Positions 1 through 64,000 of a stretch of DNA of 64,000 bases are shown here, piece after piece (position 1 is the first letter of the stretch; each line of letters starts with the position of its first letter). Under the pieces are notes generated by a model. It made no database searches. It had not been told where the DNA came from and worked only from the letters and a program-made list of their open reading frames with translations. The stretch is taken from positions 1 to 64,000 of the forward strand of contig JAGLOF010000068.1 in assembly GCA_023139105.1 (NCBI GenBank), written 5' to 3'. Origin of the DNA: a bacterium (GTDB lineage: Bacteria; Zhuqueibacterota; QNDG01; JAGLOF01). The position numbers and the translations under genes were made by a program.

Positions 1-14
1 ATGCTTTTATCGGA

Positions 15-122
15 GATCTTCATTCATTTTAGTTCGGAATGAAGATCCCCTGTAGGAGCATCAGGGGATGACATTTTCATTAAGGCAGTTTATCAACAGG
101 CTCGGGCGACCAGCGGTCGCCC
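15..122. other. Hairpins at left edge, downstream of the sorted secreted protein
   Basis: Three inverted repeats are visible: an 11-bp perfect stem (15-25 with 37-47), CCCCTG/CAGGGG (47-52 with 62-67), and GGGCGACC-AGC-GGTCGCCC (104-122). The last lies about 45 bases beyond the stop of the minus-strand gene at 167 and could terminate it, but no strong U tract follows on that strand. The first two may belong to a gene outside the window. Nothing else is seen in 1-166. Confidence 0.35.
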
Positions 123-166
123 CTGAATTCAATTTAACATAATTTTTACACTTTAACCTTTACACA

Positions 167-1306
167 CTACCGCACCAGCATCACCTTCTGTGTCCTCATC
201 ACATCACCGGCCTGCAGCATCAGGAAGTACACGCCGCTGGGCGCGTTGATTCCAGATTCAGACTGACCGTTCCAGTGAATGGAGTAGACCCCGGCGGTCT
301 TGTGCTCACCTTGAACGATGGTCTGCACATGCCGGCCGCGGATATCCACTACTTTCAACAGAACCGACAAATCCTCGGCCAGTTCATACTGAATCTTGGT
401 GGCCGGATTGAAGGGATTAGGATAGACGGGTTTGAGCACAGTTTCTGTAGGCACATCATCCAATGTAATATTGATCACATCCAACACAGTCACATTGCCT
501 TCAAAATCCACATCAGAGAGGCGATAGGAATAGGTCTGGCCGCCTTCAACAGCCTCATCAATAAAATCATACATTGTCTGTTCAGAGGTATTGCCCTGTC
601 CCAGTAGCTCGTTATCTGTAAGGCAAGAGGCAACAGGCAGCCATTCTGCTCCATCGGCTTTACGTTCTATAATGTATCCGGTATTATTGGTTTCACTTTC
701 CGTTACCCAATTTAGCATAACGGCAGCGCCTTGCTGATGGGCAGAAAAGGAAGCGAGAGAGACTGGTAAAGAAGCATCAGTCACATTGTCCACCACAAAA
801 TGGTCGCACCACAGTGTAATACCCAATGAGCTGGCCGGGTTTTCCTCCAGAGTCACCTCATCCACTTGAAGAAAATCAGGGCTTATAGTCACAAAGCCTG
901 CATTACGAACCAATGAAAAAGCATAGGGTGATCCAGTCACCTGCACGCCATCTTTATACCCTTTTACCACCCAATCTGTGACAGTGATTGTAGTTAAAAG
1001 ATCAATGCTTTTAAAGTCAAAAAGCCAACTGTCTCTATGGGTTATGGTGATTTTAACCGTAGCAAGAGGTAATGCGTTATCGCCAAATTGAAATTCTCGT
1101 GGAAAATCTTTATCTACCATAAAAGCATGGGTGGATCTCCCACCTGCGGTAGTCAAAGTGAAAGGATATCCATCCTCGGTAAAAGTCAACGGACTTGAAT
1201 AATACGTATCACCAGCTGGATCAAATGCGTCAAATCCAATCACAGTCTGAGAATACAGGGGTAGACTAACCACCAACAAACAGATGGTAACAAATAACTT
1301 CTTCAT
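167..1306 (-). CDS. Secreted protein with C-terminal YPNPFN (type IX-like) sorting domain
   Basis: 379 residues. A signal peptide covers about residues 1-20 (MKKLF, hydrophobic core, SLPLYSQ). The body (about 20-180) is an all-beta-looking segment I do not recognise. Residues 185-280 contain a FnIII/Ig-like stretch (LNWVTESETNNTGYIIER), common in secreted FCB proteins. The last ~85 residues form the FlgD-like or type A sorting domain, starting at VYPNPFNPATKIQYEL and ending in QKVMLVR. In Bacteroidetes such tails direct export through the type IX system; in related FCB phyla the same fold is widespread, though the route is less studied. The gene stands alone, with a long AT-rich upstream region. 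Ligand and role are unknown. The domain calls are from motif recognition. Confidence 0.85.
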   Translation of the reverse strand: MKKLFVTICLLVVSLPLYSQTVIGFDAFDPAGDTYYSSPLTFTEDGYPFTLTTAGGRSTHAFMVDKDFPREFQFGDNALPLATVKITITHRDSWLFDFKSIDLLTTITVTDWVVKGYKDGVQVTGSPYAFSLVRNAGFVTISPDFLQVDEVTLEENPASSLGITLWCDHFVVDNVTDASLPVSLASFSAHQQGAAVMLNWVTESETNNTGYIIERKADGAEWLPVASCLTDNELLGQGNTSEQTMYDFIDEAVEGGQTYSYRLSDVDFEGNVTVLDVINITLDDVPTETVLKPVYPNPFNPATKIQYELAEDLSVLLKVVDIRGRHVQTIVQGEHKTAGVYSIHWNGQSESGINAPSGVYFLMLQAGDVMRTQKVMLVR

Positions 1307-1523
1307 GGCAACCTCCCTTGTGGATTAATAAAACACAAAATGCTCTAAGACCATTACTTCTCAGTATATCCTATTTAAGGAATACACCCCCCCCCTCTAC
1401 ATACACCAATTTACATAATATAGTATCTAAAAAACAACTTTGCAATAATAATATTCCTAGTCAACATTTTAAATTTAAACCTAAAGTTAACCTTATATTT
1501 CAAAACCTTAGTTAACCCCAATT
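1307..1523. other. AT-rich upstream region without a gene
   Basis: This region lies upstream of the minus-strand sorted-protein gene. It is strongly AT-rich with a run of nine C at about 1387-1395. A 65-codon plus-strand reading frame here (1318-1515) has low-complexity composition, lacks a Shine-Dalgarno sequence and shows no recognisable motif, so I treat it as non-coding. It should contain the promoter of 167-1306, but I cannot place it. Confidence 0.4.
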
Positions 1524-1561
1524 AAAAAAAACCCTGTCAGGGCTCAAGGCCCTGACAGGGT
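1524..1561 (-). terminator. Rho-independent terminator of malic enzyme gene
   Basis: A perfect 13-bp stem ACCCTGTCAGGGC (1531-1543) with GCCCTGACAGGGT (1549-1561) encloses the loop TCAAG. On the minus strand it is followed by seven U (1524-1530). It lies about 30 bases after the stop of the malic enzyme gene. Confidence 0.9.
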
Positions 1562-1592
1562 TGACTAATTCAATTACGACAAAAAAATCTTA

Positions 1593-3047
1593 TTACTTCA
1601 CCGCATCAATAGCCTTGGCCAATGCCTCTTCCAGCATTTCAATTGGTGGAGTCTCAATGAAATTTTCCTTCATGAGATGATCAATCATGGCGCGAGTTTC
1701 ATGCACATCGGCCAGAGTTTTCTGATAGACTTCTTCACGGGTCATATCAAGTCTGGCAACACCTTCTTCAATGGCCATCATTGCTACATCAGCTGCTTCA
1801 TGGGCAAAAACTTCAGTCTCATCCATGGTAGGCATGATATAATCCGGGCTAAGGCCTTTTTTCTGAGCAAAATTGGCAACGGCATAAGCCGCGGCAATGG
1901 CCATCTTATCCGTCACCTTGCGGGCACGGACGAGTAATGCGCCCTTCAGGATACCCGGAAAACCGAGGGAATTATTAACCTGGTTGGGGAAATCACCACG
2001 ACCTGTGGCTACAATGTAGGCACCAGCTTCTTTGGCTGCATATGGATATATTTCAGGGACAGGATTGGCGCAGACAAAGACAATAGGTTTGTCGCCCATG
2101 GCCTGAATCCATTCCGGTTTAACCACATCCGGACCGGGTTTGGACAGAGCTATAAGAACATCAGCACCTTTTATGGCCTCCGGTACTGTGTCAAATTTAT
2201 TGGGATTAGTCTTTTCACACAATTCCCATTTGCGATAAAAGCGCTTATCGGCTTTGATGTCGTCACGACCGGTATGCAAACCGCCTTTGGAATCAAACAG
2301 CACCATCTTGCGTGGATCACCACCGGCGGTGATAATCAGACGGGCGATGGTGGTATTGGAAGCACCGGCACCGTAAAACACAATCTTGGCTTGATCCAGA
2401 GGTTTATCGACAACACGAAGCGCATTAATCAAACCGGCCAGGGTTACACAACCTGTGCCCTGGGCATCATCATGCCATACGGGAATATCACACTCTTCGC
2501 GTAATGTATCGAGAACTTTATAACAATTGGGTTGAGAAATATCTTCCAGGTTTATTGCACCAAAACTGGGTTGCAGCATTTTCACGAATTCAATAATCTT
2601 GTCAGGATCATGTTCACCTTTGTCATTATAACTATCAACACACAGGGCAACACCATCAACACCGCCAAGATATTTCATCAAATAGGCTTTGCCTTCCATC
2701 ACACCCAGGCCGCCGGGAGGCGTACAGTCACCGTCACCTAGAACACGGGTTGAATCAGATACAACGGCTACCAAATTACCGCGATTAGACAGATCAAAGG
2801 AGGCATCATTATTTTCACGGATGCTGGTTGAAACCTTGGATACACCCGGTGTGTACCATACATTAAACCAGTTGAAGCCATAAATGCCGGCCTTAGGAAT
2901 GGTCATTGACTTGCCGCCATAAAATTTATGGGCTTCATACGACAGCTCTTTTAGGAAAAAAGTCTTTCCTTTGGCAATCTGTTCTTGAGTAAAATTTTCG
3001 GGAAATAAATCGTCCAGATTGGACATGGAAAGGTCAATCTTCGCCAT
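1593..3047 (-). CDS. NAD(P)-dependent malic enzyme (decarboxylating)
   Basis: 484 residues. Oxidative decarboxylation of malate to pyruvate in the cytoplasm. The N-terminal malic domain shows VWYTPGVSKV, then VAVVSDSTRVLGDGD and VMEGKAYLMKYLGGVDGV carrying the catalytic Lys region, and WHDDAQGTG for metal and substrate binding. The C-terminal NAD-binding domain begins near residue 215 (IVFYGAGASNTTIARL) and contains FVCANPVPEI, ATGRGDFPNQVNN and LGFPGILKGALL, all typical of bacterial and archaeal short malic enzymes. The stretch between TRVLG and VMEGKA reads DGDCTPPGGLG instead of the usual GxGNIGPxAGxP. A strong Shine-Dalgarno (GGAGG, 5 bases before ATG) fixes the start. It is monocistronic and ends in its own terminator. 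Cofactor preference cannot be read from sequence alone. Confidence 0.93.
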   Translation of the reverse strand: MAKIDLSMSNLDDLFPENFTQEQIAKGKTFFLKELSYEAHKFYGGKSMTIPKAGIYGFNWFNVWYTPGVSKVSTSIRENNDASFDLSNRGNLVAVVSDSTRVLGDGDCTPPGGLGVMEGKAYLMKYLGGVDGVALCVDSYNDKGEHDPDKIIEFVKMLQPSFGAINLEDISQPNCYKVLDTLREECDIPVWHDDAQGTGCVTLAGLINALRVVDKPLDQAKIVFYGAGASNTTIARLIITAGGDPRKMVLFDSKGGLHTGRDDIKADKRFYRKWELCEKTNPNKFDTVPEAIKGADVLIALSKPGPDVVKPEWIQAMGDKPIVFVCANPVPEIYPYAAKEAGAYIVATGRGDFPNQVNNSLGFPGILKGALLVRARKVTDKMAIAAAYAVANFAQKKGLSPDYIMPTMDETEVFAHEAADVAMMAIEEGVARLDMTREEVYQKTLADVHETRAMIDHLMKENFIETPPIEMLEEALAKAIDAVK

Positions 3048-3433
3048 TGCATCCTCCTATAGAGTGTGATGGGACTGCTCCCGCTATCCGGACGCACCGG
3101 TAGCGGATCGATTTAATTGCTTGTGCTCATGAGAAAACATTTGGATGGAATGTGCCCAAGAGCTGCCGCCGGTTCCCGGAGGCTTTTCATCAGCAAACTT
3201 CGATAATGAGAATCCACATGACTGCTACTTTTCAAGTAAAAAAATTACAACCACGACCACCGCTAAACAATCAAACTATTGAATAGTCTCGTGCAGTCAG
3301 TCAATCCGGAGCCGTGGCGAAGATGTCATACTATAATTACATGAAACAATAAATAATCTGCCCGATACACAAAATACCGGGCAGACGATGTTCAGAATTT
3401 AATGCGAAAAAATCTAAAAATCAAGAAGAGAAA
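3048..3433. other. Intergenic region upstream of malic enzyme
   Basis: 386 bases with no credible gene. Apart from the malic-enzyme ribosome binding site at its left edge and a weak hairpin at 3358-3384, I see no clear operator or riboswitch. It should contain the malic enzyme promoter (minus strand). Confidence 0.4.
3358..3384 (-). terminator. Possible terminator after degenerate receiver gene
   Basis: CTGCCCG (3358-3364) pairs with CGGGCAG (3378-3384) around a 13-base loop, about 50 bases downstream of the 3434-3808 stop. The sequence that follows on the minus strand is AT-rich (ATTATTTATT) but is not a clean U tract. Confidence 0.4.
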
Positions 3434-3808
3434 TTAACTCAGTAAAGTTTGTACTTTTTCAACTACAACAGCGACCTCTGCAGGTCTGGATAAATAGGCA
3501 TCAACAAATAGATCTCCTGAACCTGCGCGAGAGCTGAAATCAAGTCCTGTCAGCTCATCAATGCCTGAAATCATTACAACGGGAATATCCACATTTGTCT
3601 TTATCCATTTGGCCAAACGGAATCCCGAACCCAAATCTTCCAGCATGGCAGCTGTCACTACCAGGTCAGGGGCGTTTGAAGTTGCCGCAGCAATGGCCTC
3701 ATTTGCCGTCTCATAAATCACCGGAGAAATGTCCGTCCCTTTAAAAGCAGAGACTAATTCACCGGCATAGTTAGAATCATTATTTACAATGAAGATTTTT
3801 TTTGACAT
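3434..3808 (-). CDS. Degenerate response-regulator receiver (pseudo-receiver) protein
   Basis: 124 residues with the length and (beta-alpha)5 pattern of a stand-alone receiver: KIFIVNND at beta1, PDLVVTAAML at beta3, IPVVMISG at beta4 and AYLSRPAE at beta5. Every key phosphorylation residue is changed. The acidic pair is Asn-Asn (residues 9-10), the acceptor Asp after PDLVV is Ala, the Thr/Ser position is Ser, and the conserved Lys is Arg. It probably cannot be phosphorylated and may bind a partner constitutively. A GGAG site 7 bases before ATG supports the start. It sits 126 bases downstream of acetate kinase, on the same strand as a histidine kinase that itself has a receiver-like N-terminus, so they may act together. 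Partner unknown. Confidence 0.8.
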   Translation of the reverse strand: MSKKIFIVNNDSNYAGELVSAFKGTDISPVIYETANEAIAAATSNAPDLVVTAAMLEDLGSGFRLAKWIKTNVDIPVVMISGIDELTGLDFSSRAGSGDLFVDAYLSRPAEVAVVVEKVQTLLS

Positions 3809-3934
3809 GGTATTTCTCCTGAATAAACAGGTTCATATATTTTTCAACTGCCATACATAATTAAATATAGCAGCAGATTAATTCATTTTAAACTTCAAAC
3901 CGGAGCCGCCGGGAATACATCGACCTTTTTTATA

Positions 3935-5125
3935 CTATTCGGCATCCAGTATCATCTTGGCCTCAAGGGCAATTGCCAGCTCTTCATTTGTAGGAACCAT
4001 TAATACATGCGTTGGCCCCTTGCTGATTCTCATCTCACCGCGAGTCTCATTTTTACCATCATCCAATTCAACACCCATGAAACCCAATGATTCACAAACC
4101 TGCTTACGCGTTATAGGAGAATTCTCCCCTACTCCGGCAGTAAAAACGATACAGTCAAGACCACCCATTATAGCTGCATATGCACCAATATATTTGGTGA
4201 TTCTTCGGGAATAGTAAATTTGACAGAGCTTTTCTCTTGGTTTCCCGTCAAAATAACCATCTTCAATATGGCGCATATCAGAAAAACCTTGAGTCATGCC
4301 AAACATACCACTCTTTTTATTTAAAATTGTATCCATCTCTTTTGCTGTCAAACCATCCTCTTCCATGATAAACAGAGGGATTGCCGGATCAAGATCACCG
4401 CAGCGTGTACCCATGGCAAGACCTTCCAGGGGCGTAAAACCCATGGAGGTATCAACGGATTTTCCTCCGTCAACAGCAGCAATAGAAGCACCGTTGCCCA
4501 AATGACAGGTAACAATCTTTAAATCTTCAATAGGTGTGCCTATCAATTCAGCAGCCTTATGAGCTACATAGCGATGAGATGTACCATGAAAACCGTAACG
4601 ACGGATGCCTTTTTCTTCATAATATTCATAGGGCAATGCGTAAAGATAGGCTTCGGGTTCCATTGTTTGATGGAAAGCCGTATCAAATACAGCAACCTGA
4701 CGGGCAGCCGGCATAAGCCACAGACTTGCCTGAATACCTAAAATATTCGGAGGATTATGTAAAGGAGCAAATTTGATACAATCCTTGAGTTTCTGTAGTA
4801 CGGCTTCATTGATCAATACTGATCCTGTAAAAGCCTCGGCACCATGTACTACACGATGACCAACGGTGTCAATTTCCGAAGGATCATGAATCTTGCCTAT
4901 TTGAGAATCACACAGAGTCTTAAGTACCAAATCAATGGCTTCCTGATGATCTTTGACAGGCAATACCTCTTTAAGCTTGTCTCCCCCCAGCGGCTCATAT
5001 TTCAGGCTTGCATCTTCATTACCAATTCTATCTACAAGCCCACCGGCCAGCGGATCATCCTGCCCCATATTATAAAGTTGGAATTTAAGGGATGAACTGC
5101 CACAATTAAGCACCAGCACTTTCAT
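3935..5125 (-). CDS. ackA: Acetate kinase
   Basis: 396 residues, full length for the family. Reversible phosphoryl transfer between acetyl phosphate and ADP, giving ATP from acetogenic fermentation or activating acetate. Diagnostic signatures are VLVLNCGSSSLKFQLYN at the N-terminus, GHRVVHGAEAF, FDTAFHQTM, RRYGFHGTSHRYV, HLGNGASIAAVDGG and FTAGVGENSP. The start is supported by GGAG 8 bases upstream. It lies 12 bases downstream of a histidine kinase gene, so the two are very likely co-transcribed. No phosphotransacetylase gene is in the window. The link to a kinase is of interest because acetyl phosphate can phosphorylate receivers (inference). Confidence 0.97.
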   Translation of the reverse strand: MKVLVLNCGSSSLKFQLYNMGQDDPLAGGLVDRIGNEDASLKYEPLGGDKLKEVLPVKDHQEAIDLVLKTLCDSQIGKIHDPSEIDTVGHRVVHGAEAFTGSVLINEAVLQKLKDCIKFAPLHNPPNILGIQASLWLMPAARQVAVFDTAFHQTMEPEAYLYALPYEYYEEKGIRRYGFHGTSHRYVAHKAAELIGTPIEDLKIVTCHLGNGASIAAVDGGKSVDTSMGFTPLEGLAMGTRCGDLDPAIPLFIMEEDGLTAKEMDTILNKKSGMFGMTQGFSDMRHIEDGYFDGKPREKLCQIYYSRRITKYIGAYAAIMGGLDCIVFTAGVGENSPITRKQVCESLGFMGVELDDGKNETRGEMRISKGPTHVLMVPTNEELAIALEAKMILDAE

Positions 5126-5137
5126 TAACGAACTCCT

Positions 5138-6172
5138 TTATGCATGTATATTTGTATGGAAAGGGAGGGAGACAATAAACTGGCTCCCCTGTCCCGGTGC
5201 CGAAATCACGGAAATATTACCACCATGAGCCTCAACAACCGAACGAACAAGAGCCAATCCTAAACCGGCACCCTCCACGTCACTATTTTTTTCTATTCTC
5301 ACAAATGGATGAAAAATGCGTTCCTGGTCCTCATGAGCAATACCGGGACCATCATCCTTTATACTGATTTTAACACTATCTGAGATAACATCAACAATAA
5401 TATCAATTCTACCACCGGATTTATTATACTTGATAGCATTATCCAGCAGGTTGACCAGTATAAGTCTAAGTGCTTTACCATCTCCGGAAACATATACACC
5501 GGATGGACGTCTCAGCCGAATTGCTACATGCGCATCTTGTGCCTTGTCAACCACAGCAGCCAGGGCATCCTCTAAAAGCGGAAGCAGTTCTACCTTTTTA
5601 GATACTATGGGAGAACCATACATGGCTTTTGAGAGTAAAAGCCACTCATCAATAATGCCTGTAAGGGCATCAAGGCGCAGATGCATCCGCTGCAATACCT
5701 TCTCTGCCCTTGAGTCCATGGAACCATAAATTCCACGTTCCAGAGCCATTACCTGTTGAAGTACTGCAATAATCGGCGACTTCATTTCGTGGGCCAGCAG
5801 AGCCGAAAGACCATAACCTGTACCCAGACGGCCAAGACGAGCATCACCTAGTAGCTTTTCAAGTCTTGCACCATGGGCGTCGGGATCAAAGGGAAGCAGC
5901 CAGCAATCCACTGCACCCTGGCTGATCAATTCTGACGCAGAGGAGATATCCGGCGAATCCAGGAGTACTACAACAGGCACATTAACTTTTCTTATAAAAC
6001 CCGTCTTCGCTGTTTTTCCATCTATGAGCCAGGCAGCCGTAGAAGTCTGTTGATTTTGTGAATCGGCTACTGAAAAACCTTGTACATTTAATGCATGCAC
6101 AACTTTTTTCTTGATCGCCGTATCAACAATCTCTACTCCTATTTGCTCACGTGCACCTGTCACCGTAAACAT
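5138..6172 (-). CDS. Sensor histidine kinase with receiver-like N-terminal domain
   Basis: 344 residues, no membrane segment. Residues 1-105 resemble a degenerate receiver (PVVVLLDSPDISSASELISQ then GAVDCWLLPFDP, like the alpha4-beta5 part of receivers). Residues 120-180 are a HisKA dimerisation helix pair with the H-box LLAHEMKSPI. The C-terminus is a HATPase: N-box LLDNAIKYNKSGG, G1 DDGPGIAHEDQERIF, G2 GAGLGLALVRSVVEAHGG. It is thus a soluble kinase that presumably senses through protein contact. AAAGGG directly abuts the ATG at 6172; the GTG three codons on (6163) is better spaced (9 bases) and may be the true start. It precedes ackA in one operon; no intact cognate regulator is adjacent. 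Confidence 0.88.
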   Translation of the reverse strand: MFTVTGAREQIGVEIVDTAIKKKVVHALNVQGFSVADSQNQQTSTAAWLIDGKTAKTGFIRKVNVPVVVLLDSPDISSASELISQGAVDCWLLPFDPDAHGARLEKLLGDARLGRLGTGYGLSALLAHEMKSPIIAVLQQVMALERGIYGSMDSRAEKVLQRMHLRLDALTGIIDEWLLLSKAMYGSPIVSKKVELLPLLEDALAAVVDKAQDAHVAIRLRRPSGVYVSGDGKALRLILVNLLDNAIKYNKSGGRIDIIVDVISDSVKISIKDDGPGIAHEDQERIFHPFVRIEKNSDVEGAGLGLALVRSVVEAHGGNISVISAPGQGSQFIVSLPFHTNIHA

Positions 6173-6290
6173 CCCTTTAATAAAAACAAGATTTTACATA
6201 ATCAACCATAACATAACATCAGAGCGAAGCATACTGCAACACAAATCACCATCAAATTTCATGCCGTTCACATTCAAATTCAATTAAAAT

Positions 6291-6322
6291 CCCGACATCC
6301 GGCACAAGAGCCGAATGTCGGG
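6291..6322 (-). terminator. Terminator of ndk / arcC operon
   Basis: CCCGACATCCGGC (6291-6303) and GCCGAATGTCGGG (6310-6322) form a 13-bp stem on the minus strand (one G-U pair) with a 6-base loop. The minus-strand continuation is AUUUUAAUU. It lies about 20 bases past the ndk stop. Confidence 0.85.
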
Positions 6323-6343
6323 TTAACATCACATAAAAACATA

Positions 6344-6763
6344 TTAACCTACCAGATGCCGTCGTGAAAAGAAAAATCCAATCTCTTCTCTGGCAGACTC
6401 AGCACAGTCTGAAGCATGCACGCTGTTACGGCGCATGGTCTCTCCAAAATCATGCCTTATAGTACCATCACCGGCTTCTTCCGGATTTGTTACACCGACA
6501 AGTCTGCGTATACCTTCAACTGCATCTTCACCTTCAATGACAACTGGGACACAGGGGCCAGAGCTCATAAAAGCCACAAGAGGTTCAAAGAAATATTTAC
6601 CTTCATGCACATAATAGAAGGCGCGTGTCTCTTCGACAGTGAGGTGGATTTGTTCCATTGCCAGGATTTGATATCCGGCTTCCTCAACCCTGTGAAGTAT
6701 CTCACCGGTCAGCAACCTGATAGTTGCATCGGGTTTGATAATAAGCAAAGTCCGCTGTATCAT
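6344..6763 (-). CDS. ndk: Nucleoside diphosphate kinase
   Basis: 139 residues from the ATG at 6763. Transfers the gamma phosphate of ATP to NDPs through a phospho-histidine. Family marks: RTLLIIKPDATIR at the N-terminus, MSSGPCVPVVIEGEDAV, and the active-site region GETMRRNSVHASD, in which His is the phospho-acceptor. A longer frame opens with GTG at 6769, but that codon lies inside the Shine-Dalgarno GGAGGTGAT; the ATG at 6763 is spaced 5 bases from GGAGG and is the better start. The gene begins 13 bases after arcC, so it is the third gene of the COG2403-arcC-ndk operon. Confidence 0.95.
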   Translation of the reverse strand: MIQRTLLIIKPDATIRLLTGEILHRVEEAGYQILAMEQIHLTVEETRAFYYVHEGKYFFEPLVAFMSSGPCVPVVIEGEDAVEGIRRLVGVTNPEEAGDGTIRHDFGETMRRNSVHASDCAESAREEIGFFFSRRHLVG

Positions 6764-6776
6764 TATCACCTCCGGG

Positions 6777-7715
6777 CTAGTTTAATACAATACGGGTACC
6801 AGTCTCGCCTTTCCAGCCTTTGCTGTAATTCTCAACCGATCCGATTAGCACCTCTTTTCCGCCGCCTTCAAGGAACTGAATAGCCGCCTCGATTTTGGGA
6901 CCCATGCTCCCTTTGGGGAACTGATCTTCTTCGAGGTAACGTTTGGCTTCGGCAACGGTCATCCGATCAAATTCTTTTTGATCGGGTTTCCCGAAGTTGA
7001 TGCAGACTTTTTCAACAGCGGTCAGAATGTGATACTGATCAGCACCAACCTCAAGGGCCAGCACTGCCGAGGCACGATCCTTATCAACCACACCATCCAC
7101 ACCTTCATAGGTGCCGTCTTCTTCCACATAAACGGGGATACCGCCACCACCGCAGGCAATAACGATAGCACCATAGTCAACCAGATGCTTTATAATCTCG
7201 CGTTCAACAATCTGAAGTGGTTTTGGTGATGGCACAACGCGGCGCCATCCCCGGTCTGAATCTTTTTTCATGGTCCAGCCCCGCTTGGACTGGATCTCTT
7301 CGACGTCTTTCTCTTTAAAGAAGGGACCGACATACTTGGTGGGATTGAGGATTGACGGATCATCTTTATCCACAACCACCTGTGTCAGAATGGTGACGAC
7401 GTCTGTTTTGATACCTTTGCGATGCAGCATATTCTCAAGACTTTGCTCGATCATATACCCCATACCGCCTTCGGTATCGGCCACCAGCACGCCAAGGGGA
7501 ATCGGCGGTACCAAGTGCCGTGCTTCCTCGACGCGAATCAACGCATTGCCCACTTGAGGGCCATTGCCATGACTCATAATGACTTCATGGCCGGCTTCGA
7601 TCATCTCTACAACACCCTCAAGACTGTGGCGGGTATTGGCAAATTGCTGATTTATATTCCCTTCCTCGAATTCACGAGTGATGGCGTTGCCGCCCAACGC
7701 CACCACTACTTTCAT
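6777..7715 (-). CDS. arcC: Carbamate kinase
   Basis: 312 residues from the ATG at 7715. Makes ATP and carbamate from carbamoyl phosphate and ADP, the last step of fermentative arginine, agmatine, purine or allantoin breakdown. Amino-acid-kinase fold signatures: VVVALGGNAI, VIMSHGNGPQVGN, IACGGGGIPVYVEE, VDKDRASAVLA and FPKGSMGPKIEAAI. A longer frame starts at 7733 and would overlap the upstream stop by 11 bases; the internal ATG at 7715 has TAAGGA just upstream and gives the usual N-terminus MKVVVALGGNA. No arginine deiminase or ornithine carbamoyltransferase is present in the window, so its carbamoyl-phosphate source is unknown. Co-operonic with the COG2403 protein and ndk. Confidence 0.95.
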   Translation of the reverse strand: MKVVVALGGNAITREFEEGNINQQFANTRHSLEGVVEMIEAGHEVIMSHGNGPQVGNALIRVEEARHLVPPIPLGVLVADTEGGMGYMIEQSLENMLHRKGIKTDVVTILTQVVVDKDDPSILNPTKYVGPFFKEKDVEEIQSKRGWTMKKDSDRGWRRVVPSPKPLQIVEREIIKHLVDYGAIVIACGGGGIPVYVEEDGTYEGVDGVVDKDRASAVLALEVGADQYHILTAVEKVCINFGKPDQKEFDRMTVAEAKRYLEEDQFPKGSMGPKIEAAIQFLEGGGKEVLIGSVENYSKGWKGETGTRIVLN

Positions 7716-7722
7716 GGAATCC

Positions 7723-9033
7723 TTAGATTTCATTTAACACGTCTTCCAACGTGGGATGGCCAATTTCCTGCAGGCTATACTCAACGCGCACGGAAGGCTT
7801 GTTAATTTTAATAATTTTATTCAAATCAATGGGTGTACCGATAATTACTGCGTCACAGTCCACTGCATTGATTGTAGCTTCAAGATCTCTAATCTGCTGC
7901 TCACCGTAACCCATGGCCGGCAACAAAGGACCGATCTCGGGATATTTCTCAAAGGTCTCGGTAATTGTGCCTGTGGTCCAGGGACGGGGATCGATGATCT
8001 CGGCAGCACCGTATTTCTGAGCTGCTACAACACCAGCGCCGTAGTCCATCTCGCCGTGAGTCAGTGTAGGACCGTCTTCAACAACCAACACGCGTTTGCC
8101 GCGGATAATACTGGGGTCGGTTACTGACAACGGGGAAGCACCTTCAATGATGATAGCATTGGGGTTGATTTCCATGATGTTCTCACGAACTTCTTCGATA
8201 CCATCAGAATCGGCTGTTTCCATTTTATTTATAACAACTACATCGGCTGTACGCAAATTAGTCTCACCTGGGTAGTATGTCATTTCATGACCGGGACGAT
8301 GGGGATCGACCACAACAATCATAATGTCTGGCTTGTAAAAAGAAGTATCGTTGTTGCCGCCATCCCAAAGGATGACATCGGCCTCTTTTTCTGCTTGTTC
8401 GAGAATTGCGCCATAATCTACACCGGCATAAATCACATTACCGGCAGCCACATGGGGCTCGTACTCTTCCATCTCTTCTATGGTACATTTGTGCTTGGCC
8501 AAATCAGCATATTCTGCAAAACGCTGGACTTTCTGGGCAACCAGATCACCGTAGGGCATGGGGTGACGGATGGCCACAGTCTTCTTGCCTTTGGCTTTCA
8601 GGATCTCAGAGACGCGGCGTGTAGTCTGGGACTTGCCACAACCTGTACGTACGGCAGTGATGGCAATCACAGGCACTTTGGCCTTCAGCATGGTCTTGTC
8701 TGTACCCATCATCACAAAGTCAGCACCGGCACCGTTAACCATGGCGGCCTTGTGGCCGATATACTCATGAGAGATATCGGAATAGGCAAAAACAACCTGG
8801 TCTACACCGTGTTCATTTATCAAATCAAGCAAATCATCTTCAGCTTTAATAGGAATACCGGCGGGATAAAGTTTGCCAGCCAGTTCAGCAGGATAGGCAC
8901 GGCCATCAATATCGGGAATCTGTGTGGCAGTAAAGGCTACTACTTCAAATTCATCATTGTCACGGAAATACAGGTTGAAATTATGAAAATCGCGCCCGGC
9001 GGCACCCATAATCAATACTTTTTTCTTGGACAT
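7723..9033 (-). CDS. COG2403-type P-loop GTPase / cyclic 2,3-diphosphoglycerate synthetase-like protein
   Basis: 436 residues. The N-terminal ~130 residues look like a nucleotide-binding Rossmann-type domain (VLIMGAAGRDFHNFN). A P-loop follows in VIAITAVRTGCGKSQTTRR, then DVILWDGGNNDTSF, VVDPHRPGHE and VVINKMETAD, which resembles a GTP-specificity NKxE/D motif. The family is annotated as predicted GTPase or as cyclic 2,3-bisphosphoglycerate synthetase after the Methanothermus enzyme; activity in bacteria is unproven as far as I know. It heads a tight operon with arcC and ndk, two enzymes that make or equilibrate nucleotide triphosphates, which suggests an energy or nucleotide role rather than thermoprotection (inference). 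A GGAG site precedes the ATG. Confidence 0.82.
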   Translation of the reverse strand: MSKKKVLIMGAAGRDFHNFNLYFRDNDEFEVVAFTATQIPDIDGRAYPAELAGKLYPAGIPIKAEDDLLDLINEHGVDQVVFAYSDISHEYIGHKAAMVNGAGADFVMMGTDKTMLKAKVPVIAITAVRTGCGKSQTTRRVSEILKAKGKKTVAIRHPMPYGDLVAQKVQRFAEYADLAKHKCTIEEMEEYEPHVAAGNVIYAGVDYGAILEQAEKEADVILWDGGNNDTSFYKPDIMIVVVDPHRPGHEMTYYPGETNLRTADVVVINKMETADSDGIEEVRENIMEINPNAIIIEGASPLSVTDPSIIRGKRVLVVEDGPTLTHGEMDYGAGVVAAQKYGAAEIIDPRPWTTGTITETFEKYPEIGPLLPAMGYGEQQIRDLEATINAVDCDAVIIGTPIDLNKIIKINKPSVRVEYSLQEIGHPTLEDVLNEI

Positions 9034-9277
9034 AATGTCCTCCTCTGGTACGAATTAATAACTTTAATTTAGATATCAACAATCTTTTCAACAGGGCAGA
9101 TTTGCCTATTCAAATCCATGCCACCATCTGGTAAATAGATGCTGTCTCCGTATAATATTCATATCAGAAATATAGTCTTTCTTATATCGCAAATGTATTC
9201 GTACTGAATAAATAGTAATACTCCCGGTATAAATTGCAATTTCCAAATAACAAATGACAAATCTCAAATAAAAAAAT
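9034..9277. other. Intergenic region with start of heptamer repeat
   Basis: This holds the presumed promoter of the COG2403-arcC-ndk operon (minus strand) and, at its left end, CAAATNN heptamers that continue across the lon stop codon. No other feature is evident. Confidence 0.4.
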
Positions 9278-9345
9278 CTACACAGTAGTTCCTTGTTTTT
9301 TATTTGGAATTTGATTTTTATGATTTGGTACTTGTTGTGCTGGCA
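9234..9345. repeat. Inverted pair of ATTTGNN heptamer arrays spanning the lon stop codon
   Basis: 9234-9272 carries CAAATNN units (CCAAATAACAAATGACAAAT) and 9295-9345 carries the complementary ATTTGNN units (TTATTTGGAATTTGA). The two arms face each other and could fold into an imperfect long hairpin. The right arm is translated as the last residues of Lon. The same heptamer family occurs at 23071, 26337 and 29281. Confidence 0.7.
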
Positions 9346-11722
9346 CTGTCCGTTTTGAGTCCTTCACCAACGTTAAGTCAAACACTTCAGAGAGCCAATC
9401 AACAGGATAAAACGTCATCTTCTTACGTACATTATCCGGAATATCTATCAAATCTTTTTCATTCAATTTAGGGATAATTACCTGTTTTATACCTGCCCGA
9501 TACGCTGCCAGCATCTTCTCTTTAATTCCGCCTACGGGAAGAACTTTACCTCGCAGCGTGATTTCTCCTGTCATTGCAAACTTATGCCTGATAGGCTGCT
9601 GTGTAAAAAGTGAGATCATCGATGTAGCCAATGTTACTCCTGCAGAAGGCCCGTCTTTTGGTGTAGCACCTTCAGGGATGTGAATATGAATATCACGTTT
9701 ACTGAAACAGTCTTCGGAAATACCAAATCTTTCGGCATTGGAACGAAGATAGGAATGAGCCGCTATTGCCGACTCTTTCATCACATCACCAAGCTGTCCT
9801 GTGCGGATTACCACACCCTTGCCTGCAGTCATTGAAGTTGCTTCCACAAACAAAATTACACCGCCAACAGATGTCCATGCCAGACCTGTAGCCACACCTA
9901 TCTCATTGCGTCGGCTGGCCATTTCATTAAACACTTTACGCGGCCCCAGAAGTTCTTCAACTACTTCCGGAGTGATTGTCATCTTGTCAACTTCACCTTC
10001 TGCAATTTTACGCGCCAATTTACGGCAGCAAGAGCCAATCTCCCGCTCCAGGTTACGAAGTCCTGCTTCACGTGTATATTCAGTTGCTATCTTTCGTATT
10101 GCTTTTACAGTAAATTTGATCTGACCCGCTTTTAATCCGTTCTCTTCACGCTGACGCGGGATGAGATATTTTTTTGCTATCTCTACTTTCTCTTCCAATA
10201 TATATCCAGGGAGACGCAGTACTTCCATGCGGTCCAGGAGAGGACGCGGGATTGTATCCAGCACATTAGCCGTTGTAATAAACATTACCTTTGAAAGATC
10301 AAATGGTACTTCAAGATAGTGGTCAGAAAACTCATTATTCTGTTCAGGATCCAGCACTTCCAGCAAAGCTGAAGCAGGATCACCGCGAAAGTCGGTTCCA
10401 ACCTTATCAATCTCATCGAGCATGAATACTGGATTATTAGAACCCGTCCTCTTTAATCCTTGAACAATTCGTCCTGGCAAAGAACCAATATATGTGCGGC
10501 GATGACCACGTATTTCAGCTTCATCCCGCATACCACCCAATGAGTATCGTACAAATTCACGCCCCATAGACCTGGCTATAGATTTTCCCAGAGAGGTCTT
10601 TCCAACACCCGGTGGGCCGACAAAGCAGAGAATTGGCCCCTTGGAAGTATCTTTAAGTTTACGAACTGCCAAGAATTCAAGGATACGGTCTTTCACATCA
10701 CCCAGACCATAATGATCTTCATCAAGGATTTTCTTGGCCTTTTTTATCTCTATCTGATCTTCAGTGCTTTTATGCCATGGCAAGCCTATGAGCCAGTCAA
10801 GATAAGTACGGGAAACCGTATATTCAGCGGCCTGCGGCGGCATGCGTGAAAGACGTTGAAGCTCCTTATCGGCCTGTTCCCTTGCCTCTTCCGACATCTC
10901 CGCTGCTTTAATGGCTGCTTCCAGCTCCTCCATCTCTTCCATGCGTTCATCTTTATCGCCCAGTTCTTTCTGGATTGCCTTCATCTGTTCACGCAGAAAG
11001 TACTCTCGTTGACCCTCGTCAATCTTATTGCGCACTTCCGACTGGATTTTACTCCCCAGCTTGAGCAGCTCCAATTCTTTATTCAAAAATATCAATAACT
11101 TGATCAAACGCGTCTCAACATCCAATGTGGATAAAATGGTTTGACGGTCAGCTAAATCTATTTTTAAATTGGATGCAATAAGATCTGCAAGACGCCCGGC
11201 ATTATCAAGATTATCAACAGCTGCACCAAGTTCATCAGGCAGAAAAGGTGATATGGAAACTATCTCCTGAAAAGTCTCCGAGACCTCACGCACAAGGGCT
11301 TCTATCTTTACTGTAGCAATGTTCGGCTCTGTGATTAATCTGACACTACCATGCAGATAGGGGGCGTCTTCAATCAAGCCTTCCAGCCGAATACGGGATA
11401 ATCCTTGTATCATAAGCCCCATATTTCCATCGGGGATACGAAACATCTTTAAAATTAATACAGCTGTTCCAACATCATGGAGATTATCCTGGGTTGCTTC
11501 ACCATCACTGTCCCGCATGGCAAACAGCCCTACTATCTTTCTATCACTAAGTGCTTCATTGACCAATGCCATGCGCTTTTCATCAGTAATAATAAGCGGT
11601 GCAACTACATATGGAAATATAAGCACATTTGAGACAGGTAAAACTGGCAAATTCCGTGGTATCTCCGGTATTTCTCCAAAATCACCCGGCTGGTGAATGG
11701 CCCTGGTATTCTCGTCGTTCAT
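9278..11722 (-). CDS. lon: ATP-dependent Lon protease
   Basis: 814 residues. Cytoplasmic AAA+ serine protease that degrades misfolded and regulatory proteins. Order: LON substrate-binding domain ([20 protein letters not shown]), helical region, AAA+ module with Walker [14 protein letters not shown], Walker B FMLDEIDK and sensor region, then the S16 protease domain with catalytic Ser in [13 protein letters not shown] and Lys in [14 protein letters not shown]. The body ends normally near [11 protein letters not shown]; the final ~28 residues (ending KKQGTTV) are an unusual polar tail encoded partly by a heptamer repeat. The ATG follows the hsp20 stop codon directly, with its Shine-Dalgarno GGTGGAG inside hsp20, indicating translational coupling in a heat-shock operon. 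Confidence 0.97.
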
Positions 11723-12172
11723 CTACTCCACCTCAATATCGATTGCAATGCCAAAAGCGTCATGACGCTTCGGCAGTTTTATCTCTAAAAAACCATCTTC
11801 ATAATGGGCAGCCAGATTTTCAATATCTACATCTTCAGATACGGCAATACGCCGTTCAAAGGGCCCATAGTTAATTTCCATTTTCTGATAACGCCGGGGC
11901 TCTTTAGGCGGCACTGCCTTGCGCACACCACGAATAAAAAGAACACCCCGTTCATACGTAATCGAGACTTCCTCGGACTTCATCTGCGCTAACTCAAGGA
12001 TCACCACAAAATCCGTATCTGTCTCATAAACATCTGTCGGCGGCTTCCAACATAATTCCTTGCGATACACCGCTGGGTATGAACTTCCAAAAAAACTGGA
12101 AAAGAAAAAGTCGACCTCTTCATCCAGGGGTCCCAGAAGATCTTTAAAGGTCCACTCTTTAAAATCACTCAT
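11723..12172 (-). CDS. Small heat-shock protein (Hsp20 / alpha-crystallin family)
   Basis: 149 residues. ATP-independent holdase chaperone. The alpha-crystallin domain spans about residues 45-145: PPTDVYETDTDFVVILEL, VSITYERGVLFIRGVRK, the FERRIAVSEDVD strand and GFLEIKLPKR. The N-terminal arm (about 40 residues) is short and aromatic (FFFSSFFGSSYP). It is the first gene of a two-gene operon with lon, an arrangement pairing a holdase with a protease for damaged proteins. AAGGAG 6 bases before ATG supports the start. An inverted repeat about 70-110 bases upstream is a candidate regulatory site. Confidence 0.94.
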   Translation of the reverse strand: MSDFKEWTFKDLLGPLDEEVDFFFSSFFGSSYPAVYRKELCWKPPTDVYETDTDFVVILELAQMKSEEVSITYERGVLFIRGVRKAVPPKEPRRYQKMEINYGPFERRIAVSEDVDIENLAAHYEDGFLEIKLPKRHDAFGIAIDIEVE

Positions 12173-12511
12173 TTATATCTCCTTGTAAACCAACCCGCAG
12201 ATAACGATTAATAACGTTTTTGACCGTCATCCGGTTCCGGGTTTGACAGAATTGGTGACAAAGATCGCAAGTTCTGTCGAAGGTTATATGATACGATGAA
12301 AACAGACAAAAATCAAGTAAGAAAAGACTATAAAACCTCGAATTTCACACCTGTCATTAATGTGCAGCAATAATAAAGGACAATTATCAAGAAAATGTAG
12401 ATGATTCATGGAAAATCCCATTACTTTCAATATGCTTGAAACAAATCATGATATTGATGCGTATCCTGATATGTTTTTAATTTATAGAAACATATCAAAG
12501 AGGAGCATTTA
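12173..12511. other. Divergent promoter region hsp20-lon / PadR-permease
   Basis: 339 bases between divergent transcription units. It carries the hsp20 ribosome binding site, an inverted repeat (12242-12281) and the GAGGAG site of the PadR gene. No CIRCE or HAIR heat-shock operator was recognised. No small gene is apparent. Confidence 0.5.
12242..12281. promoter_or_regulatory. Inverted repeat upstream of hsp20-lon (candidate operator)
   Basis: TTTGACAGAATT (12242-12253) and AGTTCTGTCGAA (12270-12281) are inverted copies matching at 10 of 12 positions with a 16-base spacer. The arms are about 70-110 bases upstream of the hsp20 start and could be a regulator binding site or the stem of a leader RNA. 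Which regulator would bind is unknown. Confidence 0.45.
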
Positions 12512-12820
12512 GTGAAATCAATTACTAGAAAAGAAGAGATGATAATGCTGGCTATCATGGCTCTGGGGTCTGATGCCTATCTCATTGCGATTCAGCAATA
12601 TCTCTCTGAAATTACTCAAAAGAAAGTATCACTAACATCTGTTCATCTGCCATTGAGTCGGCTGGAAGATGCCATGATGATCCTGGGTAAGCTGGGTGGA
12701 GCAACGGCTGTACGCGGCGGTAGAAGGAAAAAAATCTATTCCATCACCAGCCAGGGAGAAGTAGCCCTGGAAGAACTAAAAAGAATCAGCGATGCCCTGT
12801 GGAACGGTGCCGCAATATAA
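12512..12820 (+). CDS. PadR-family transcriptional regulator
   Basis: 102 residues. Winged-helix DNA-binding protein of the short PadR type (no large C-terminal dimer domain). Visible pattern: KEEMIMLAIMALGSDAYLIAI (helix 1-2), VSLTSVHLPLSRLEDAMMI (recognition helix) and the wing GRRKKIYSITSQGEVALEEL. The start is GTG with AGGAG 7 bases upstream; the paralogue at 48140 aligns from the same residue (MKLLTRQEEQILLAI). It precedes a MacB/FtsX-like permease by 18 bases, a pairing repeated at 48140-51018, so it most likely controls that gene. Confidence 0.92.
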   Translation: MKSITRKEEMIMLAIMALGSDAYLIAIQQYLSEITQKKVSLTSVHLPLSRLEDAMMILGKLGGATAVRGGRRKKIYSITSQGEVALEELKRISDALWNGAAI

Positions 12821-12838
12821 CAGGACAAGGAGTTAAAA

Positions 12839-15475
12839 ATGCCAAGACCTCCACATATATTAGAAACATGGCTGCGACGCCTCCTTCCTGATCGTGATAA
12901 AGAATCTCTGCCAGGTGATTTTGCCGAAATGTTTCATCAGATTGCCACAACACGAAACCGTTTTAAAGCATTACTATGGTATTTATCACATATCTTCAAA
13001 TTGATACCCAATCACTTCATACAACAGATAAATAGTCAATGGGCTCTGTTTAGCCATGTAGTAATGGCATCTATAAGGATAATCTCACGTCAACGATTAT
13101 ATATGGGTATTACCATTATTGGCATGGTCCTCGGCCTGGCAATTGGTTTAACCACAATTGGTTATATGAGCTATGAGGCCAGTTTTGAAGATCATCATGA
13201 GCATAAGGACAGAGTATACCGTATAAACGGACGGCAATATTCTCCTGATGGAGAGGACTATTCATCTCAGGTCATGGCTCCGCTGGGACCAGAGATGAAG
13301 GCCAATATACCAGGTGTAGAAGCAGCAGCTATCTTCCGGATATTGGGCGAAGTAGATTTGAGGCTGGGAGAAAAAGGATTTATACCTGATGAACAACGCC
13401 ACTCTCAAGGTTATGTACATAACAGCAACTGCTTTTGCGCTAATACCGACTTCCTGAATGTTTTTACGCTACCGTTACTGGTCGGTGACAAGCAAACAGT
13501 GCTGGAAAAACCTTTCTCAGTCCTCATCACCGAATCTGCCGCAAAGGAACACTTCGGGGATAAAGACCCAATGGGTCAGACTGTTAAACTGGGGCCGGAT
13601 CTTCTCTGTCAGATAACGGGCATACTGAAAGACATACCGTATAACACGCAAGTACACTGTAATTTCATAATCTCATGGCCCACCATGAGCAGGCTTGATC
13701 CTGTAGTACCCACCTGGGATCGTCTGGGAAACGTCCATGTCTATGTTAAACTGAAAGAGACAGCACTACCCGCTAATGTAGCGGAATCCATCTCAGGAAT
13801 AATGGAAAACCACCTGTCTGCTGCCAAAGCCGCACAGTATCAATTTGAGCTGCAACCGCTAAAATCACTATATTTTGACACCTTTGGTTCAGGCCGCCGC
13901 GGAGACCTTCGTCCCCACGGTGAAAAATCCATGTTATGGACTCTGGGAATCATTGGTGCCGCTATACTTTTGCTGGCTATGCTGAACTTCATAAATCTCT
14001 CAACTGCCAGAGCAACTGACAGACTCAAGGAAGTTGGATTGCGCAAGGTAATCGGTGCCTCCAAATCTCAACTTCTAAGACAGTTCCTGGGCGAGACCCT
14101 CTTCATCATGATACTGGCTCTGTTGTTCAGCATCATTATCTATGAAGGTTTTAAATTTTGGGTAACTCCCCAACTTGAACGCCCAATGTTTGCTGATTTC
14201 TATAATAATCCACGCTTTGTAACAGGCATATTAACCATGGTACTGAGTGTCACATTGGCTGCTGGTTTCTACCCGGCCTGGATCATGGCACACAGGCAGC
14301 CGGCAGTGATACTTCAGAACCGTCAATCTGCACGCTCCAGTAAATCAATGCTTAGAAAATCTCTGGTGATATTTCAATTTGTAATAGCCATTGCCTTTGT
14401 TGGCACCACTGCCATTCAGTACAATCAGTTTAAATATCTTACATCTGTAGCTCTGGGATTCAACTCTGAAAATATACTTCTGCTGGATCTTGGCGAGGAA
14501 CACAGTGCAGATGATGTGCAGCGCATGAAAAGCCATCTACAGACAGGCGATCAGGCGGTCTCTGTCACCAAGGTCAGTACACCACCCGGACGAGACGGCA
14601 TACCCTATTGTATACTATATAAAAATGCAGCCTGCACAGAGGAAGAAAGCATTGTCAGTCGTGTATATGATACAGACGACGACTTCTTTGAGACTTTCGA
14701 CATCCAGCTGGTCAAAGGACGTTTCTTTTCGGAACAACGCCAGACAGATTTCGGGAACGCAATTCTCATCAATGAGTCAGGAGTCCGGGCTCTGGGCACA
14801 GATGATCCCATCGGCATGCAACTCCACAGCGAATCAGGTAAATCATATCACATCGTTGGAGTCGTAAAAGATTTCCAGGGAACCACGCAGTACAGCTTCT
14901 CCAGCAACATCTCCATCATTGCACTAAGGCCGGAACGAGCCCGGACATTGGCCATTCAACTTCCAACCGGGAGTACCGGGGAAGCTATCAAGGCAATAAA
15001 AAAAACCTGGGATGAGCAGCTGCCTGATGAGGTTTTTGAATATACTTTTCTGGAAGATGAAATCAAGGCAATGTACGACGGCCTGAATGAACCTACTCGT
15101 ATAATGGTCATCCTTTCTATCATGACCATGTTCATGGCCGGATCAGGCATCCTTGGCCTTGTGGCATTTACAGCACGGCAGAAGACAAAGGAGATTGGAA
15201 TACGCAAAGTAATGGGTGCCAGCATAGGACAAATCGTCTATCTCCTGGGACGCGAATTTATTCCACTGGTACTAATTTCTATGGCCATCGCCATCCCTCT
15301 TTCCTATCTGGGTGCACAGGATATGCTGAATGACTATGCCGTCCAGGCACCAATCAACCCCTTGCTCTTCCTCACCGTTGGCCTCACAGCAATGCTGATA
15401 GCAGTACTGGCAGCGGCAATACAGGGTGTGCGTGCTGCAAGAGCTAATCCAATTAAAGCCATTCAATGTGAGTAA
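12839..15475 (+). CDS. Orphan ABC-type FtsX/MacB-like permease with prefix domain
   Basis: 878 residues. N-terminal soluble prefix (about 1-65, ETWLRRLLPDRDKESLPGDFAEMF), then two MacB/FtsX repeats: a membrane helix near residue 90 with a long extracytoplasmic MacB_PCD-type domain, three helices at about 375-500 (NFINLSTARATDRLKEVGLRKVIGA), and a second helix-domain-three helix block from about 510 to the end (FTARQKTKEIGIRKVMGA). This matches the duplicated orphan permease architecture known from Acidobacteria and FCB phyla next to PadR genes. No ATPase is encoded nearby, so either a remote ATPase is shared or it works otherwise. Likely role: export or envelope mechanotransmission; substrate unknown. 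AAGGAG supports the ATG. Confidence 0.88.
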   Translation: MPRPPHILETWLRRLLPDRDKESLPGDFAEMFHQIATTRNRFKALLWYLSHIFKLIPNHFIQQINSQWALFSHVVMASIRIISRQRLYMGITIIGMVLGLAIGLTTIGYMSYEASFEDHHEHKDRVYRINGRQYSPDGEDYSSQVMAPLGPEMKANIPGVEAAAIFRILGEVDLRLGEKGFIPDEQRHSQGYVHNSNCFCANTDFLNVFTLPLLVGDKQTVLEKPFSVLITESAAKEHFGDKDPMGQTVKLGPDLLCQITGILKDIPYNTQVHCNFIISWPTMSRLDPVVPTWDRLGNVHVYVKLKETALPANVAESISGIMENHLSAAKAAQYQFELQPLKSLYFDTFGSGRRGDLRPHGEKSMLWTLGIIGAAILLLAMLNFINLSTARATDRLKEVGLRKVIGASKSQLLRQFLGETLFIMILALLFSIIIYEGFKFWVTPQLERPMFADFYNNPRFVTGILTMVLSVTLAAGFYPAWIMAHRQPAVILQNRQSARSSKSMLRKSLVIFQFVIAIAFVGTTAIQYNQFKYLTSVALGFNSENILLLDLGEEHSADDVQRMKSHLQTGDQAVSVTKVSTPPGRDGIPYCILYKNAACTEEESIVSRVYDTDDDFFETFDIQLVKGRFFSEQRQTDFGNAILINESGVRALGTDDPIGMQLHSESGKSYHIVGVVKDFQGTTQYSFSSNISIIALRPERARTLAIQLPTGSTGEAIKAIKKTWDEQLPDEVFEYTFLEDEIKAMYDGLNEPTRIMVILSIMTMFMAGSGILGLVAFTARQKTKEIGIRKVMGASIGQIVYLLGREFIPLVLISMAIAIPLSYLGAQDMLNDYAVQAPINPLLFLTVGLTAMLIAVLAAAIQGVRAARANPIKAIQCE

Positions 15476-15500
15476 AATAACAGACTCCTAGAACGATTAC

Positions 15501-15533
15501 CGGCATGAGATGCCACATTACTCTCTCATGCCG
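15501..15533. other. Hairpin after permease gene
   Basis: CGGCATGAGA (15501-15510) pairs with TCTCATGCCG (15524-15533), 10 bp perfect with a 13-base loop, about 25 bases after the permease stop. No U tract follows, so it may be a weak terminator or an mRNA 3'-end stabiliser. The rest of 15476-15655 shows only the ribosome binding site of the next gene. Confidence 0.5.
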
Positions 15534-15655
15534 ATTAAAGAACAAAGCAGCCGTTTATAGATAACATGGATTCAAAATGGAAAGAGTCTATATATTTGAA
15601 TAACAGCTAAAAGAATATCCAAAAAAATACATGTAATTAAATCGAGGAGCAAACA

Positions 15656-17485
15656 TTGAAAAAAGCATTTTTACTTACAGGATTACTGTTGCTGGGCGGC
15701 TGTAGTGCCTTACGATTTACCAGCCCTGAAACAGAACCGGGAATCACTTATCAAATTGATCTGACAAATCACACTGACGATCTCTTTCATGTAACAGTGC
15801 TGACTGAAAATCTTTCAAAGGATAATAACATCTACCAGTTTGCCGCAACAGCACCCGGCACATATGAAGTCATGGACTTTGGAAGATTTGTTCAGTCATT
15901 CAAAGCATTTGATGCAGATGGACAGGAAATTGAAGTTATCAATCTTTCAACCAACCAATGGCAGATAGCCCGGCCACAACAGCTGAAAAAAATTGAATAC
16001 ATTTTGGAAGATACTTATGATTCTGAAATTGAAGAGGCAGCTATTGCTCCTATGAGTGGTACTGGTATTGAAGATGATGTCATCGTTCTCAATACATTTG
16101 GCGTTCTGGGATATTTCAAAGGCCTGCAGACCCATCCGGTTCGTATCAAAGTGAATCACCAACCCGATTGGACACTGGGCACAGCTTTACAAAAAGATCA
16201 AACTGGCTACTACTTTGCCGATACATACGACCGTCTTGCTGACTCCCCGATGCTAGTAGGCGATCTTACCATAGACAGTACACTCGTCAACGGCATTGCT
16301 GTCAAAATTTATCTATATTCTCCCGATGACAAATACAATGCAACACAGATCATTAAAGTGGCTGATGATATTTTGCAATCCGCCGGCCAGTTTATCGGTT
16401 ATGATCCTGTACCAAATTATGAATTTCTCTTCTGCTTAATGAGCCGGGAACAGATAACAAGAAATCAATTCAGAGGATTCGGTGCCTTAGAACATTCCTA
16501 CAGCTCACTCTATGTGATGCCTACTCCAAGAGAAAACGTACAGGAACTCAGCAACATGATAGCCCATGAGTTTATGCATATTCTCACTCCCCTGAATCTG
16601 CATAGTGAAATCATACATGAATACAATTTTGCCGAGCCAACTGCTGATGAGCATACATGGCTCTATGAAGGAGTTACAGAATGGGCCAGTCAGATTATGC
16701 AGCTTAGAAGCGGCCTGATTAATACTGACAGGTATATGCGCCGGATTAGCGGAAAAATGAATCGGGCAGAAAGAATTGGCAGCATGTTTCCAGACTACAG
16801 TTTATGCCAGATGAGTACTGAAGCCTTTACACCTAAAGGTGATAGAGCATTTGTCAACTTCTACCAGCTGGGCGCACTGACGGCAGGGTTATTGGATATT
16901 CGTCTGCTTGAATTATCCGGTGGCAAACGTGGATTGCGGGATATCTTTGTTGAGCTGCTTGATGAGTATGGAAAAAGCAAGCCATTTCCAAAGGACAATT
17001 TTTTTCAAATCTTTACAGAAAAAACATATCCGGAGATTGAGCAGTTCATCAATGATTATATTATTGGCACCAAGGTGCTTCCTCTAGATACTTATTATGC
17101 AAAATTGGGGTTCAAATATCTACCCGAGCGTCTGTCTGACAGGTCAAGGCCTACACTTGATGCAGAGATGGGCGGTAGAGCGGCCGGGGTATTTCTCTTT
17201 GAAAATGTCAGATCACGGGCAGAAGAATACGGGCTGCGTAATGGTGACATCCTTACTCATCTCTTTGGTGAAAAGGTAACACCTGAAAATGTACGTGAAC
17301 TTGGGCCCAAACTCTTTGGCATGGCACTTGATACTCCATTTGAAATGATTGTAGAGCGTGACGGAGAAGAGATCACGCTTCAGGCCCAGGTATTTCAGGC
17401 CAAAGATTATCATGTTTTTGAGGAAGTGGAGACACTCAGCATGCAGCAAAAAACACTGCGAGAAGCATGGGTAAAGAATCTGTAA
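15656..17485 (+). CDS. M61-family metallopeptidase, lipoprotein
   Basis: 609 residues. Begins at TTG with GAGGAG 6 bases upstream. Lipoprotein signal: LLTGLLLLGGCSA, lipobox Cys at about 16. An N-terminal beta domain (about 25-190) is followed by the catalytic domain with zinc motif MIAHEFMHIL (about 305-310) and a downstream glutamate in WLYEGVTEW, as in glycyl-aminopeptidase-like M61 enzymes. A PDZ-like segment lies at about 500-575 (GVFLFENVRSRAEEYGLRNGDIL). It likely trims peptides on the periplasmic or outer face. It is followed by a strong terminator and appears monocistronic; a 180-base gap separates it from the permease. Confidence 0.9.
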   Translation: MKKAFLLTGLLLLGGCSALRFTSPETEPGITYQIDLTNHTDDLFHVTVLTENLSKDNNIYQFAATAPGTYEVMDFGRFVQSFKAFDADGQEIEVINLSTNQWQIARPQQLKKIEYILEDTYDSEIEEAAIAPMSGTGIEDDVIVLNTFGVLGYFKGLQTHPVRIKVNHQPDWTLGTALQKDQTGYYFADTYDRLADSPMLVGDLTIDSTLVNGIAVKIYLYSPDDKYNATQIIKVADDILQSAGQFIGYDPVPNYEFLFCLMSREQITRNQFRGFGALEHSYSSLYVMPTPRENVQELSNMIAHEFMHILTPLNLHSEIIHEYNFAEPTADEHTWLYEGVTEWASQIMQLRSGLINTDRYMRRISGKMNRAERIGSMFPDYSLCQMSTEAFTPKGDRAFVNFYQLGALTAGLLDIRLLELSGGKRGLRDIFVELLDEYGKSKPFPKDNFFQIFTEKTYPEIEQFINDYIIGTKVLPLDTYYAKLGFKYLPERLSDRSRPTLDAEMGGRAAGVFLFENVRSRAEEYGLRNGDILTHLFGEKVTPENVRELGPKLFGMALDTPFEMIVERDGEEITLQAQVFQAKDYHVFEEVETLSMQQKTLREAWVKNL

Positions 17486-17507
17486 ATATTTTTATTGTCA
17501 ATAACAA

Positions 17508-17541
17508 GGAGACTGATGATAGAAGTCAGTCTCCTTTTTTT
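17508..17541 (+). terminator. Terminator of M61 peptidase gene
   Basis: GGAGACTGA (17508-17516) pairs with TCAGTCTCC (17526-17534), followed by seven T on the plus strand. It overlaps the last base pairs of the convergent SGNH gene's stop. Confidence 0.9.
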
Positions 17542-18478
17542 ATTCGGATATTAGATCAATAAGTTTTTCATTAAATATCCTTACACCAACTGTATTTAAA
17601 TGATGCCAGTCATAATAATGTCTCTTGTCATCCAGGCTGATTAGATCGTTAAAATTATAATAAGTACCTACATTCTTCATCTTATTATCAAACTCATGGT
17701 TATTAGAATAGCATCTGTAAAACATCTGTGTGATGGGTGCCTGAACCAATACAATCTTCACACCTTGTTTTTCTAATAAAACAAATGCATCTTCAAGTGC
17801 CGCCAGTTGCCGTTTAAATACTTTGCCATTGAAATCCCACTTCTGACCATTTGTGACAGTATACTCGAAACGATCATTATATTGTAATGCTTTTTCTACA
17901 TGTCCACCCCTGATATATGTATCACCACCCTTTACAATATTCTCTTTAAAATCTTTATTTTTATTAAAAATATCTCTGTAAAAACCATAAATAAGTGTAT
18001 TGTAAACCATTAAGTGGCGTTGCTGGAATGCCATCTTGATTGAACCAAAGTCATTCCTGTCATTGGCAATAATATCCATGGAAGACTCAACGCCATCACT
18101 TGAAAACCCTTCAGCATTAACCTCATAGACTACCATTTTGGGATTGAGCTTATTCAAATATCGTTTAAGAAGAACTATGGTCTGCAAGGGTGTCTGGGCA
18201 CTGGATCCCAGATTAAATGAGCTCAGACCGTGTTCTTGAAAAATCCTTGTATCAAATCCACGATAGGCATGAGATGATCCTACAAATAATATATCAACAT
18301 CTTTAACTTCTTTAATATTTTGCAGCCTTGAGTAGAGATGGCCGTAAGACCCTATTTTATAATTTATGGTCTTTGTCAGATAGTATGGTGCATAATCACC
18401 CCAAAAAGCGAGTAAGACCGGATACACTATTACCGTAAAAAATGCAAATATCATTATTGTTTTTATAAAACGTTTCAT
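17540..18478 (-). CDS. SGNH-type acyl-transfer/esterase-like protein, MBOAT partner
   Basis: 312 residues. One N-terminal membrane helix (about 5-30) and a lumenal or periplasmic domain. The GxS block VDILFVGSSHAYRGFD gives the nucleophile Ser, NLGSSAQTP and EVNAEG follow, and the C-terminal DWHHLNTVGVRIF supplies the Asp-x-x-His pair, the pattern of AlgX/AlgJ/DltD-like SGNH enzymes. It begins 33 bases after the MBOAT gene, so both probably cooperate: the MBOAT protein moves an acyl group across the membrane and this protein transfers it to a polysaccharide or other envelope polymer. The target polymer cannot be inferred because no polymer synthesis gene is nearby. Confidence 0.8.
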   Translation of the reverse strand: MKRFIKTIMIFAFFTVIVYPVLLAFWGDYAPYYLTKTINYKIGSYGHLYSRLQNIKEVKDVDILFVGSSHAYRGFDTRIFQEHGLSSFNLGSSAQTPLQTIVLLKRYLNKLNPKMVVYEVNAEGFSSDGVESSMDIIANDRNDFGSIKMAFQQRHLMVYNTLIYGFYRDIFNKNKDFKENIVKGGDTYIRGGHVEKALQYNDRFEYTVTNGQKWDFNGKVFKRQLAALEDAFVLLEKQGVKIVLVQAPITQMFYRCYSNNHEFDNKMKNVGTYYNFNDLISLDDKRHYYDWHHLNTVGVRIFNEKLIDLISE

Positions 18479-18511
18479 GGGTGAAGCCCATCCTTCAACT
18501 TATCATAATTA

Positions 18512-19963
18512 TTAAAACTGAAAATAAATAAATGGCGTTTCAGTTGTTGAACTCAGCATTCCAATTAAAAATATAAGAATAATGTAAAAAGACCACCTGA
18601 TTGCTCTGTGGCGTTTAATACACCAATGTGCCAGGGCATACTGCCGTTCTCTTCCATGCCATTCGACAAGAATAAGACATGCAGTTAAAAAAATTGTAAT
18701 CCATGCACCACCGCCACCGGCAAAACGGGGGAATGTAAATAGAGAAGACGAGAATATCGTTGCCAAATAATTTACAGCATGTGTAACACTGTCTGCTCTG
18801 AAAAACACCCAGGCAATTACAACCGCTCCAAAAGTAAAAAACATACTGGCAAGTTCTTTAATATCCGGAAAGCGTTTACCATGAGCAATATTGCCAAGAT
18901 TATTCCTGTTTTTATTCAGCAATAATAATGGCAGGAAATATACTGCATTCAAAGCACCCCAGATGATAAAGGTCCAATTGGCACCATGCCAGAAACCGCT
19001 TACAATAAATATGATGAAAGTGTTCTTGATTTTCATCAACACTCCACCTCTGCTTCCACCCAATGGTATGTATAAATAATCTCTGAACCATGTTGAAAGA
19101 GAGATGTGCCAACGTCTCCAGAATTCAGCAATGTCCCTTGAAAAGTACGGGAATGCAAAGTTTTGCATTAAATCAAAACCAAAGAGTCTCGAAGTTCCTA
19201 TTGCAATATCAGAGTAACCGGAAAAATCGCCATATATCTGAAAAGTAAAGAATAACACACCAAGCACGAGTACACTGCCTGAATAATCACTGCTATTATT
19301 GAAGATTTGATTTGCATAGACGGCACAGCTATCTGCAATGACTATTTTCTTAAACAGTCCCCAGAGTATCTGTCTCAAGCCATCTACAGCCTTGTTGTAA
19401 TCAAAACTACGCTTTCTATAGAACTGGGGGAGCAAGTGCGTGGCTCTTTCAATAGGACCAGCTACCAATTGAGGGAAAAAACTCACAAATGCCGAAAACG
19501 CTATAAAATCTCTGGTTGGAACGAGCTTTCGTCTATAAATATCAATTGTATAACTTAAAGTTTGGAATGTATAAAAACTGATGCCCACCGGCAGTATAAC
19601 GTTCAAAGAATTTGGTCGAATCTCACTTCCAAAGAACGAAAAGGCAGTTACAAAATTATCCAGGAAGAAATTATAGTACTTGAAAAAACCAAGAAAACCA
19701 AGATTTACAAAGATACTGATGCAGAGCAAAATCTTCCGTTTGGCCTTATTGTCTTCCTTTGAAAGCCCTAATCCGACAACATAATCAATAATAGTGCTAA
19801 ACAGGATCAGTGATAAAAACCGCCAATCCCACCAGCCATAAAAAATATAGCTTGAGACAACGACCAATAAATTCTGAAGCCTCAAGTGTTTATTGGCAAC
19901 AAACCAATAAAGAATAAAGACTATGGGTAAAAATACTGCAAAATCAATTGAATTAAAGAGCAT
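18512..19963 (-). CDS. MBOAT-family O-acyltransferase (AlgI-like)
   Basis: 483 residues, about ten to twelve membrane helices. AlgI/PatA/DltB-type marks: LPVGISFYTFQTLSYTIDIYR, FPQLVAGPIERATHLLPQF, FGFDLMQNFAFPYFSRDIAEFWRRWHISLSTWFRDYLYIPLGG in outline, and the invariant His in VSGFWHGANWTFIIWG. Such proteins accept acyl groups from a cytoplasmic donor and pass them outward for O-acetylation of exopolysaccharide or similar polymers. First gene of a two-gene operon with the SGNH protein. Upstream, 19964-20382 separates it from the divergent DUF5686 gene. Confidence 0.93.
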   Translation of the reverse strand: MLFNSIDFAVFLPIVFILYWFVANKHLRLQNLLVVVSSYIFYGWWDWRFLSLILFSTIIDYVVGLGLSKEDNKAKRKILLCISIFVNLGFLGFFKYYNFFLDNFVTAFSFFGSEIRPNSLNVILPVGISFYTFQTLSYTIDIYRRKLVPTRDFIAFSAFVSFFPQLVAGPIERATHLLPQFYRKRSFDYNKAVDGLRQILWGLFKKIVIADSCAVYANQIFNNSSDYSGSVLVLGVLFFTFQIYGDFSGYSDIAIGTSRLFGFDLMQNFAFPYFSRDIAEFWRRWHISLSTWFRDYLYIPLGGSRGGVLMKIKNTFIIFIVSGFWHGANWTFIIWGALNAVYFLPLLLLNKNRNNLGNIAHGKRFPDIKELASMFFTFGAVVIAWVFFRADSVTHAVNYLATIFSSSLFTFPRFAGGGGAWITIFLTACLILVEWHGRERQYALAHWCIKRHRAIRWSFYIILIFLIGMLSSTTETPFIYFQF

Positions 19964-20382
19964 TTTGCCTACCTACAATTAATAACACCATTATCATTAC
20001 AAAACAACCTATACTCCGGACAACACAATTTAGCTTAAAAAACCATGCATTTAGTAGAATATACTATTCATATTTTGAGTAACTTGAATATAAGTCATTT
20101 ATTTTGACTTTCAAAAATATTTTACTCTTTTTTTGGCTCTTCCAGGTATTCTATGGATTAAAATTTAAAATACCCGTGTTTGAACAGCAGAACACCGAAT
20201 GTAGAATTCCCAAGGAGTTCTTACTTCGATATTCGAAATTGGATATTGGATATTAATTTTATATATGACCTGAAAATATTATGGGAACTCAATCCCCTCA
20301 CAGTCGTATGCCATATATCACTTTTTTCAAACAAAATGTAGAATTCAGGCTCTTTTAATTTCGATGCCAACATGGAGGTTTC
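19964..20382. other. Divergent intergenic region with repeat copy
   Basis: 419 AT-rich bases. They contain one copy of a ~53-bp direct repeat (20134-20186), whose second copy lies after the DUF5686 gene, and a short GATATTNGAAATTGG-like repeat at about 20228-20257. Promoters for both flanking genes must be here but I cannot place them confidently. Confidence 0.45.
20134..20186 (+). repeat. 53-bp direct repeat, left copy
   Basis: Matches 22808-22860 with about six mismatches (shared core TATGGATTAAAATTTA, then AATACCC and TGTTTGAACA). The two copies flank the single gene 20383-22749 in the same orientation. Confidence 0.75.
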
Positions 20383-22749
20383 ATGCTTAAACGAACAATT
20401 ATCTTAATATTCATATTATCTTCAAATTTTATAATGGCCCAAACTACTATATCAGGTACAATAAAAGATATGGAAACAAGCACTCCACTGGGTTATACTA
20501 ATATTCAAGTTAAAGATAGTTATCAGGGAACAATCACTAATAAAGACGGATTATTTACACTACAGCTTACCCAGATGCCAGCCATTTTGATCATACGATT
20601 CATAGGTTATGAGACAGTCGAGATAGAAATCTCACAAGATACACCCATGCCAATAAATATAAGACTCAATCCTGTTGCAGTACATGCACCGGCCATTGTG
20701 GTTACAGCCGACGATCCTGCAATTGGCATCATGGCACAGGTGATAAAAAAGAAGGCTCAATGGCGAAAAGACTTATCCTCATATAAAGCAGAAGCATACA
20801 CCAGAGCCGTTCTGGAAAATGATACATCCATAGTCTCCATCTCAGAATCCACTTCTGAAGTCTTTTGGCATGCAGAAAAAGGATCACGTGAAGTTGTACA
20901 CTCCCGCCGTGAAACATCTAACATTACTGCAGATGATAACTTTGCATTTGCAGGCTTCATACCAAACCTGCTGGATGATGACATTGAAATCATGCAGTTC
21001 AGGATGATCGGCCCTACCCACCCTGATGCACTGCGCCACTACCACTTTAAGATGACGGGTGAAAGACGCATGGGCGACAAAACTGTTGTTGATATCAAAT
21101 TATGGCCCAAAAATAAATTGCAACCGACTTTTACAGGTCGTATTTCCATACTTTGGGAAGACAAGGCCGTTATAGATATGGATGTAAAGCCCAACGATGC
21201 CATGTTATTTCCAGTGCCAATCCAGGAAGTAAACATGCATTTCAGGCAGCAGTATTCAAACTTTGGCGGTAAATTCTGGTTTCCGGTTGATGTGCGTATT
21301 GAGGGTGAGTTGAAAATTGGAATGACAGGACTCTCATTCCCCGCTATCAAGTATTCTCAGGTCTCAGGATTAACCAGATATGTTGTCAACCAACCCCTGC
21401 CGGATTCATTATACGCAGGGGATGAATTTATAATAGTTGACTCTCTGGCCTCTCAAAATGACAGCCTGCTTATAGCTGCTGTGGCAAAAGTTCCATTGAC
21501 TGTAGATGAATCTACTGCATACTCTACACTGGACTCTACAATGACATTGGCCCGGGCCTTTAAGCCTAGCGGCCCCCTGGCACGTTTTGTGGATATTGAA
21601 GTCTCTGATGAAGGCGATGGCCCCTATAACGCCAGTGATTCCGGATCTATGTTTAAAGGATTTTCACCCGCATTCCTATACAATAGAGTTGATGGAATAC
21701 GCCTGGGAGCCACGTGGGAAAGGCGATTTTTCAAGCGGATAATGCTTAAAGGCCACGGCGGATATTCGTTTGGACTGAAACGGGGATCCGGGGGAGCTGA
21801 GATTGAATCCCGCCTGGCACGCCGCCTGTATCTGGATGTTGCATGGGCAAATGAATCTGCTCCATGGCAGGGATCCTGGAATCTTTCTCAAACTGTAAAC
21901 AGCATACTAAACCTGTCCGGAGGCCGTGATCACTTTGACTGGCTATGGCGTAAAGGTTGGAAAACAGAGCTCTCTTACAAAATCCCCAAAATAAGAAGCA
22001 GCATCAAAGTAGGCGCACAAGATTGGACACATGAAGCCCTTGACAAAACCAGTGAATGGGGAATATTCAACAAGAATCGCATACAACGCGCTAATCCGGC
22101 CCCCCTCACTTCACAATTAAGAACACTAAATGCCACATGGGTATTGGGTGGTGAATACATCCCCTGGGGCACAGTAGGAAATAATAGATTTGAGCTCAGA
22201 GTTGAGCACTCAAATCCTGACATTTGGCAGTCAGATGCAGATTATACACGTTTTGACGCCTTCTGGGAGGGCCGCCTGCCTACATTCCTTCGTCGCCGCT
22301 TTCTGCCCCTAGCCCTCGATTTCCGTGTAACAGCAGGAACATCAACAGGGATACTACCTACGGAACGACTCTTTACAATGGATGGCCGCATTGGTGCATT
22401 CACTCCCTTTGGCACATTCAGAACGCTTAAAGGCGGCAGGCTTCAAGGCGATACGTATATTGGCATCTTCTGGGAACATCACTTCCGTACTGTTCCCTTT
22501 GAGATAGTGGGACTGCGCAGTCTGGCAAAAAAAGGACTGGGTATCCTGCTGCACGGTGCCAGTGGCCGCACCTGGCTGGATGCAGAACGCCAGTCTCAGT
22601 TCACTCATGACTTTGAGTACTGGAATGAATGGAAACATGAGATAGGATTATCACTAACCGGTATTTTTGACATTTTCCGCTTTGACCTTACAAAACGTAT
22701 TGGCGGGCAGGGGCTATGGGCCGGCATCTCCGTGGCACGTATCTTTTAA
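20383..22749 (+). CDS. Outer-membrane DUF5686-like protein with carboxypeptidase-regulatory N-terminus
   Basis: 788 residues. Signal peptide about 1-20 (cleaved near IMAQ). Residues 22-105 are a CarboxypepD_reg-like beta-sandwich (ISGTIKDMETSTPLGYTNIQ, then GTITNKDGLFTL and IRFIGYETVEIEI). The rest is the long beta-rich region typical of DUF5686 proteins, ending in an aromatic barrel-like C-terminus (GQGLWAGISVARIF). No TonB plug domain is visible. Function is unknown for the family; an outer-membrane location is inferred. It is a single gene, flanked by direct repeats and ending in a strong terminator. Confidence 0.82.
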   Translation: MLKRTIILIFILSSNFIMAQTTISGTIKDMETSTPLGYTNIQVKDSYQGTITNKDGLFTLQLTQMPAILIIRFIGYETVEIEISQDTPMPINIRLNPVAVHAPAIVVTADDPAIGIMAQVIKKKAQWRKDLSSYKAEAYTRAVLENDTSIVSISESTSEVFWHAEKGSREVVHSRRETSNITADDNFAFAGFIPNLLDDDIEIMQFRMIGPTHPDALRHYHFKMTGERRMGDKTVVDIKLWPKNKLQPTFTGRISILWEDKAVIDMDVKPNDAMLFPVPIQEVNMHFRQQYSNFGGKFWFPVDVRIEGELKIGMTGLSFPAIKYSQVSGLTRYVVNQPLPDSLYAGDEFIIVDSLASQNDSLLIAAVAKVPLTVDESTAYSTLDSTMTLARAFKPSGPLARFVDIEVSDEGDGPYNASDSGSMFKGFSPAFLYNRVDGIRLGATWERRFFKRIMLKGHGGYSFGLKRGSGGAEIESRLARRLYLDVAWANESAPWQGSWNLSQTVNSILNLSGGRDHFDWLWRKGWKTELSYKIPKIRSSIKVGAQDWTHEALDKTSEWGIFNKNRIQRANPAPLTSQLRTLNATWVLGGEYIPWGTVGNNRFELRVEHSNPDIWQSDADYTRFDAFWEGRLPTFLRRRFLPLALDFRVTAGTSTGILPTERLFTMDGRIGAFTPFGTFRTLKGGRLQGDTYIGIFWEHHFRTVPFEIVGLRSLAKKGLGILLHGASGRTWLDAERQSQFTHDFEYWNEWKHEIGLSLTGIFDIFRFDLTKRIGGQGLWAGISVARIF

Positions 22750-22768
22750 TAATAACTGCAATAATCAT

Positions 22769-22807
22769 AAAGATCCCGGACATGTTAAATGTCCGGGATC
22801 TTTTTTT
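22769..22807 (+). terminator. Terminator of DUF5686-like gene
   Basis: AAAGATCCCGGACAT (22769-22783) is perfectly complementary to 22789-22803 (15 bp) with loop GTTAA and an overlapping T7 tract to 22807. Confidence 0.95.
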
Positions 22808-22860
22808 CGGTTCTTCCAAGCATCCTATGGATTAAAATTTATAATACCCCTGTTTGAACA
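22808..22860 (+). repeat. 53-bp direct repeat, right copy
   Basis: Second copy of the repeat at 20134-20186, directly abutting the terminator of the DUF5686-like gene. Confidence 0.75.
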
Positions 22861-22899
22861 TAGTTGCATAAGTTAATGGACAGTTCCTGCTGAACTTTT

Positions 22900-23040
22900 A
22901 GGAGACTGCCGCAGTCGTCCTGAAGGAGCGGACTCCTTCGCAGTGACAGGTGGAGTTGAGTAAAGAGCAGGAGCATTGCGATTCCCTTGCGATCCTTGCG
23001 ACGGATCTCTAAATGAAATTTAATTGCCGGAAGAGCCTTT
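22900..23040. repeat. GC-richer dispersed intergenic repeat fragment
   Basis: Segments such as GCGGACTCCTTCGCAGTGACAG and TTGCGATCCTTGCGACGGAT resemble the palindromic TTGCGAGG...CTCGCAATGACA elements found between genes in many environmental genomes; a clearer relative occurs at about 39195-39245. There is no credible coding content in this stretch. Confidence 0.4.
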
Positions 23041-23070
23041 TTTCCAGATGTATAAAACATCCTCTGTATC

Positions 23071-23154
23071 GATTTGTCATTTGCTATTTGTTATTTGCCA
23101 TTTGGATCTTGTCATTTGCTATTTGTAATTTGTTTTTTGTTATTTGGAACTTGG
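23071..23154. repeat. ATTTGNN heptamer array
   Basis: Twelve consecutive 7-base units in register (GATTTGT CATTTGC and so on), two of them with a base change in the core. It lies between the DUF5686-like gene and the stop of the convergent solenoid gene. Confidence 0.85.
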
Positions 23155-23219
23155 AATTTCTATCCATACACTGAGTTCAAAATATTCAATTAATTCAGCT
23201 CTATACTGTACCCACCTCT

Positions 23220-24839
23220 CTACTCTTTCCGAATTGTAATATCATGCGTGGTCTCTATAACAACAGAGACAGCATCCTTATCTACTCCATCGGGAAGCAC
23301 ATGACGACCATCATCATTCAAATAAACAGGCCAGTCACATTTAATCTTGCCATATTGTGTATTAGCACGGATTGCTGCCTTTGTTTGACGTGGCATTGAT
23401 AGTTTTACCGGCTTGTAGGTTGTTATAAGTTCGATTCTTGCGCCCCTGGGCAGACTCTGAATATCAGACACTTCAATGGGGCTGCTCTTACCATTTACCA
23501 GAATATTACCGGATGTACGCTTTAAAATTACATATTTATATGAATTATTGATGCATACGTCGCCATGCACACCATCAGCCAATACAGCACTTGAATTTGC
23601 AGCGATATCCAATGTCCCGTGAATATTTTTTACTTCCACAGGCTTGTACGATGTTTGAATATCAACTGGGCCTTCAATATCTTCAACAAAAATCCCGGAA
23701 GAATTCCCTCGAATATCCAGACTACCCTTCACTCCATACACAGAAATAGGTTTGTATGATGATTCCAGAGAGACATCAGCACCTATATTTTTTATATCAA
23801 TTTGAGAAGATCCTGCATCTATCTCAAGCCGGCCCGCTATATCAGAGGCATCTACAGACTTATAAGATGTACGTATATTACAAGTTTCACCAACACCATG
23901 AACCTGCACATTAGCCGACTGGCTGATAATATCCAGACGGCCTCTTACACTGTCCACTTGAATTCTTTTATAACTCGATTCAATTTTTGCATCTCCTGTA
24001 ACATTGCTAACATCTACTGTTGAACTACTTGCTTTTATATGCAGATCTCCATCAATATCTTCCAGCCTGACACTCTTATAACTGGTAATTACTTCACAGT
24101 GGCCATGGACGCTTTTCCCAGTGACATCAGAAGACTGGGTATCTATTAGCAGCATGCCTTTAATGTTTTCAAAATTGATCGGCTTGTAACTGCTGACAAT
24201 TTCCACATCACCGCCAATATCAACAACATCGACCGAACCACTGGAATTCCTAATATTGAGTGTACCATTAAAATTATCAATAAATACAGGTTTATAACTA
24301 TTCTTTAGATAAAGGTTCCCACCTCCACCTTCAATATGTACTTCACCCGATTGATTTTCAATTTCCAGTCTTCCGTTAATGTTTTTGACTTCCACATCAC
24401 CATACTTATTATCCAGCTCAATATCCATTTTCTCAGGCAGAGTAATTTCCAATTCAATTGATACGGAAGCATTATCACCATCTCTGAAAAGATCACGCAG
24501 AAAACCGCCTTTTGATTTAAAGCGCGGCACATCCAATATCAACTTATAACCCCGCCTGTAAGAGCGCAATAAAAGACTACATCGCTCAAAATAGGCTTTA
24601 ATTGCATCATCATTACGATGACGGACCTCAATACGCGCTATCACTGATATTTCATTAACTTCACTATTTGATATATAAATATCTGCCCGCGTATCATTGA
24701 TAACCAGCAGGCTGCCGGATTTGACGGCAAGCTTTTGTGTTAGTGTCCGTGTCTTTACTGAACCACTTTTATTATTGGCTATTGCTATATTTATGACACC
24801 CATCAAACACAATACTGCTATCATCCCTCGTCTCATCAT
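23220..24839 (-). CDS. Exported beta-solenoid protein, DUF4097-like, with SYK repeats
   Basis: 539 residues. Signal peptide about 1-22. Residues 30-125 form a globular start (GSLLVINDTRADIYIS). From about 128 to 480 there are repeated ~21-residue coils arranged as ~42-residue doublets: one coil has the consensus SSxVxVxxVxGDVxI and the next SYKPIxVxxIxGxLxI. I count nine S/T-YK coils (NSYKPV, SSYKPI, TSYKSV, SSYKRI and so on). The pattern fits a right-handed beta-solenoid as in DUF4097 putative adhesins. It is the third gene after an ECF sigma factor and its anti-sigma, 21 bases downstream, so is probably the output or signal partner of that regulator. Ligand and location beyond export are unknown. 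Confidence 0.82.
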   Translation of the reverse strand: MMRRGMIAVLCLMGVINIAIANNKSGSVKTRTLTQKLAVKSGSLLVINDTRADIYISNSEVNEISVIARIEVRHRNDDAIKAYFERCSLLLRSYRRGYKLILDVPRFKSKGGFLRDLFRDGDNASVSIELEITLPEKMDIELDNKYGDVEVKNINGRLEIENQSGEVHIEGGGGNLYLKNSYKPVFIDNFNGTLNIRNSSGSVDVVDIGGDVEIVSSYKPINFENIKGMLLIDTQSSDVTGKSVHGHCEVITSYKSVRLEDIDGDLHIKASSSTVDVSNVTGDAKIESSYKRIQVDSVRGRLDIISQSANVQVHGVGETCNIRTSYKSVDASDIAGRLEIDAGSSQIDIKNIGADVSLESSYKPISVYGVKGSLDIRGNSSGIFVEDIEGPVDIQTSYKPVEVKNIHGTLDIAANSSAVLADGVHGDVCINNSYKYVILKRTSGNILVNGKSSPIEVSDIQSLPRGARIELITTYKPVKLSMPRQTKAAIRANTQYGKIKCDWPVYLNDDGRHVLPDGVDKDAVSVVIETTHDITIRKE

Positions 24840-24860
24840 GACATTCTCCTTCTATAGATT

Positions 24861-25508
24861 TTATATATTAACTGCATCTTTCATCTCAGCAATCTGAGGT
24901 GATCTATACTGCAGCATCTCTTCAAGTATCATCTTCTTTTCTTCCAGGACGTCAAGAAGATCTTTTCGCAGATGACGATTACCCGGATTTGTTCTCAATG
25001 CTTCACGCACATTAGCTATCTGTACATCCAAATTTTCCAGATAATCACGGTAGCGCAGCCTGTCATCAAGCGTCAATGATGCGCTATGGACTCTGGCACG
25101 ACCGGTAAGCTCTGAAATAGAATAAACGAAGGTATTTTCACGATTCTCCAATCTACTAATTGCTCCGGAACTCAAAGTACCACCTACGTTGATTGTATCT
25201 CTGACGCCTAATCCATAGCCCAGGCCCAAACCAACAATCAGCACTGCGGCTATGCGCCCGGCCCATTTCCATATATCAGAGTGAAACAGCTTCATACGCG
25301 GCCTGCCGGCCTCATTTTCCAACGCAGATTCAATTGAGTCCCACAAGTCCTCACCCGCCAGCGGTATCGCAGCATGGCGCAGCTGATCTTCTATTACAGC
25401 ATCCTCTGCCGCAGCCTTTTGGCAGGTATCACATATCAGCAAGTGTGCTTGCCAGCTCGTTTCATCCATACTACCCGTATGATAGGCAAGGTAATGTTTA
25501 CAGATCAT
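24861..25508 (-). CDS. Anti-sigma factor, zinc-finger (zf-HC2) and membrane helix
   Basis: 215 residues. The N-terminal zinc-binding segment carries HLLICDTC (His-x3-Cys-x2-Cys) near residues 42-49. One membrane helix lies at about 80-103 (WAGRIAAVLIVGLGLGYGLG), then a periplasmic region with coiled-coil character at 145-205. This is the usual layout of a membrane anti-sigma that holds an ECF sigma at the N-terminus. It begins 18 bases after the sigma gene stop and precedes the solenoid gene by 21 bases: one operon. Confidence 0.87.
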   Translation of the reverse strand: MICKHYLAYHTGSMDETSWQAHLLICDTCQKAAAEDAVIEDQLRHAAIPLAGEDLWDSIESALENEAGRPRMKLFHSDIWKWAGRIAAVLIVGLGLGYGLGVRDTINVGGTLSSGAISRLENRENTFVYSISELTGRARVHSASLTLDDRLRYRDYLENLDVQIANVREALRTNPGNRHLRKDLLDVLEEKKMILEEMLQYRSPQIAEMKDAVNI

Positions 25509-25526
25509 AATCTACCCTTCTTGAAC

Positions 25527-26027
25527 TTACGACAACACCGCCCTCAACTTCTGTCGTGCATGAAAAATATTTGACTTAACTCCACCCGGACTGATCCCCA
25601 GAGCAGATGCAATTTCATCCTGCTTCATTGCAGAAATTGTATGCAGCACAAAACAGGCACGCTGGCGTTCAGGCAGATCCGCAATTGCAGCATCCAACGT
25701 CATTTTCAACTCAGGATCCGGCGTATCAACTATGGCTAATAACTGAATATTCTCTGATGTCTCCGGCCGACGTTTTGCAAGAATATCCAGGCAGACACGA
25801 ATATGAATCCGATGCAGCCAAGTAGAAAAACGGGAACGCCCTTCAAAACTGCTAATAGAACGATAGACACGAATGAAAGTGTTTTGAACCGCATCCTCGG
25901 CGTCAGCATCATTTCCCAACATACGCCTGGCAACCACAAGGAGCGACTGACCGTAATTATCATAGATATATCGATACGCCCTGGCATCACCGGATTGACA
26001 TTTTTTTATAGCAGCTGCTTCCTGCAT
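25527..26027 (-). CDS. ECF (sigma-70 family, group 4) RNA polymerase sigma factor
   Basis: 166 residues. Region 2: YRYIYDNYGQSLLVVARRMLG with DAEDAVQNTFIRVYRSISSF; region 4: LPERQRACFVLHTISAMKQDEIASALGISPGGVKSNIFHARQKL. There is no region 1 or 3. It directs transcription of an envelope-type regulon and probably its own operon. It is first of three genes with anti-sigma and solenoid protein, the same order as the cassette at 39707-42479. The upstream 26028-26487 is dominated by repeats. Confidence 0.95.
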   Translation of the reverse strand: MQEAAAIKKCQSGDARAYRYIYDNYGQSLLVVARRMLGNDADAEDAVQNTFIRVYRSISSFEGRSRFSTWLHRIHIRVCLDILAKRRPETSENIQLLAIVDTPDPELKMTLDAAIADLPERQRACFVLHTISAMKQDEIASALGISPGGVKSNIFHARQKLRAVLS

Positions 26028-26119
26028 ACACTCCTTTTTGCTCTACTTATCTGTTAGACCGGCGAGATAAGGAAAAGGTTTAATCGATTTCTTGAAAAAT
26101 ATCTTTGGGACTAATTGTT

Positions 26120-26206
26120 TATATATCGCCCTTTCAGGGCTGGATGTTTTTTAATTCCATACCCCGGGCGATGCCCGGGGCTGGTATGTATTGCCCTTTC
26201 AGGGCA
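26120..26206. repeat. Composite palindromic repeat (GCCCTTTCAGGGC / CCCCGGGC)
   Basis: Two copies of GCCCTTTCAGGGC (26128-26140 and 26193-26205) surround CCCCGGGCG-ATG-CCCGGGG (26162-26180). Each is self-complementary, so several stable hairpins can form. The arrangement resembles REP/BIME-like intergenic elements of Bacteroidetes and Planctomycetes genomes. Confidence 0.8.
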
Positions 26207-26336
26207 AGAGATCTGTCTTTTAAGGGTAAGTTCATGGCACTATTTCCAAAAGGCCTGTCTAAAATCTCCTATAACCTACGACCAGCATACACATATTTTC
26301 TAATTTACACACTCGGTTAAACATCGATCCATTTAT

Positions 26337-26441
26337 TTTTTGCTTTTTGGTATTTGCTATTTGCTATTTGGTATTTGCTATTTGTCTTTTGGAATTTGGA
26401 ATTTGTTTTTTGTTATTTGCTATTTGCTTTTTGCTTTTTAC
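26337..26441. repeat. ATTTGNN heptamer array, 15 units
   Basis: Fifteen contiguous 7-base units without indels (TATTTGC TATTTGC TATTTGG and so on). The core WTTTG is kept while the two linking bases vary within a small set. It ends about 50 bases before sppA. Confidence 0.92.
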
Positions 26442-26514
26442 CATCCCTCCTTGACTTCAAGTAAATATTTACTTAAAATTAAGCACTATGTCAAATGGAA
26501 ATAACGGAGTATCT

Positions 26515-28938
26515 ATGAAACGCATTATCTGTATATCAATCATCTGCCTTTTTTCAAATCTGACAACGGCACAATCCGTATTTCCGCCACTCGGGATCTC
26601 CGGTCAATTCAACATTGCCCCGCCGGAAGTATATGGCAATGGCCTGCTGGGTTTTCACAATCCGGCAATGAGCAATTTTATCAACGGGCATCAGAGTATC
26701 ATTGGTTATAGCAGCTCCCAAGGATGGCGGCACATGGGAATATTTACCGGAATCAAACATCTGAGTTTTGGAACCATACATACTGCAAAACGTTCGAAGA
26801 TAAATGATAAATATAATATGGCTTCATCTTGCCAGGCAGCATTAGGTTTTGGTTCACGGCAGCTTGCAGTGGGAATGGGCATTGGTTGGAGTGCCGGAAA
26901 TTCTCAAATGCATAGTGATGACTATATCTCAACTGGTCTGTTATGGCGGCCATCTGCCCATCTGTCAATAGGCGGATCTACAAAATTTTCTCTACAGCAT
27001 AATAGAGCACAACATCGCTATGCCGCCGGATTACGGCCATGGGAAAAAACTGCTTTTACATTATTTACACAATACTCTCCGGATAATGATAATACGGAAT
27101 CATCATCAAACTGGACAATAGGAGCAGCCGGCGACCCCATACCCGGACTCACACTCTCACTACAATGGGCGGGTGAAGAAAACTTTCGCCTGGCATGTAG
27201 AGTACAACTGAAAAATATGGGTTTCTCCGGTATCTTACCTTTATCTCAAGATGCATCACGTGTTTCACTATGCCTTCACACAGGTGATGCGGGCAGCAAC
27301 AATATAGACAGACACTTCAGACAGCAGAGTGACTACCTCTCACTGGAAATTGAAGGCCAGGTAGTCTACCGCCGTCCTCGCTGGGGTGGTGGCCGTATAA
27401 AGACATTGACAGGCATTCTCCACTCATTAAATGATGCATTAAATGATTCCGGCGTGGCCGGCGTGGCAATCCGCCTCTCCGGCATAGGCCCGTCCGCTGA
27501 ATTGGCCTGGGAGATAAGGCGTAAACTAGACGAGCTGAAAGCAAAGGGTAAGCGTATTATCATTTTCATTGACAGACCGGGAATGGCAGGCTTTCATCTT
27601 GCATCTGTAGCCGATAAACTGATACTCGATCCTGACGGCCTTATTATGATGCAGGGTTATGCCATGTCGCGTACATATATAAAAGACATGCTGGATAAAC
27701 TTGGAATTGGCTTTGAAGAGTGGCGTTTCTTTCCATGGAAATCTGCATTTGAAAACTATGCACGCAACGGAATGTCAGAGGCTGACCGCATACAACGCCA
27801 GGCATGGCTCGATGATCTGCATCAACTATTTGTTAAATACGTAGCTGATGGCCGACAGATGACTACATCAAATATTGATTCACTCATACAAACGCAGGGC
27901 ATATTCCTGGCTCGGGAGGCGGCGGAGATAGGTCTGGTAGATACGCTGGCGCGGTGGAGCAGCCTCTCCAATATAATCACGGATGTTGAAAAGGTTCCGA
28001 AAAGACTCATAAGTAAAAACGAACTGCACAAACGCAATACATGCAGATCGGACTGGGGAGCACGTCCCAAAATTGCCATTGTCTACGCAGAAGGAAGCTG
28101 TGCAACAGATGAGGGCATAAACGCCCGCAGCCTGGAAAAACAGATCCGCACGGTAGCTGTAGATCCATCAGTCAAGGCCGTTGTGCTCCGTGTCGACTCT
28201 CCCGGAGGCGACGGCATGGCATCAGACTGGGTAGCACAGTCCATTCGTGAATGCAAGAAGCTCAAGCCCGTTGTAGTCTCTCAGGGACGTGTTGCAGCAT
28301 CAGGAGGATATTGGCTCTCCATGGATGCCGATACAATTGTTGCAGGCCCCTCAACCTTGACAGGATCTATCGGTGTCATTGGCGCGTGGATGTGGAATAA
28401 GGGCCTTGCCAACCATATAGGTCTTAAAACTGATAAGGTAAAGACCGGTCGACATGCTGACTTGCTGCACGGATACAGGTTGCCGATACTGGGTCTTCCT
28501 CTGCCTGAACGTAATCTGACACCAGAAGAAAAAGATTTAATGGAAATACGGATTCGAACAATGTATAGAGAATTTGTGGCCAAAGTTGCTGCAGGACGGG
28601 GCCTCTCCGTTGACAGCGTACGTGCTCTGGGAGGCGGCCGTATCTGGTCGGGCAGGGCTGCAAAGGCCAATGGCCTGGTCGATGTACTGGGCGGACTTGA
28701 CGATGCAATCCGCATAGCAAAGTCCATGGCCGGCATTAAATCGACAGATCGTGTTCAATGGCTTGAAATTCCAACATCACCCTGGTTTGATCTGTCCCGT
28801 TTCATGCCCAGGCTCTATGGCATAAAAATACAAGCAGCAGAACCTCTGGAACTACAAATGCTGCGTATGTTCACCGAGTCCGGAGGACAGCCCATGGCCA
28901 TATTGCCATCTGCATATTGGTCGGCACTTGAGCTTTGA
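26515..28938 (+). CDS. sppA: Signal peptide peptidase SppA (protease IV) with extra N-terminal domain
   Basis: 807 residues from the ATG at 26515, which has CGGAG 7 bases upstream and gives a clean signal peptide (MKRIICISIICLF); an upstream in-frame ATG at 26488 lacks these. Residues ~20-280 form a glycine- and aromatic-rich beta domain resembling a PorV or outer-membrane barrel segment (SFGTIHTAKRSK, ALGFGSRQLAVGMGIGWS). The SppA tandem follows from ~290: first domain with catalytic Lys in FFPWKSAFENYARNG, second with Ser in GRVAASGGYWLSM, TGSIGVIGAW and GRIWSGRAAKANGLVD. The family degrades cleaved signal peptides in the membrane; the barrel-like fusion suggests another site. Monocistronic, repeats on both sides. 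Confidence 0.88.
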   Translation: MKRIICISIICLFSNLTTAQSVFPPLGISGQFNIAPPEVYGNGLLGFHNPAMSNFINGHQSIIGYSSSQGWRHMGIFTGIKHLSFGTIHTAKRSKINDKYNMASSCQAALGFGSRQLAVGMGIGWSAGNSQMHSDDYISTGLLWRPSAHLSIGGSTKFSLQHNRAQHRYAAGLRPWEKTAFTLFTQYSPDNDNTESSSNWTIGAAGDPIPGLTLSLQWAGEENFRLACRVQLKNMGFSGILPLSQDASRVSLCLHTGDAGSNNIDRHFRQQSDYLSLEIEGQVVYRRPRWGGGRIKTLTGILHSLNDALNDSGVAGVAIRLSGIGPSAELAWEIRRKLDELKAKGKRIIIFIDRPGMAGFHLASVADKLILDPDGLIMMQGYAMSRTYIKDMLDKLGIGFEEWRFFPWKSAFENYARNGMSEADRIQRQAWLDDLHQLFVKYVADGRQMTTSNIDSLIQTQGIFLAREAAEIGLVDTLARWSSLSNIITDVEKVPKRLISKNELHKRNTCRSDWGARPKIAIVYAEGSCATDEGINARSLEKQIRTVAVDPSVKAVVLRVDSPGGDGMASDWVAQSIRECKKLKPVVVSQGRVAASGGYWLSMDADTIVAGPSTLTGSIGVIGAWMWNKGLANHIGLKTDKVKTGRHADLLHGYRLPILGLPLPERNLTPEEKDLMEIRIRTMYREFVAKVAAGRGLSVDSVRALGGGRIWSGRAAKANGLVDVLGGLDDAIRIAKSMAGIKSTDRVQWLEIPTSPWFDLSRFMPRLYGIKIQAAEPLELQMLRMFTESGGQPMAILPSAYWSALEL

Positions 28939-28939
28939 T

Positions 28940-28966
28940 AAGGTATTTTATCGCCGGAATAATAAT
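28940..28966 (+). repeat. 27-bp direct repeat, left copy
   Basis: AAGGTATTTTATCGCCGGAA then TAATAAT; identical to 29242-29268 except for one base (A/G). A 13-base part, CCGGAGTAATAAT, recurs inverted at about 39129-39141. Confidence 0.85.
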
Positions 28967-28986
28967 TCAATTGTGCACAAGACATT

Positions 28987-29073
28987 CGGTATCAGTCTCG
29001 GTCTCGTAATCGTTTGTTGTTCTGCTGTTTATAAACGAAAGAACCGATAGCGACACCGATATCGATATCGATG
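28987..29073. repeat. Hexamer-periodic inverted arms (CGGTATC / GATACCG type)
   Basis: The left arm reads CGGTATCAGTCTCGGTCTCG and the right arm GATAGCGACACCGATATCGA; they are approximately inverse complements built on a 6-base CGATAY period, separated by about 35 bases. Confidence 0.55.
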
Positions 29074-29241
29074 GAAAGGTGATACATTCAACTCAAAAGT
29101 ATATAAATTGTTCGGAGGTAATTAGATCTACACTGCTGATTTTAAGGGTGATTGAGATTATTAATCCGGCAATAAAAGAATTCTCCTCCGGAGGGCGAAA
29201 AAAGTTGACACTGCAGCACCGTGAAATTTCAATATTTATGC

Positions 29242-29268
29242 AAGGTATTTTATCGCCGGAGTAATAAT
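29242..29268 (+). repeat. 27-bp direct repeat, right copy
   Basis: Second copy of the 28940-28966 repeat, 26 of 27 bases identical, same orientation. Confidence 0.85.
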
Positions 29269-29280
29269 ATATCAAGTTGA

Positions 29281-29399
29281 AATTTGCTATTTGCTCTTTG
29301 GAATTTGTCTTTTGCTATTTGTATTTTGCCTTTTGGAATTTGCTCTTTGTAATTTGTAATTTGTAATTTGCTCTTTTAAATTTGTCATTTGTAATTTGA
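29281..29399. repeat. ATTTGNN heptamer array, 17 units, in the 5' leader of the M24 peptidase gene
   Basis: Seventeen 7-base units in unbroken register (AATTTGC TATTTGC TCTTTGG and so on). It ends 13 bases before the ATG at 29413, so it must be either transcribed as leader or placed at the promoter. Confidence 0.92.
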
Positions 29400-29412
29400 A
29401 ACGAGGTCTACT

Positions 29413-30588
29413 ATGGTCAACGAAAAAATCAAACAAGCTTCAATTATACTATCAGAAATGGGTATTGATGCCTGGATAACCTTTGTCCGTGAATCATCTG
29501 CAATTCACGACCCGGCTCTGGATCTGATCTTTGGCTCGCATGTAACCTGGCCTGCCGCCTTTATCATATTTGCAGATGGCAAGGCCATGGCAATAGTTGG
29601 CAAAATTGACGCTGCCAATGTTGCTGATCACGCAGACTACGATATCATTTCCTATACAAATTCCATTAAAGATGAGCTCATTCCTGTGCTTGAGAAAAAT
29701 AATCCCCGGCGTATTGCCATCAATTACTCAGTAAATGACGTCACAGCTGACGGCCTCACCCACGGCATGTACATAACACTCATGGAATACCTTGAAGATA
29801 CGCCCTTCAAAGATAGAGTGGAAAGTTCGGAAACACTCATGGCAGCATTGAGAGGTAGAAAAAGTAAGGAAGAGATAAGGCGGATCACCGCAGCAATCAA
29901 CGAGACCATGCGCATTTTCGATGAAGTAACAGAATTTGTCAAACCGGGCCATTCTGAGATCGATGTTGCCACTTTTATAAAGTCGAAGATGGAAGAACGC
30001 GGCCTCAGCCCCGCATGGGATCCGGAACAATGTCCGGCTGTATTCACCGGTCCTGAGAGTGCAGGTTGTCACGCTGGCCCCACAGATAGACTGATCGAGC
30101 CTGGACATATCATGAACATCGATTTTGGTGTAAGGGTTGAAGGCTATGTCTCTGACCTGCAACGTACCTGGTACTTCCCGCCTGAAGGCGAAAAAGATGT
30201 ACCAGCCGATGTAATCAAAGGATTTGAGACTATCCGTGATGCCATTCAGAAAGCAGCCAAAGCCATACAGCCCGGCAAGGCTGGCTGGGAAATAGATAAA
30301 GTGGCCCGAGACTACATAGTCCAACGCGGTTATGAAGAATTCCCCCACGGCCTGGGTCATCAGGTTGGCCGCCAGGCACATGACGGCTCAGCACTATTCT
30401 GTCCCCGCTGGGATCGCTACAAAAATTCACCCTACCTGAAAGTTGAAAAAGGTCAGATATTTACAATTGAACCCAGACTGACTGTAGCCGGCAGGGGTGT
30501 TTCTACCTTGGAAGAGATCATTGAAGTAACTGAAAACGGCTGCCGTTTCATCTCACGGCCACAGATGGATCTGTGGATTGTCCGGTAG
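29413..30588 (+). CDS. M24-family Xaa-Pro dipeptidase/aminopeptidase
   Basis: 391 residues. N-terminal creatinase-like domain (about 1-150) and C-terminal pita-bread metallopeptidase domain. The five metal ligands are visible: Asp in MNIDFGV, Asp in YVSDLQRTW, His in PHGLGHQVG, Glu in FTIEPRL and Glu in STLEEIIEV. It cleaves Xaa-Pro bonds in the cytoplasm (no signal peptide). The Shine-Dalgarno is weak (ACGAGG, 6 bases before ATG) and directly follows the heptamer array. It is a single gene. Confidence 0.93.
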   Translation: MVNEKIKQASIILSEMGIDAWITFVRESSAIHDPALDLIFGSHVTWPAAFIIFADGKAMAIVGKIDAANVADHADYDIISYTNSIKDELIPVLEKNNPRRIAINYSVNDVTADGLTHGMYITLMEYLEDTPFKDRVESSETLMAALRGRKSKEEIRRITAAINETMRIFDEVTEFVKPGHSEIDVATFIKSKMEERGLSPAWDPEQCPAVFTGPESAGCHAGPTDRLIEPGHIMNIDFGVRVEGYVSDLQRTWYFPPEGEKDVPADVIKGFETIRDAIQKAAKAIQPGKAGWEIDKVARDYIVQRGYEEFPHGLGHQVGRQAHDGSALFCPRWDRYKNSPYLKVEKGQIFTIEPRLTVAGRGVSTLEEIIEVTENGCRFISRPQMDLWIVR

Positions 30589-30981
30589 GCTAATATTTGG
30601 TGCTGTTTTGAATATTGTAAATGATAAAAAGCAAGAATGTTGTTGTGCCTCTGCGTTTATCTTCTCGTTCCCATGTTCTGAGGCTGTGTGAACGAGTAAT
30701 AAACCAGTTTCAGGTCTTCATACTGTAAGGCCGGGCGGAGAGGCTCCGTGTCCTCTGTGTATTCCATAGTTAACTGCTCTTGCTCTTTATTCGGTTCTTT
30801 ATCAAAGAGCATCCAGATGCACACTATACAACTGATTTGTTCTTTACATATAACCGATATCACCAGCCGCGTCTTTTTCTACTTGACTTTATTATTTTCA
30901 ACCCTTACACTACAATTATAAATTATTCCATTTTAAAACTTTCCACTTATCTGCCGGCCACCTAACTGAAGGAGATGCACC
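30589..30981. other. Intergenic region with dispersed repeat
   Basis: 393 bases. The middle is a copy of the ~115-bp ACACGGAG-type element (30701-30820). The rest is AT-rich with the AAGGAG site of the propeller gene at the right end. Confidence 0.5.
30701..30820. repeat. Dispersed ~115-bp element (minus-strand CACAGAGGACACGGAG type), copy 1
   Basis: Closely matches 33323-33437 (for example AAACCAGTTTCAGG, GGCTCCGTGTCCTCTGTGTA, TTAACTGCTCTTGCTC, CATCCAGATGC). Read on the minus strand it gives the pseudo-peptide EYTEDTEP found as a spurious ORF in many genomes. It lies upstream of the propeller gene. Confidence 0.85.
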
Positions 30982-33126
30982 ATGAACTCACGATCTTGCA
31001 TTAAATTTTGGTTTTTCATACTGTTTATTCTACCAATAACCAACACACACGCCCAACATCCAGGCTGGTATAACTATACAACAGGTAGTGCTCCTTCTGA
31101 AATTGTGGAAGATGAAAATTCTATATGGGTTAGCACTCGCGGAAGTGGTATTATCAGGCTGGATAAACACACAGGTGAACGCACATTCTACAATAGTGCC
31201 AATTCAAATTTGCCTTGTCATCTAATTACTTGCATGGCATTTGATAAACAGGGTATACTCTGGGCAGGCACATACGGTTCAGGACTTATCATGTTTGATG
31301 GGACAGCATGGCACTCCATTGAGCCTAATATGCCTGAAGATAACCTAAGAAGATATGTACGGTCTATAAGCATAAATCAGCAAGGACATATATGGATGAT
31401 GGCATGGGGACTGTTTCGTTTTAATGGCACTGAATGGACAAAACAATCTTCTCCAATACAACCTTCATATGACAGCAATTTCCCAATGACAACAGACCTG
31501 CAAAATAATTTATGGATTGGTACTGAAGCGGGGCTTTACAGATATGACGGAAGCCAATGGGAACAATATCAGAATACTCCAAATGCTCCTAAGAATAAAA
31601 TTACCGACCTGGCTGTAAATTCAAAAAATGAACTCTGGATAGCAACATGGGAAGAAGGAATTTATAAATATGACGACCTTGGTTTTACTCAATTTACTGA
31701 AGATAACTCATGGCTGCCCACAAATAGAGTTTGGGATATCTCTATAAATAAAAACGATAAGCTCTGGCTAAAGCTTTGGAACTACTATATTTCAAACTAT
31801 AAAGAGACATACTGGCAGAACTATCGTTCCACATATTGGGGATTCCCACTCAAAGATTGCTATAATATCCATGTAGATTCTGAAGACAATGTATGGATGG
31901 CCTACGAGGATGGTAACATCATAAAATTTGACGGACTAAATCATACCAGCTATTCACTCTCCAACTCAGAATTGCAGGAAAATAGAATATACGATCTGGC
32001 TATCGGGGCACAAGATTTACTTTGGACAAGCCACGGTTATCGTGGAATTTATACCTATAATACAGCAGATTCACCAGATATAAGTAACATTGAAAGCTCA
32101 ATTCTTAGTGGAGGTGTCAGAGATATTTGCATTGATTCACAAAATCGAATTTGGGCTATCAAGGCCGATAGCCTCTTATGCTATGAAAGCGGTAGTTGGA
32201 CTAGCTACAGTATCAATAGTTCAGGAGTTCAGAACATACAAGCCCATGATATATTAGCCGATAAAGCCCATAATATATGGATAGGAACTCAAGAGTCAGG
32301 CCTCCTCAAATTTGACGGACAAAACTGGCAGACTTTCAACAAGGACAACAGCCCTATTACAGATAATCTAATTACTTGCCTTGTCATGGACTCTACCGGT
32401 ACAATCTGGATTGGCACTGCATGGGATGGAATTCTTAAGTATGATGGAACCGACTGGTCGCTATATGACAGATCAAACACACTGATGCTGGATCAAACAG
32501 CACAATCACTATTTTTTGACAGCAAAGGTATTCTTTGGGCAGGTACAATTTTTGGCGGTATCAACCGATTTGACGGACAAAACTGGGAGACATTGGTACA
32601 GGGCACATTCACCTCCATAATAAACATAGCTGAAGGTGTAAATGGCAACCACTGGTTCGGCACCTCCAGTGCAGGCCTATTTAAATATAATGGAGATACG
32701 TTTGAGCACTTTACACCAGCGAATTCGGGATTACCTTATATAAATGTAAGCTCACTGGCAACAGACAGCCATGGTAATCTTTGGATCGGTACAAGTTTTG
32801 GCTTAGCAGTTTTTAACGAAGAAGAATTTTTACTTGATGTGGAAGAAGATACAGCACAACCAAAAACAACTCTACTTACACAAAATTATCCCAATCCTTT
32901 TAATGCCTCAACTATTATTCAATATCAACTACCACAAAGTATACGGACAAAAATAACTATATACAATTCTCTGGGACAAACAGTTGAAGTCATACTGGAT
33001 AAACAACAAAATGCAGGACTACATCAAATCCCATTTAATGGAGATCACCTGCCCAGTGGTATATACTATTACAAAATAGAATCAGGTAACATCGCAAAAT
33101 TCAAAAAAATGCTGCTGCTGAAATAA
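30982..33126 (+). CDS. Secreted two-component-regulator-type beta-propeller protein with C-terminal sorting domain
   Basis: 714 residues. Signal peptide about 1-24 (cleaved after THAQ). Residues 30-615 hold about a dozen or more propeller blade repeats of the Reg_prop type, consensus LWIGTxxxGLxxYDGxxW (LWAGTYGSGLIMFDG, LWIGTEAGLYRYDG, IWIGTQESGLLKFDG), as found in the sensor part of hybrid two-component systems, but here with no kinase attached. The C-terminus (about 630-714) is a YPNPFNASTIIQYQL sorting domain ending in KKMLLLK. The product is probably displayed or secreted. AAGGAG 7 bases before ATG. Flanked by two copies of a dispersed repeat in direct orientation. Confidence 0.88.
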   Translation: MNSRSCIKFWFFILFILPITNTHAQHPGWYNYTTGSAPSEIVEDENSIWVSTRGSGIIRLDKHTGERTFYNSANSNLPCHLITCMAFDKQGILWAGTYGSGLIMFDGTAWHSIEPNMPEDNLRRYVRSISINQQGHIWMMAWGLFRFNGTEWTKQSSPIQPSYDSNFPMTTDLQNNLWIGTEAGLYRYDGSQWEQYQNTPNAPKNKITDLAVNSKNELWIATWEEGIYKYDDLGFTQFTEDNSWLPTNRVWDISINKNDKLWLKLWNYYISNYKETYWQNYRSTYWGFPLKDCYNIHVDSEDNVWMAYEDGNIIKFDGLNHTSYSLSNSELQENRIYDLAIGAQDLLWTSHGYRGIYTYNTADSPDISNIESSILSGGVRDICIDSQNRIWAIKADSLLCYESGSWTSYSINSSGVQNIQAHDILADKAHNIWIGTQESGLLKFDGQNWQTFNKDNSPITDNLITCLVMDSTGTIWIGTAWDGILKYDGTDWSLYDRSNTLMLDQTAQSLFFDSKGILWAGTIFGGINRFDGQNWETLVQGTFTSIINIAEGVNGNHWFGTSSAGLFKYNGDTFEHFTPANSGLPYINVSSLATDSHGNLWIGTSFGLAVFNEEEFLLDVEEDTAQPKTTLLTQNYPNPFNASTIIQYQLPQSIRTKITIYNSLGQTVEVILDKQQNAGLHQIPFNGDHLPSGIYYYKIESGNIAKFKKMLLLK

Positions 33127-33185
33127 GGAAATGTTTCCGGTAGGTTTTGATATAATAAAAAACATTTACAAAAAAGTGTAATAAA

Positions 33186-33228
33186 AAAGTACCAGGGAAA
33201 CATTATGCCACAGACTCCCTGGTACTTT
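33186..33228. terminator. Hairpin between convergent genes, terminator
   Basis: AAAGTACCAGGGA (33186-33198) pairs perfectly with TCCCTGGTACTTT (33216-33228), loop 17. On the minus strand a U-rich stretch (UUUUUUAUUA) follows, so it best terminates the PAC2/receiver operon reading leftward; it can also serve the propeller gene. Confidence 0.75.
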
Positions 33229-33322
33229 ACCAATCATAAAGCTATCAACAAGCATTGACAACTCAAATAAGACTATATCTTAACGACATGTACATCCCAC
33301 AAACTACCAGGCACCTTAGCAC

Positions 33323-33437
33323 AAACCAGTTTCAGGCCTTCATATTGTAAGGCAGGGCGGGGAGGCTCCGTGTCCTCTGTGTATTCCGTGGTTAACTGCT
33401 CTTGCTCTTGCTCTTTACAACAAGGTGCATCCAGATG
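33323..33437. repeat. Dispersed ~115-bp element, copy 2
   Basis: Direct copy of 30701-30820 with few differences plus an extra CTCTTG unit. It lies between the terminator hairpin and the PAC2 gene. A 99-codon minus-strand frame through it is an artefact of the repeat. Confidence 0.85.
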
Positions 33438-33459
33438 CCCCCTACACAGGGTTAAATAA

Positions 33460-34425
33460 TCATGAATCACCCTGCGATTTCTTGAATAAATCCAGGAACC
33501 TGTCTTCATAATCTTGAAAAACGCCCCAATTATCAAGCTCTTCTTTGAGGCGCATTTTGCTTTTATAGGCACGATCCGATTCTGCCTGCCTGAAGAGCTT
33601 TTCTATACGCGCTTTAACTGACTTTGGCACTTTCTCTTCATGAGGTGAAATCATCGAACTGCCCATATCATGCGTATCAGGTTCAGCTCTCTCTCTACTC
33701 AACAGATGAGCCAGAGGCTCAATATCCTTTTGCTTCTCTTCGGCATACATCTCCAGATCGACAAAATCAATTGAATGACCCAGCATTTTTGAAAGAACTT
33801 GAATTATCTGCAAAGACGCCTTGGGATATTCAATCTGTACTGTGAAAAAAGGAATCTCACCCAACAGACAGATACCATCCATATCTCTTTCACGGGCAAC
33901 ACTGACAAGTAGTCCGTTCATCCCTGCAATACTACCGTCTCCCATAAAGTATACTTCATGATTCAACAATTCTTTTAATATATCACTATTGTTGGGAACG
34001 GCAAATACACGGGGCGTATCTTTCAACTGCATATCCGAAGGAGCGGCAGCTGTAGTGTAAATTCGAGAGACACCCAATTTTTCTGCCACATCTATAATTC
34101 GATGTGCAAATATATACTCCATATGAGGAACCGGCTGGACACTGCCCAGAAAAAAAACAACATCACGTCCTGAATCTTTTGACTGATAAACATATAAACG
34201 ATTTTCTGCAGGTTCCGGAGCTCTGACTACCTGTTTCCTTACAACAGAACCAGTAGGTGCAAAAAACTCCGGCCCCTTAATATCACCTAGAACCTGTGCA
34301 TGTAACTGTTTTTTATAGTAAGCTACAGCTGTAAAAGCCACCTTGCCCATACCCGGCCAAGCGGCAATCAACACCGGATTATTAAGTTTAGGCAATTGAT
34401 TAAGTTTGAGCCAATCTTTCAACAC
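33460..34425 (-). CDS. PAC2-family protein
   Basis: About 321 residues. The PAC2 domain (about 8-225) shows NNPVLIAAWPGMGKVA, then GVSRIYTTAAAP, GMNGLLVSVARERDMDGICLLGEIPFF and an IEYPKASLQIIQVL helix; PAC2 proteins are ATP-grasp-neighbour or proteasome-chaperone-like, with unknown function in bacteria. The C-terminal ~95 residues are charged and helical (VPKSVKARIEKLFRQAE). The frame is open back to 34494, overlapping the receiver gene by 58 bases, but the N-terminal residues there (CFGCRLFSC) only mirror the other frame; GTG 34425 (or TTG 34422) just after the receiver stop is more likely. Co-operonic with a membrane-anchored receiver. Confidence 0.85.
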   Translation of the reverse strand: MLKDWLKLNQLPKLNNPVLIAAWPGMGKVAFTAVAYYKKQLHAQVLGDIKGPEFFAPTGSVVRKQVVRAPEPAENRLYVYQSKDSGRDVVFFLGSVQPVPHMEYIFAHRIIDVAEKLGVSRIYTTAAAPSDMQLKDTPRVFAVPNNSDILKELLNHEVYFMGDGSIAGMNGLLVSVARERDMDGICLLGEIPFFTVQIEYPKASLQIIQVLSKMLGHSIDFVDLEMYAEEKQKDIEPLAHLLSRERAEPDTHDMGSSMISPHEEKVPKSVKARIEKLFRQAESDRAYKSKMRLKEELDNWGVFQDYEDRFLDLFKKSQGDS

Positions 34426-34436
34426 TGCAACTTTCT

Positions 34437-34901
34437 TTATAATATGTTTGCAAGAAAATAACCGGCAGCCAAAGCAAGAGGAATCAAAATCCATTGCAGC
34501 ACCGTCAAACGCTGCAACTGATCTACTTTACCCTGAATACGACCCTTTTCCAGACACTTGTTAACCTTGGCCTTAAGATCATCAAAATTAACCGGCTTTA
34601 CCAGATAATGATCGGCACCAAGGCCCAAACTTTCAACTGCTGAATCAACCGTGGGAAAAGCAGTGATAATAACTATGGGTATTTTTTTATCTTTTTCACG
34701 AATACTCTTGAGAAGAGCCAGTCCGTCCATGATAGGCATACGTATATCAGAAAGAATCAGTTCAAAACTACCATTACGATACTGATTAAATCCTTCCTGG
34801 CCATTTGCTGTCAGTACTGTCTCATGTCCCCATCTAATCAAGGTTTCAGATAATAACTCACGGATTTCATCATCATCTTCAACAATAAGAATTCTCGCCA
34901 T
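34437..34901 (-). CDS. Response-regulator receiver with C-terminal membrane anchor
   Basis: 154 residues from ATG 34901 (a GTG one codon upstream is also possible; GGGGGAG precedes both). The receiver is intact: ILIVEDDDE with the acidic pair, phospho-acceptor in ELILSDIRMPIMDG, IVIITAFP with Thr, and HYLVKPVN with Lys. After a short amphipathic linker (KGRIQGKVDQLQRL) comes a hydrophobic segment to the C-terminus (VLQWILIPLALAAGYFLANIL in outline) that looks like one membrane helix. A receiver tethered by its C-terminus with no output domain is unusual. It precedes the PAC2 gene by 11 bases, suggesting the phosphorylated receiver controls that protein at the membrane (inference). No kinase is adjacent. 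Confidence 0.85.
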   Translation of the reverse strand: MARILIVEDDDEIRELLSETLIRWGHETVLTANGQEGFNQYRNGSFELILSDIRMPIMDGLALLKSIREKDKKIPIVIITAFPTVDSAVESLGLGADHYLVKPVNFDDLKAKVNKCLEKGRIQGKVDQLQRLTVLQWILIPLALAAGYFLANIL

Positions 34902-34904
34902 CAC

Positions 34905-35224
34905 TCCCCCTTATTCATACCTGATCAATGGAATTACAATTAGGTAGCTCTATAACAAGTCTAATGAACATCCCTTTAACATAAAAAATGAAAATAATCG
35001 GGGAAAGCAGGGGGTTCATAATTGCTGGAAACTATTAATTATTATATATTAAAGAAAAATGTAACGATATTTTATTACCTTGTCAAGAGAAAAACCACAT
35101 ATCCTGCAACCTCAAGCACAATATTATACTTGCCATTGTCACTATATTAGTTTACATTATGTACTTATCTACCAATTTATAATTTGCACTAAAGTCACTA
35201 ATTACCAAATTAAGGAGTGCCTGT
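34905..35224. other. Divergent intergenic region receiver / M16 peptidase
   Basis: 320 AT-rich bases between divergent genes. No repeat, hairpin with U tract or small gene stands out. AAGGAG lies just before the M16 gene start. Confidence 0.4.
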
Positions 35225-36721
35225 ATGAGACATCAAACCCTGGGCAAAAAAATTTTAATTGCTGTACTTGCAGTGCTTTACAGCATGTCAATGGCGCAAA
35301 GCTTTGAGCAGATACAAAGTAATATCGCCACACATACTCTGTCAAACGGTATGAAATGGATTGTTTTCGAGCGACATGATGCCCCGATTGTATCATTCAA
35401 TCTATATGCCGATGTAGGTTCTGCCAACGAGAGCTACGGCATTACCGGTATCTCTCATCTATTAGAACATATGGCTTTCAAAGGAACTGAGATTGTAGGC
35501 ACTAATAATTATGATGAGGAAAAACTGGCACTCTCGTCTCTGGACTCTGTCTATGCGCTTCTTCAAACTGAAAAAGCAAAAATAAATCCGGAGAAACAAC
35601 GTCTGGAAATTCTTCAGAGCGCGTTTGATATGTTTCAGGCTAAAGCCAAAACATATGTTATCACCAATGAACTTGTTGATCTATTTGATAATGAAGGTGA
35701 AGCCGGACTTAATGCCGGAACCGGAACTGACAATACAGAATATACCAATGCCCTTCCTTCCAATCGCCTTGAATTCTGGATGGCTTTGACATCAGACCGC
35801 TTCATGAATCCTGTATTTCGTGAATTCTACAAAGAACGCAATGTGGTAATTGAAGAAAGAAGACTACGAACAGAGACGCAGCCTATTGGACGATTAATGG
35901 AAGACTTATTTGCATCGGCCTTCAAATCTCACCCCTATCATCACTCTGTAGTCGGACACATGTCGGATATTCAGGCAATTACACGCCAGGATGTAATAGA
36001 TTATTTTAATAAATTCTACATTCCATCAAATATTGTTGTAGGTATTGCCGGTGACGTTAAACCAAAAGAAGTCTTTGCCATGGCTGAAAAATATTTTGGC
36101 CGAATACCCGGAAGCGCAAAACCATTGCCGCCTAGAACGATTGAGCCGGAACAGTGGGGCCAGCGTCGTGTAAAAGTAGAGGCTCAGTCACAACCCATCC
36201 TGCTATTTGGATACCACAGACCAGCCGCAAAACATTCTCATGATGCTGCGCTGGGAGCTCTGGCAAATATTTTGGGACAGGGACGCTCATCCTGGCTATA
36301 CACCGAATTAGTCAAAAAACAGAAAATTGCCATTGACTGTGGAGCCTTTAACGGCTTCCCCGGCAACAAATATCCAAACCTCATTGCTTTTTATGCTGTT
36401 CCGGCTCAAGGTCACACAGCCCAGGAATGCCTGGATGCCATAGATATAATTATTGAAAAAGCAAAAACCGAAGCAGTGATTCCCAATGAGTTAAACAAAT
36501 ATAAACGTAATACAAAAAAAGGTATGATCAATACCATGAAATCTAATGCCGGAATCGCTTCTGCTCTATGTAATGCTGAAATTAAATTGGGTGGATGGAA
36601 AAAATTCTTCGAAGAGTATGAAGATGTGCAAAAACTTACTGCCGACGATGTAATGGAAATGGCACATACATATCTGAACAAAAAGAACCGTACGATTGCA
36701 GAAATTGTACAGGCACAGTAA
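35225..36721 (+). CDS. M16-family zinc peptidase, catalytic subunit
   Basis: 498 residues. Signal peptide about 1-27 (cleaved near SMAQS). The active M16 motif HLLEHMAFKGT (His-x-x-Glu-His) is at about residues 79-83, with the distal Glu in the NVVIEERRLRTE helix. There is a second M16 domain half (about 260-495) with GQGRSSWLYTELVKKQKIA. An insertion of ~70 residues (about 95-165) after the zinc motif is longer than in the mitochondrial-type enzymes. Exported, so likely periplasmic. It lies 26 bases upstream of a second M16 gene lacking the zinc motif; such pairs form heterodimers in the PqqL/YmxG-like bacterial branch. Confidence 0.93.
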   Translation: MRHQTLGKKILIAVLAVLYSMSMAQSFEQIQSNIATHTLSNGMKWIVFERHDAPIVSFNLYADVGSANESYGITGISHLLEHMAFKGTEIVGTNNYDEEKLALSSLDSVYALLQTEKAKINPEKQRLEILQSAFDMFQAKAKTYVITNELVDLFDNEGEAGLNAGTGTDNTEYTNALPSNRLEFWMALTSDRFMNPVFREFYKERNVVIEERRLRTETQPIGRLMEDLFASAFKSHPYHHSVVGHMSDIQAITRQDVIDYFNKFYIPSNIVVGIAGDVKPKEVFAMAEKYFGRIPGSAKPLPPRTIEPEQWGQRRVKVEAQSQPILLFGYHRPAAKHSHDAALGALANILGQGRSSWLYTELVKKQKIAIDCGAFNGFPGNKYPNLIAFYAVPAQGHTAQECLDAIDIIIEKAKTEAVIPNELNKYKRNTKKGMINTMKSNAGIASALCNAEIKLGGWKKFFEEYEDVQKLTADDVMEMAHTYLNKKNRTIAEIVQAQ

Positions 36722-36747
36722 GCCTGCCGAATGAAAGGATTTTAATT

Positions 36748-38844
36748 ATGAACTACATTTCCAGACTATTCCAGCGCATTGCATGGACTTTATTATTTTT
36801 GGCCATACCACTAATGGCTCAAAAAGGGCCAAAAGATAAATTTGAATTTACAAAATTGAATAAGATTAAACTTCCCAAAGTGCACAAGGTTGTTTTACCG
36901 AACGGCCTTGAGTTACTGCTGGTTGAAGACAAGGACTACCCGACTATTGACCTCAGGGCTTTGATCCGTACAGGCTCTATACATGAAGATGCAGACAAGA
37001 CAGGCCTTGCAGGCATTACCGGAGAGGTAATGAGATCAGGCGGATCAAAGAAATTCCCCGGAGATGCATTAGACGCAACCCTTGAGACTCTTGCAGCTAC
37101 AGTAGAAACATCTATAGGTATAAGTTCAGGCAGAGCAACTATCTCCGTTTTAAAAGAAGATATTGACAAAGGGCTCGAAGTATTGGCCGATTTGCTCATG
37201 TTCCCTCAATTCCCTCAAGATAAAATTGACCTTATCAAAGTACAAGCCAGAAGTGGTATATCACGGCGTAATGATAATGTAGCCGCCATTGCAAACAGAG
37301 AATTTGATAAATTAATATATGGCACACACTCTCCTCATGCCCGGCATATTGAGTATGCTACCATCGATGCCATCACACGGCAGGATCTTGTTGATTTCCA
37401 TGCAACATTCTTCCATCCGAACAACATAACAATGGCGGTCTGGGGAGATTTCAACTGGAAAGAAATGAAGAAAAAGATTTCTATGACTTTCTCCGGATGG
37501 GCAAAAGGTCCGGCTGCCCCAAAAACTGCTGCAACAGTTAAATATACATTTGACTCATCAGTCAATTATATCGAAAAAACAGATGTCAATCAGTCAAATA
37601 TTCTACTTGGACATATTGGAGGTACACAGGACAATCCTGACTATCCCGCTCTAACCATTATGAACCAGATACTATCCAAAGACAGACTTTTTAAACGCGT
37701 CAGGACTGACGAAGGCCTGGCCTACAGCGTATATGGTAATTATGGCGCAGGGTTCAAGGTACCCGGAATATTTACATGTGGCTGCCAGACAAAATCAGAG
37801 TCAACTGTCAAGGCAATCAAGATAATCCTTGAAGAGATCCGCCTTATGCAGAATAGCCAGGTAACAGAACACGAGCTGCAAAATGCCAAAAATTCTTATC
37901 TAAACAGCTATGTGTTCAACTTCCAAACAAAGGGACAAATTATAAACCGCCTTCTGCGTCTTGCTTATTTTGGATATCCTGCTGATTTCATGGATACGAT
38001 TAAAGCCGGCGTTGAAGAAGTATCACGGGCAGATGTACAATCTGTAGCCAAAAAATATCTCAAACCAGATGATATGCGCATACTCGTTGTTGGTAATTCC
38101 GCTAATTTTGATGAACCACTATCAACACTTGGAAAGGTCAATAATATTGACATCTCAATTCCAAAACCAAAGGGAGAAGAACTACAGCAGGCAAACGGAG
38201 CCTCTCTGGCCCGCGGCATGTCAATTCTTAAAGCAGCCAGAAAAGAACTTGGGGGTGATAATATTGCTGCTGTAAAAACCATGCTGACCAATGCAAATAT
38301 TTCAATGATGGGTATGAATTTGAAAGCAACATCATGGATTACATTCCCGGATTTGATGCGCACGGATATGCAGACGCCTATGGGTACGGTTAAAATTGTA
38401 GTCACACCGGAATCCGGCTGGCAAATAGTACCCGGCCGAGGCGAAATGATTATGCCCGCAACAGAATTAAAAAAACACCAGGAGACTCTGTTACGTGACC
38501 TTTTATATGTTCTGGCAGATCCATCTAAAAAAACAGTCCAATTTCTGGAGGAAACCGAGATAGATGGAAAGAAAGTGGCCGATCTCTTAATTACAGAGAA
38601 TGATCATTCTTTTCACCTGCTTATTGATCTGTCAAGTTCCCGCCCATGGGGTATGAAATTTCAGGGAGAAACTCAACAGGGACCCGCAGAACTCATCGAA
38701 CAATTCCTTGAATATAAGCAATTTGACAATATATGGCTTCCCATGAAAGTAATTACAACTGTTCAGGGAAATCCCATGGCTGAAACAACGCGTGAATCTA
38801 TTGAGATAAATCTCATCATCCCGGATGATACTTACTCAAAATAA
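36748..38844 (+). CDS. M16-family peptidase-like protein, non-catalytic subunit
   Basis: 698 residues. Signal peptide about 1-24 (cleaved near PLMAQ). The M16 fold is clear (VVLPNGLELLLVEDKDYPTIDLRALIRTGS in outline), but the zinc site is lost: GLAGITGEVMRSGG stands where HxxEH is expected. The substrate-binding Arg and Tyr of the second half are present in RVRTDEGLAYSVYGNYG, the hallmark of the inactive partner subunit. A C-terminal ~200-residue region (from about 500) is additional and resembles a LolA/outer-membrane lipoprotein sorting-like beta domain (inference). Second gene of the operon, followed by a terminator hairpin. Confidence 0.9.
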   Translation: MNYISRLFQRIAWTLLFLAIPLMAQKGPKDKFEFTKLNKIKLPKVHKVVLPNGLELLLVEDKDYPTIDLRALIRTGSIHEDADKTGLAGITGEVMRSGGSKKFPGDALDATLETLAATVETSIGISSGRATISVLKEDIDKGLEVLADLLMFPQFPQDKIDLIKVQARSGISRRNDNVAAIANREFDKLIYGTHSPHARHIEYATIDAITRQDLVDFHATFFHPNNITMAVWGDFNWKEMKKKISMTFSGWAKGPAAPKTAATVKYTFDSSVNYIEKTDVNQSNILLGHIGGTQDNPDYPALTIMNQILSKDRLFKRVRTDEGLAYSVYGNYGAGFKVPGIFTCGCQTKSESTVKAIKIILEEIRLMQNSQVTEHELQNAKNSYLNSYVFNFQTKGQIINRLLRLAYFGYPADFMDTIKAGVEEVSRADVQSVAKKYLKPDDMRILVVGNSANFDEPLSTLGKVNNIDISIPKPKGEELQQANGASLARGMSILKAARKELGGDNIAAVKTMLTNANISMMGMNLKATSWITFPDLMRTDMQTPMGTVKIVVTPESGWQIVPGRGEMIMPATELKKHQETLLRDLLYVLADPSKKTVQFLEETEIDGKKVADLLITENDHSFHLLIDLSSSRPWGMKFQGETQQGPAELIEQFLEYKQFDNIWLPMKVITTVQGNPMAETTRESIEINLIIPDDTYSK

Positions 38845-38855
38845 ATCTATTATAG

Positions 38856-38883
38856 AGAGGCCCCGACAATATACGGGGCCTCT
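38856..38883 (+). terminator. Terminator of M16 operon
   Basis: AGAGGCCCCG (38856-38865) and CGGGGCCTCT (38874-38883), 10 bp perfect, loop ACAATATA, followed by TTCCTTCTCT. It lies 12 bases past the stop. Confidence 0.8.
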
Positions 38884-38888
38884 TTCCT

Positions 38889-39098
38889 TCTCTATATCTT
38901 TTTCTCTCTTGTTCTTTTTGTTAGTCTTGTTCGTTGCTAATCTCTATATCTTTTTCTCTTTTGTTAGCTGCCAGCTCCCAATATCATACGTCAACTACTA
39001 TATCTCCACCCCAGTGAATGGAGGGCTGGTATTAAAACGTATGTTGCAAGAACAAAAATTTAGCAACGAACAAAACGAACAAGACGAACAACAAAAAA
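38889..39098. repeat. Direct and inverted repeat block with TTGTTCGTTGCTAA arms
   Basis: TCTCTATATCTTTTTCTCT plus YTTGTT occurs twice (38889-38913, 38941-38965). TTGTTCGTTGCTAA at 38927-38940 is the exact inverse complement of 39060-39073, so the segment can fold into a ~120-base-loop stem. Confidence 0.7.
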
Positions 39099-39329
39099 AA
39101 TACAATTATAAAAAAATACTTTACTTAACATTATTACTCCGGAGACGCATCGCAAAAGCCTCATCAAACATCAGCGGAAACTGTAGGTTACACGAGTATA
39201 GCGCAAGGAGATTGCCACGGCACAGAACGCCTCGCAATGACAAATACGGACTTAACGTTGTCTCTGCCGGGGAGGCATTTGTGCAGGCAACAGCGGCAGT
39301 CCCATCAATGTTCCACCAGCATTCATCAA

Positions 39330-39500
39330 TATCTTTCAGGCCGGGCAGGGCGGCTTCGTGGTCTCATGATCTCTGTGCGAGTGCTCTTTTTCGTTTTTTC
39401 CGCTCTTTTCCGTAGGCAAATGCTCCTGCTCTTCAGGCAGGGCCGGGTAGCCTCGTGTATCTGGAGTGTATTTCGTGGACAATGCTCCTGCTCTTCTTTC
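39330..39500. repeat. Decayed copies 3 and 4 of the dispersed ACACGGAG-type element
   Basis: 39330-39395 (TTTCAGGCCGGGCAGGGCGG, then TCTCTGTGCGAGTGCTCTT) and 39428-39500 (CTTCAGGCAGGGCCGGG, GGAGTGTATTTCGTGGAC, AATGCTCCTGCTCTTC) align with the copies at 30701 and 33323, at lower identity. Confidence 0.65.
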
Positions 39501-39706
39501 ATTTTAAATTTTATATCCCTACGTATCTGTGATAAGCTCTGGCAAAATTTAGTATTTACCCACACGATTCAACAGAGCACCCTTTTTTTTAGCATAACAT
39601 CCGGCATGCACGTACCGGGTTTTTTCTTGGACAATACAATTCATTTACTTATCTTTTATTGCAAACCTTTCTGCGATTAGTGGAGTCAAACCAATAAGAA
39701 CTCATT

Positions 39707-40279
39707 ATGCTGGGAAGTGCCCAAATAAAAGATCTGATAATAAAAGTTCAGAACGGCGATCTCCGGGCGTTTGACGTGTTGGTTTCCAAATATGATCAGC
39801 GTATTATGGCGCTTCTCATTCAAATGCTGGGAAATCAAGACGATGCCAGAGACGTTTATCAAGATGTGTTTATTCGCGTGTGGAAATCCATTGGTAAATT
39901 CAGATTCAATTCAAGTTTTTACACATGGCTCTACAGGATTGCCGTAAACACAGCTTTATCGTTCAGGAAAAGACGTACACACAGACATCACTATTCTCTG
40001 GATGAATTGAAGGATAATAGAGAACATGCACAATGGATACCAGAAGATAGCAATGCTCTTCCTGACAGACAGTTAGAAGGAAAAGAGATTACCGAAAATA
40101 TTGAAATTATTATACATAGTCTGCCATTACAGCAGCGAGTGGCATTTATTTTAAGGTATTATCAGGAATTTCGATTAAAGGAAATTGCAGAAATCATGAA
40201 CTGTACAGAAGGTACTGTTAAAAGTTATGTATTCCGTGCTACGCACCAAATGCGTAAAAAATTGAAACATACATTGTAA
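39707..40279 (+). CDS. ECF RNA polymerase sigma factor (second cassette)
   Basis: 190 residues. Region 2: FDVLVSKYDQRIMALLIQMLG, DDARDVYQDVFIRVWKSIGKF; region 4: LPLQQRVAFILRYYQEFRLKEIAEIMNCTEGTVKSYVFRATHQM. A ~35-residue acidic/His-rich linker (RRTHRHHYSLDELKDNREHA) separates them, longer than in the first cassette's sigma. It heads an operon with an anti-sigma 11 bases downstream and a solenoid protein overlapping by 4 bases, the same gene order as 26027-23220. Confidence 0.95.
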   Translation: MLGSAQIKDLIIKVQNGDLRAFDVLVSKYDQRIMALLIQMLGNQDDARDVYQDVFIRVWKSIGKFRFNSSFYTWLYRIAVNTALSFRKRRTHRHHYSLDELKDNREHAQWIPEDSNALPDRQLEGKEITENIEIIIHSLPLQQRVAFILRYYQEFRLKEIAEIMNCTEGTVKSYVFRATHQMRKKLKHTL

Positions 40280-40290
40280 TGGAATAAAAC

Positions 40291-41205
40291 ATGAAGCATC
40301 TATCAGAGAAAAAAATATTTCTATATGCCGCTGACATGCTCAACGATAAAAAAAAGAGACGGGTGGCAGACCACCTTACCTCTTGTGATTCCTGTCAACA
40401 GATTCTGGATGAAAATACACTCTTTATTCGTAGTATTACAGCTCCCCCCCTATCTATGCCTGATATGGAATTATTAAAAAGTCAGCGTAATCAGTTAATT
40501 TCCAGGATACGGACTTTAAACGAGCGACCGCGTGCAAAGCAGTATAGGCCCCGTATAGTGTTCCCATACAGAAATCTTTTGTCAACAGCCATTGGCATAT
40601 TCATTTTATGTATTGGTATATACACCGGTGGACAAATTGAAAAAAGAAATCAGCGTGACAAACTGGCTTTTATGCTGGGACAACAGCAATTCACCAGCCT
40701 TGATATACGACAAAATGAGCATAAATATGCGCAGATCTCTCTGACTTATAAGGACAGAGATGAAAAAACATTAACCGCACGGCTTGAAGACCAGGTTATC
40801 CAATGTGCTCTGGCCGTCAACCTGCTTACTGAATCACAAGATAATATCCGCCTGAAAAATATAGATCTTATAAGGCCTAATATTCATAATCGCCCTGTTA
40901 TTGATGCTCTAATTAATCTGGCCAATAAAGACACAAATCCCGGTATTAGATTCAAAGCTCTTGAACTTCTGGGACCATTTATTAGTGACCGACAAGTCAC
41001 AGAGTGCTTTATCACTACATATCTGGATGATGACACAAACGGGCTGCGTATCAAGGCCTTGCGCTATCTCAGCCGCTCCTTTAACACACAAACAAGGTCT
41101 TTACTTAGCTCATGGGCAGTATCTGATCCTGTAGTAAAGGCATTGCTTATTGACCAGGTACCACAACTGGCACCTTCTATAAATAATGCTGCTACAACAT
41201 CATGA
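40291..41205 (+). CDS. Anti-sigma factor: zf-HC2, membrane helix and HEAT-like repeats
   Basis: 304 residues. The N-terminal zinc site HLTSCDSC (His-x3-Cys-x2-Cys, about residues 28-35) binds the sigma factor. A membrane helix lies at about 97-118 (LLSTAIGIFILCIGIYTGG). The outer part is not the usual short tail: residues ~190-300 carry HEAT-like helical repeats (IRLKNIDLI, then GIRFKALELLGPFI, GLRIKALRYLSRSF, DPVVKALLIDQVPQL). Such repeats bind proteins or metals, so this half may be the sensor, perhaps contacting the solenoid product of the next gene (inference). Confidence 0.88.
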   Translation: MKHLSEKKIFLYAADMLNDKKKRRVADHLTSCDSCQQILDENTLFIRSITAPPLSMPDMELLKSQRNQLISRIRTLNERPRAKQYRPRIVFPYRNLLSTAIGIFILCIGIYTGGQIEKRNQRDKLAFMLGQQQFTSLDIRQNEHKYAQISLTYKDRDEKTLTARLEDQVIQCALAVNLLTESQDNIRLKNIDLIRPNIHNRPVIDALINLANKDTNPGIRFKALELLGPFISDRQVTECFITTYLDDDTNGLRIKALRYLSRSFNTQTRSLLSSWAVSDPVVKALLIDQVPQLAPSINNAATTS

Positions 41206-42479
41206 GGAGATATATTTTGAAGCATATTTTAAAAACAAGAGTGCTACTTTTTTTCATTTTTATATCATATTCCGTTGCAGGCTCACAAGAATTAACTAAA
41301 AGAGGCCGCTATTGGACACAAAAACGAACTCACTCCTTTAACTTCCGTGAAAACCAAAAACTGGAGATACTGGATACCAATGGTGATATTGAGATCAATG
41401 TCTGGGATAAAAGTCAAATAGAAGTCTACCAGATCATAAGACTGGATGTCAATTCTGAAGATGAAGCAAGAGAAACTGAAAAAAATATTAACGCAGTTTT
41501 TAAGTCCAATCCGAATGTCATCCGGCTTGGTGGTAAAGACTTGAACCATAATTGGATAAATATCCGTTATGAAATCCATGCACCGGAGAATACAAATTGC
41601 CTGGTAAAACTATCTTCCGGCGACATTACAATCAATGGACTCCATAACAGGCTTACTGCCAGCACAGGTGCCGGCGATATAGAAATAATGAATATACAGG
41701 CAGACGTGAAAGCTTACACGGGTGCAGGTGAGATTGAGATTTTTAATATTGACGGCACACTCAATGCCAAAACCGGAGGTGGTGAAATTGATGTGGAAAA
41801 AATCACCGGATCGGCCAGTATTATAACAGGTGGCGGAGAGATTACAGCCTCAGACATTAAAAGTACATTGATAATTGAATCGGGAGGTGGTGAAATTGAT
41901 GTGGAATATATTAACGACGGATTAGATATATTCAGTGGCGGTGGAGATATTGACATTAACAATGTAAGTGGAGAGATAATAGTGCAATCAGGCGGTGCCG
42001 CAATATGCCTGGCTGATGTCAACGGTAATATAAGAGCAATTACAGGTGGCGGCTCAATTGAAGGCAGAAGAGTAGCTGGCAAGCTGGCAATGAGTACAGG
42101 CGGTGGAGATATTGACTTGATAGAAATTAAGGCCTCAATGGAGATTGCTACAAATGGTGGCGATATTTCTGTTGAATTCAATGTTGAGAATTTTTCTCAA
42201 GACTACAATATTATCCTGGGTAGTGGAGGTGGTGATATTTTTCTACAAATACCTGAGCAGTTCCCAGCCCGTATTGATGCTGAAATAAAATACAAAAAAA
42301 GAGCCTGGCAAAATTATGAAATCCATTCGGACTTCCCTATAAATATTGAAACTATCAATGAAAATCATTATCGCATAATCAGCGGCCACGGGAAAATCAA
42401 TGGCGGCGGCAGTGAAATTAGAATAAATACCAGTAATGGAGATATCATAATAAAAAAAGTGAAAAATCTCACATATTGA
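41202..42479 (+). CDS. Exported beta-solenoid protein, DUF4097-like, with GGGEID repeats
   Basis: 425 residues. Start ATG at 41202 overlaps the anti-sigma stop (ATGA); TTG at 41217 with GAGGAG 8 bases upstream is an alternative. Signal peptide about 1-28. Globular DUF4097-like start to about 135, then roughly nine to ten ~21-residue coils, consensus TGGGEIDVxxIxGxLxI (STGAGDIEIMNI, KTGGGEIDVEKI, ESGGGEIDVEYI, STGGGDIDLIEI). The coil length matches the paralogue at 23220-24839, although the turn motif is GGG instead of SYK. Third gene of the second sigma cassette. Confidence 0.85.
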   Translation: MRRYILKHILKTRVLLFFIFISYSVAGSQELTKRGRYWTQKRTHSFNFRENQKLEILDTNGDIEINVWDKSQIEVYQIIRLDVNSEDEARETEKNINAVFKSNPNVIRLGGKDLNHNWINIRYEIHAPENTNCLVKLSSGDITINGLHNRLTASTGAGDIEIMNIQADVKAYTGAGEIEIFNIDGTLNAKTGGGEIDVEKITGSASIITGGGEITASDIKSTLIIESGGGEIDVEYINDGLDIFSGGGDIDINNVSGEIIVQSGGAAICLADVNGNIRAITGGGSIEGRRVAGKLAMSTGGGDIDLIEIKASMEIATNGGDISVEFNVENFSQDYNIILGSGGGDIFLQIPEQFPARIDAEIKYKKRAWQNYEIHSDFPINIETINENHYRIISGHGKINGGGSEIRINTSNGDIIIKKVKNLTY

Positions 42480-42672
42480 AATATCAAGATTTCAGCATGA
42501 AAGTAATTTCTTTCCACAAAAGCAAAAAAATGAAAAATCATCTTGTAAACTCCCATTTTTTTTCTATTATTATAGAGATATCCGGTTATTAAAGCATATT
42601 CTCTGGAAAAAACGAACGAAACTCCTGATTATAAGTACAAAAAACAAAATTTTGCCCAGGGCCCTTTAACAA

Positions 42673-42688
42673 TGGCACATCCTTTGCA
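42673..42688 (+). promoter_or_regulatory. Sigma-54 (RpoN) promoter
   Basis: TGGCACATCCTTTGCA matches the -24/-12 consensus TGGYRYR-N4-TTGCW at every position with exact spacing. Predicted transcription start is about 42699. Sigma-54 promoters need an enhancer-binding activator; none is encoded adjacent. Confidence 0.8.
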
Positions 42689-42738
42689 AAAGAGACTATA
42701 TACTGAAAGATGAATTAATGTAATTTAAATAGAGATTA

Positions 42739-42802
42739 CCCCCTAAGGCGCCCCCGATGGGAACGCAAACCTTGCGTTAGTGAACCTGTCGGGGGATTTT
42801 TT
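42739..42802 (+). terminator. Structured terminator / possible attenuator or small-RNA 3' end
   Basis: CCCCCGA (42751-42757) pairs with TCGGGGG (42789-42795), with an inner stem AACGCAA/TTGCGTT (42762-42768 with 42772-42778) and a run ATTTTTT to 42802. A second C5 run at 42739-42743 could compete for the same G5. It lies between the sigma-54 promoter and the OmpA start, so it would either attenuate that gene or end a ~100-nt RNA. Confidence 0.7.
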
Positions 42803-42856
42803 CTATCATGCTCCTTTTCAAATATATTTGTTCATCCATAAATGGCGGAGGACAAA

Positions 42857-44266
42857 ATGTTTCATTTAAAACGTAAGATGTTATTCTCAATATTATTAGT
42901 ACTATCACTTCCACTGTACTTACACGCACAATATGCAACAGGCCAGATTGGTTTTCATCTCTCGGCCGGTGCTGTTAAACTTATTGGTGGTGAGATAGAT
43001 CAATCGATTATAAATCCCCTGGCAGCATTTGATTTTTCTTTGACTCTGAATGAACATATGGATATAAGAGCGGGAATAGACATGGCCTGGGTACGCCCCA
43101 GATCCGCTCACTCTCATTTCCAGCAAAGAATAGACGCTCCTTTTAGAACATATTTGTATCCATGGTCAATAACACTTAAATACAGATTTTTTGAGCATAG
43201 TCTCTGGACGCCGTATCTGACAATTGGTGCAGGTATGACTCACTGGAATCTTCGTGATGTATCAGGTGGAGATAAATGGTTCCCTGTTCCTCAATCCGGA
43301 GAATCAATTCATGGCAGTCAAATGCATGCAACTGCACTATTTGGCATGGGTTTCTCGTTCTTTCTGAATAAAACAATATCTATTGGCATTGATGGCAGGT
43401 ATGGACACATGCTCAGACAGATTCTGGATATGAGTGGAACCGGAGATGCCAACAATGGAGTCATTAGCTGTAGAATTTTCGTTGGCATTCATTTCAAGGG
43501 AAAGCATGATAGAGATAACGATGGTATTCTGGACAAGTATGACCTGGACCCCGAACATGCTGAAGATATCGATGGTTTCCAGGACAGTGACGGCAAACCG
43601 GACTATGATAATGATAATGACGGTATACCGGACTTAATGGACAAGGCACCAAACCAGCCTGAGGATATAGATGGTTTTGAAGATGAAGACGGCGCACCTG
43701 ATCTTGATAATGATAAGGACGGAGTGCCTGATGTATATGACATGGCACCGCTTCTAGCCGAAGATGTAGATGGTTTTCAAGACAATGATGGTGTGCCTGA
43801 CCTTGATAACGACAAAGACGGTATTCCAGATATCGATGATCCTCACCCCAATATTCATGAAGATAAATTTCTCATACAAGTTGAAAAAGAAGAAGCAACT
43901 GTTACACCTGTCTTGCCGGATATACACCACCCGTTGATATTAAAAAATGTAAGATTTGAATCCGGTAAAGCGCTTCTTACAACTGAAGCAGAACTTGCAT
44001 TAGAGACAACGGCAATCTCCTTAAAGGCCTATCCTGAAGTTCAGATAGAGATCAAAGGTTATACTGACAGCACTGGCGATGCCATGAAAAACCTTCATTT
44101 AAGTCAACGTCGTGCAGAATCTGTAATGACGTATCTGATAGATAATGGCATTGCACAGTCTAGACTGAAAGCAGTTGGATACGGAGAGGCTATTCCAATT
44201 GCATCTAATGAAACACCCGAAGGACGCGCATTGAACAGGCGTATTGAATTAATACGCATAGACTAA
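42857..44266 (+). CDS. OmpA-family outer-membrane protein with TSP type-3 repeats
   Basis: 469 residues from ATG 42857, preceded by GGAGGA 5 bases upstream; an upstream ATG (42842) sits in front of that site and is unlikely. Signal peptide about 1-25 (MFHLKRKMLFSILLVLSLPL, YLHAQ). An 8-stranded beta-barrel-like domain occupies ~25-215, followed by calcium-binding TSP3 repeats with DxDxDGxxD loops (NDNDGIPDLMDKAPNQPEDIDG and similar, ~220-335), then an OmpA peptidoglycan-binding domain (FESGKALLTTEAELAL, IEIKGYTDSTGDAMKNLHLSQRRA). It links outer membrane and cell wall; the TSP3 linker is a common FCB arrangement. Probably sigma-54 dependent. Confidence 0.93.
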   Translation: MFHLKRKMLFSILLVLSLPLYLHAQYATGQIGFHLSAGAVKLIGGEIDQSIINPLAAFDFSLTLNEHMDIRAGIDMAWVRPRSAHSHFQQRIDAPFRTYLYPWSITLKYRFFEHSLWTPYLTIGAGMTHWNLRDVSGGDKWFPVPQSGESIHGSQMHATALFGMGFSFFLNKTISIGIDGRYGHMLRQILDMSGTGDANNGVISCRIFVGIHFKGKHDRDNDGILDKYDLDPEHAEDIDGFQDSDGKPDYDNDNDGIPDLMDKAPNQPEDIDGFEDEDGAPDLDNDKDGVPDVYDMAPLLAEDVDGFQDNDGVPDLDNDKDGIPDIDDPHPNIHEDKFLIQVEKEEATVTPVLPDIHHPLILKNVRFESGKALLTTEAELALETTAISLKAYPEVQIEIKGYTDSTGDAMKNLHLSQRRAESVMTYLIDNGIAQSRLKAVGYGEAIPIASNETPEGRALNRRIELIRID

Positions 44267-44310
44267 TCATCTCTTCAACACTAATATCAAAGCTATCTGT
44301 TCAGAGATCT

Positions 44311-44889
44311 TCATTTTTTATTATTCTTTCGTCTTTGTTCAGCTTCCATACGGCTGTATATGCAGCCACAATAGTCCTGCCTGTAAAGCCCTTCTTCTCT
44401 GGATAATTGGCAACTCTCTCTGAATCCATCCTTTTTTTTGAAATCCATCTCAATGAATTCAAGGCCATACTGCTCTGCAACCTCATGCCCAATTGTAAAG
44501 ATTTGCTGTGATTTTTTATGTGGGCTAATGGTTAATGTTGTTGTAATTGAAGGAATTTTAAGCTTGAGAGCCATCCGCGCAGTATGCTCAAACCTCATGC
44601 GATAACAGATCAGGCAACGGCTGCCTCCTTCCGGCACAGTCTCCAGGCCTTTAACAGCAGCAAACCACTGTTCTTTATCATAAGTACCCGTTACAACTGG
44701 AAACCCCCACTTCTCACCAAGCTCTTTAATCTCATTTACTCTTAACTTGTATTCTTTGACCGGATGGATATTTGGATTATAAAAATATATAGTTACCTTG
44801 TACAAATTCCGTAAAACCTGCCAGGAATGAGTAACACATGGAGCACAGCAAGTGTGTAAGAGGCATTGAGGCATATCTGCATGGTTCAT
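44311..44889 (-). CDS. queH: Epoxyqueuosine reductase QueH
   Basis: 192 residues. Reduces epoxyqueuosine to queuosine in tRNA; the non-B12 enzyme replacing QueG. Cys signatures are all present: LLHTCCAPC at the N-terminus, RCLICYRMRFEHTA, and near the C-terminus FKKKDGFRESCQLS with YRQDYCGCIYS. Start ATG overlaps the thiD stop by 4 bases (ATGA), so the two are translationally coupled. Reduction needs electrons and an Fe-S cluster; the ferredoxin gene lies immediately upstream of thiD. Confidence 0.93.
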   Translation of the reverse strand: MNHADMPQCLLHTCCAPCVTHSWQVLRNLYKVTIYFYNPNIHPVKEYKLRVNEIKELGEKWGFPVVTGTYDKEQWFAAVKGLETVPEGGSRCLICYRMRFEHTARMALKLKIPSITTTLTISPHKKSQQIFTIGHEVAEQYGLEFIEMDFKKKDGFRESCQLSREEGLYRQDYCGCIYSRMEAEQRRKNNKK

Positions 44890-45686
44890 AGCTTCATTCC
44901 ATCCACTTTAACAAAGTGGTTCAATGGACCATGCCCCTTGCCAAGTGGAAAACCATTGCGTATGGCTTCTGTTACATATTTTTTTGCAATCTCTACAGCA
45001 GCTTGCAGAGAATATCCTTTTGCCATAAGTGCTGCAATAGCAGCAGATATTGTACAACCGGTACCATGTGTATTATATGAATCTATGCGGGCAGTAGTCA
45101 ATGTAATAAAGCTTTCACCATCAAATAGAAGATCAACGGCATCACCCTCTAAATGCCCACCCTTCACTAAAACCGCAGCACATCCTAATCGATGAATACG
45201 GATTGCAGCTTCTTTCATTTGATCAATATCTTCAACAACTATATCCGCCAAAAGTGCCGCTTCTGCCATATTGGGTGTAATCAACGTGGCCTGAGGTAAC
45301 AATACTTCTTTGATTGCATTGACAGCTGACTCCTCTAATAATGTATCCCCTGAAGTTGATATCATTACTGGATCTACAATAACATAGGGAATCTTAGCGT
45401 CACTTAATTTCCCGGCAACAGTGCGGACAATAGCAGCATCAAAGAGCATACCGATCTTGACAGAGTCTACTCCAATATCTGACAGAACTGCTTCAAATTG
45501 AAGAGCAATAAAATCAGATGAAATACTCTCTATGCCATGAACCCGTCTGGTATTTTGAGCAGTGACCGCTGTTATGACAGTCATACCATAGACACCCATA
45601 GCATGAAATGTCTTCAGGTCTGCCTGAATTCCTGCACCTCCACCGGAGTCAGACCCTGCTACACTTAAAACACGGGGAATAATCAA
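44886..45686 (-). CDS. thiD: Hydroxymethylpyrimidine/phosphomethylpyrimidine kinase
   Basis: 266 residues. Phosphorylates HMP and HMP-P in thiamine pyrimidine synthesis or salvage (ribokinase-like fold). Marks: VAGSDSGGGAGIQADLKTF, GVYGMTVITAVTAQNT, VKIGMLFDAAIV, VIVDPVMISTSGDTLL and the anion hole/catalytic NTHGTGCTISAAIAA. Begins at TTG 45686 with AGGAGGT four bases upstream. It shares an operon with queH. No other thiamine genes are in the window. Confidence 0.95.
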   Translation of the reverse strand: MIIPRVLSVAGSDSGGGAGIQADLKTFHAMGVYGMTVITAVTAQNTRRVHGIESISSDFIALQFEAVLSDIGVDSVKIGMLFDAAIVRTVAGKLSDAKIPYVIVDPVMISTSGDTLLEESAVNAIKEVLLPQATLITPNMAEAALLADIVVEDIDQMKEAAIRIHRLGCAAVLVKGGHLEGDAVDLLFDGESFITLTTARIDSYNTHGTGCTISAAIAALMAKGYSLQAAVEIAKKYVTEAIRNGFPLGKGHGPLNHFVKVDGMKL

Positions 45687-45708
45687 AGTACCTCCTGTTA
45701 ATAAGAAT

Positions 45709-45731
45709 GGGCAGAATCAAAGATTCTGCCC
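45709..45731 (-). terminator. Terminator of ferredoxin gene
   Basis: GGGCAGAATC-AAA-GATTCTGCCC: 10-bp perfect stem, 3-base loop, 28 bases past the ferredoxin stop, followed on the minus strand by AUUCUUAUU. Confidence 0.75.
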
Positions 45732-45758
45732 ATGCAACAATCAACTTTAAGCTGCCAC

Positions 45759-45929
45759 TTATTCAGCCGAAATAGCCTCGACTGGACATACTTCTGTACA
45801 AGCTGCGCAATCAGTGCAGGTATCAGCATTGATCACATGCTTTTCATCGCCTTCAGTGATGGCTTCCACTGGGCATTCGCCTACACAAGCACCGCAGTTG
45901 ATACAGTCATCAGAGATTACATGGGCCAT
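45759..45929 (-). CDS. 2[4Fe-4S]-type ferredoxin (short)
   Basis: 56 residues: MAHVISDDCINCGACVGECP at the N-terminus, then CTDCAACTEVCPVEAI near the C-terminus. Two classic CxxCxxCxxxCP clusters fit two [4Fe-4S] centres; it is a small soluble electron carrier of clostridial type, typical of anaerobes. AAAGGAGA six bases before ATG makes it a confident gene despite its length. Terminator follows. Neighbours queH and the PP-loop thiouridylase are both Fe-S or sulfur-linked tRNA modifiers, so it could supply electrons to them (inference), but a general metabolic role is equally possible. Confidence 0.95.
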   Translation of the reverse strand: MAHVISDDCINCGACVGECPVEAITEGDEKHVINADTCTDCAACTEVCPVEAISAE

Positions 45930-46020
45930 GATTGTCTCCTTTTAATTTTCTTTAATTAAATTATAAATAAATCGCCATAAATATACCAAATGACGCCTTA
46001 AATGTCAACTCATTTACACG

Positions 46021-47031
46021 TTAAATACGCCAATTTTCACATTTTTTTATATCATAAGCCTTAGCATAAATTATGCCGGCTTTTCCTGCGTCTTTCCACT
46101 CAATCCTAATTTCACCTTGAGCCTTCTTACCACAGTATCTGGCAGTAATTTCTGCAATTAGTTTTATATCATCTTCATTCCTGACGCCTTCTGCCAACAC
46201 CAGTGGGCCGCCAACATCCAGAGGTTCAAAAACAGTACGTCCTTTGACAAATTGCTCAAGCATATCATTATCATCTGCATCTCGTCCAACTATTACATGA
46301 AGATGATCATAAGGCCATAAGTGACGGCCATATCTTAATAATTCAAGGTCTTCAACGGTAATGGCGCCTGGCAATCGATTTGCTTTCAATTTTTTTGCCC
46401 GATCACCAAACTGAGGCACTGTTAAAATACATCCGCCACCGGGTCCTGGAAATTGTGTAACACCTAATTTTTCTGCAAGTTCAAACTGGCGTTTACGACT
46501 TCTACCTGAAATATCTAATAATTCCGCTCTATCTATCCACCCCTCTCTCTCGGGAAGTGTCTCAGGGAAATGTAGTGCAGACAATGGTCTTACCAGAATA
46601 TCACTGAATTCCATAACTTTATTCATATGAGCCATAGTTTGACTGTTCTGAGACATTGGACGTTGTCCTATTACCTCGCCGGTAATTAAGAACTTTGCTC
46701 CCATTTCTTCCATCATGGCATTTGCCCTGGTGAACATATAAAGATGACAATCAATACAAGGATTAAAATTAGTTCCGTAACCATGAGGAGGATCTAACAA
46801 AATTGGTAAAAAATCATCTGAAATATCTATTACTGTGACAGGAATACCCAATAGTTCGGCATTCTTAAAAATTTCACCCGATGCTTTCTTTTTAGCAAGA
46901 TTATCAAAACGATAAAAGAAAGTTATGCCGTGAACATCAATACCCTGATCTTTTATCATCTTGGCTGCCAGAAGACTGTCAAGACCGAAGGACATTAAAG
47001 CCAGCGCGCGAATTGGTTGCGTACTCATCAT
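46021..47031 (-). CDS. PP-loop thiouridylase-like protein (MnmA/ThiI-like) with NFACT-R-like C-terminus
   Basis: 336 residues. The N-terminal ATP-pyrophosphatase PP-loop is ALMSFGLDSLLAAKMI; the catalytic Cys region is NFNPCIDCHLYMF, as in MnmA (NPC-x2-C). Residues ~190-215 carry GPGGGCILT with a second candidate Cys. The last ~100 residues (YDHLHVIVGRDADDNDML, DVGGPLVLAEG) resemble the NFACT-R RNA-binding domain (DUF814-type) that is fused to such thiolases in some bacteria. Likely forms 2- or 4-thiouridine in tRNA. ATGA overlap with the P-loop/Asp23 gene upstream shows coupling. The exact tRNA position cannot be told. Confidence 0.8.
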   Translation of the reverse strand: MMSTQPIRALALMSFGLDSLLAAKMIKDQGIDVHGITFFYRFDNLAKKKASGEIFKNAELLGIPVTVIDISDDFLPILLDPPHGYGTNFNPCIDCHLYMFTRANAMMEEMGAKFLITGEVIGQRPMSQNSQTMAHMNKVMEFSDILVRPLSALHFPETLPEREGWIDRAELLDISGRSRKRQFELAEKLGVTQFPGPGGGCILTVPQFGDRAKKLKANRLPGAITVEDLELLRYGRHLWPYDHLHVIVGRDADDNDMLEQFVKGRTVFEPLDVGGPLVLAEGVRNEDDIKLIAEITARYCGKKAQGEIRIEWKDAGKAGIIYAKAYDIKKCENWRI

Positions 47032-47933
47032 TTCGTCATTTGCTCCAGGAATTCACTCACAGTGATATCTAGGTTATCGATATGAATACCGCTATAACGT
47101 TCAACATGTGAAGCTACATACTGCTGCAAATCGGCCAGTTTATCAGGAACTCTTACACCATATGGCAGTGCCAGTCTAATAGCAATATCATAACCATGAG
47201 CTGTATGATTGATTGTAATTTTTGAGAGTTCTGCATCTTCAATGCGTACTGCAACACAGTGCATTATCATCTGTGAAAGAGCTTTATCAGATATGGATAA
47301 ACGACCCATACGGCTGAAAGGCGGCTGCACAATAGCCTTCTCAACAGTTTTATTCTTCCAGCGCAACAGTGAATGATTATTCATGAAAAAACGAATTGAA
47401 TCCACTACTCTGTGATCCGGCTGTTCTTTCTTTATCTCTATTACCGGAACAGGAATGATATGTTGCCCTTTGTTCTCTCTATGATCTCTGGCGCGGGCAA
47501 TTTCATCAGGTGAGGCAATATCATGAATTGTGATAATCTCATCCGGTAGAGGCAGGTCAAGCCTCTGACATATCAGACCAGCCATTCTTTCAGATGTACC
47601 AAGCACTAATATGCTGTTAAACTTTTCATTCAGAAGTACATCTCTAACTTCTTTAGCATGTTCATCAAAGTGAAAGATCGCTCTCTTTACTGCGCGACTG
47701 CGGTTTTTCTCCCGCTTGGCTGATCGACCGGCCAGAATACGTTGATCCTTGATCAGCAAACCATCATCAATAAGTAAGTCAATACTATGTTTCTCCTGAA
47801 CAAGTTTAGCCCTGAAGCTCTTTCCTGTCCCGGCTTTTCCTACCAGTGCCCATACAGTGATCTTGCTGGAAGGGCGCTTCAACCGCGTAAACAGGCGGCG
47901 AACTGTCGGTTTTTTATCGATTACATCCCACAT
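47028..47933 (-). CDS. P-loop NTPase fused to Asp23/Gls24-like domain
   Basis: 301 residues. Residues 25-160: P-loop NTPase with Walker A VWALVGKAGTGKSFRAKLV, LLIDDGLLI and ILVLGTSERMAGLI, resembling a small ATPase or kinase. A linker of ~50 residues follows. The C-terminal ~105 residues look like an Asp23 (DUF322) domain: GRLSISDKALSQMIMHCVAV, IAIRLALPYGVRVPDKLADL, IDNLDITVSEFL. Asp23 domains usually occur alone in Firmicutes envelope-stress proteins; a fusion to an ATPase is not one I know well. Four-base overlap with the thiouridylase-like gene suggests the two proteins work together. Confidence 0.78.
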   Translation of the reverse strand: MWDVIDKKPTVRRLFTRLKRPSSKITVWALVGKAGTGKSFRAKLVQEKHSIDLLIDDGLLIKDQRILAGRSAKREKNRSRAVKRAIFHFDEHAKEVRDVLLNEKFNSILVLGTSERMAGLICQRLDLPLPDEIITIHDIASPDEIARARDHRENKGQHIIPVPVIEIKKEQPDHRVVDSIRFFMNNHSLLRWKNKTVEKAIVQPPFSRMGRLSISDKALSQMIMHCVAVRIEDAELSKITINHTAHGYDIAIRLALPYGVRVPDKLADLQQYVASHVERYSGIHIDNLDITVSEFLEQMTK

Positions 47934-48139
47934 AGGGCATTAATGTAACAAAAACAGTGCCTGCGGACAACTAAAAATACTGAATCCTCATGAAAAAAAT
48001 GAAACAACAAATCTTCACCCTTACACCCTTGCTCTTCACTTCATCCTTGGCATTTCACATGATTTTATAACTTGGAACTTTTCCAGGAAATACCCGTAAT
48101 CTAGCTCAGGGCCCCTTACATTCAATTGGAGAGAACAGC

Positions 48140-48463
48140 ATGAAACTGCTGACAAGACAGGAAGAACAGATTTTACTGGCCATCTACCACCTTGGTGAAG
48201 AAGCGTATCTGGTCAATATCAGAGAACAGTTAAAGGAGATAACCGGCAAGTATCTGGATGTTGGAAGCATTAACAAACCACTTAAGCGTCTGCATGAACG
48301 TGATTTTCTGGCTACCATATTAGGTGAATCCACACCTGTTCGCGGTGGGAAGCGCATTAAATTCTATTCAATGACTGAAAAAGGATTTGAAGCCCTTGCT
48401 CAAGTAAAATCAAGTCATGAACGCATGTGGCAGAATGTGGTTCTGCCAACCAGGCCTGCTTAA
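48140..48463 (+). CDS. PadR-family transcriptional regulator (second copy)
   Basis: 107 residues, paralogue of 12512-12820. Winged-helix pattern: RQEEQILLAIYHLGEEAYLV, LDVGSINKPLKRLHERDFL, GGKRIKFYSMTEKGFEALAQV. GGAGAG 6 bases upstream. It is followed 17 bases later by an orphan MacB-like permease, the same pairing as at 12.5 kb. Confidence 0.92.
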   Translation: MKLLTRQEEQILLAIYHLGEEAYLVNIREQLKEITGKYLDVGSINKPLKRLHERDFLATILGESTPVRGGKRIKFYSMTEKGFEALAQVKSSHERMWQNVVLPTRPA

Positions 48464-48480
48464 GTGAAAAGGATCTGATT

Positions 48481-51018
48481 GTGAAAACTGTTCCATCAAA
48501 ATTAATCTGGCTGCTGAATGCATGTACTGCTAAAGAAGATCAGGCACATCTTCAGGGAGATTATATTGAAATTTTTCAAATAATTCAATACAATCAAGGC
48601 AGTATAAAAGCATGCAGATGGATTCTTCGTCAAATTATAGTTTCTGCTTCTCTCCTTTTTACAGAATATTTTGCATGGAGAGTAAATATGTTAAAAAATT
48701 ATATCAAAATGACAGGGCGGTCTTTCAAACGTCAAAAATCATATTCAATAATAAATATATTTGGATTGGCCGTAGGCATGGCCTGTAGCATTTTAATCCT
48801 CCAGTGGGTACAGGATGAACTTAGCTATGACAGGTTCCATGATAATGGCAAAAATTTATATGTAGCAACATTTTCTAACGGTAGCACTACAACACCTACT
48901 GCATTATCTGGCTATCTGAAAACAGAATTTCCGGAAATAATAAATACAGCACGTTATCAGGCCTCTAACGCATCCCTGAAATATGGTGACAAGCAACATA
49001 CTGAATCCGGTGGTATGTTTGTAGATCCCCAATTCATCAACATGTTTACTATCCCATTCCTCACCGGTGATGCAAATACTGCCCTCGATGACCCAAATTC
49101 TATCATCATCTCTCAACGGATTGCATGTAAATATTTCGGTACAATTGAAAATGCAATGGATAAATCTCTATTTGCAGCAGGTGCTGTCGATCTCAAAGTA
49201 ACAGGTATCTTTGAGAATTATCCGGACAATTCTCATATATCATGCGAGTATATTGCCCCTTTGGCTCTTTTCAAAAATTGGGGCCGCAATCTCAATACCT
49301 GGCAATGGAATAGTATAAGGACATACGTACAGGTTGGTAAAAATACTGACATTGAAGCATTGAACAAAAAAATCATCAATGTTGTGCAGCTGCATAGGGA
49401 GAAAGAACAACGGCCACTGGCACTACAGTCAATCCTCAGACTCCACCTCTATCGTTTCAACCGTCCGGGCGGATTAATCACATATATCTATATCTTCACA
49501 GGCATGGCATTTTTTATACTGATCATTGCCTGTATCAATTTTATGAATCTGGCTACGGCCAGGGCATTTCAAAGAGCCAGGGAAGTTGGAATACGAAAAA
49601 CTATAGGCGCAGATCGTCGACAACTTATTCACCAATTTTTCAGTGAATCCATGGTGCTGACAACTACTGCAGCTATGTTAAGCATATTATTGATAATATT
49701 GATTCTTCCTGCTTTTAATAATCTGACGGCTAAATCGTTTACCATAAATTTCCTTCTTAACCCTAAGGTTGTTTTGGGAATTTCAGGTATAATAATTCTA
49801 ACCGGAGTGATTGCCGGTAGCTATCCGGCACTGTTCTTATCCCGCTTTACACCTATCAAAGTAATGAGAGGGACATTAAGCTCAGGGATTAAGAAAGCCT
49901 ACTCAAGAAAAATTATGGTTATAATTCAATTTGTACTCTCTGTATTCCTAATACTGTGTACACTGGTTGTCTATAGACAGGTTGAATTTATGCGACATAA
50001 AGATATAGGTTTTGACAGGGAAAACATCATCTATTTTACTATGGGATCACATTTTTCAAAAAACATATCTACTATCAGAGGGGAAATGCTAAATCATCCT
50101 GGTATAATTGATATGACTGTGACCAATATTGCACCCTATAGATGGAACACAAATGCCGGTGAAAATGACGTATATTGGGAAGGCAAAACGCATCAAAATG
50201 TTTCTATGGTAATGAATACGGTTGATGCTCATTATCTGAAAACATTCGGCCTGGCAATAACTGAGGGTCGCTTTTTCTCAGAAGATCTCAGTACAGATAC
50301 AGGAGAGGCTTTTGTCATCAATGAAACCGCTGTCAGAGAGATGGAAATGGAGTCTCCCATAGGAAAGTCTTTAAAGATATGGCAACTATCAGGTCACATT
50401 ATTGGTGTTGTAAAGGATTTCCATTTTGAGTCTATGCATCGTGATATCATTCCCATGGCTATGCGAATCGATCCCAGAGGCTACAATCATGCATGTATCA
50501 GGATATCAAAGGATAAGATCTCTTCAACAATTCACTTCATTGAGCAGCAGTGGCAGAAAATCTATCCGGAAGACACTTTCGAATATCATTTTCTTGATGA
50601 TACTATTGACGGTCAGTATCGTGCAGAGATACGAATTGGTCAGCTTTTCAAAGTTTTTACTGCCCTGGCCATTATAATATCCTGTCTGGGATTATTCGGT
50701 TTGATATCTTTTACAACAAGTCAGCGCCAGAAGGAGATTGCCATCAGAAAGGTATGTGGTGCTTCAATAATACGAATGTATTACCTTCTTTCTGAAGAGT
50801 TGATGCAGCTTGTATTAATTGCTATTGTCATTGCCTCTCCTGTTGCTTTCTGGGCAATGGGCAAATGGGTCAATGGTTTTGCCAATCAGGTTCCGATAAG
50901 TATCGATTTGGTGTTCATAGCCGGAGGTTTGGCTATTGTACTAACAATGCTGACAATCAGTTATCATACTATCAAAGCTGTGAGGAGTAATCCTGTAAAA
51001 GCTATAAGAAATGAATAG
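48481..51018 (+). CDS. Orphan ABC-type FtsX/MacB-like permease (second copy)
   Basis: 845 residues from GTG 48481, which has AAAGGAT 7 bases upstream and lies after the PadR stop; a longer frame from ATG 48427 overlaps PadR and is unlikely. Short prefix domain (PSKLIWLLNACTAKEDQAHLQGDYIEIF in outline), then two FtsX-type halves, each with an extracytoplasmic domain and a helix bundle. Conserved segments are FMNLATARAFQRAREVGIRK and TSQRQKEIAIRKVCGASI. Same family as 12839-15475. No ATPase partner is adjacent. Substrate unknown. Confidence 0.87.
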   Translation: MKTVPSKLIWLLNACTAKEDQAHLQGDYIEIFQIIQYNQGSIKACRWILRQIIVSASLLFTEYFAWRVNMLKNYIKMTGRSFKRQKSYSIINIFGLAVGMACSILILQWVQDELSYDRFHDNGKNLYVATFSNGSTTTPTALSGYLKTEFPEIINTARYQASNASLKYGDKQHTESGGMFVDPQFINMFTIPFLTGDANTALDDPNSIIISQRIACKYFGTIENAMDKSLFAAGAVDLKVTGIFENYPDNSHISCEYIAPLALFKNWGRNLNTWQWNSIRTYVQVGKNTDIEALNKKIINVVQLHREKEQRPLALQSILRLHLYRFNRPGGLITYIYIFTGMAFFILIIACINFMNLATARAFQRAREVGIRKTIGADRRQLIHQFFSESMVLTTTAAMLSILLIILILPAFNNLTAKSFTINFLLNPKVVLGISGIIILTGVIAGSYPALFLSRFTPIKVMRGTLSSGIKKAYSRKIMVIIQFVLSVFLILCTLVVYRQVEFMRHKDIGFDRENIIYFTMGSHFSKNISTIRGEMLNHPGIIDMTVTNIAPYRWNTNAGENDVYWEGKTHQNVSMVMNTVDAHYLKTFGLAITEGRFFSEDLSTDTGEAFVINETAVREMEMESPIGKSLKIWQLSGHIIGVVKDFHFESMHRDIIPMAMRIDPRGYNHACIRISKDKISSTIHFIEQQWQKIYPEDTFEYHFLDDTIDGQYRAEIRIGQLFKVFTALAIIISCLGLFGLISFTTSQRQKEIAIRKVCGASIIRMYYLLSEELMQLVLIAIVIASPVAFWAMGKWVNGFANQVPISIDLVFIAGGLAIVLTMLTISYHTIKAVRSNPVKAIRNE

Positions 51019-51063
51019 CAGAAAATTAAAGCAATAGGCACAAAAATAATTTTTGTATCTGGC

Positions 51064-51102
51064 AAACACCGGGTGTTAAATTAAATCCAACACCCGGTGT
51101 TT
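51064..51102. terminator. Terminator after second permease
   Basis: AAACACCGGGTGTT (51064-51077) pairs with AACACCCGGTGTTT (51089-51102), 14 bp, loop AAATTAAATCC, then TT on the plus strand. Nearly symmetrical, so it can also serve transcripts arriving from the right. Confidence 0.88.
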
Positions 51103-51149
51103 TTCCATGATTTTCAGCTTTTTATCTGTATCATCTGTATAATCTGCAT

Positions 51150-51205
51150 TCTATGGCTCTTGCTCTTCTTTGGATTTTGTAATTTGCTATTTATCTTTGC
51201 ATTTT
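51150..51205. repeat. Relics of the GCTCTTGCTCTT and ATTTGNN repeat families
   Basis: GGCTCTTGCTCTTC (about 51155-51168) followed by TTTGGATTTTGTAATTTGC matches the 3' part of the ACACGGAG-type element joined to three or four degenerate heptamers, directly after the end of the efflux-pump reading frame. Confidence 0.5.
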
Positions 51206-51207
51206 CA

Positions 51208-52842
51208 CTAATCCTTGCGTCTCTCCAACGCCACATAAAACGATGGTAAGACAAGCAATGTCAATAACGTCGAAAATAGCAAACCGAACATAATAACGAC
51301 AGCCAGCGGCTTCTGAATCTCAGAACCTGTGGCATTCCGCAGAGCCAGTGGCATAAGACCGAACATAGTTGTCAAAGTAGTCATTAATACAGGACGCAAC
51401 TTGTTATTACCTGCCTTGATGGCTGCTTCAATAGGTTTCAGCCCTTTTTTGCGATAGTTATTCAGATGTGTCACCAGCACAATACCGTCCTGTACTGCAA
51501 TACCGATAAGTGCTATAAAACCGACAATAGACGGTACTGACAAAGTCAGCCCGGTAAAGAAAAGAATCAGCATACCACCGGCAAGAGCCAAAGGGATATT
51601 AATAAAAATCAATAGTGCATTGGAAAATGATTTAAAGCTCAGCACAAGAAGCGCAAATACAATGGCAATGGTTAAGAATACAACAACTACCAATTGACGC
51701 ATAGCCCTTATCTGATTCTCATAGGTTCCGCCAAATGTTATAAAATAACCATCCGGCATCTCCAGCTCAGTCAGCTTGGCTTTTATATCATTTACAACCG
51801 AGCCCATATCACGCTCTGCCGTATTGCATTGTACAACACCACGGCGCAAAGCGTTCTCCCGGCGGATCATGGCAGGTTTGGCATCTTCAATTATTTGAGC
51901 AACTTCAGATAGAGGGATACGATAGCCGGCCGGTGTCTCAATGAGTAGATTCTCAAGTGCATTAACATCTTTTCGATAGTCTTCTTTGTAGCGCACAAAG
52001 ATATCATAACGACGTTGTGTCTCGATTAATTCAGTAGCAACATCTCCGTTAAAAGCAATTTCCATCAGATGAGCAACTTCCTCAACATTCAGACCATACC
52101 TGGCCATTCGGGGACGATCCAATTTAACTTGAAGCTGCGGTACTCCCTGAATCTGTTCAACCTGTAGATCTGTAACTCCGGGAACGCTCTCCATCAAACC
52201 CTCAACCTGGGCGGCAAGCTGAGCTATTGTCTCCATATTCGCACCGAATATTTTCACTGCAATTGCCGAGCGTATTCCTGTGGCAATATGATTTATACGA
52301 TGCTGCAATGGCGCATTAATCTGAATATTTACACCGGGAATATTCTCAGTAACAGCTCTGATTTGAGCCTTTATCTCATCTATTGAAGCATGCCGTTTTT
52401 CTTTAGGAACAAGTACACAGTTGGAGTGAGTCAAGTTCACCGGTGCTGCATGTTCATCGGCACGGGCTTTACCTGTAACCCGTATAACACGCTGTACTTC
52501 ATCCAGCTGAGATACACGCTGTGCTACCAGTGAGGCTATTCGGCTGGATTCGGTAAGAGAAGTCTCCGGCGGCAAAAGAATATCAACCAAAAGTGAAGAC
52601 TCATCCATCTCAGGCATAAATTCAGAACCTGTAAGGAAATAGGAGGTCAAGCCAAGTCCAAAAACAATCGTACATATCCATATCATCTGCTTGGTGTGAC
52701 CAAGTGCATAAGCCAGAAGCGGCGCATAACCTCTCTGAATCAAGCTTAAAAATTTATTTTGTTCTATGCTACGCTTCTCTTTTTTAAAGAGGAAGGTGGC
52801 AAATACAGGAGTGATTGTAAGTGAGATAATTAATGAACCCAA
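51208..52842 (-). CDS. CzcA/CusA-type RND efflux pump, C-terminal fragment
   Basis: Frame of 544 residues beginning at LGSLIISLTITPVFATFLFKK, which is internal to an HAE1/heavy-metal RND pump (after TM6). It covers the second periplasmic porter domain (DSSLLVDILLPPETSLTESSRIA), MIRRENALRRGVVQCN and TM7-12 (AVQDGIVLVTHLNNYRKKGL, LRPVLMTTLTTMFGLMPLAL). It overlaps the upstream fragment by 13 bases in another frame; together they make one full-length pump interrupted by a frameshift. Its own start codon has no convincing ribosome binding site, so separate translation is doubtful. Confidence 0.8.
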   Translation of the reverse strand: MGSLIISLTITPVFATFLFKKEKRSIEQNKFLSLIQRGYAPLLAYALGHTKQMIWICTIVFGLGLTSYFLTGSEFMPEMDESSLLVDILLPPETSLTESSRIASLVAQRVSQLDEVQRVIRVTGKARADEHAAPVNLTHSNCVLVPKEKRHASIDEIKAQIRAVTENIPGVNIQINAPLQHRINHIATGIRSAIAVKIFGANMETIAQLAAQVEGLMESVPGVTDLQVEQIQGVPQLQVKLDRPRMARYGLNVEEVAHLMEIAFNGDVATELIETQRRYDIFVRYKEDYRKDVNALENLLIETPAGYRIPLSEVAQIIEDAKPAMIRRENALRRGVVQCNTAERDMGSVVNDIKAKLTELEMPDGYFITFGGTYENQIRAMRQLVVVVFLTIAIVFALLVLSFKSFSNALLIFINIPLALAGGMLILFFTGLTLSVPSIVGFIALIGIAVQDGIVLVTHLNNYRKKGLKPIEAAIKAGNNKLRPVLMTTLTTMFGLMPLALRNATGSEIQKPLAVVIMFGLLFSTLLTLLVLPSFYVALERRKD

Positions 52843-54251
52843 AACAGCTGCGGATACGGCAAAGTCAATGGAATGAACATGCGGCCTTCAATACCCTGTA
52901 GTGTAAAGATAGGGCCAAATACAGCCAGTAGAATAAGTATTGCAAAGAAAATAGGATGCCCTACTTCCCTGGCACCATTGGATACGGCCTGTTTAAAATC
53001 TTCTCCTTCATGAATATGCCGGAAAATATTTTCAGCCATAATAATTGATGAATCTACAATCATTCCCAGACCGATAGCCAATCCGCCCAGTGTCATTATG
53101 TTTATGGTTAAATTGAAAAAGCGGAAGAAGAAAAAGGCGAAAATAGCCGACAGGGGAATAGCCACTGCAACAACCAGTGTACTGCGTAAATTATTCAGGA
53201 AAAGATAAAGAATACCGATAACCAGAAATGCACCTATAAAAATTGCACTGGAAACATTACCAATTGATTTTTGAATCATATCAAGCTGATTATAAAAGAT
53301 GTCCATAGACGTATTGGCAGGAAGATCACCTTTGACCTCTTCCAATACCTCTTTAACACCGTTTATTGTCTTCATCACATTGGCATTGTACTGATTTTTG
53401 ACATTTACAACAATAACCTCTTCTCCGTTTGCACCGGCAGAACCACGCCGGACATATGCCCCTATCTCCACTTCAGCGACATCACCGATTGTTACAGGAA
53501 CTCCTTCAGTTGTTTTAAGCACAACTGCGGCAATATCTTCCAAAGACTGAATACGTCCAAGACCACGGATTATCTTCTCCTCAGAGCCAATTTCAATAAA
53601 ACCACCGGAAGAATTTAAATTATTATTCTTCAATGCATCAACTACATCTTGCCCCTGTAGACCATATTGAAGCAGACTGTGGGGATCAAGTAAAACATGA
53701 TACTGTTTCAAATATCCACCCAATGGAGTCACATTAGAGACACCCGGCACGGTCTGCAACCGCGGTTTAAGATACCACTCGGCAAAATCTCTCATTTCAA
53801 AAAGATCTCCGCCCTTGAGCGTAAATTCAACGGCATCAGCAAACATTGAAGAGATAGGACCGATAAACGGTTGTTCAATGCCTTCTGGCAGTGTAGGTGC
53901 AATCATTTGAAGTTTTTCTGTGACCAACTGCCTGGCAAAATAGATATCAGTACCATACTGAAATTCAATGGTTATCTTTGAAAGTCCCATGGTTGAATTG
54001 GAACGAACCCGTTTAACATAGGGCAAAGAATTAAAAGCCGTCTCCAGAGGAAATGTTACAAGTGTCTCAATATCCGCCGGCGGCATACCATGATTTTCAG
54101 TCATTACATTTACAACAGGTGCATTAAGATCAGGATAGACGTCAACAGGAAGATTGGTTACAGCCCTGATCCCCAAGCCTACAAGCAGTATGGCACCAAT
54201 AACCACAATGAGGCGGTTCTTTAATGCATAATCAATTAATTTATCAATCAT
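52830..54251 (-). CDS. CzcA/CusA-type RND efflux pump, N-terminal fragment
   Basis: 473 residues. Starts MIDKLIDYALKNRLIVVIGA and includes TM1, the first porter domain (NHGMPPADIETLVTFPLETA, LGGYLKQYHVLLDP) and TM2-6 with the heavy-metal family intramembrane Asp/Glu motif GLGMIVDSSIIMAEN. The last ~14 residues (LTLPYPQLFWVH) are out of frame; a one-base insertion near 52861-52863 restores FAVSAAVLGSLIIS and joins the next fragment. It begins 13 bases after the adaptor gene, in a CzcCBA order. Confidence 0.85.
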   Translation of the reverse strand: MIDKLIDYALKNRLIVVIGAILLVGLGIRAVTNLPVDVYPDLNAPVVNVMTENHGMPPADIETLVTFPLETAFNSLPYVKRVRSNSTMGLSKITIEFQYGTDIYFARQLVTEKLQMIAPTLPEGIEQPFIGPISSMFADAVEFTLKGGDLFEMRDFAEWYLKPRLQTVPGVSNVTPLGGYLKQYHVLLDPHSLLQYGLQGQDVVDALKNNNLNSSGGFIEIGSEEKIIRGLGRIQSLEDIAAVVLKTTEGVPVTIGDVAEVEIGAYVRRGSAGANGEEVIVVNVKNQYNANVMKTINGVKEVLEEVKGDLPANTSMDIFYNQLDMIQKSIGNVSSAIFIGAFLVIGILYLFLNNLRSTLVVAVAIPLSAIFAFFFFRFFNLTINIMTLGGLAIGLGMIVDSSIIMAENIFRHIHEGEDFKQAVSNGAREVGHPIFFAILILLAVFGPIFTLQGIEGRMFIPLTLPYPQLFWVH

Positions 54252-54264
54252 CAGTTACTCCACC

Positions 54265-55800
54265 TTAATGCACATGGCCGGCATGAGGATCAACCGAACC
54301 CATTTTAGCTTTTGACCGCAGTTGGTAATTCCCCAGGGTCACTACAATGGCACCTAGCTCAAGACCTTCCAGAATCTCCACCCAGTTGCCCGATATAAGA
54401 CCTGTCTTGACAATATGCCTGTGATAGGCATTACCTTCACGAACAAATACAACCTTTAACTGCTCATCTTCGATGACAGCAGAACGTGGAATTACTAATG
54501 CTCCGGTCTTTGTTCCTGTGACAATGTCTGTCGTAGCATACATGCCCGGTTTCAATTTTCTGTCAGCATTATTAAACTCAGCCAAAAGTTTAATTGTTTT
54601 GGTCGATTCATCCAGCGTATTTCCTACATGAAAAAGCTTTCCGGTAAAATACTCATCCGGATAAGCTGAAAGGCTGATATGAACCAATTGCCCAATCTCT
54701 ACATGTTTCAGATCTTTTTCAAATAAGTCAACTTCACACCAAACTGTCCGTGCATTGACTATTTCAAATAACACATGACCCGGATCAACTTTCTGTCCGA
54801 TAAAACCGTTACGCAAAGTAATTACACCGGAAATCGGAGCATGAATATGTGTCGTTGAACCTGCAGCCTCACTGTGGCCCGATGGAGGATTCTTTAACTC
54901 AGCTGTAGATACACCTACTGCCATCAAACGTTTTTCTGCATAGTTATAATTTACTTCAGCCAGAGTCAAGGCCGATTCTATTTCACGATATGCGCGTTCA
55001 GATATAACTTTTTCATCATACAAAGCTTTTTTTCGATTAAAATTTTGCCTGGTCAATGCAAGGTTTGCTCCTGCCTTGTCATAATCTGCCCTTAGCATTC
55101 CAATCTCAGGGCTGGAAATACAGGCCAGTTCCTGGCCTTTATATACCTTTTGCCCTATCTGTACAAATATACAGTTAATACTGCCGTCAATTAAAGGACT
55201 GACAATGGCCTTTTGATCAGGATGGGCTTTAATCTTACCAGGAAGCGTGATTACAGACTCTATCTCTTTACGAACGGCTTTATCCGTTTCAAGGCCAACC
55301 AGGCTTTCCCACATAGGATCCATCTCAATCATACCTCCAGCTCCATGGTCATGATCATCAACGACTGAAGCCTTAGGAGTCACATAACCGGCATCGGTCA
55401 TTCCCTGCATTGAAGAACTTTTATTCTTTTTTACCTGTTCCAAATCATCGTCATGCCCTTCACCGGCAGCGTGATTATGACCTGCATGATCATCATCATC
55501 CCCTTCAACAGCAGCATGATCGTGACCTGCATGATCATCATCATTCCCTTCAACGGCAGCATGATCGTGACCTGCATGATCATCATCATTCCCTTCAACA
55601 GCAGCATGATCGTGACCTGCATGATCATCATCATCCCCTTCAACAGCAGCATGATCGTGACCTGCATGATCATCATCATTCCCTTCAACGGCAGCGTGAT
55701 TGTGACCTACATGGCCGGAGTCATGATTCTTTGAAAGTCGAATAAAAAATGCAATAGCTACGAGTACTAATATAATTGCAATAGTGCGTAAATGTCTCAT
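54265..55800 (-). CDS. Metal-efflux periplasmic adaptor (CzcB/CusB-like) with His-rich repeat extension
   Basis: 511 residues. Membrane anchor about 5-22. Residues 30-119 are six 15-residue repeats, consensus HAGHDHAAVEGNDDD. Then the membrane-fusion core: DHDHGAGGMIEMDP, ITLPGKIKAHPDQKAIV, barrel-sandwich and hairpin (YKGQELACISSPEIGML, ALYDEKVISERAYREIE), beta-barrel and MP domains, ending GSVDPHAGHVH with another His tail. It connects the RND pump to the TolC-like channel; His/Asp repeats likely bind Zn, Co, Ni or Cu in the periplasm. It lies between tolC-like and pump genes, gaps of 15 and 13 bases. Confidence 0.92.
   Translation of the reverse strand: MRHLRTIAIILVLVAIAFFIRLSKNHDSGHVGHNHAAVEGNDDDHAGHDHAAVEGDDDDHAGHDHAAVEGNDDDHAGHDHAAVEGNDDDHAGHDHAAVEGDDDDHAGHNHAAGEGHDDDLEQVKKNKSSSMQGMTDAGYVTPKASVVDDHDHGAGGMIEMDPMWESLVGLETDKAVRKEIESVITLPGKIKAHPDQKAIVSPLIDGSINCIFVQIGQKVYKGQELACISSPEIGMLRADYDKAGANLALTRQNFNRKKALYDEKVISERAYREIESALTLAEVNYNYAEKRLMAVGVSTAELKNPPSGHSEAAGSTTHIHAPISGVITLRNGFIGQKVDPGHVLFEIVNARTVWCEVDLFEKDLKHVEIGQLVHISLSAYPDEYFTGKLFHVGNTLDESTKTIKLLAEFNNADRKLKPGMYATTDIVTGTKTGALVIPRSAVIEDEQLKVVFVREGNAYHRHIVKTGLISGNWVEILEGLELGAIVVTLGNYQLRSKAKMGSVDPHAGHVH
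55444..55713 (-). repeat. Six tandem 45-bp repeats encoding His/Asp-rich units
   Basis: In-frame tandem units of 45 bp; unit 2 to 5 are nearly identical at DNA level (TGATCATCATCATYCCCTTC on the plus strand recurs), unit 1 and 6 are diverged. Near-identity implies recent duplication and potential for copy-number change. Open frames in other registers on both strands are by-products. Confidence 0.93.
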
Positions 55801-55815
55801 GAGAAATCTCCCGAA

Positions 55816-57060
55816 TTACCAATTAAATAATGAAGTGCCAACAGCTACTTCCAACCTGGCTCTGGCCTGATAGACTGCCAACTGAGCCTGGATAAATTGA
55901 CCCTTTACTCTGGCCAGTGTATTAAAAGATTCAATCATTTCCAAATAGCCAGACTCACCAGCCTCATAAGATAGACGGGTGATCCGCGCCAGTTCTTCTG
56001 CCTCAGCCAGAGATTGAGCCTGAAAACACTGAGCCGTCTTCTCAGCTAATGTTAACCCCGAATATATCTTTTTAATATCAATTAATACTGATTGTTCTGT
56101 AGCAGTGTAGTCGTAATTACTGGCATTCAACCTGGCTTTTGCCGCTCTTATTTGAGTCTGTTCCTTAACAAAGAACCATATTGGAACAGTCATTCCAATC
56201 TCAAAACCACGATCATTGGCTAAATTTTCAAATTGAAATTTCCGCTGAAATGCTTTAATCGAGAATTCAGGTAATAAATCATGCCATGCCAATGCATATT
56301 CAGCCTTACTTACAGAGGTATTTGAGCGTTGTGTAAGAAATACAGGGTTAACGGCAAGGGCCTTAGCCCGTAATCGGTTATAATCAACGGTTGAAATTTC
56401 AGGATTTAACTCTCCTTTAACAATAATTTCTTTTTCAGAGGAACGCCCAAGAAGGACATTCAACTCTGCCTTTTGAATATGATATGTATTGGTAGCTGCC
56501 ATTAATGAATTTTGTGATTCTGTCAATAAGACTCGTGCACGGAGACTGTCAATAACAGATGTCTCACCTGATCTTACACGTATCCTTGATTTTTCCAGAT
56601 TGATTTCTGCCCATTTGAACATCTCTTCTTCAAGCTGCATCATTTTTTGTGTAGCAAGAACATTCATAAAAACTATCTTGACTCTGGCAAGAATATTATT
56701 CTCATTTTGTATATGTCTGGCCAGGGCCATTCTACTCAATGCACTGCCACGATTCCCCTCAAAAAAATATGCTGTGGGGAAACGAAACGATTGTACAATA
56801 CCAATCTTACGCTCACCCCATTGAGAGAGAGCCGTGCCCTCCTGTATTCCCTCTTTTTCCATAAATACTTCAGGATTTGCCGGAAGTATTGCCGACCATA
56901 GACTCAATCTTTCAGCCTTGGCGTATTCTGCGGACGATAATAGTTCAGGATTTTTTTCACGTGCCTCTTCCAGAGCATCAGCTATCGTTAACTGGGTCTG
57001 TGCACCCAACGGCCCGATAGCGAATACAAGGAATAACACATGCCAATACCATCTATGCAT
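55816..57060 (-). CDS. TolC-family outer-membrane efflux protein (CzcC/CusC-like)
   Basis: 414 residues. Signal peptide about 1-20 (cleaved near PLGAQ). Two outer-membrane efflux protein repeats with long coiled helices: LTIADALEEAREKNPELLSS, GETSVIDSLRARVLLTESQNSL, GESGYLEMIESFNTLARVKGQF. First gene of the CBA set, 15 bases before the adaptor gene. Forms the trimeric exit duct. Confidence 0.93.
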   Translation of the reverse strand: MHRWYWHVLFLVFAIGPLGAQTQLTIADALEEAREKNPELLSSAEYAKAERLSLWSAILPANPEVFMEKEGIQEGTALSQWGERKIGIVQSFRFPTAYFFEGNRGSALSRMALARHIQNENNILARVKIVFMNVLATQKMMQLEEEMFKWAEINLEKSRIRVRSGETSVIDSLRARVLLTESQNSLMAATNTYHIQKAELNVLLGRSSEKEIIVKGELNPEISTVDYNRLRAKALAVNPVFLTQRSNTSVSKAEYALAWHDLLPEFSIKAFQRKFQFENLANDRGFEIGMTVPIWFFVKEQTQIRAAKARLNASNYDYTATEQSVLIDIKKIYSGLTLAEKTAQCFQAQSLAEAEELARITRLSYEAGESGYLEMIESFNTLARVKGQFIQAQLAVYQARARLEVAVGTSLFNW

Positions 57061-57110
57061 GGTGTGCCTCCATAATATAAATCTAAAAAAAATAAGTGAT
57101 TAAATAATGG

Positions 57111-57494
57111 TTAGATTAGAACTTGAGGGGGTCTTTCCAGTTGCTGACTAAAACAGAATAGATAAATTGTAGTTGGAATATAAATCTGTTCCTGAAGTGG
57201 GATTTGTACGCAATGCTCACTGACAGAGATTTCACCGATAAAACCGCCCAGACAATTACAATGGGAGTGGAACTTATCAGCACGCTGTCCATCTGTTTCA
57301 TGATCGTGACCATGGCAGCAAGCTTGAGGAGCAATTACTTGATTAAATGAAATATCCGTAGCAATAGAACAATTATGACTTATTTTATCATGATTATGTG
57401 AATGTCCACAAAATCCAAGACCGGTCATAAGGAACTCTAAAATTAAGATGATTGCAATTACTTTTCTTAAGTATGTGCTATGATTATTTAACAA
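57111..57494 (-). CDS. Small exported His/Cys-rich protein
   Basis: 127 residues. One N-terminal hydrophobic stretch (VIAIILILEFLMTGLGF) acting as signal or anchor, then metal-ligand clusters CGHSHNHDKISHNC, CCHGHDHETDG and HSHCNC. Placed 50 bases upstream of the efflux operon on the same strand, it is probably a periplasmic metal-binding accessory or sensor; small proteins of this kind often precede czc/cus operons in Bacteroidetes. The first in-frame start is TTG at 57494 without a clear Shine-Dalgarno, so the exact start is uncertain. Family not recognised. Confidence 0.75.
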   Translation of the reverse strand: MLNNHSTYLRKVIAIILILEFLMTGLGFCGHSHNHDKISHNCSIATDISFNQVIAPQACCHGHDHETDGQRADKFHSHCNCLGGFIGEISVSEHCVQIPLQEQIYIPTTIYLFCFSQQLERPPQVLI

Positions 57495-57574
57495 ATCAAA
57501 TTCTATTTTTAATGCCTTTCAATTTAGATTGAGAGACAATGTAAACAAGAAAAATTGTATACGCAATTAAAATT

Positions 57575-58441
57575 TTAAAGATTCTGAACATGAAAAAAAA
57601 CACGCTCCCGCTTGTATGGTATATTGAGATAAGTATCTCTAAAGTTGAAAAAATCATATTTAAGGAAGCGTTTCAATTCATTTGGTAAATACTCCTCATG
57701 TTTCACCATAAATGGAAACAACTCATATTTGCCAGGTTCTATAAATCCCTGACGTATCGGTAAATCCAATCTCAATGTCAAAGTATCTTTTATAATAGTA
57801 AATACGTTCAATCCGATACCTGGTTTCATAAAAGGAATTACTTTTTTAGTATTGCCGGAGTGCTCCAGTATAAAGCCATTAAAAAGTTCTCTATGGTTTC
57901 CTACTGTAATGACCTTTACAGTATCACCATCTGCAGAGCTAAGTTTGATCACACTGTGCAAAGTATCATAAACATTATTAATTGTATCATTTGTAATTGT
58001 AATATGGACATTTAATTGTTTTTTTAAAGTATAGAGTCTTTTTAAATTACCTCCACGGCCTATTCCACCATGATTCGTTAGCACACAACCATCCTTGATA
58101 ACAACTCTTGCAGCAGCTAATTTATAATCACCCATAAAAAAATATAATAAAAACACACCATTTTCAGATAAGGACTGCATACTGCCGGAAGGTGGTAACT
58201 GCAGATAGAAAAAGCCTGTAGAATCCGTATAAGTTGAAACATTATATCCTTCCAGCCAGCAGAGAATTCCCGAAGAATCAGCTCCATAAGATAATTTAAC
58301 TACACCTTGTACCCATTGATTTGGAGCAGGCATTGTATTATCATCAAACAATGGATTACTCGTGCAATATAAAAGCAACCAAATAAGGACAAATAAAGGG
58401 AGTGTCTCTAATTTTAATACCCGCATATCATGAGCCTGCAT
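57575..58441 (-). CDS. Probable lipoprotein of unknown function
   Basis: 288 residues. Hydrophobic N-terminus (PLFVLIWLLLYCTSNPLF) with a lipobox-like Cys, though Tyr at -1 is atypical. The remainder is beta-rich with a carboxypeptidase-regulatory feel at 40-120 (GVVKLSYGADSSG, YTDSTGFFYLQLPPSG). No family recognised. Start could be ATG 58441 or ATG 58426. It lies 24 bases downstream of the TonB receptor on the same strand, so it may be its surface partner (inference). Confidence 0.7.
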   Translation of the reverse strand: MQAHDMRVLKLETLPLFVLIWLLLYCTSNPLFDDNTMPAPNQWVQGVVKLSYGADSSGILCWLEGYNVSTYTDSTGFFYLQLPPSGSMQSLSENGVFLLYFFMGDYKLAAARVVIKDGCVLTNHGGIGRGGNLKRLYTLKKQLNVHITITNDTINNVYDTLHSVIKLSSADGDTVKVITVGNHRELFNGFILEHSGNTKKVIPFMKPGIGLNVFTIIKDTLTLRLDLPIRQGFIEPGKYELFPFMVKHEEYLPNELKRFLKYDFFNFRDTYLNIPYKRERVFFHVQNL

Positions 58442-58465
58442 TTAAATGCAATTCAATTATCAGGT

Positions 58466-60703
58466 TCAATATTGAATCCCCAGAGATAAATTAAAACGCC
58501 GGTCTCTATAAGGCAATTCTGCCACAACTAATTCAGTGTCAAGAATATTTCTTGCACTTGCAGTGATTAATGTTTTGAAATTCATAAACTCAATAGTTTT
58601 TCCCATGAAAAAATCGCAATTTATGAATCCCGGCAGATCTAATTCTCCGAAGCCGCCATTGTAAAACCGTATCCAGCCAACCTGTTTTCCTTCACCGAAA
58701 AAATGTGCATGAGCCTGCCAGCCATTATGTGCATAAATGAAATCAACTGTTGCTTTTTGATCAAATTTAAAGGGAAATGCTGCCTTATCAGATACAGAAT
58801 ATTTTGCCACTCCTACTCCAAAGGTGAATTTCTTATTTAGTAAAAATATTTTGCCTGTTGCTTCAATGCCCATAATACTGGCTGTCCTGACATTATCATA
58901 GTATGCTACAGGAATTCCCGGCACAAAAAAGTATCTGAATTTATTTGTATAATAATTCTTGAAAAAATTACCGGATATCTGCCAACCCATAATATCGTCT
59001 ACACTAATCTGTCTGGTTACTTCAAATCCTAATTCAGTACTTTGACTTTTTTCAGGAAGTAAATACAAAGTTTTATTCTCAAAATATGAATGATTTTGCG
59101 GTCTGCTAACTTGCTGGATCAGAGAAGGAAATTTAATGCTGGAGCCATGATTCATGTAGGCATTAAACATGAGATCATCTTTCATGCCACTGAGATGAGC
59201 TGAAAATTTCAAGGTATTGATTGTATATTTTTTATCATCTGGCCACATTGGTGTCCATTCTGAATCCGCAATACTCAAATCATCAATTCTTGTATCATGA
59301 ACCCAGTCTCTTCTGAAACTTACATTATAATCGAAAGTTGAAAGATATTCATATCCTGTAGGAGCGTGGTACTTTGACACAACTGCAATGCCATGATGTA
59401 CTCTCTTTAAATTATATGGCACAGTCTGCAAGCGCAATAAATCAACTTTATTCTTCTCTTTATAGTCCAAATCAACATTCTCGAACTGATAGGCTAAAAT
59501 TGTTTCAAAACGGGAGATAGAAATAGGCTTTTCCATATTGTACTGTATTGTTTGGCTAGATAGTTTTCTGTATGGAATATAGGAGTTCAGACTATAATTT
59601 TGTATTTCATCCTGTCTCGTAATTGCTGCACTGGTCTCAAATTTTCCAATAAATGGCAGGTTAGCATTATACTGCCCCATCAACAATTGTGTATCCATAT
59701 CCAATGTTTCCGATAAACGCATATTTTCATAATCAAACATAGAGGCCATTCCTGAAAAACGTAAAATATTTTCACCTTTTCTATCAAGTCTTATTGATAA
59801 ATTACTTTGATAATGAGTCATAATATTTTTTAGAAATTCAGGTTTATCAACTACATTTTCATATTTTCTATTTGTTGCACCCTTTTTCATTGTCAAAGTT
59901 AAATCTACAGGTCCCATATTTTTGTAGGCCTGCAAAGTCCAATTCCCGGCATCATAAGAACCAACACTCTGTTTAAATTTTAAAAGATAATCACGTTTAT
60001 ACTGTGGAACAATATTAATTACACCTGCAAGGGCACCAGTGCCATAGAGGACTGTATTACTTCCTTTTATCACTTCCATCCGTGCCATTTCGTCAACATC
60101 AATAAGTGATAAATCAAAACGGCTATCATACAAACGGTTTAAACGTATATTATCATATAAAATAACTGTTTCATCAGCATTTCCACCACGTATAGAGACC
60201 TGCCTCTGGCCTGTATGTGATTCACTTACTTGAACACTATGATCGGTTTTTAGCATATCTGCCGCATCCGCATAACCTTTACCCTGAAATGTTCTTGCTT
60301 CAAGAATAGTAATTGCTTGAGGTAAATCTTGTTTCAATTTATTGTGTATCCCCTCAACCTCAATACGGATTCCCTGTAATGGTATAATCCGGGGCGTCAA
60401 ACCATATGTCTGATTTTTCTTCATAGAGCTTATTTCAATTTCAAGGCTTTCATATGCAATATGTTGTATTTTAACTTCATAATTTCTGTAGGCTATAGGA
60501 TATTGGAGTTTGAAATAACCACGCATATTTGTGATTGTTCCAATTTTAGTACCCATAATGGAGATCTGTACATCGTTCAAATATTCATGAGTATTTATAT
60601 CTTGTATGTAGCCGATAACCTCACGTTGCCGCACTTGTGCACTAATCGATGATGCTACAATGATTGACAAAATTAACATATATTGTAAAATTTTGCGAGT
60701 CAT
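58466..60703 (-). CDS. TonB-dependent receptor
   Basis: 745 residues from ATG 60703 (GGAG 9 bases upstream; gives signal peptide MTRKILQYMLILSIIVASS). The frame is open to 60826, but that extension overlaps the kinase gene and has no export signal. Residues ~25-110: carboxypeptidase-regulatory domain (EVIGYIQDINTHEYLNDVQI). Plug at ~125-250: AITILEARTFQGKGYADAAD, VSIRGGNADETVILYDNIRL, MEVIKGSNTVLYGTGALAG. Then the 22-strand barrel. Substrate unknown; position between metal efflux and a sensor kinase, with a small probable lipoprotein, suggests metal or metallophore uptake (inference). Confidence 0.93.
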   Translation of the reverse strand: MTRKILQYMLILSIIVASSISAQVRQREVIGYIQDINTHEYLNDVQISIMGTKIGTITNMRGYFKLQYPIAYRNYEVKIQHIAYESLEIEISSMKKNQTYGLTPRIIPLQGIRIEVEGIHNKLKQDLPQAITILEARTFQGKGYADAADMLKTDHSVQVSESHTGQRQVSIRGGNADETVILYDNIRLNRLYDSRFDLSLIDVDEMARMEVIKGSNTVLYGTGALAGVINIVPQYKRDYLLKFKQSVGSYDAGNWTLQAYKNMGPVDLTLTMKKGATNRKYENVVDKPEFLKNIMTHYQSNLSIRLDRKGENILRFSGMASMFDYENMRLSETLDMDTQLLMGQYNANLPFIGKFETSAAITRQDEIQNYSLNSYIPYRKLSSQTIQYNMEKPISISRFETILAYQFENVDLDYKEKNKVDLLRLQTVPYNLKRVHHGIAVVSKYHAPTGYEYLSTFDYNVSFRRDWVHDTRIDDLSIADSEWTPMWPDDKKYTINTLKFSAHLSGMKDDLMFNAYMNHGSSIKFPSLIQQVSRPQNHSYFENKTLYLLPEKSQSTELGFEVTRQISVDDIMGWQISGNFFKNYYTNKFRYFFVPGIPVAYYDNVRTASIMGIEATGKIFLLNKKFTFGVGVAKYSVSDKAAFPFKFDQKATVDFIYAHNGWQAHAHFFGEGKQVGWIRFYNGGFGELDLPGFINCDFFMGKTIEFMNFKTLITASARNILDTELVVAELPYRDRRFNLSLGIQY

Positions 60704-60783
60704 AATGTAAGTCTCCAAAAAAGGGAAGGGTTTAATAATAATACGAATAACATTTATATTTCCCTTTAAATAGAGCATTAGAA

Positions 60784-62037
60784 TCACTTCATCCGAGGAA
60801 AACGGATACAACACCGCGTACCACAATTGTATGAAAATCGTATACTGCCCTTTAACTGTTCTTCAACAAGTATATGCATCATCTTCATACCCAAAGAATC
60901 CGAATTATGTGGATCATAATGATCCGGCAAACCACATCCGGTATCAATAATATTTATTTCATAGTAATTATTATCGTCTATTATCAAGCTGATGAAGATT
61001 CTTTTCTCTCTTTTGATGTCTTTTTTAAAAGCATGCTTGAGTATATTGTTAATTAGCTCATTCATTACAAGCGCACAGGGAATAGCCAGATCAAGACCAA
61101 TGGAAATATCATTGTCTTCCAACGTAAAAATAATATTCTCAAAACTCTGATTATATATAGAATAGAGTCTGATTGCCAGACTGTTGACAAACGATCTAAA
61201 CAAAATAGCTGAAAAATCATTAGAAGCATATAGTTTTTCATGTACAAGTGCAATAGTTCTTATTCTTTGCTCACTCTCATTGAAAATATCAAGCATATCA
61301 TCGTTTTGAATTTGTAGACCTTGAAGATTAAGCAGACTGACAATTAACTGCAAATTATTTTTAACGCGATGATGCACTTCTTTTAATAAAAAATCTTTCT
61401 CTTTAAGGCTCTTTTTCAAGCAGGCATCAGAACATTTTAACGCCTCAATTTTCTCCGCTAACCGGAGATTAAGTTGATGCAAAGCAGATGTGCGCTTTAC
61501 CACTAGCTCCTCAAGCTCTGTGTGATGCTTCTTCAATTCAAGATTGATGGCAATACGTTCTGTCACATCACGGCAAATACCCTCATAGCCGATTACCTCT
61601 TTATTTCCGTCATAACGCAAATTAACAGTTAATTCTATTATTTTTCTTTCTCCACCTAAAGTCCTAAGCTCTATTTCCTTTGCATTGAGATGTCCCAATC
61701 GTTTCAATTCTTCAATATAAAGTTGAGCATCCTGAAAATCTGTCATAAAATGATTAATAGTCATGCCGGATCCAACAAGGTCAGCCGGCTTTTCATAACC
61801 AAGCAACAGAGCACCGGCTCTGTTTATAAAAACAAAATGTCCGGTATTGTCTATATAAAAAACACTATCCCATGTGCCGTTGAATAAATCACGGTATGCT
61901 TCAGATTGTCTGCGCAGATCATCGGATATTCTTAATTGCATTTTTAAACGATAGGCATATTGATAAACTGCCAGAAACGCTATTACAAGAAAGAAAAAAT
62001 TAAGCAGACTGAGATAAGTGACGGTTGAATACTGCAA
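60784..62037 (-). CDS. PAS sensor histidine kinase (HisKA_2 type)
   Basis: 417 residues from TTG 62037 (GAGG 7 bases upstream). One membrane helix about 8-28, PAS domain about 45-165 (YRDLFNGTWDSVFYIDNTGHF, GREK-like RKIIELTVNLRYDG), coiled coil 170-215, HisKA_2 dimerisation segment KEVHHRVKNNLQLIVSLLNL with the phospho-His, then HATPase with NELINNILKHAFK and NIIDTGCGLPDHY. It overlaps the end of the membrane-protein gene by 38 bases, so they are probably coupled and may form one sensor. No response regulator adjacent. Confidence 0.9.
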   Translation of the reverse strand: MQYSTVTYLSLLNFFFLVIAFLAVYQYAYRLKMQLRISDDLRRQSEAYRDLFNGTWDSVFYIDNTGHFVFINRAGALLLGYEKPADLVGSGMTINHFMTDFQDAQLYIEELKRLGHLNAKEIELRTLGGERKIIELTVNLRYDGNKEVIGYEGICRDVTERIAINLELKKHHTELEELVVKRTSALHQLNLRLAEKIEALKCSDACLKKSLKEKDFLLKEVHHRVKNNLQLIVSLLNLQGLQIQNDDMLDIFNESEQRIRTIALVHEKLYASNDFSAILFRSFVNSLAIRLYSIYNQSFENIIFTLEDNDISIGLDLAIPCALVMNELINNILKHAFKKDIKREKRIFISLIIDDNNYYEINIIDTGCGLPDHYDPHNSDSLGMKMMHILVEEQLKGSIRFSYNCGTRCCIRFPRMK

Positions 62038-62584
62038 TGTTATACCTCAAATGAATACAACGAATGATAAGCACAAGCCAGGAATAAAAAAGCAAAAAAT
62101 CAATTACAGCTAGATATCTCCATAATGGTCGGGGAATAGTAGAAAAAACAATTGTAATTATATACTTGATTCCACATACAAAAAAAGAAAATAACGCCCA
62201 GTATTTATGTTGCCGGTATTCCGGGGGAAACTTCAGGAATATAAGCACAACTGTAAAAATGCCGGATAGCCAAAGCAAAATATGATTAAAAGCCCCATCC
62301 AATTCAAACAGTAAATTATAATATGGACGAAACCACTCATTAGTAACAGTAATTGTGATGGTAAAATTGAAAAGACAGTACAAAAATACATGTAAGCCCA
62401 GCATTAAAAAAAATATTCGTGGGATGCTTTTTAGTTTTTTTCGTGAATTTATGAGAGCAAAGATTAGATAGATCCCTATTCCCGAACCCAATAAATTTAC
62501 ATACAAGTTGCCAAATCCCCTGAATTTGGATAGAGCAAATATATCCAATGCAAAAAACAATAAACATAGAGCTGAAAAAATCAT
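62000..62584 (-). CDS. Integral membrane protein, likely sensor partner of PAS kinase
   Basis: 194 residues, about six membrane helices (MIFSALCLLFFALDIFAL, YVNLLGSGIGIYLIFALI, IFFLMLGLHVFLYCLF and later). No known motif, but the size and position upstream of a kinase with a single short helix recall the multi-helix membrane sensor regions of larger kinases split into two genes. Stop overlaps the kinase by 38 bases. Family unrecognised. Confidence 0.72.
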   Translation of the reverse strand: MIFSALCLLFFALDIFALSKFRGFGNLYVNLLGSGIGIYLIFALINSRKKLKSIPRIFFLMLGLHVFLYCLFNFTITITVTNEWFRPYYNLLFELDGAFNHILLWLSGIFTVVLIFLKFPPEYRQHKYWALFSFFVCGIKYIITIVFSTIPRPLWRYLAVIDFLLFYSWLVLIIRCIHLRYNIAVFNRHLSQSA

Positions 62585-62726
62585 TATCTGGCCTTAATAA
62601 ATCCATACAATGGCCTTACCATAAATCTATCAACACTCTAAACTCATTAGTCAATATGAAGATAGATTTGGCATTTTTTAATAAGAGATATCAATTTCCC
62701 AGTAAATAATCAATAAAAATTATTGA

Positions 62727-62924
62727 CTATCCACTACATGCATTAAAGTAAGTGCAACCTTCGCAAAATTCATCAATCCATCCTGATCCGAAACAAGCGG
62801 GTTTTGCATTTCTGTCAAAACCGACAGTAGATTCAATAAAAGCTTCAAACATACTTTTTTTCATCTCATCCCACTGCTTACGCATGGCTGCTTTATCAAT
62901 TTTCTTTTCATTTTCAATTGGCAT
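62727..62924 (-). CDS. Small Cys-containing protein of unknown function
   Basis: 65 residues: charged helical first half (KIDKAAMRKQWDEMKKSMFE) and a C-terminus with four Cys (PACFGSGWIDEFCEGCTYFNACSG in outline), which could bind a metal or Fe-S cluster. GGAG 6 bases before ATG supports it. It lies 21 bases downstream of the DUF697 protein, so probably co-transcribed. No family recognised. Confidence 0.7.
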   Translation of the reverse strand: MPIENEKKIDKAAMRKQWDEMKKSMFEAFIESTVGFDRNAKPACFGSGWIDEFCEGCTYFNACSG

Positions 62925-62945
62925 TTCTTTCTCCTTTTGTAATAA

Positions 62946-63977
62946 TTAATGCATTAAACGGCCCAATCCACTAATAAATTTAAGTGGATTCCAACTACCA
63001 CCCTTATTATCTCCGAATTCACCTTCTTCATCAAAAAATTTATCATCCATTGCAGGTGAACGATCAAAAGCTCTGGTTAGAACCGTCTTGACAGGATTGA
63101 CAGCTGCTTTAATTGCACCGCCTGTCTGTTCCCGGGCTATTCGTTTCATCTCTCTGGCAATGCGCTCAATAACATCAGAAGTTATAGTCTTGGTAGCAGA
63201 CACAACCGAATGCAGAGTTGGATAAAAAGCCCTGTCTGACTCTGCAAAAAGGCGTGTACAATATTTTTCAGTAACCATGGCAATACGTGTCAGCAAGGTA
63301 GCATTAACAAAACCATCGGCAACAGAACCAAACAATCTGGCTGCAAATGGAACAGATTTAACACCTGTAGCTACTAACTTTGACAAAATTTCATCTGTTG
63401 CTGTCTCTACACCTTCAGATCCGCCAATAGCCATGGACAGATAGACCAGTCGCCCAATTTTAATTAATTCACGGTTGGATACACGCCCTTGATAGAGTAT
63501 AAAAAAATCTCTCATCATAGCAGTTGCAATAGATAATATAATTACTGCATCAAGAAAGCCATTTTGCGCTATAGTCGTTGCATAAAAAACCTGTGTGACG
63601 TATTTTTTTCGTATCTTGTCCGCTTCAGGTTTAAGTTTGGCAATGAAAGCTCTGTAACCTTCGGTATTTTGTTCAAACTCTTCAGGATAAAGATCAAGGC
63701 GCTTAAGTGTTTTATTCTGTCTCAATACCTGCATTCTTATCCTTGCGACACGGTCAATATCCTCAGGATCTTTTGCAGGACGGAGCCTTGCCGGCAGAAA
63801 AAATATGCGAACTAAAGGAATAATCACAAGATAGATTACAGTAAGAGCCAAAATAGTTAAAACAATCCAGCCACCCATAGGATGAAAACTTTTAGCCGCT
63901 TGATGCAGTATCAATAATTCTTTAATAAGTACGTAACTTAGTACACAACATAAAAAAGCAACTAATCTCTTTATCAT
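62946..63977 (-). CDS. DUF697/YcjF-like membrane protein
   Basis: 343 residues. Two N-terminal membrane helices (about 2-25 and 35-60), a cytosolic helical region, and the DUF697 domain (about 140-280) with DAVIILSIATAMMRDFFILYQGR, LVYLSMAIGGSEGVETATDEI. C-terminal ~60 residues low-complexity and acidic. DUF697 proteins often accompany or are fused to Era-like GTPases (YcjX/YcjF); no GTPase is in view, as the window ends 23 bases upstream of the start. Function in envelope stress or polarity is only inferred. Confidence 0.8.
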   Translation of the reverse strand: MIKRLVAFLCCVLSYVLIKELLILHQAAKSFHPMGGWIVLTILALTVIYLVIIPLVRIFFLPARLRPAKDPEDIDRVARIRMQVLRQNKTLKRLDLYPEEFEQNTEGYRAFIAKLKPEADKIRKKYVTQVFYATTIAQNGFLDAVIILSIATAMMRDFFILYQGRVSNRELIKIGRLVYLSMAIGGSEGVETATDEILSKLVATGVKSVPFAARLFGSVADGFVNATLLTRIAMVTEKYCTRLFAESDRAFYPTLHSVVSATKTITSDVIERIAREMKRIAREQTGGAIKAAVNPVKTVLTRAFDRSPAMDDKFFDEEGEFGDNKGGSWNPLKFISGLGRLMH

Positions 63978-64000
63978 TGCCCACTCTCACTGACGTCAGG

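Follow-up and report, generated by a model that had tools for sequence, protein, structure and literature searches.

Two ECF sigma factor cassettes with conserved exported Toastrack rods and matching predicted promoters

Two gene trios in the window (the whole stretch of 64,000 nucleotides analyzed here) each combine an ECF sigma factor, a membrane anti-sigma factor, and an exported beta-solenoid, raising the question of whether such a rod is part of the input or of the output of the sigma switch beside which it is encoded. A sequence-only reading had described the trios as paralogous copies of a repeated signalling module and had left the choice between input and output undecided; the promoter evidence given below favors output. 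The six open reading frames were recovered at the coordinates first assigned to them (Table 1), and the tight spacing agreed as well: gaps of 18 and 21 bases separate the genes of cassette 1, and in cassette 2 a gap of 11 bases is followed by an overlap of 4 bases. Both sigma factors consist of regions 2 and 4 only, with Sigma70_r2 and r4_2 matches far above the Pfam cut-offs. The OmpA-family gene following cassette 2 is a possible extension of it, and no match to the promoter motif was found at this gene.

Table 1. Positions of the two cassettes and of the neighboring gene in the window
Feature	Position	Strand	Details
Predicted type-1 ECF promoter, cassette 1	26054..26082	-	TAAACCTT-N15-GTCTAA; 27 bases 5' of the sigma-1 start
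ECF sigma factor 1, 166 aa	25527..26027	-	Sigma70_r2 2e-18, r4_2 3e-16
Anti-sigma 1, 215 aa	24861..25508	-	HC2 zinc motif and a single TM helix; conserved helical hairpin, predicted to be exported
Exported beta-solenoid 1, 539 aa	23220..24839	-	coils of 18 residues, paired into 36-residue units; predicted Toastrack fold
Predicted type-2 ECF promoter, cassette 2	39661..39690	+	GCAAACC-N17-GTCAAA; one mismatch to the consensus GTCTAA
ECF sigma factor 2, 190 aa	39707..40279	+	Sigma70_r2 1e-16, r4_2 2e-15
Anti-sigma 2, 304 aa	40291..41205	+	HC2 motif and TM helix, then a small sheet of three strands and a C-terminal half of HEAT repeats
Exported beta-solenoid 2, 425 aa	41202..42479	+	18-residue coils, GGGEID turn
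OmpA-family protein	42842..44266	+	3' of cassette 2 in three other genomes of the same taxonomic order

Conservation and kinship of the trios

Close relatives of solenoid 1 were present in 14 of the searched genomes and relatives of solenoid 2 in approximately 50. The order of sigma, anti-sigma, and solenoid was kept in all 12 type-1 loci with enough contig, the window included (three further loci, cut by contig ends, stand outside this count), and the full type-2 trio was found in 39 loci, one of them with a frame-broken anti-sigma, two further loci again being cut by contig ends. In a separate scan of 84,980 named genomes, for which the type-1 anti-sigma alone served as the query, a sigma gene on the 5' side and a solenoid gene on the 3' side accompanied the anti-sigma in all 18 loci where the contig was long enough, spanning KSB1, Caldithrix, Aminicenantes, Gemmatimonadota, and Acidobacteriota, the last three of which lie outside the phylum of the window. 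The search for the three-gene order in this genome and its relatives thus revealed a trio conserved as a unit in both types, and orthologous solenoids located away from sigma and anti-sigma genes, sought as the refuting case, were not encountered in these two subfamilies. A rule covering all solenoids was rejected, since other Toastrack genes of the phylum sit in sigma-free clusters and a solenoid pair in the window's own genome (at C154), which has PadR/FtsX-like genes nearby, does not carry the promoter motif. The same genome carries a third cassette, arranged as sigma, HC2 anti-sigma, solenoid, and solenoid (at G000:C26).

The description of the cassettes as paralogous holds for part of their content. 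Homology of the two solenoids covers their full length, the C-terminal cap included (profile E value, 5e-33), and the anti-sigmas are homologous mainly in their sigma-binding and membrane parts (E value, 1e-11); sister status of the sigma factors, however, was unsupported by the tree, in which type-1 and type-2 sigmas fell into separate clades, with one common clade still allowed (AU, 0.285). A recent tandem duplication of the whole cassette is not supported, because the best tree places other sigmas of the same genome nearer to each of the two and because the outer halves of the anti-sigmas look unrelated.

Predicted rods and anti-sigma outer halves

The coil length of approximately 21 residues originally proposed for the rods was wrong: autocorrelation gave peaks at 18, 36, 54, and 72 in both solenoids, indicating an 18-residue coil, and lag 21 lay under background. 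The turn motifs do differ as reported, although their periods are not the same, GGGEID recurring every 18 residues and SYK every 36 (one per two coils). In solenoid 1, two coils make up each repeat unit, SYK marking one and SS the other, and relatives vary by the gain or loss of approximately 36 or 72 residues. Structure prediction with AlphaFold from the type-1 alignment yielded a model of solenoid 1 (pLDDT, 90; pTM, 0.83) in which strands recur at 9-residue intervals. Its nearest solved structures were 3pet (8e-5), 4qrk (2e-4), and 4opw (1e-3), with low TM-scores of 0.33 to 0.38 when normalized to target length; 4QRK and 4OPW are structures cited for the Toastrack domain (PMC11237479). By predicted fold, both rods are Toastrack proteins (DUF4097/LiaG-like), solenoid 2 being assigned via its profile homology to the modeled solenoid 1. 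The initial label of DUF4097-like needs qualification at the level of profiles, as neither solenoid of the window matched the Pfam profile of DUF4097 (PF13349), while both matched NCBIfam LiaG weakly, at approximately 1e-8 and far under the LiaG cut-off; two unlinked second solenoids scanned from relatives matched Pfam DUF4097 well. Both rods begin with a signal-peptide-like segment that is followed by the repeats. A lipobox at the solenoid start was seen in none of 15 type-1 and in 1 of 41 type-2 sequences, and the solenoids had no Pfam match to a surface-sorting tail or an autotransporter barrel.

The HC2 zinc site and single helix ascribed to the anti-sigmas were evident in both proteins as H-x3-C-x2-C and one predicted membrane helix, although Pfam zf-HC2 scored only 20.6 bits for anti-sigma 2 (cut-off, 22.2) and left anti-sigma 1 unmatched. 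With an N-terminal HC2-variant domain, a membrane helix, and an adjoining sigma gene, both belong with the class I anti-sigmas, which likewise have an N-terminal HC2 domain and one TM helix and have lost zinc ligands in some members (PMC7406223). Such ligands are missing in several relatives of anti-sigma 2 and in one relative of anti-sigma 1, a loss also known from the class at large (PMC7406223), so the zinc is probably structural. What sets the two proteins apart from that class is the outer half. The C-terminal half of anti-sigma 2, overlooked by the sequence-only reading, consists of HEAT repeats (HEAT_2, 5e-9), and its predicted structure (pLDDT, 83) places a small sheet and these repeats beyond the membrane. 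In anti-sigma 1, an alignment of 12 sequences contained 24 invariant columns, mostly in the outer half; the conserved segment beyond the membrane, with the motif NPxNxHxRxxLLxxLxxKK, reads as a helical hairpin. Because these outer halves differ while the class of product is common to both cassettes, the natural reading is that types 1 and 2 would have different inputs and the same class of output.

Promoter motifs and the place of the rods in the switch

The predicted promoters bear on whether the rods are input or output. A shared motif was sought 5' of positions 26027 and 39707, and a matching ECF-type motif was present at both sigma genes. The type-1 motif of Table 1 precedes the sigma gene in 11 of 12 type-1 loci, with a spacing from AAACC to GTCTAA that is always 17; the type-2 motif, GCAAACC-N16/17-GTCTAA, does so in 33 of 39 loci, mostly with the 17-base gap in the window's own order. 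The best spaced dyads exceeded those of shuffled sequences (9 versus at most 5; 20 versus at most 8). Exact type-1 matches numbered 14 in 15 genomes holding the cassette and 1 in 30 non-holders, 8 of the 14 lying directly 5' of a type-1 sigma gene, and the motif scored 34.5 bits in Aminicenantes and 25.3 bits in Gemmatimonadota. The type-2 pattern had 23 matches in 81 genomes, of which 18 preceded cassette-type sigmas and 2 preceded unlinked solenoids; with a 12-base gap as a spacing control, it had none in the same 81 genomes. In the window's own genome (5.3 Mb), the single type-2 match at one mismatch or fewer was that of cassette 2, and when the window was scanned with each matrix the two cassette sites ranked first, both being members of the training set. 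Sampling of the regulon in this genome by pattern search also revealed type-1 sites before a MacB/FtsX-like permease and before a DUF5916 protein, and the output may therefore go beyond rods alone. Two other ECF genes of this genome carry loose relatives of the motif, and since the motif resembles general ECF promoters, another sigma factor could read it.

Many relatives encode a second solenoid of approximately 330 residues, located 3' of solenoid 2 in some genomes and elsewhere in others. The type-2 motif was found 5' of 17 of 40 such unlinked second solenoids versus 8 of 994 control genes (p = 2e-20), a control rate that is lowered by the operon-internal genes among the control upstream regions. 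Wrong-spacing controls matched 2 to 5 of the 40, and none of 12 second solenoids within the operon was preceded by the motif. The motif was absent from 23 of the 40. It was commoner in genomes with the cassette: it occurred at 15 of 26 unlinked solenoids in cassette holders versus 2 of 14 in other genomes (one-sided p = 0.009, with hand-assigned holder status and genomes that are not independent). In two cases, a motif-bearing unlinked solenoid comes from a genome in which no cassette was detected. A second exported repeat family, with the signature GLSLGNSS and no Pfam match, showed a two-way link: in two Gemmatimonadota its gene separates the anti-sigma from the solenoid, and the type-1 motif stands on GLSLGNSS genes in two related genomes from the phylum of the window, one of these genes heading the sigma operon; the few other readable family members were without the motif. 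Because unlinked solenoids bear the sigma factor's own promoter motif, solenoids are most likely the output of these sigma factors, and together with the GLSLGNSS link this makes exported repeat proteins a likely common output.

We therefore propose, with a probability of roughly two in three, that both cassettes work as envelope-stress switches that amplify themselves and yield an exported Toastrack rod as their main product. The N-terminal HC2 domain of the anti-sigma would hold the ECF sigma at the inner membrane and let it go once the outer half has picked up an envelope signal specific to that cassette. We infer that the freed sigma would read the dedicated promoter and transcribe its own operon, as well as the unlinked rod genes in relatives; the rods would be exported into the periplasm, with a probable role in coating or bracing the envelope or in binding a ligand, and anti-sigma expressed from the sigma's operon would reset the switch.

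Alternatively, the solenoid could be mainly an input that binds the outer domain of the anti-sigma and thereby sets the state of the switch, by keeping it from being activated or by signalling damage to the envelope, in the manner of RseB or the C-terminal half of LiaX. We regard this as unlikely, albeit with several observations in its favor. The strict one-to-one linkage, in which the anti-sigma never occurred without a solenoid, would suit a bound regulator, and HEAT repeats are protein-binding surfaces. In the mirror-tree analysis of type 2, rod and outer domain co-varied with a partial r of 0.33 after the distances of sigma and anti-sigma domain were removed; nearly everything co-varies in this type, however, as would be expected from shared descent. 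In type 1, no such co-variation was seen (partial r, -0.07; n = 12, low power), even though the pair of sigma and anti-sigma domain gave 0.47 (p = 0.012; n = 12), a value that lends weak support to binding of the sigma by its anti-sigma. The idea of a repeated signalling module is supported by the conservation of the trio over many genomes and by the third cassette; sensing of the rod by the cassette is unsupported. The unlinked solenoids under the same motif look like targets rather than inputs, and no match to MucB/RseB was found. A precedent is LiaX, whose C-terminal half (PF13349) inhibits LiaFSR and which is also the main target of that system (PMC10269926, PMC11601895). Because LiaX is at once main target and inhibitor of its regulator, feedback by the rod on the switch is possible by analogy. 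A more specific version, which we find improbable, makes the rod the measured quantity: the outer domain would bind finished periplasmic rods and the sigma would run until their supply is restored, forming a homeostatic gauge of a scaffold whose length varies in steps of whole 36-residue units.

The linkage might also be incidental, given that the genome of the window encodes approximately 20 ECF sigmas, most of them followed by an HC2 anti-sigma and often by an exported protein of various families, so that solenoids, present in only three of these trios, would simply be common exported proteins. This explanation is already disfavored and very improbable, as the third gene never changes among orthologues from several phyla and the motif accompanies many second solenoids outside the operon. 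A role of the rods as adhesins on the cell surface or as fibres of a matrix, produced on surface contact, instead of as envelope-stress proteins would agree with the labels "putative adhesin" or "putative cell adhesion protein" on their closest solved structures (3pet, 4qrk, and 4opw). We regard it as equally improbable, as the adhesin label is itself putative and the rods show neither a lipobox nor the Pfam domains of surface anchoring or autotransport noted above.

Relation to known systems and meaning

ECF operons of the RpoE-RseA-RseB kind comprise a sigma, a membrane anti-sigma, and an exported third gene, and are autoregulated. The cassettes share this layout, with autoregulation predicted from the promoter motif, but their third gene encodes a Toastrack rod in place of MucB/RseB, and unlinked rods share the motif. 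Toastrack proteins (DUF4097/DUF2154/DUF2807; LiaG, LiaF, LiaX, and VraT) of the PSP/Lia systems have a right-handed beta-solenoid fold and resemble our rods, for which a beta-solenoid is predicted, in this fold and in adjoining stress-regulator genes (PMC11237479). The rods of the window differ in being predicted to be exported, longer, and built of strict 18/36-residue units, and in being paired with an ECF sigma and an HC2 anti-sigma instead of PspC, LiaF, or a two-component system; neither cassette contains PspA, PspC, LiaF, or a two-component partner. Toastrack domains have been argued to be intracellular (PMC11237479), a location at odds with the N-termini of both solenoids, and their operons have been proposed as PSP analogues, the one mention of a linked sigma factor there concerning a DUF2089 context (PMC11237479). 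LiaX of enterococci (PMC10269926, PMC11601895) is likewise a Toastrack-containing envelope protein and a main target of its own stress regulator, as we propose for the rods, but it carries a helical domain for drug binding at its N-terminus, and its partner system is LiaFSR of a Gram-positive bacterium. ECF switches and Toastrack proteins are thus known already, and the new element is the trio with its promoter and dedicated regulon, of which no description was found in the limited literature searched.

Our findings connect Toastrack, a widespread uncharacterized fold, in Gram-negative lineages with a specific regulator and a promoter motif. They provide a testable rule connecting sigma type, promoter type, and rod type from Calditrichota/KSB1 to Acidobacteriota and Gemmatimonadota, and the motif can be used to find further members in uncultured bacteria. 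Collectively, the data suggest that exported Toastrack rods are an output of envelope stress outside the Gram-positive Lia systems.

Neighbours of the cassettes and a frame opposite solenoid 2

Three further genomes from the window's order (L119, L091 and L126; L-numbers denote the contig stretches read) conserve the OmpA-family gene behind cassette 2. The SISPPP-rich frame is a by-product of the GGGEID repeats of solenoid 2.

Coordinates of genes and frames in the window and in other contig stretches
Feature	Stretch	Position	Strand	Placement
S49 (SppA-like) signal peptide peptidase, long N-terminal part	window	26488-28938		divergent from cassette 1
SISPPP-rich open frame	window	41714-42181	minus	opposite solenoid 2
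OmpA-family gene	window	42842-44266		downstream of cassette 2
Third cassette	L076 (G000:C26)	7281-10358		window's genome
DLAVxGxGLSxGNSS protein	L085	11178-13214		
DLAVxGxGLSxGNSS protein	L298	5579-7600		
Locus with type-1 motif and MacB/FtsX-like permease gene	L145	2372-4811		
Locus with type-1 motif and DUF5916 gene	L146	4228-7068		
Exported 214-residue protein	L147	4752-5396		after type-1 motif

Sigma gene sets and sigma-free Toastrack clusters

The window's genome carries about 20 ECF sigmas (L268-L289), most with an HC2 anti-sigma after them, and the exported protein that often follows such a pair belongs to diverse families, for example an HtrA-like trypsin/PDZ protein (L282) or DUF4252 (L275). 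In the third cassette, the ECF sigma and HC2 anti-sigma come first and two tandem solenoids follow. Clusters of at least two Toastrack-like genes without a sigma were also found in the window's phylum (L216, L217, L214 and similar); those in L214 and L216 include an exported protein of 566-573 residues, the L216 copy of which had no Pfam match.

The type-1 promoter motif and a second exported repeat family

Exported repeat proteins starting with DLAVxGxGLSxGNSS (L085, L149, L298 and L306), without a Pfam match, were linked to type-1 cassettes in more than one phylum, either by a shared operon or by the promoter motif. The exact predicted type-1 motif also lies 24 bases upstream of the permease gene and 146 bases upstream of the DUF5916 gene, which is followed by PadR-like and permease-like genes; in L147, a type-1 motif precedes the exported protein with RDH/EARDK helical repeats.
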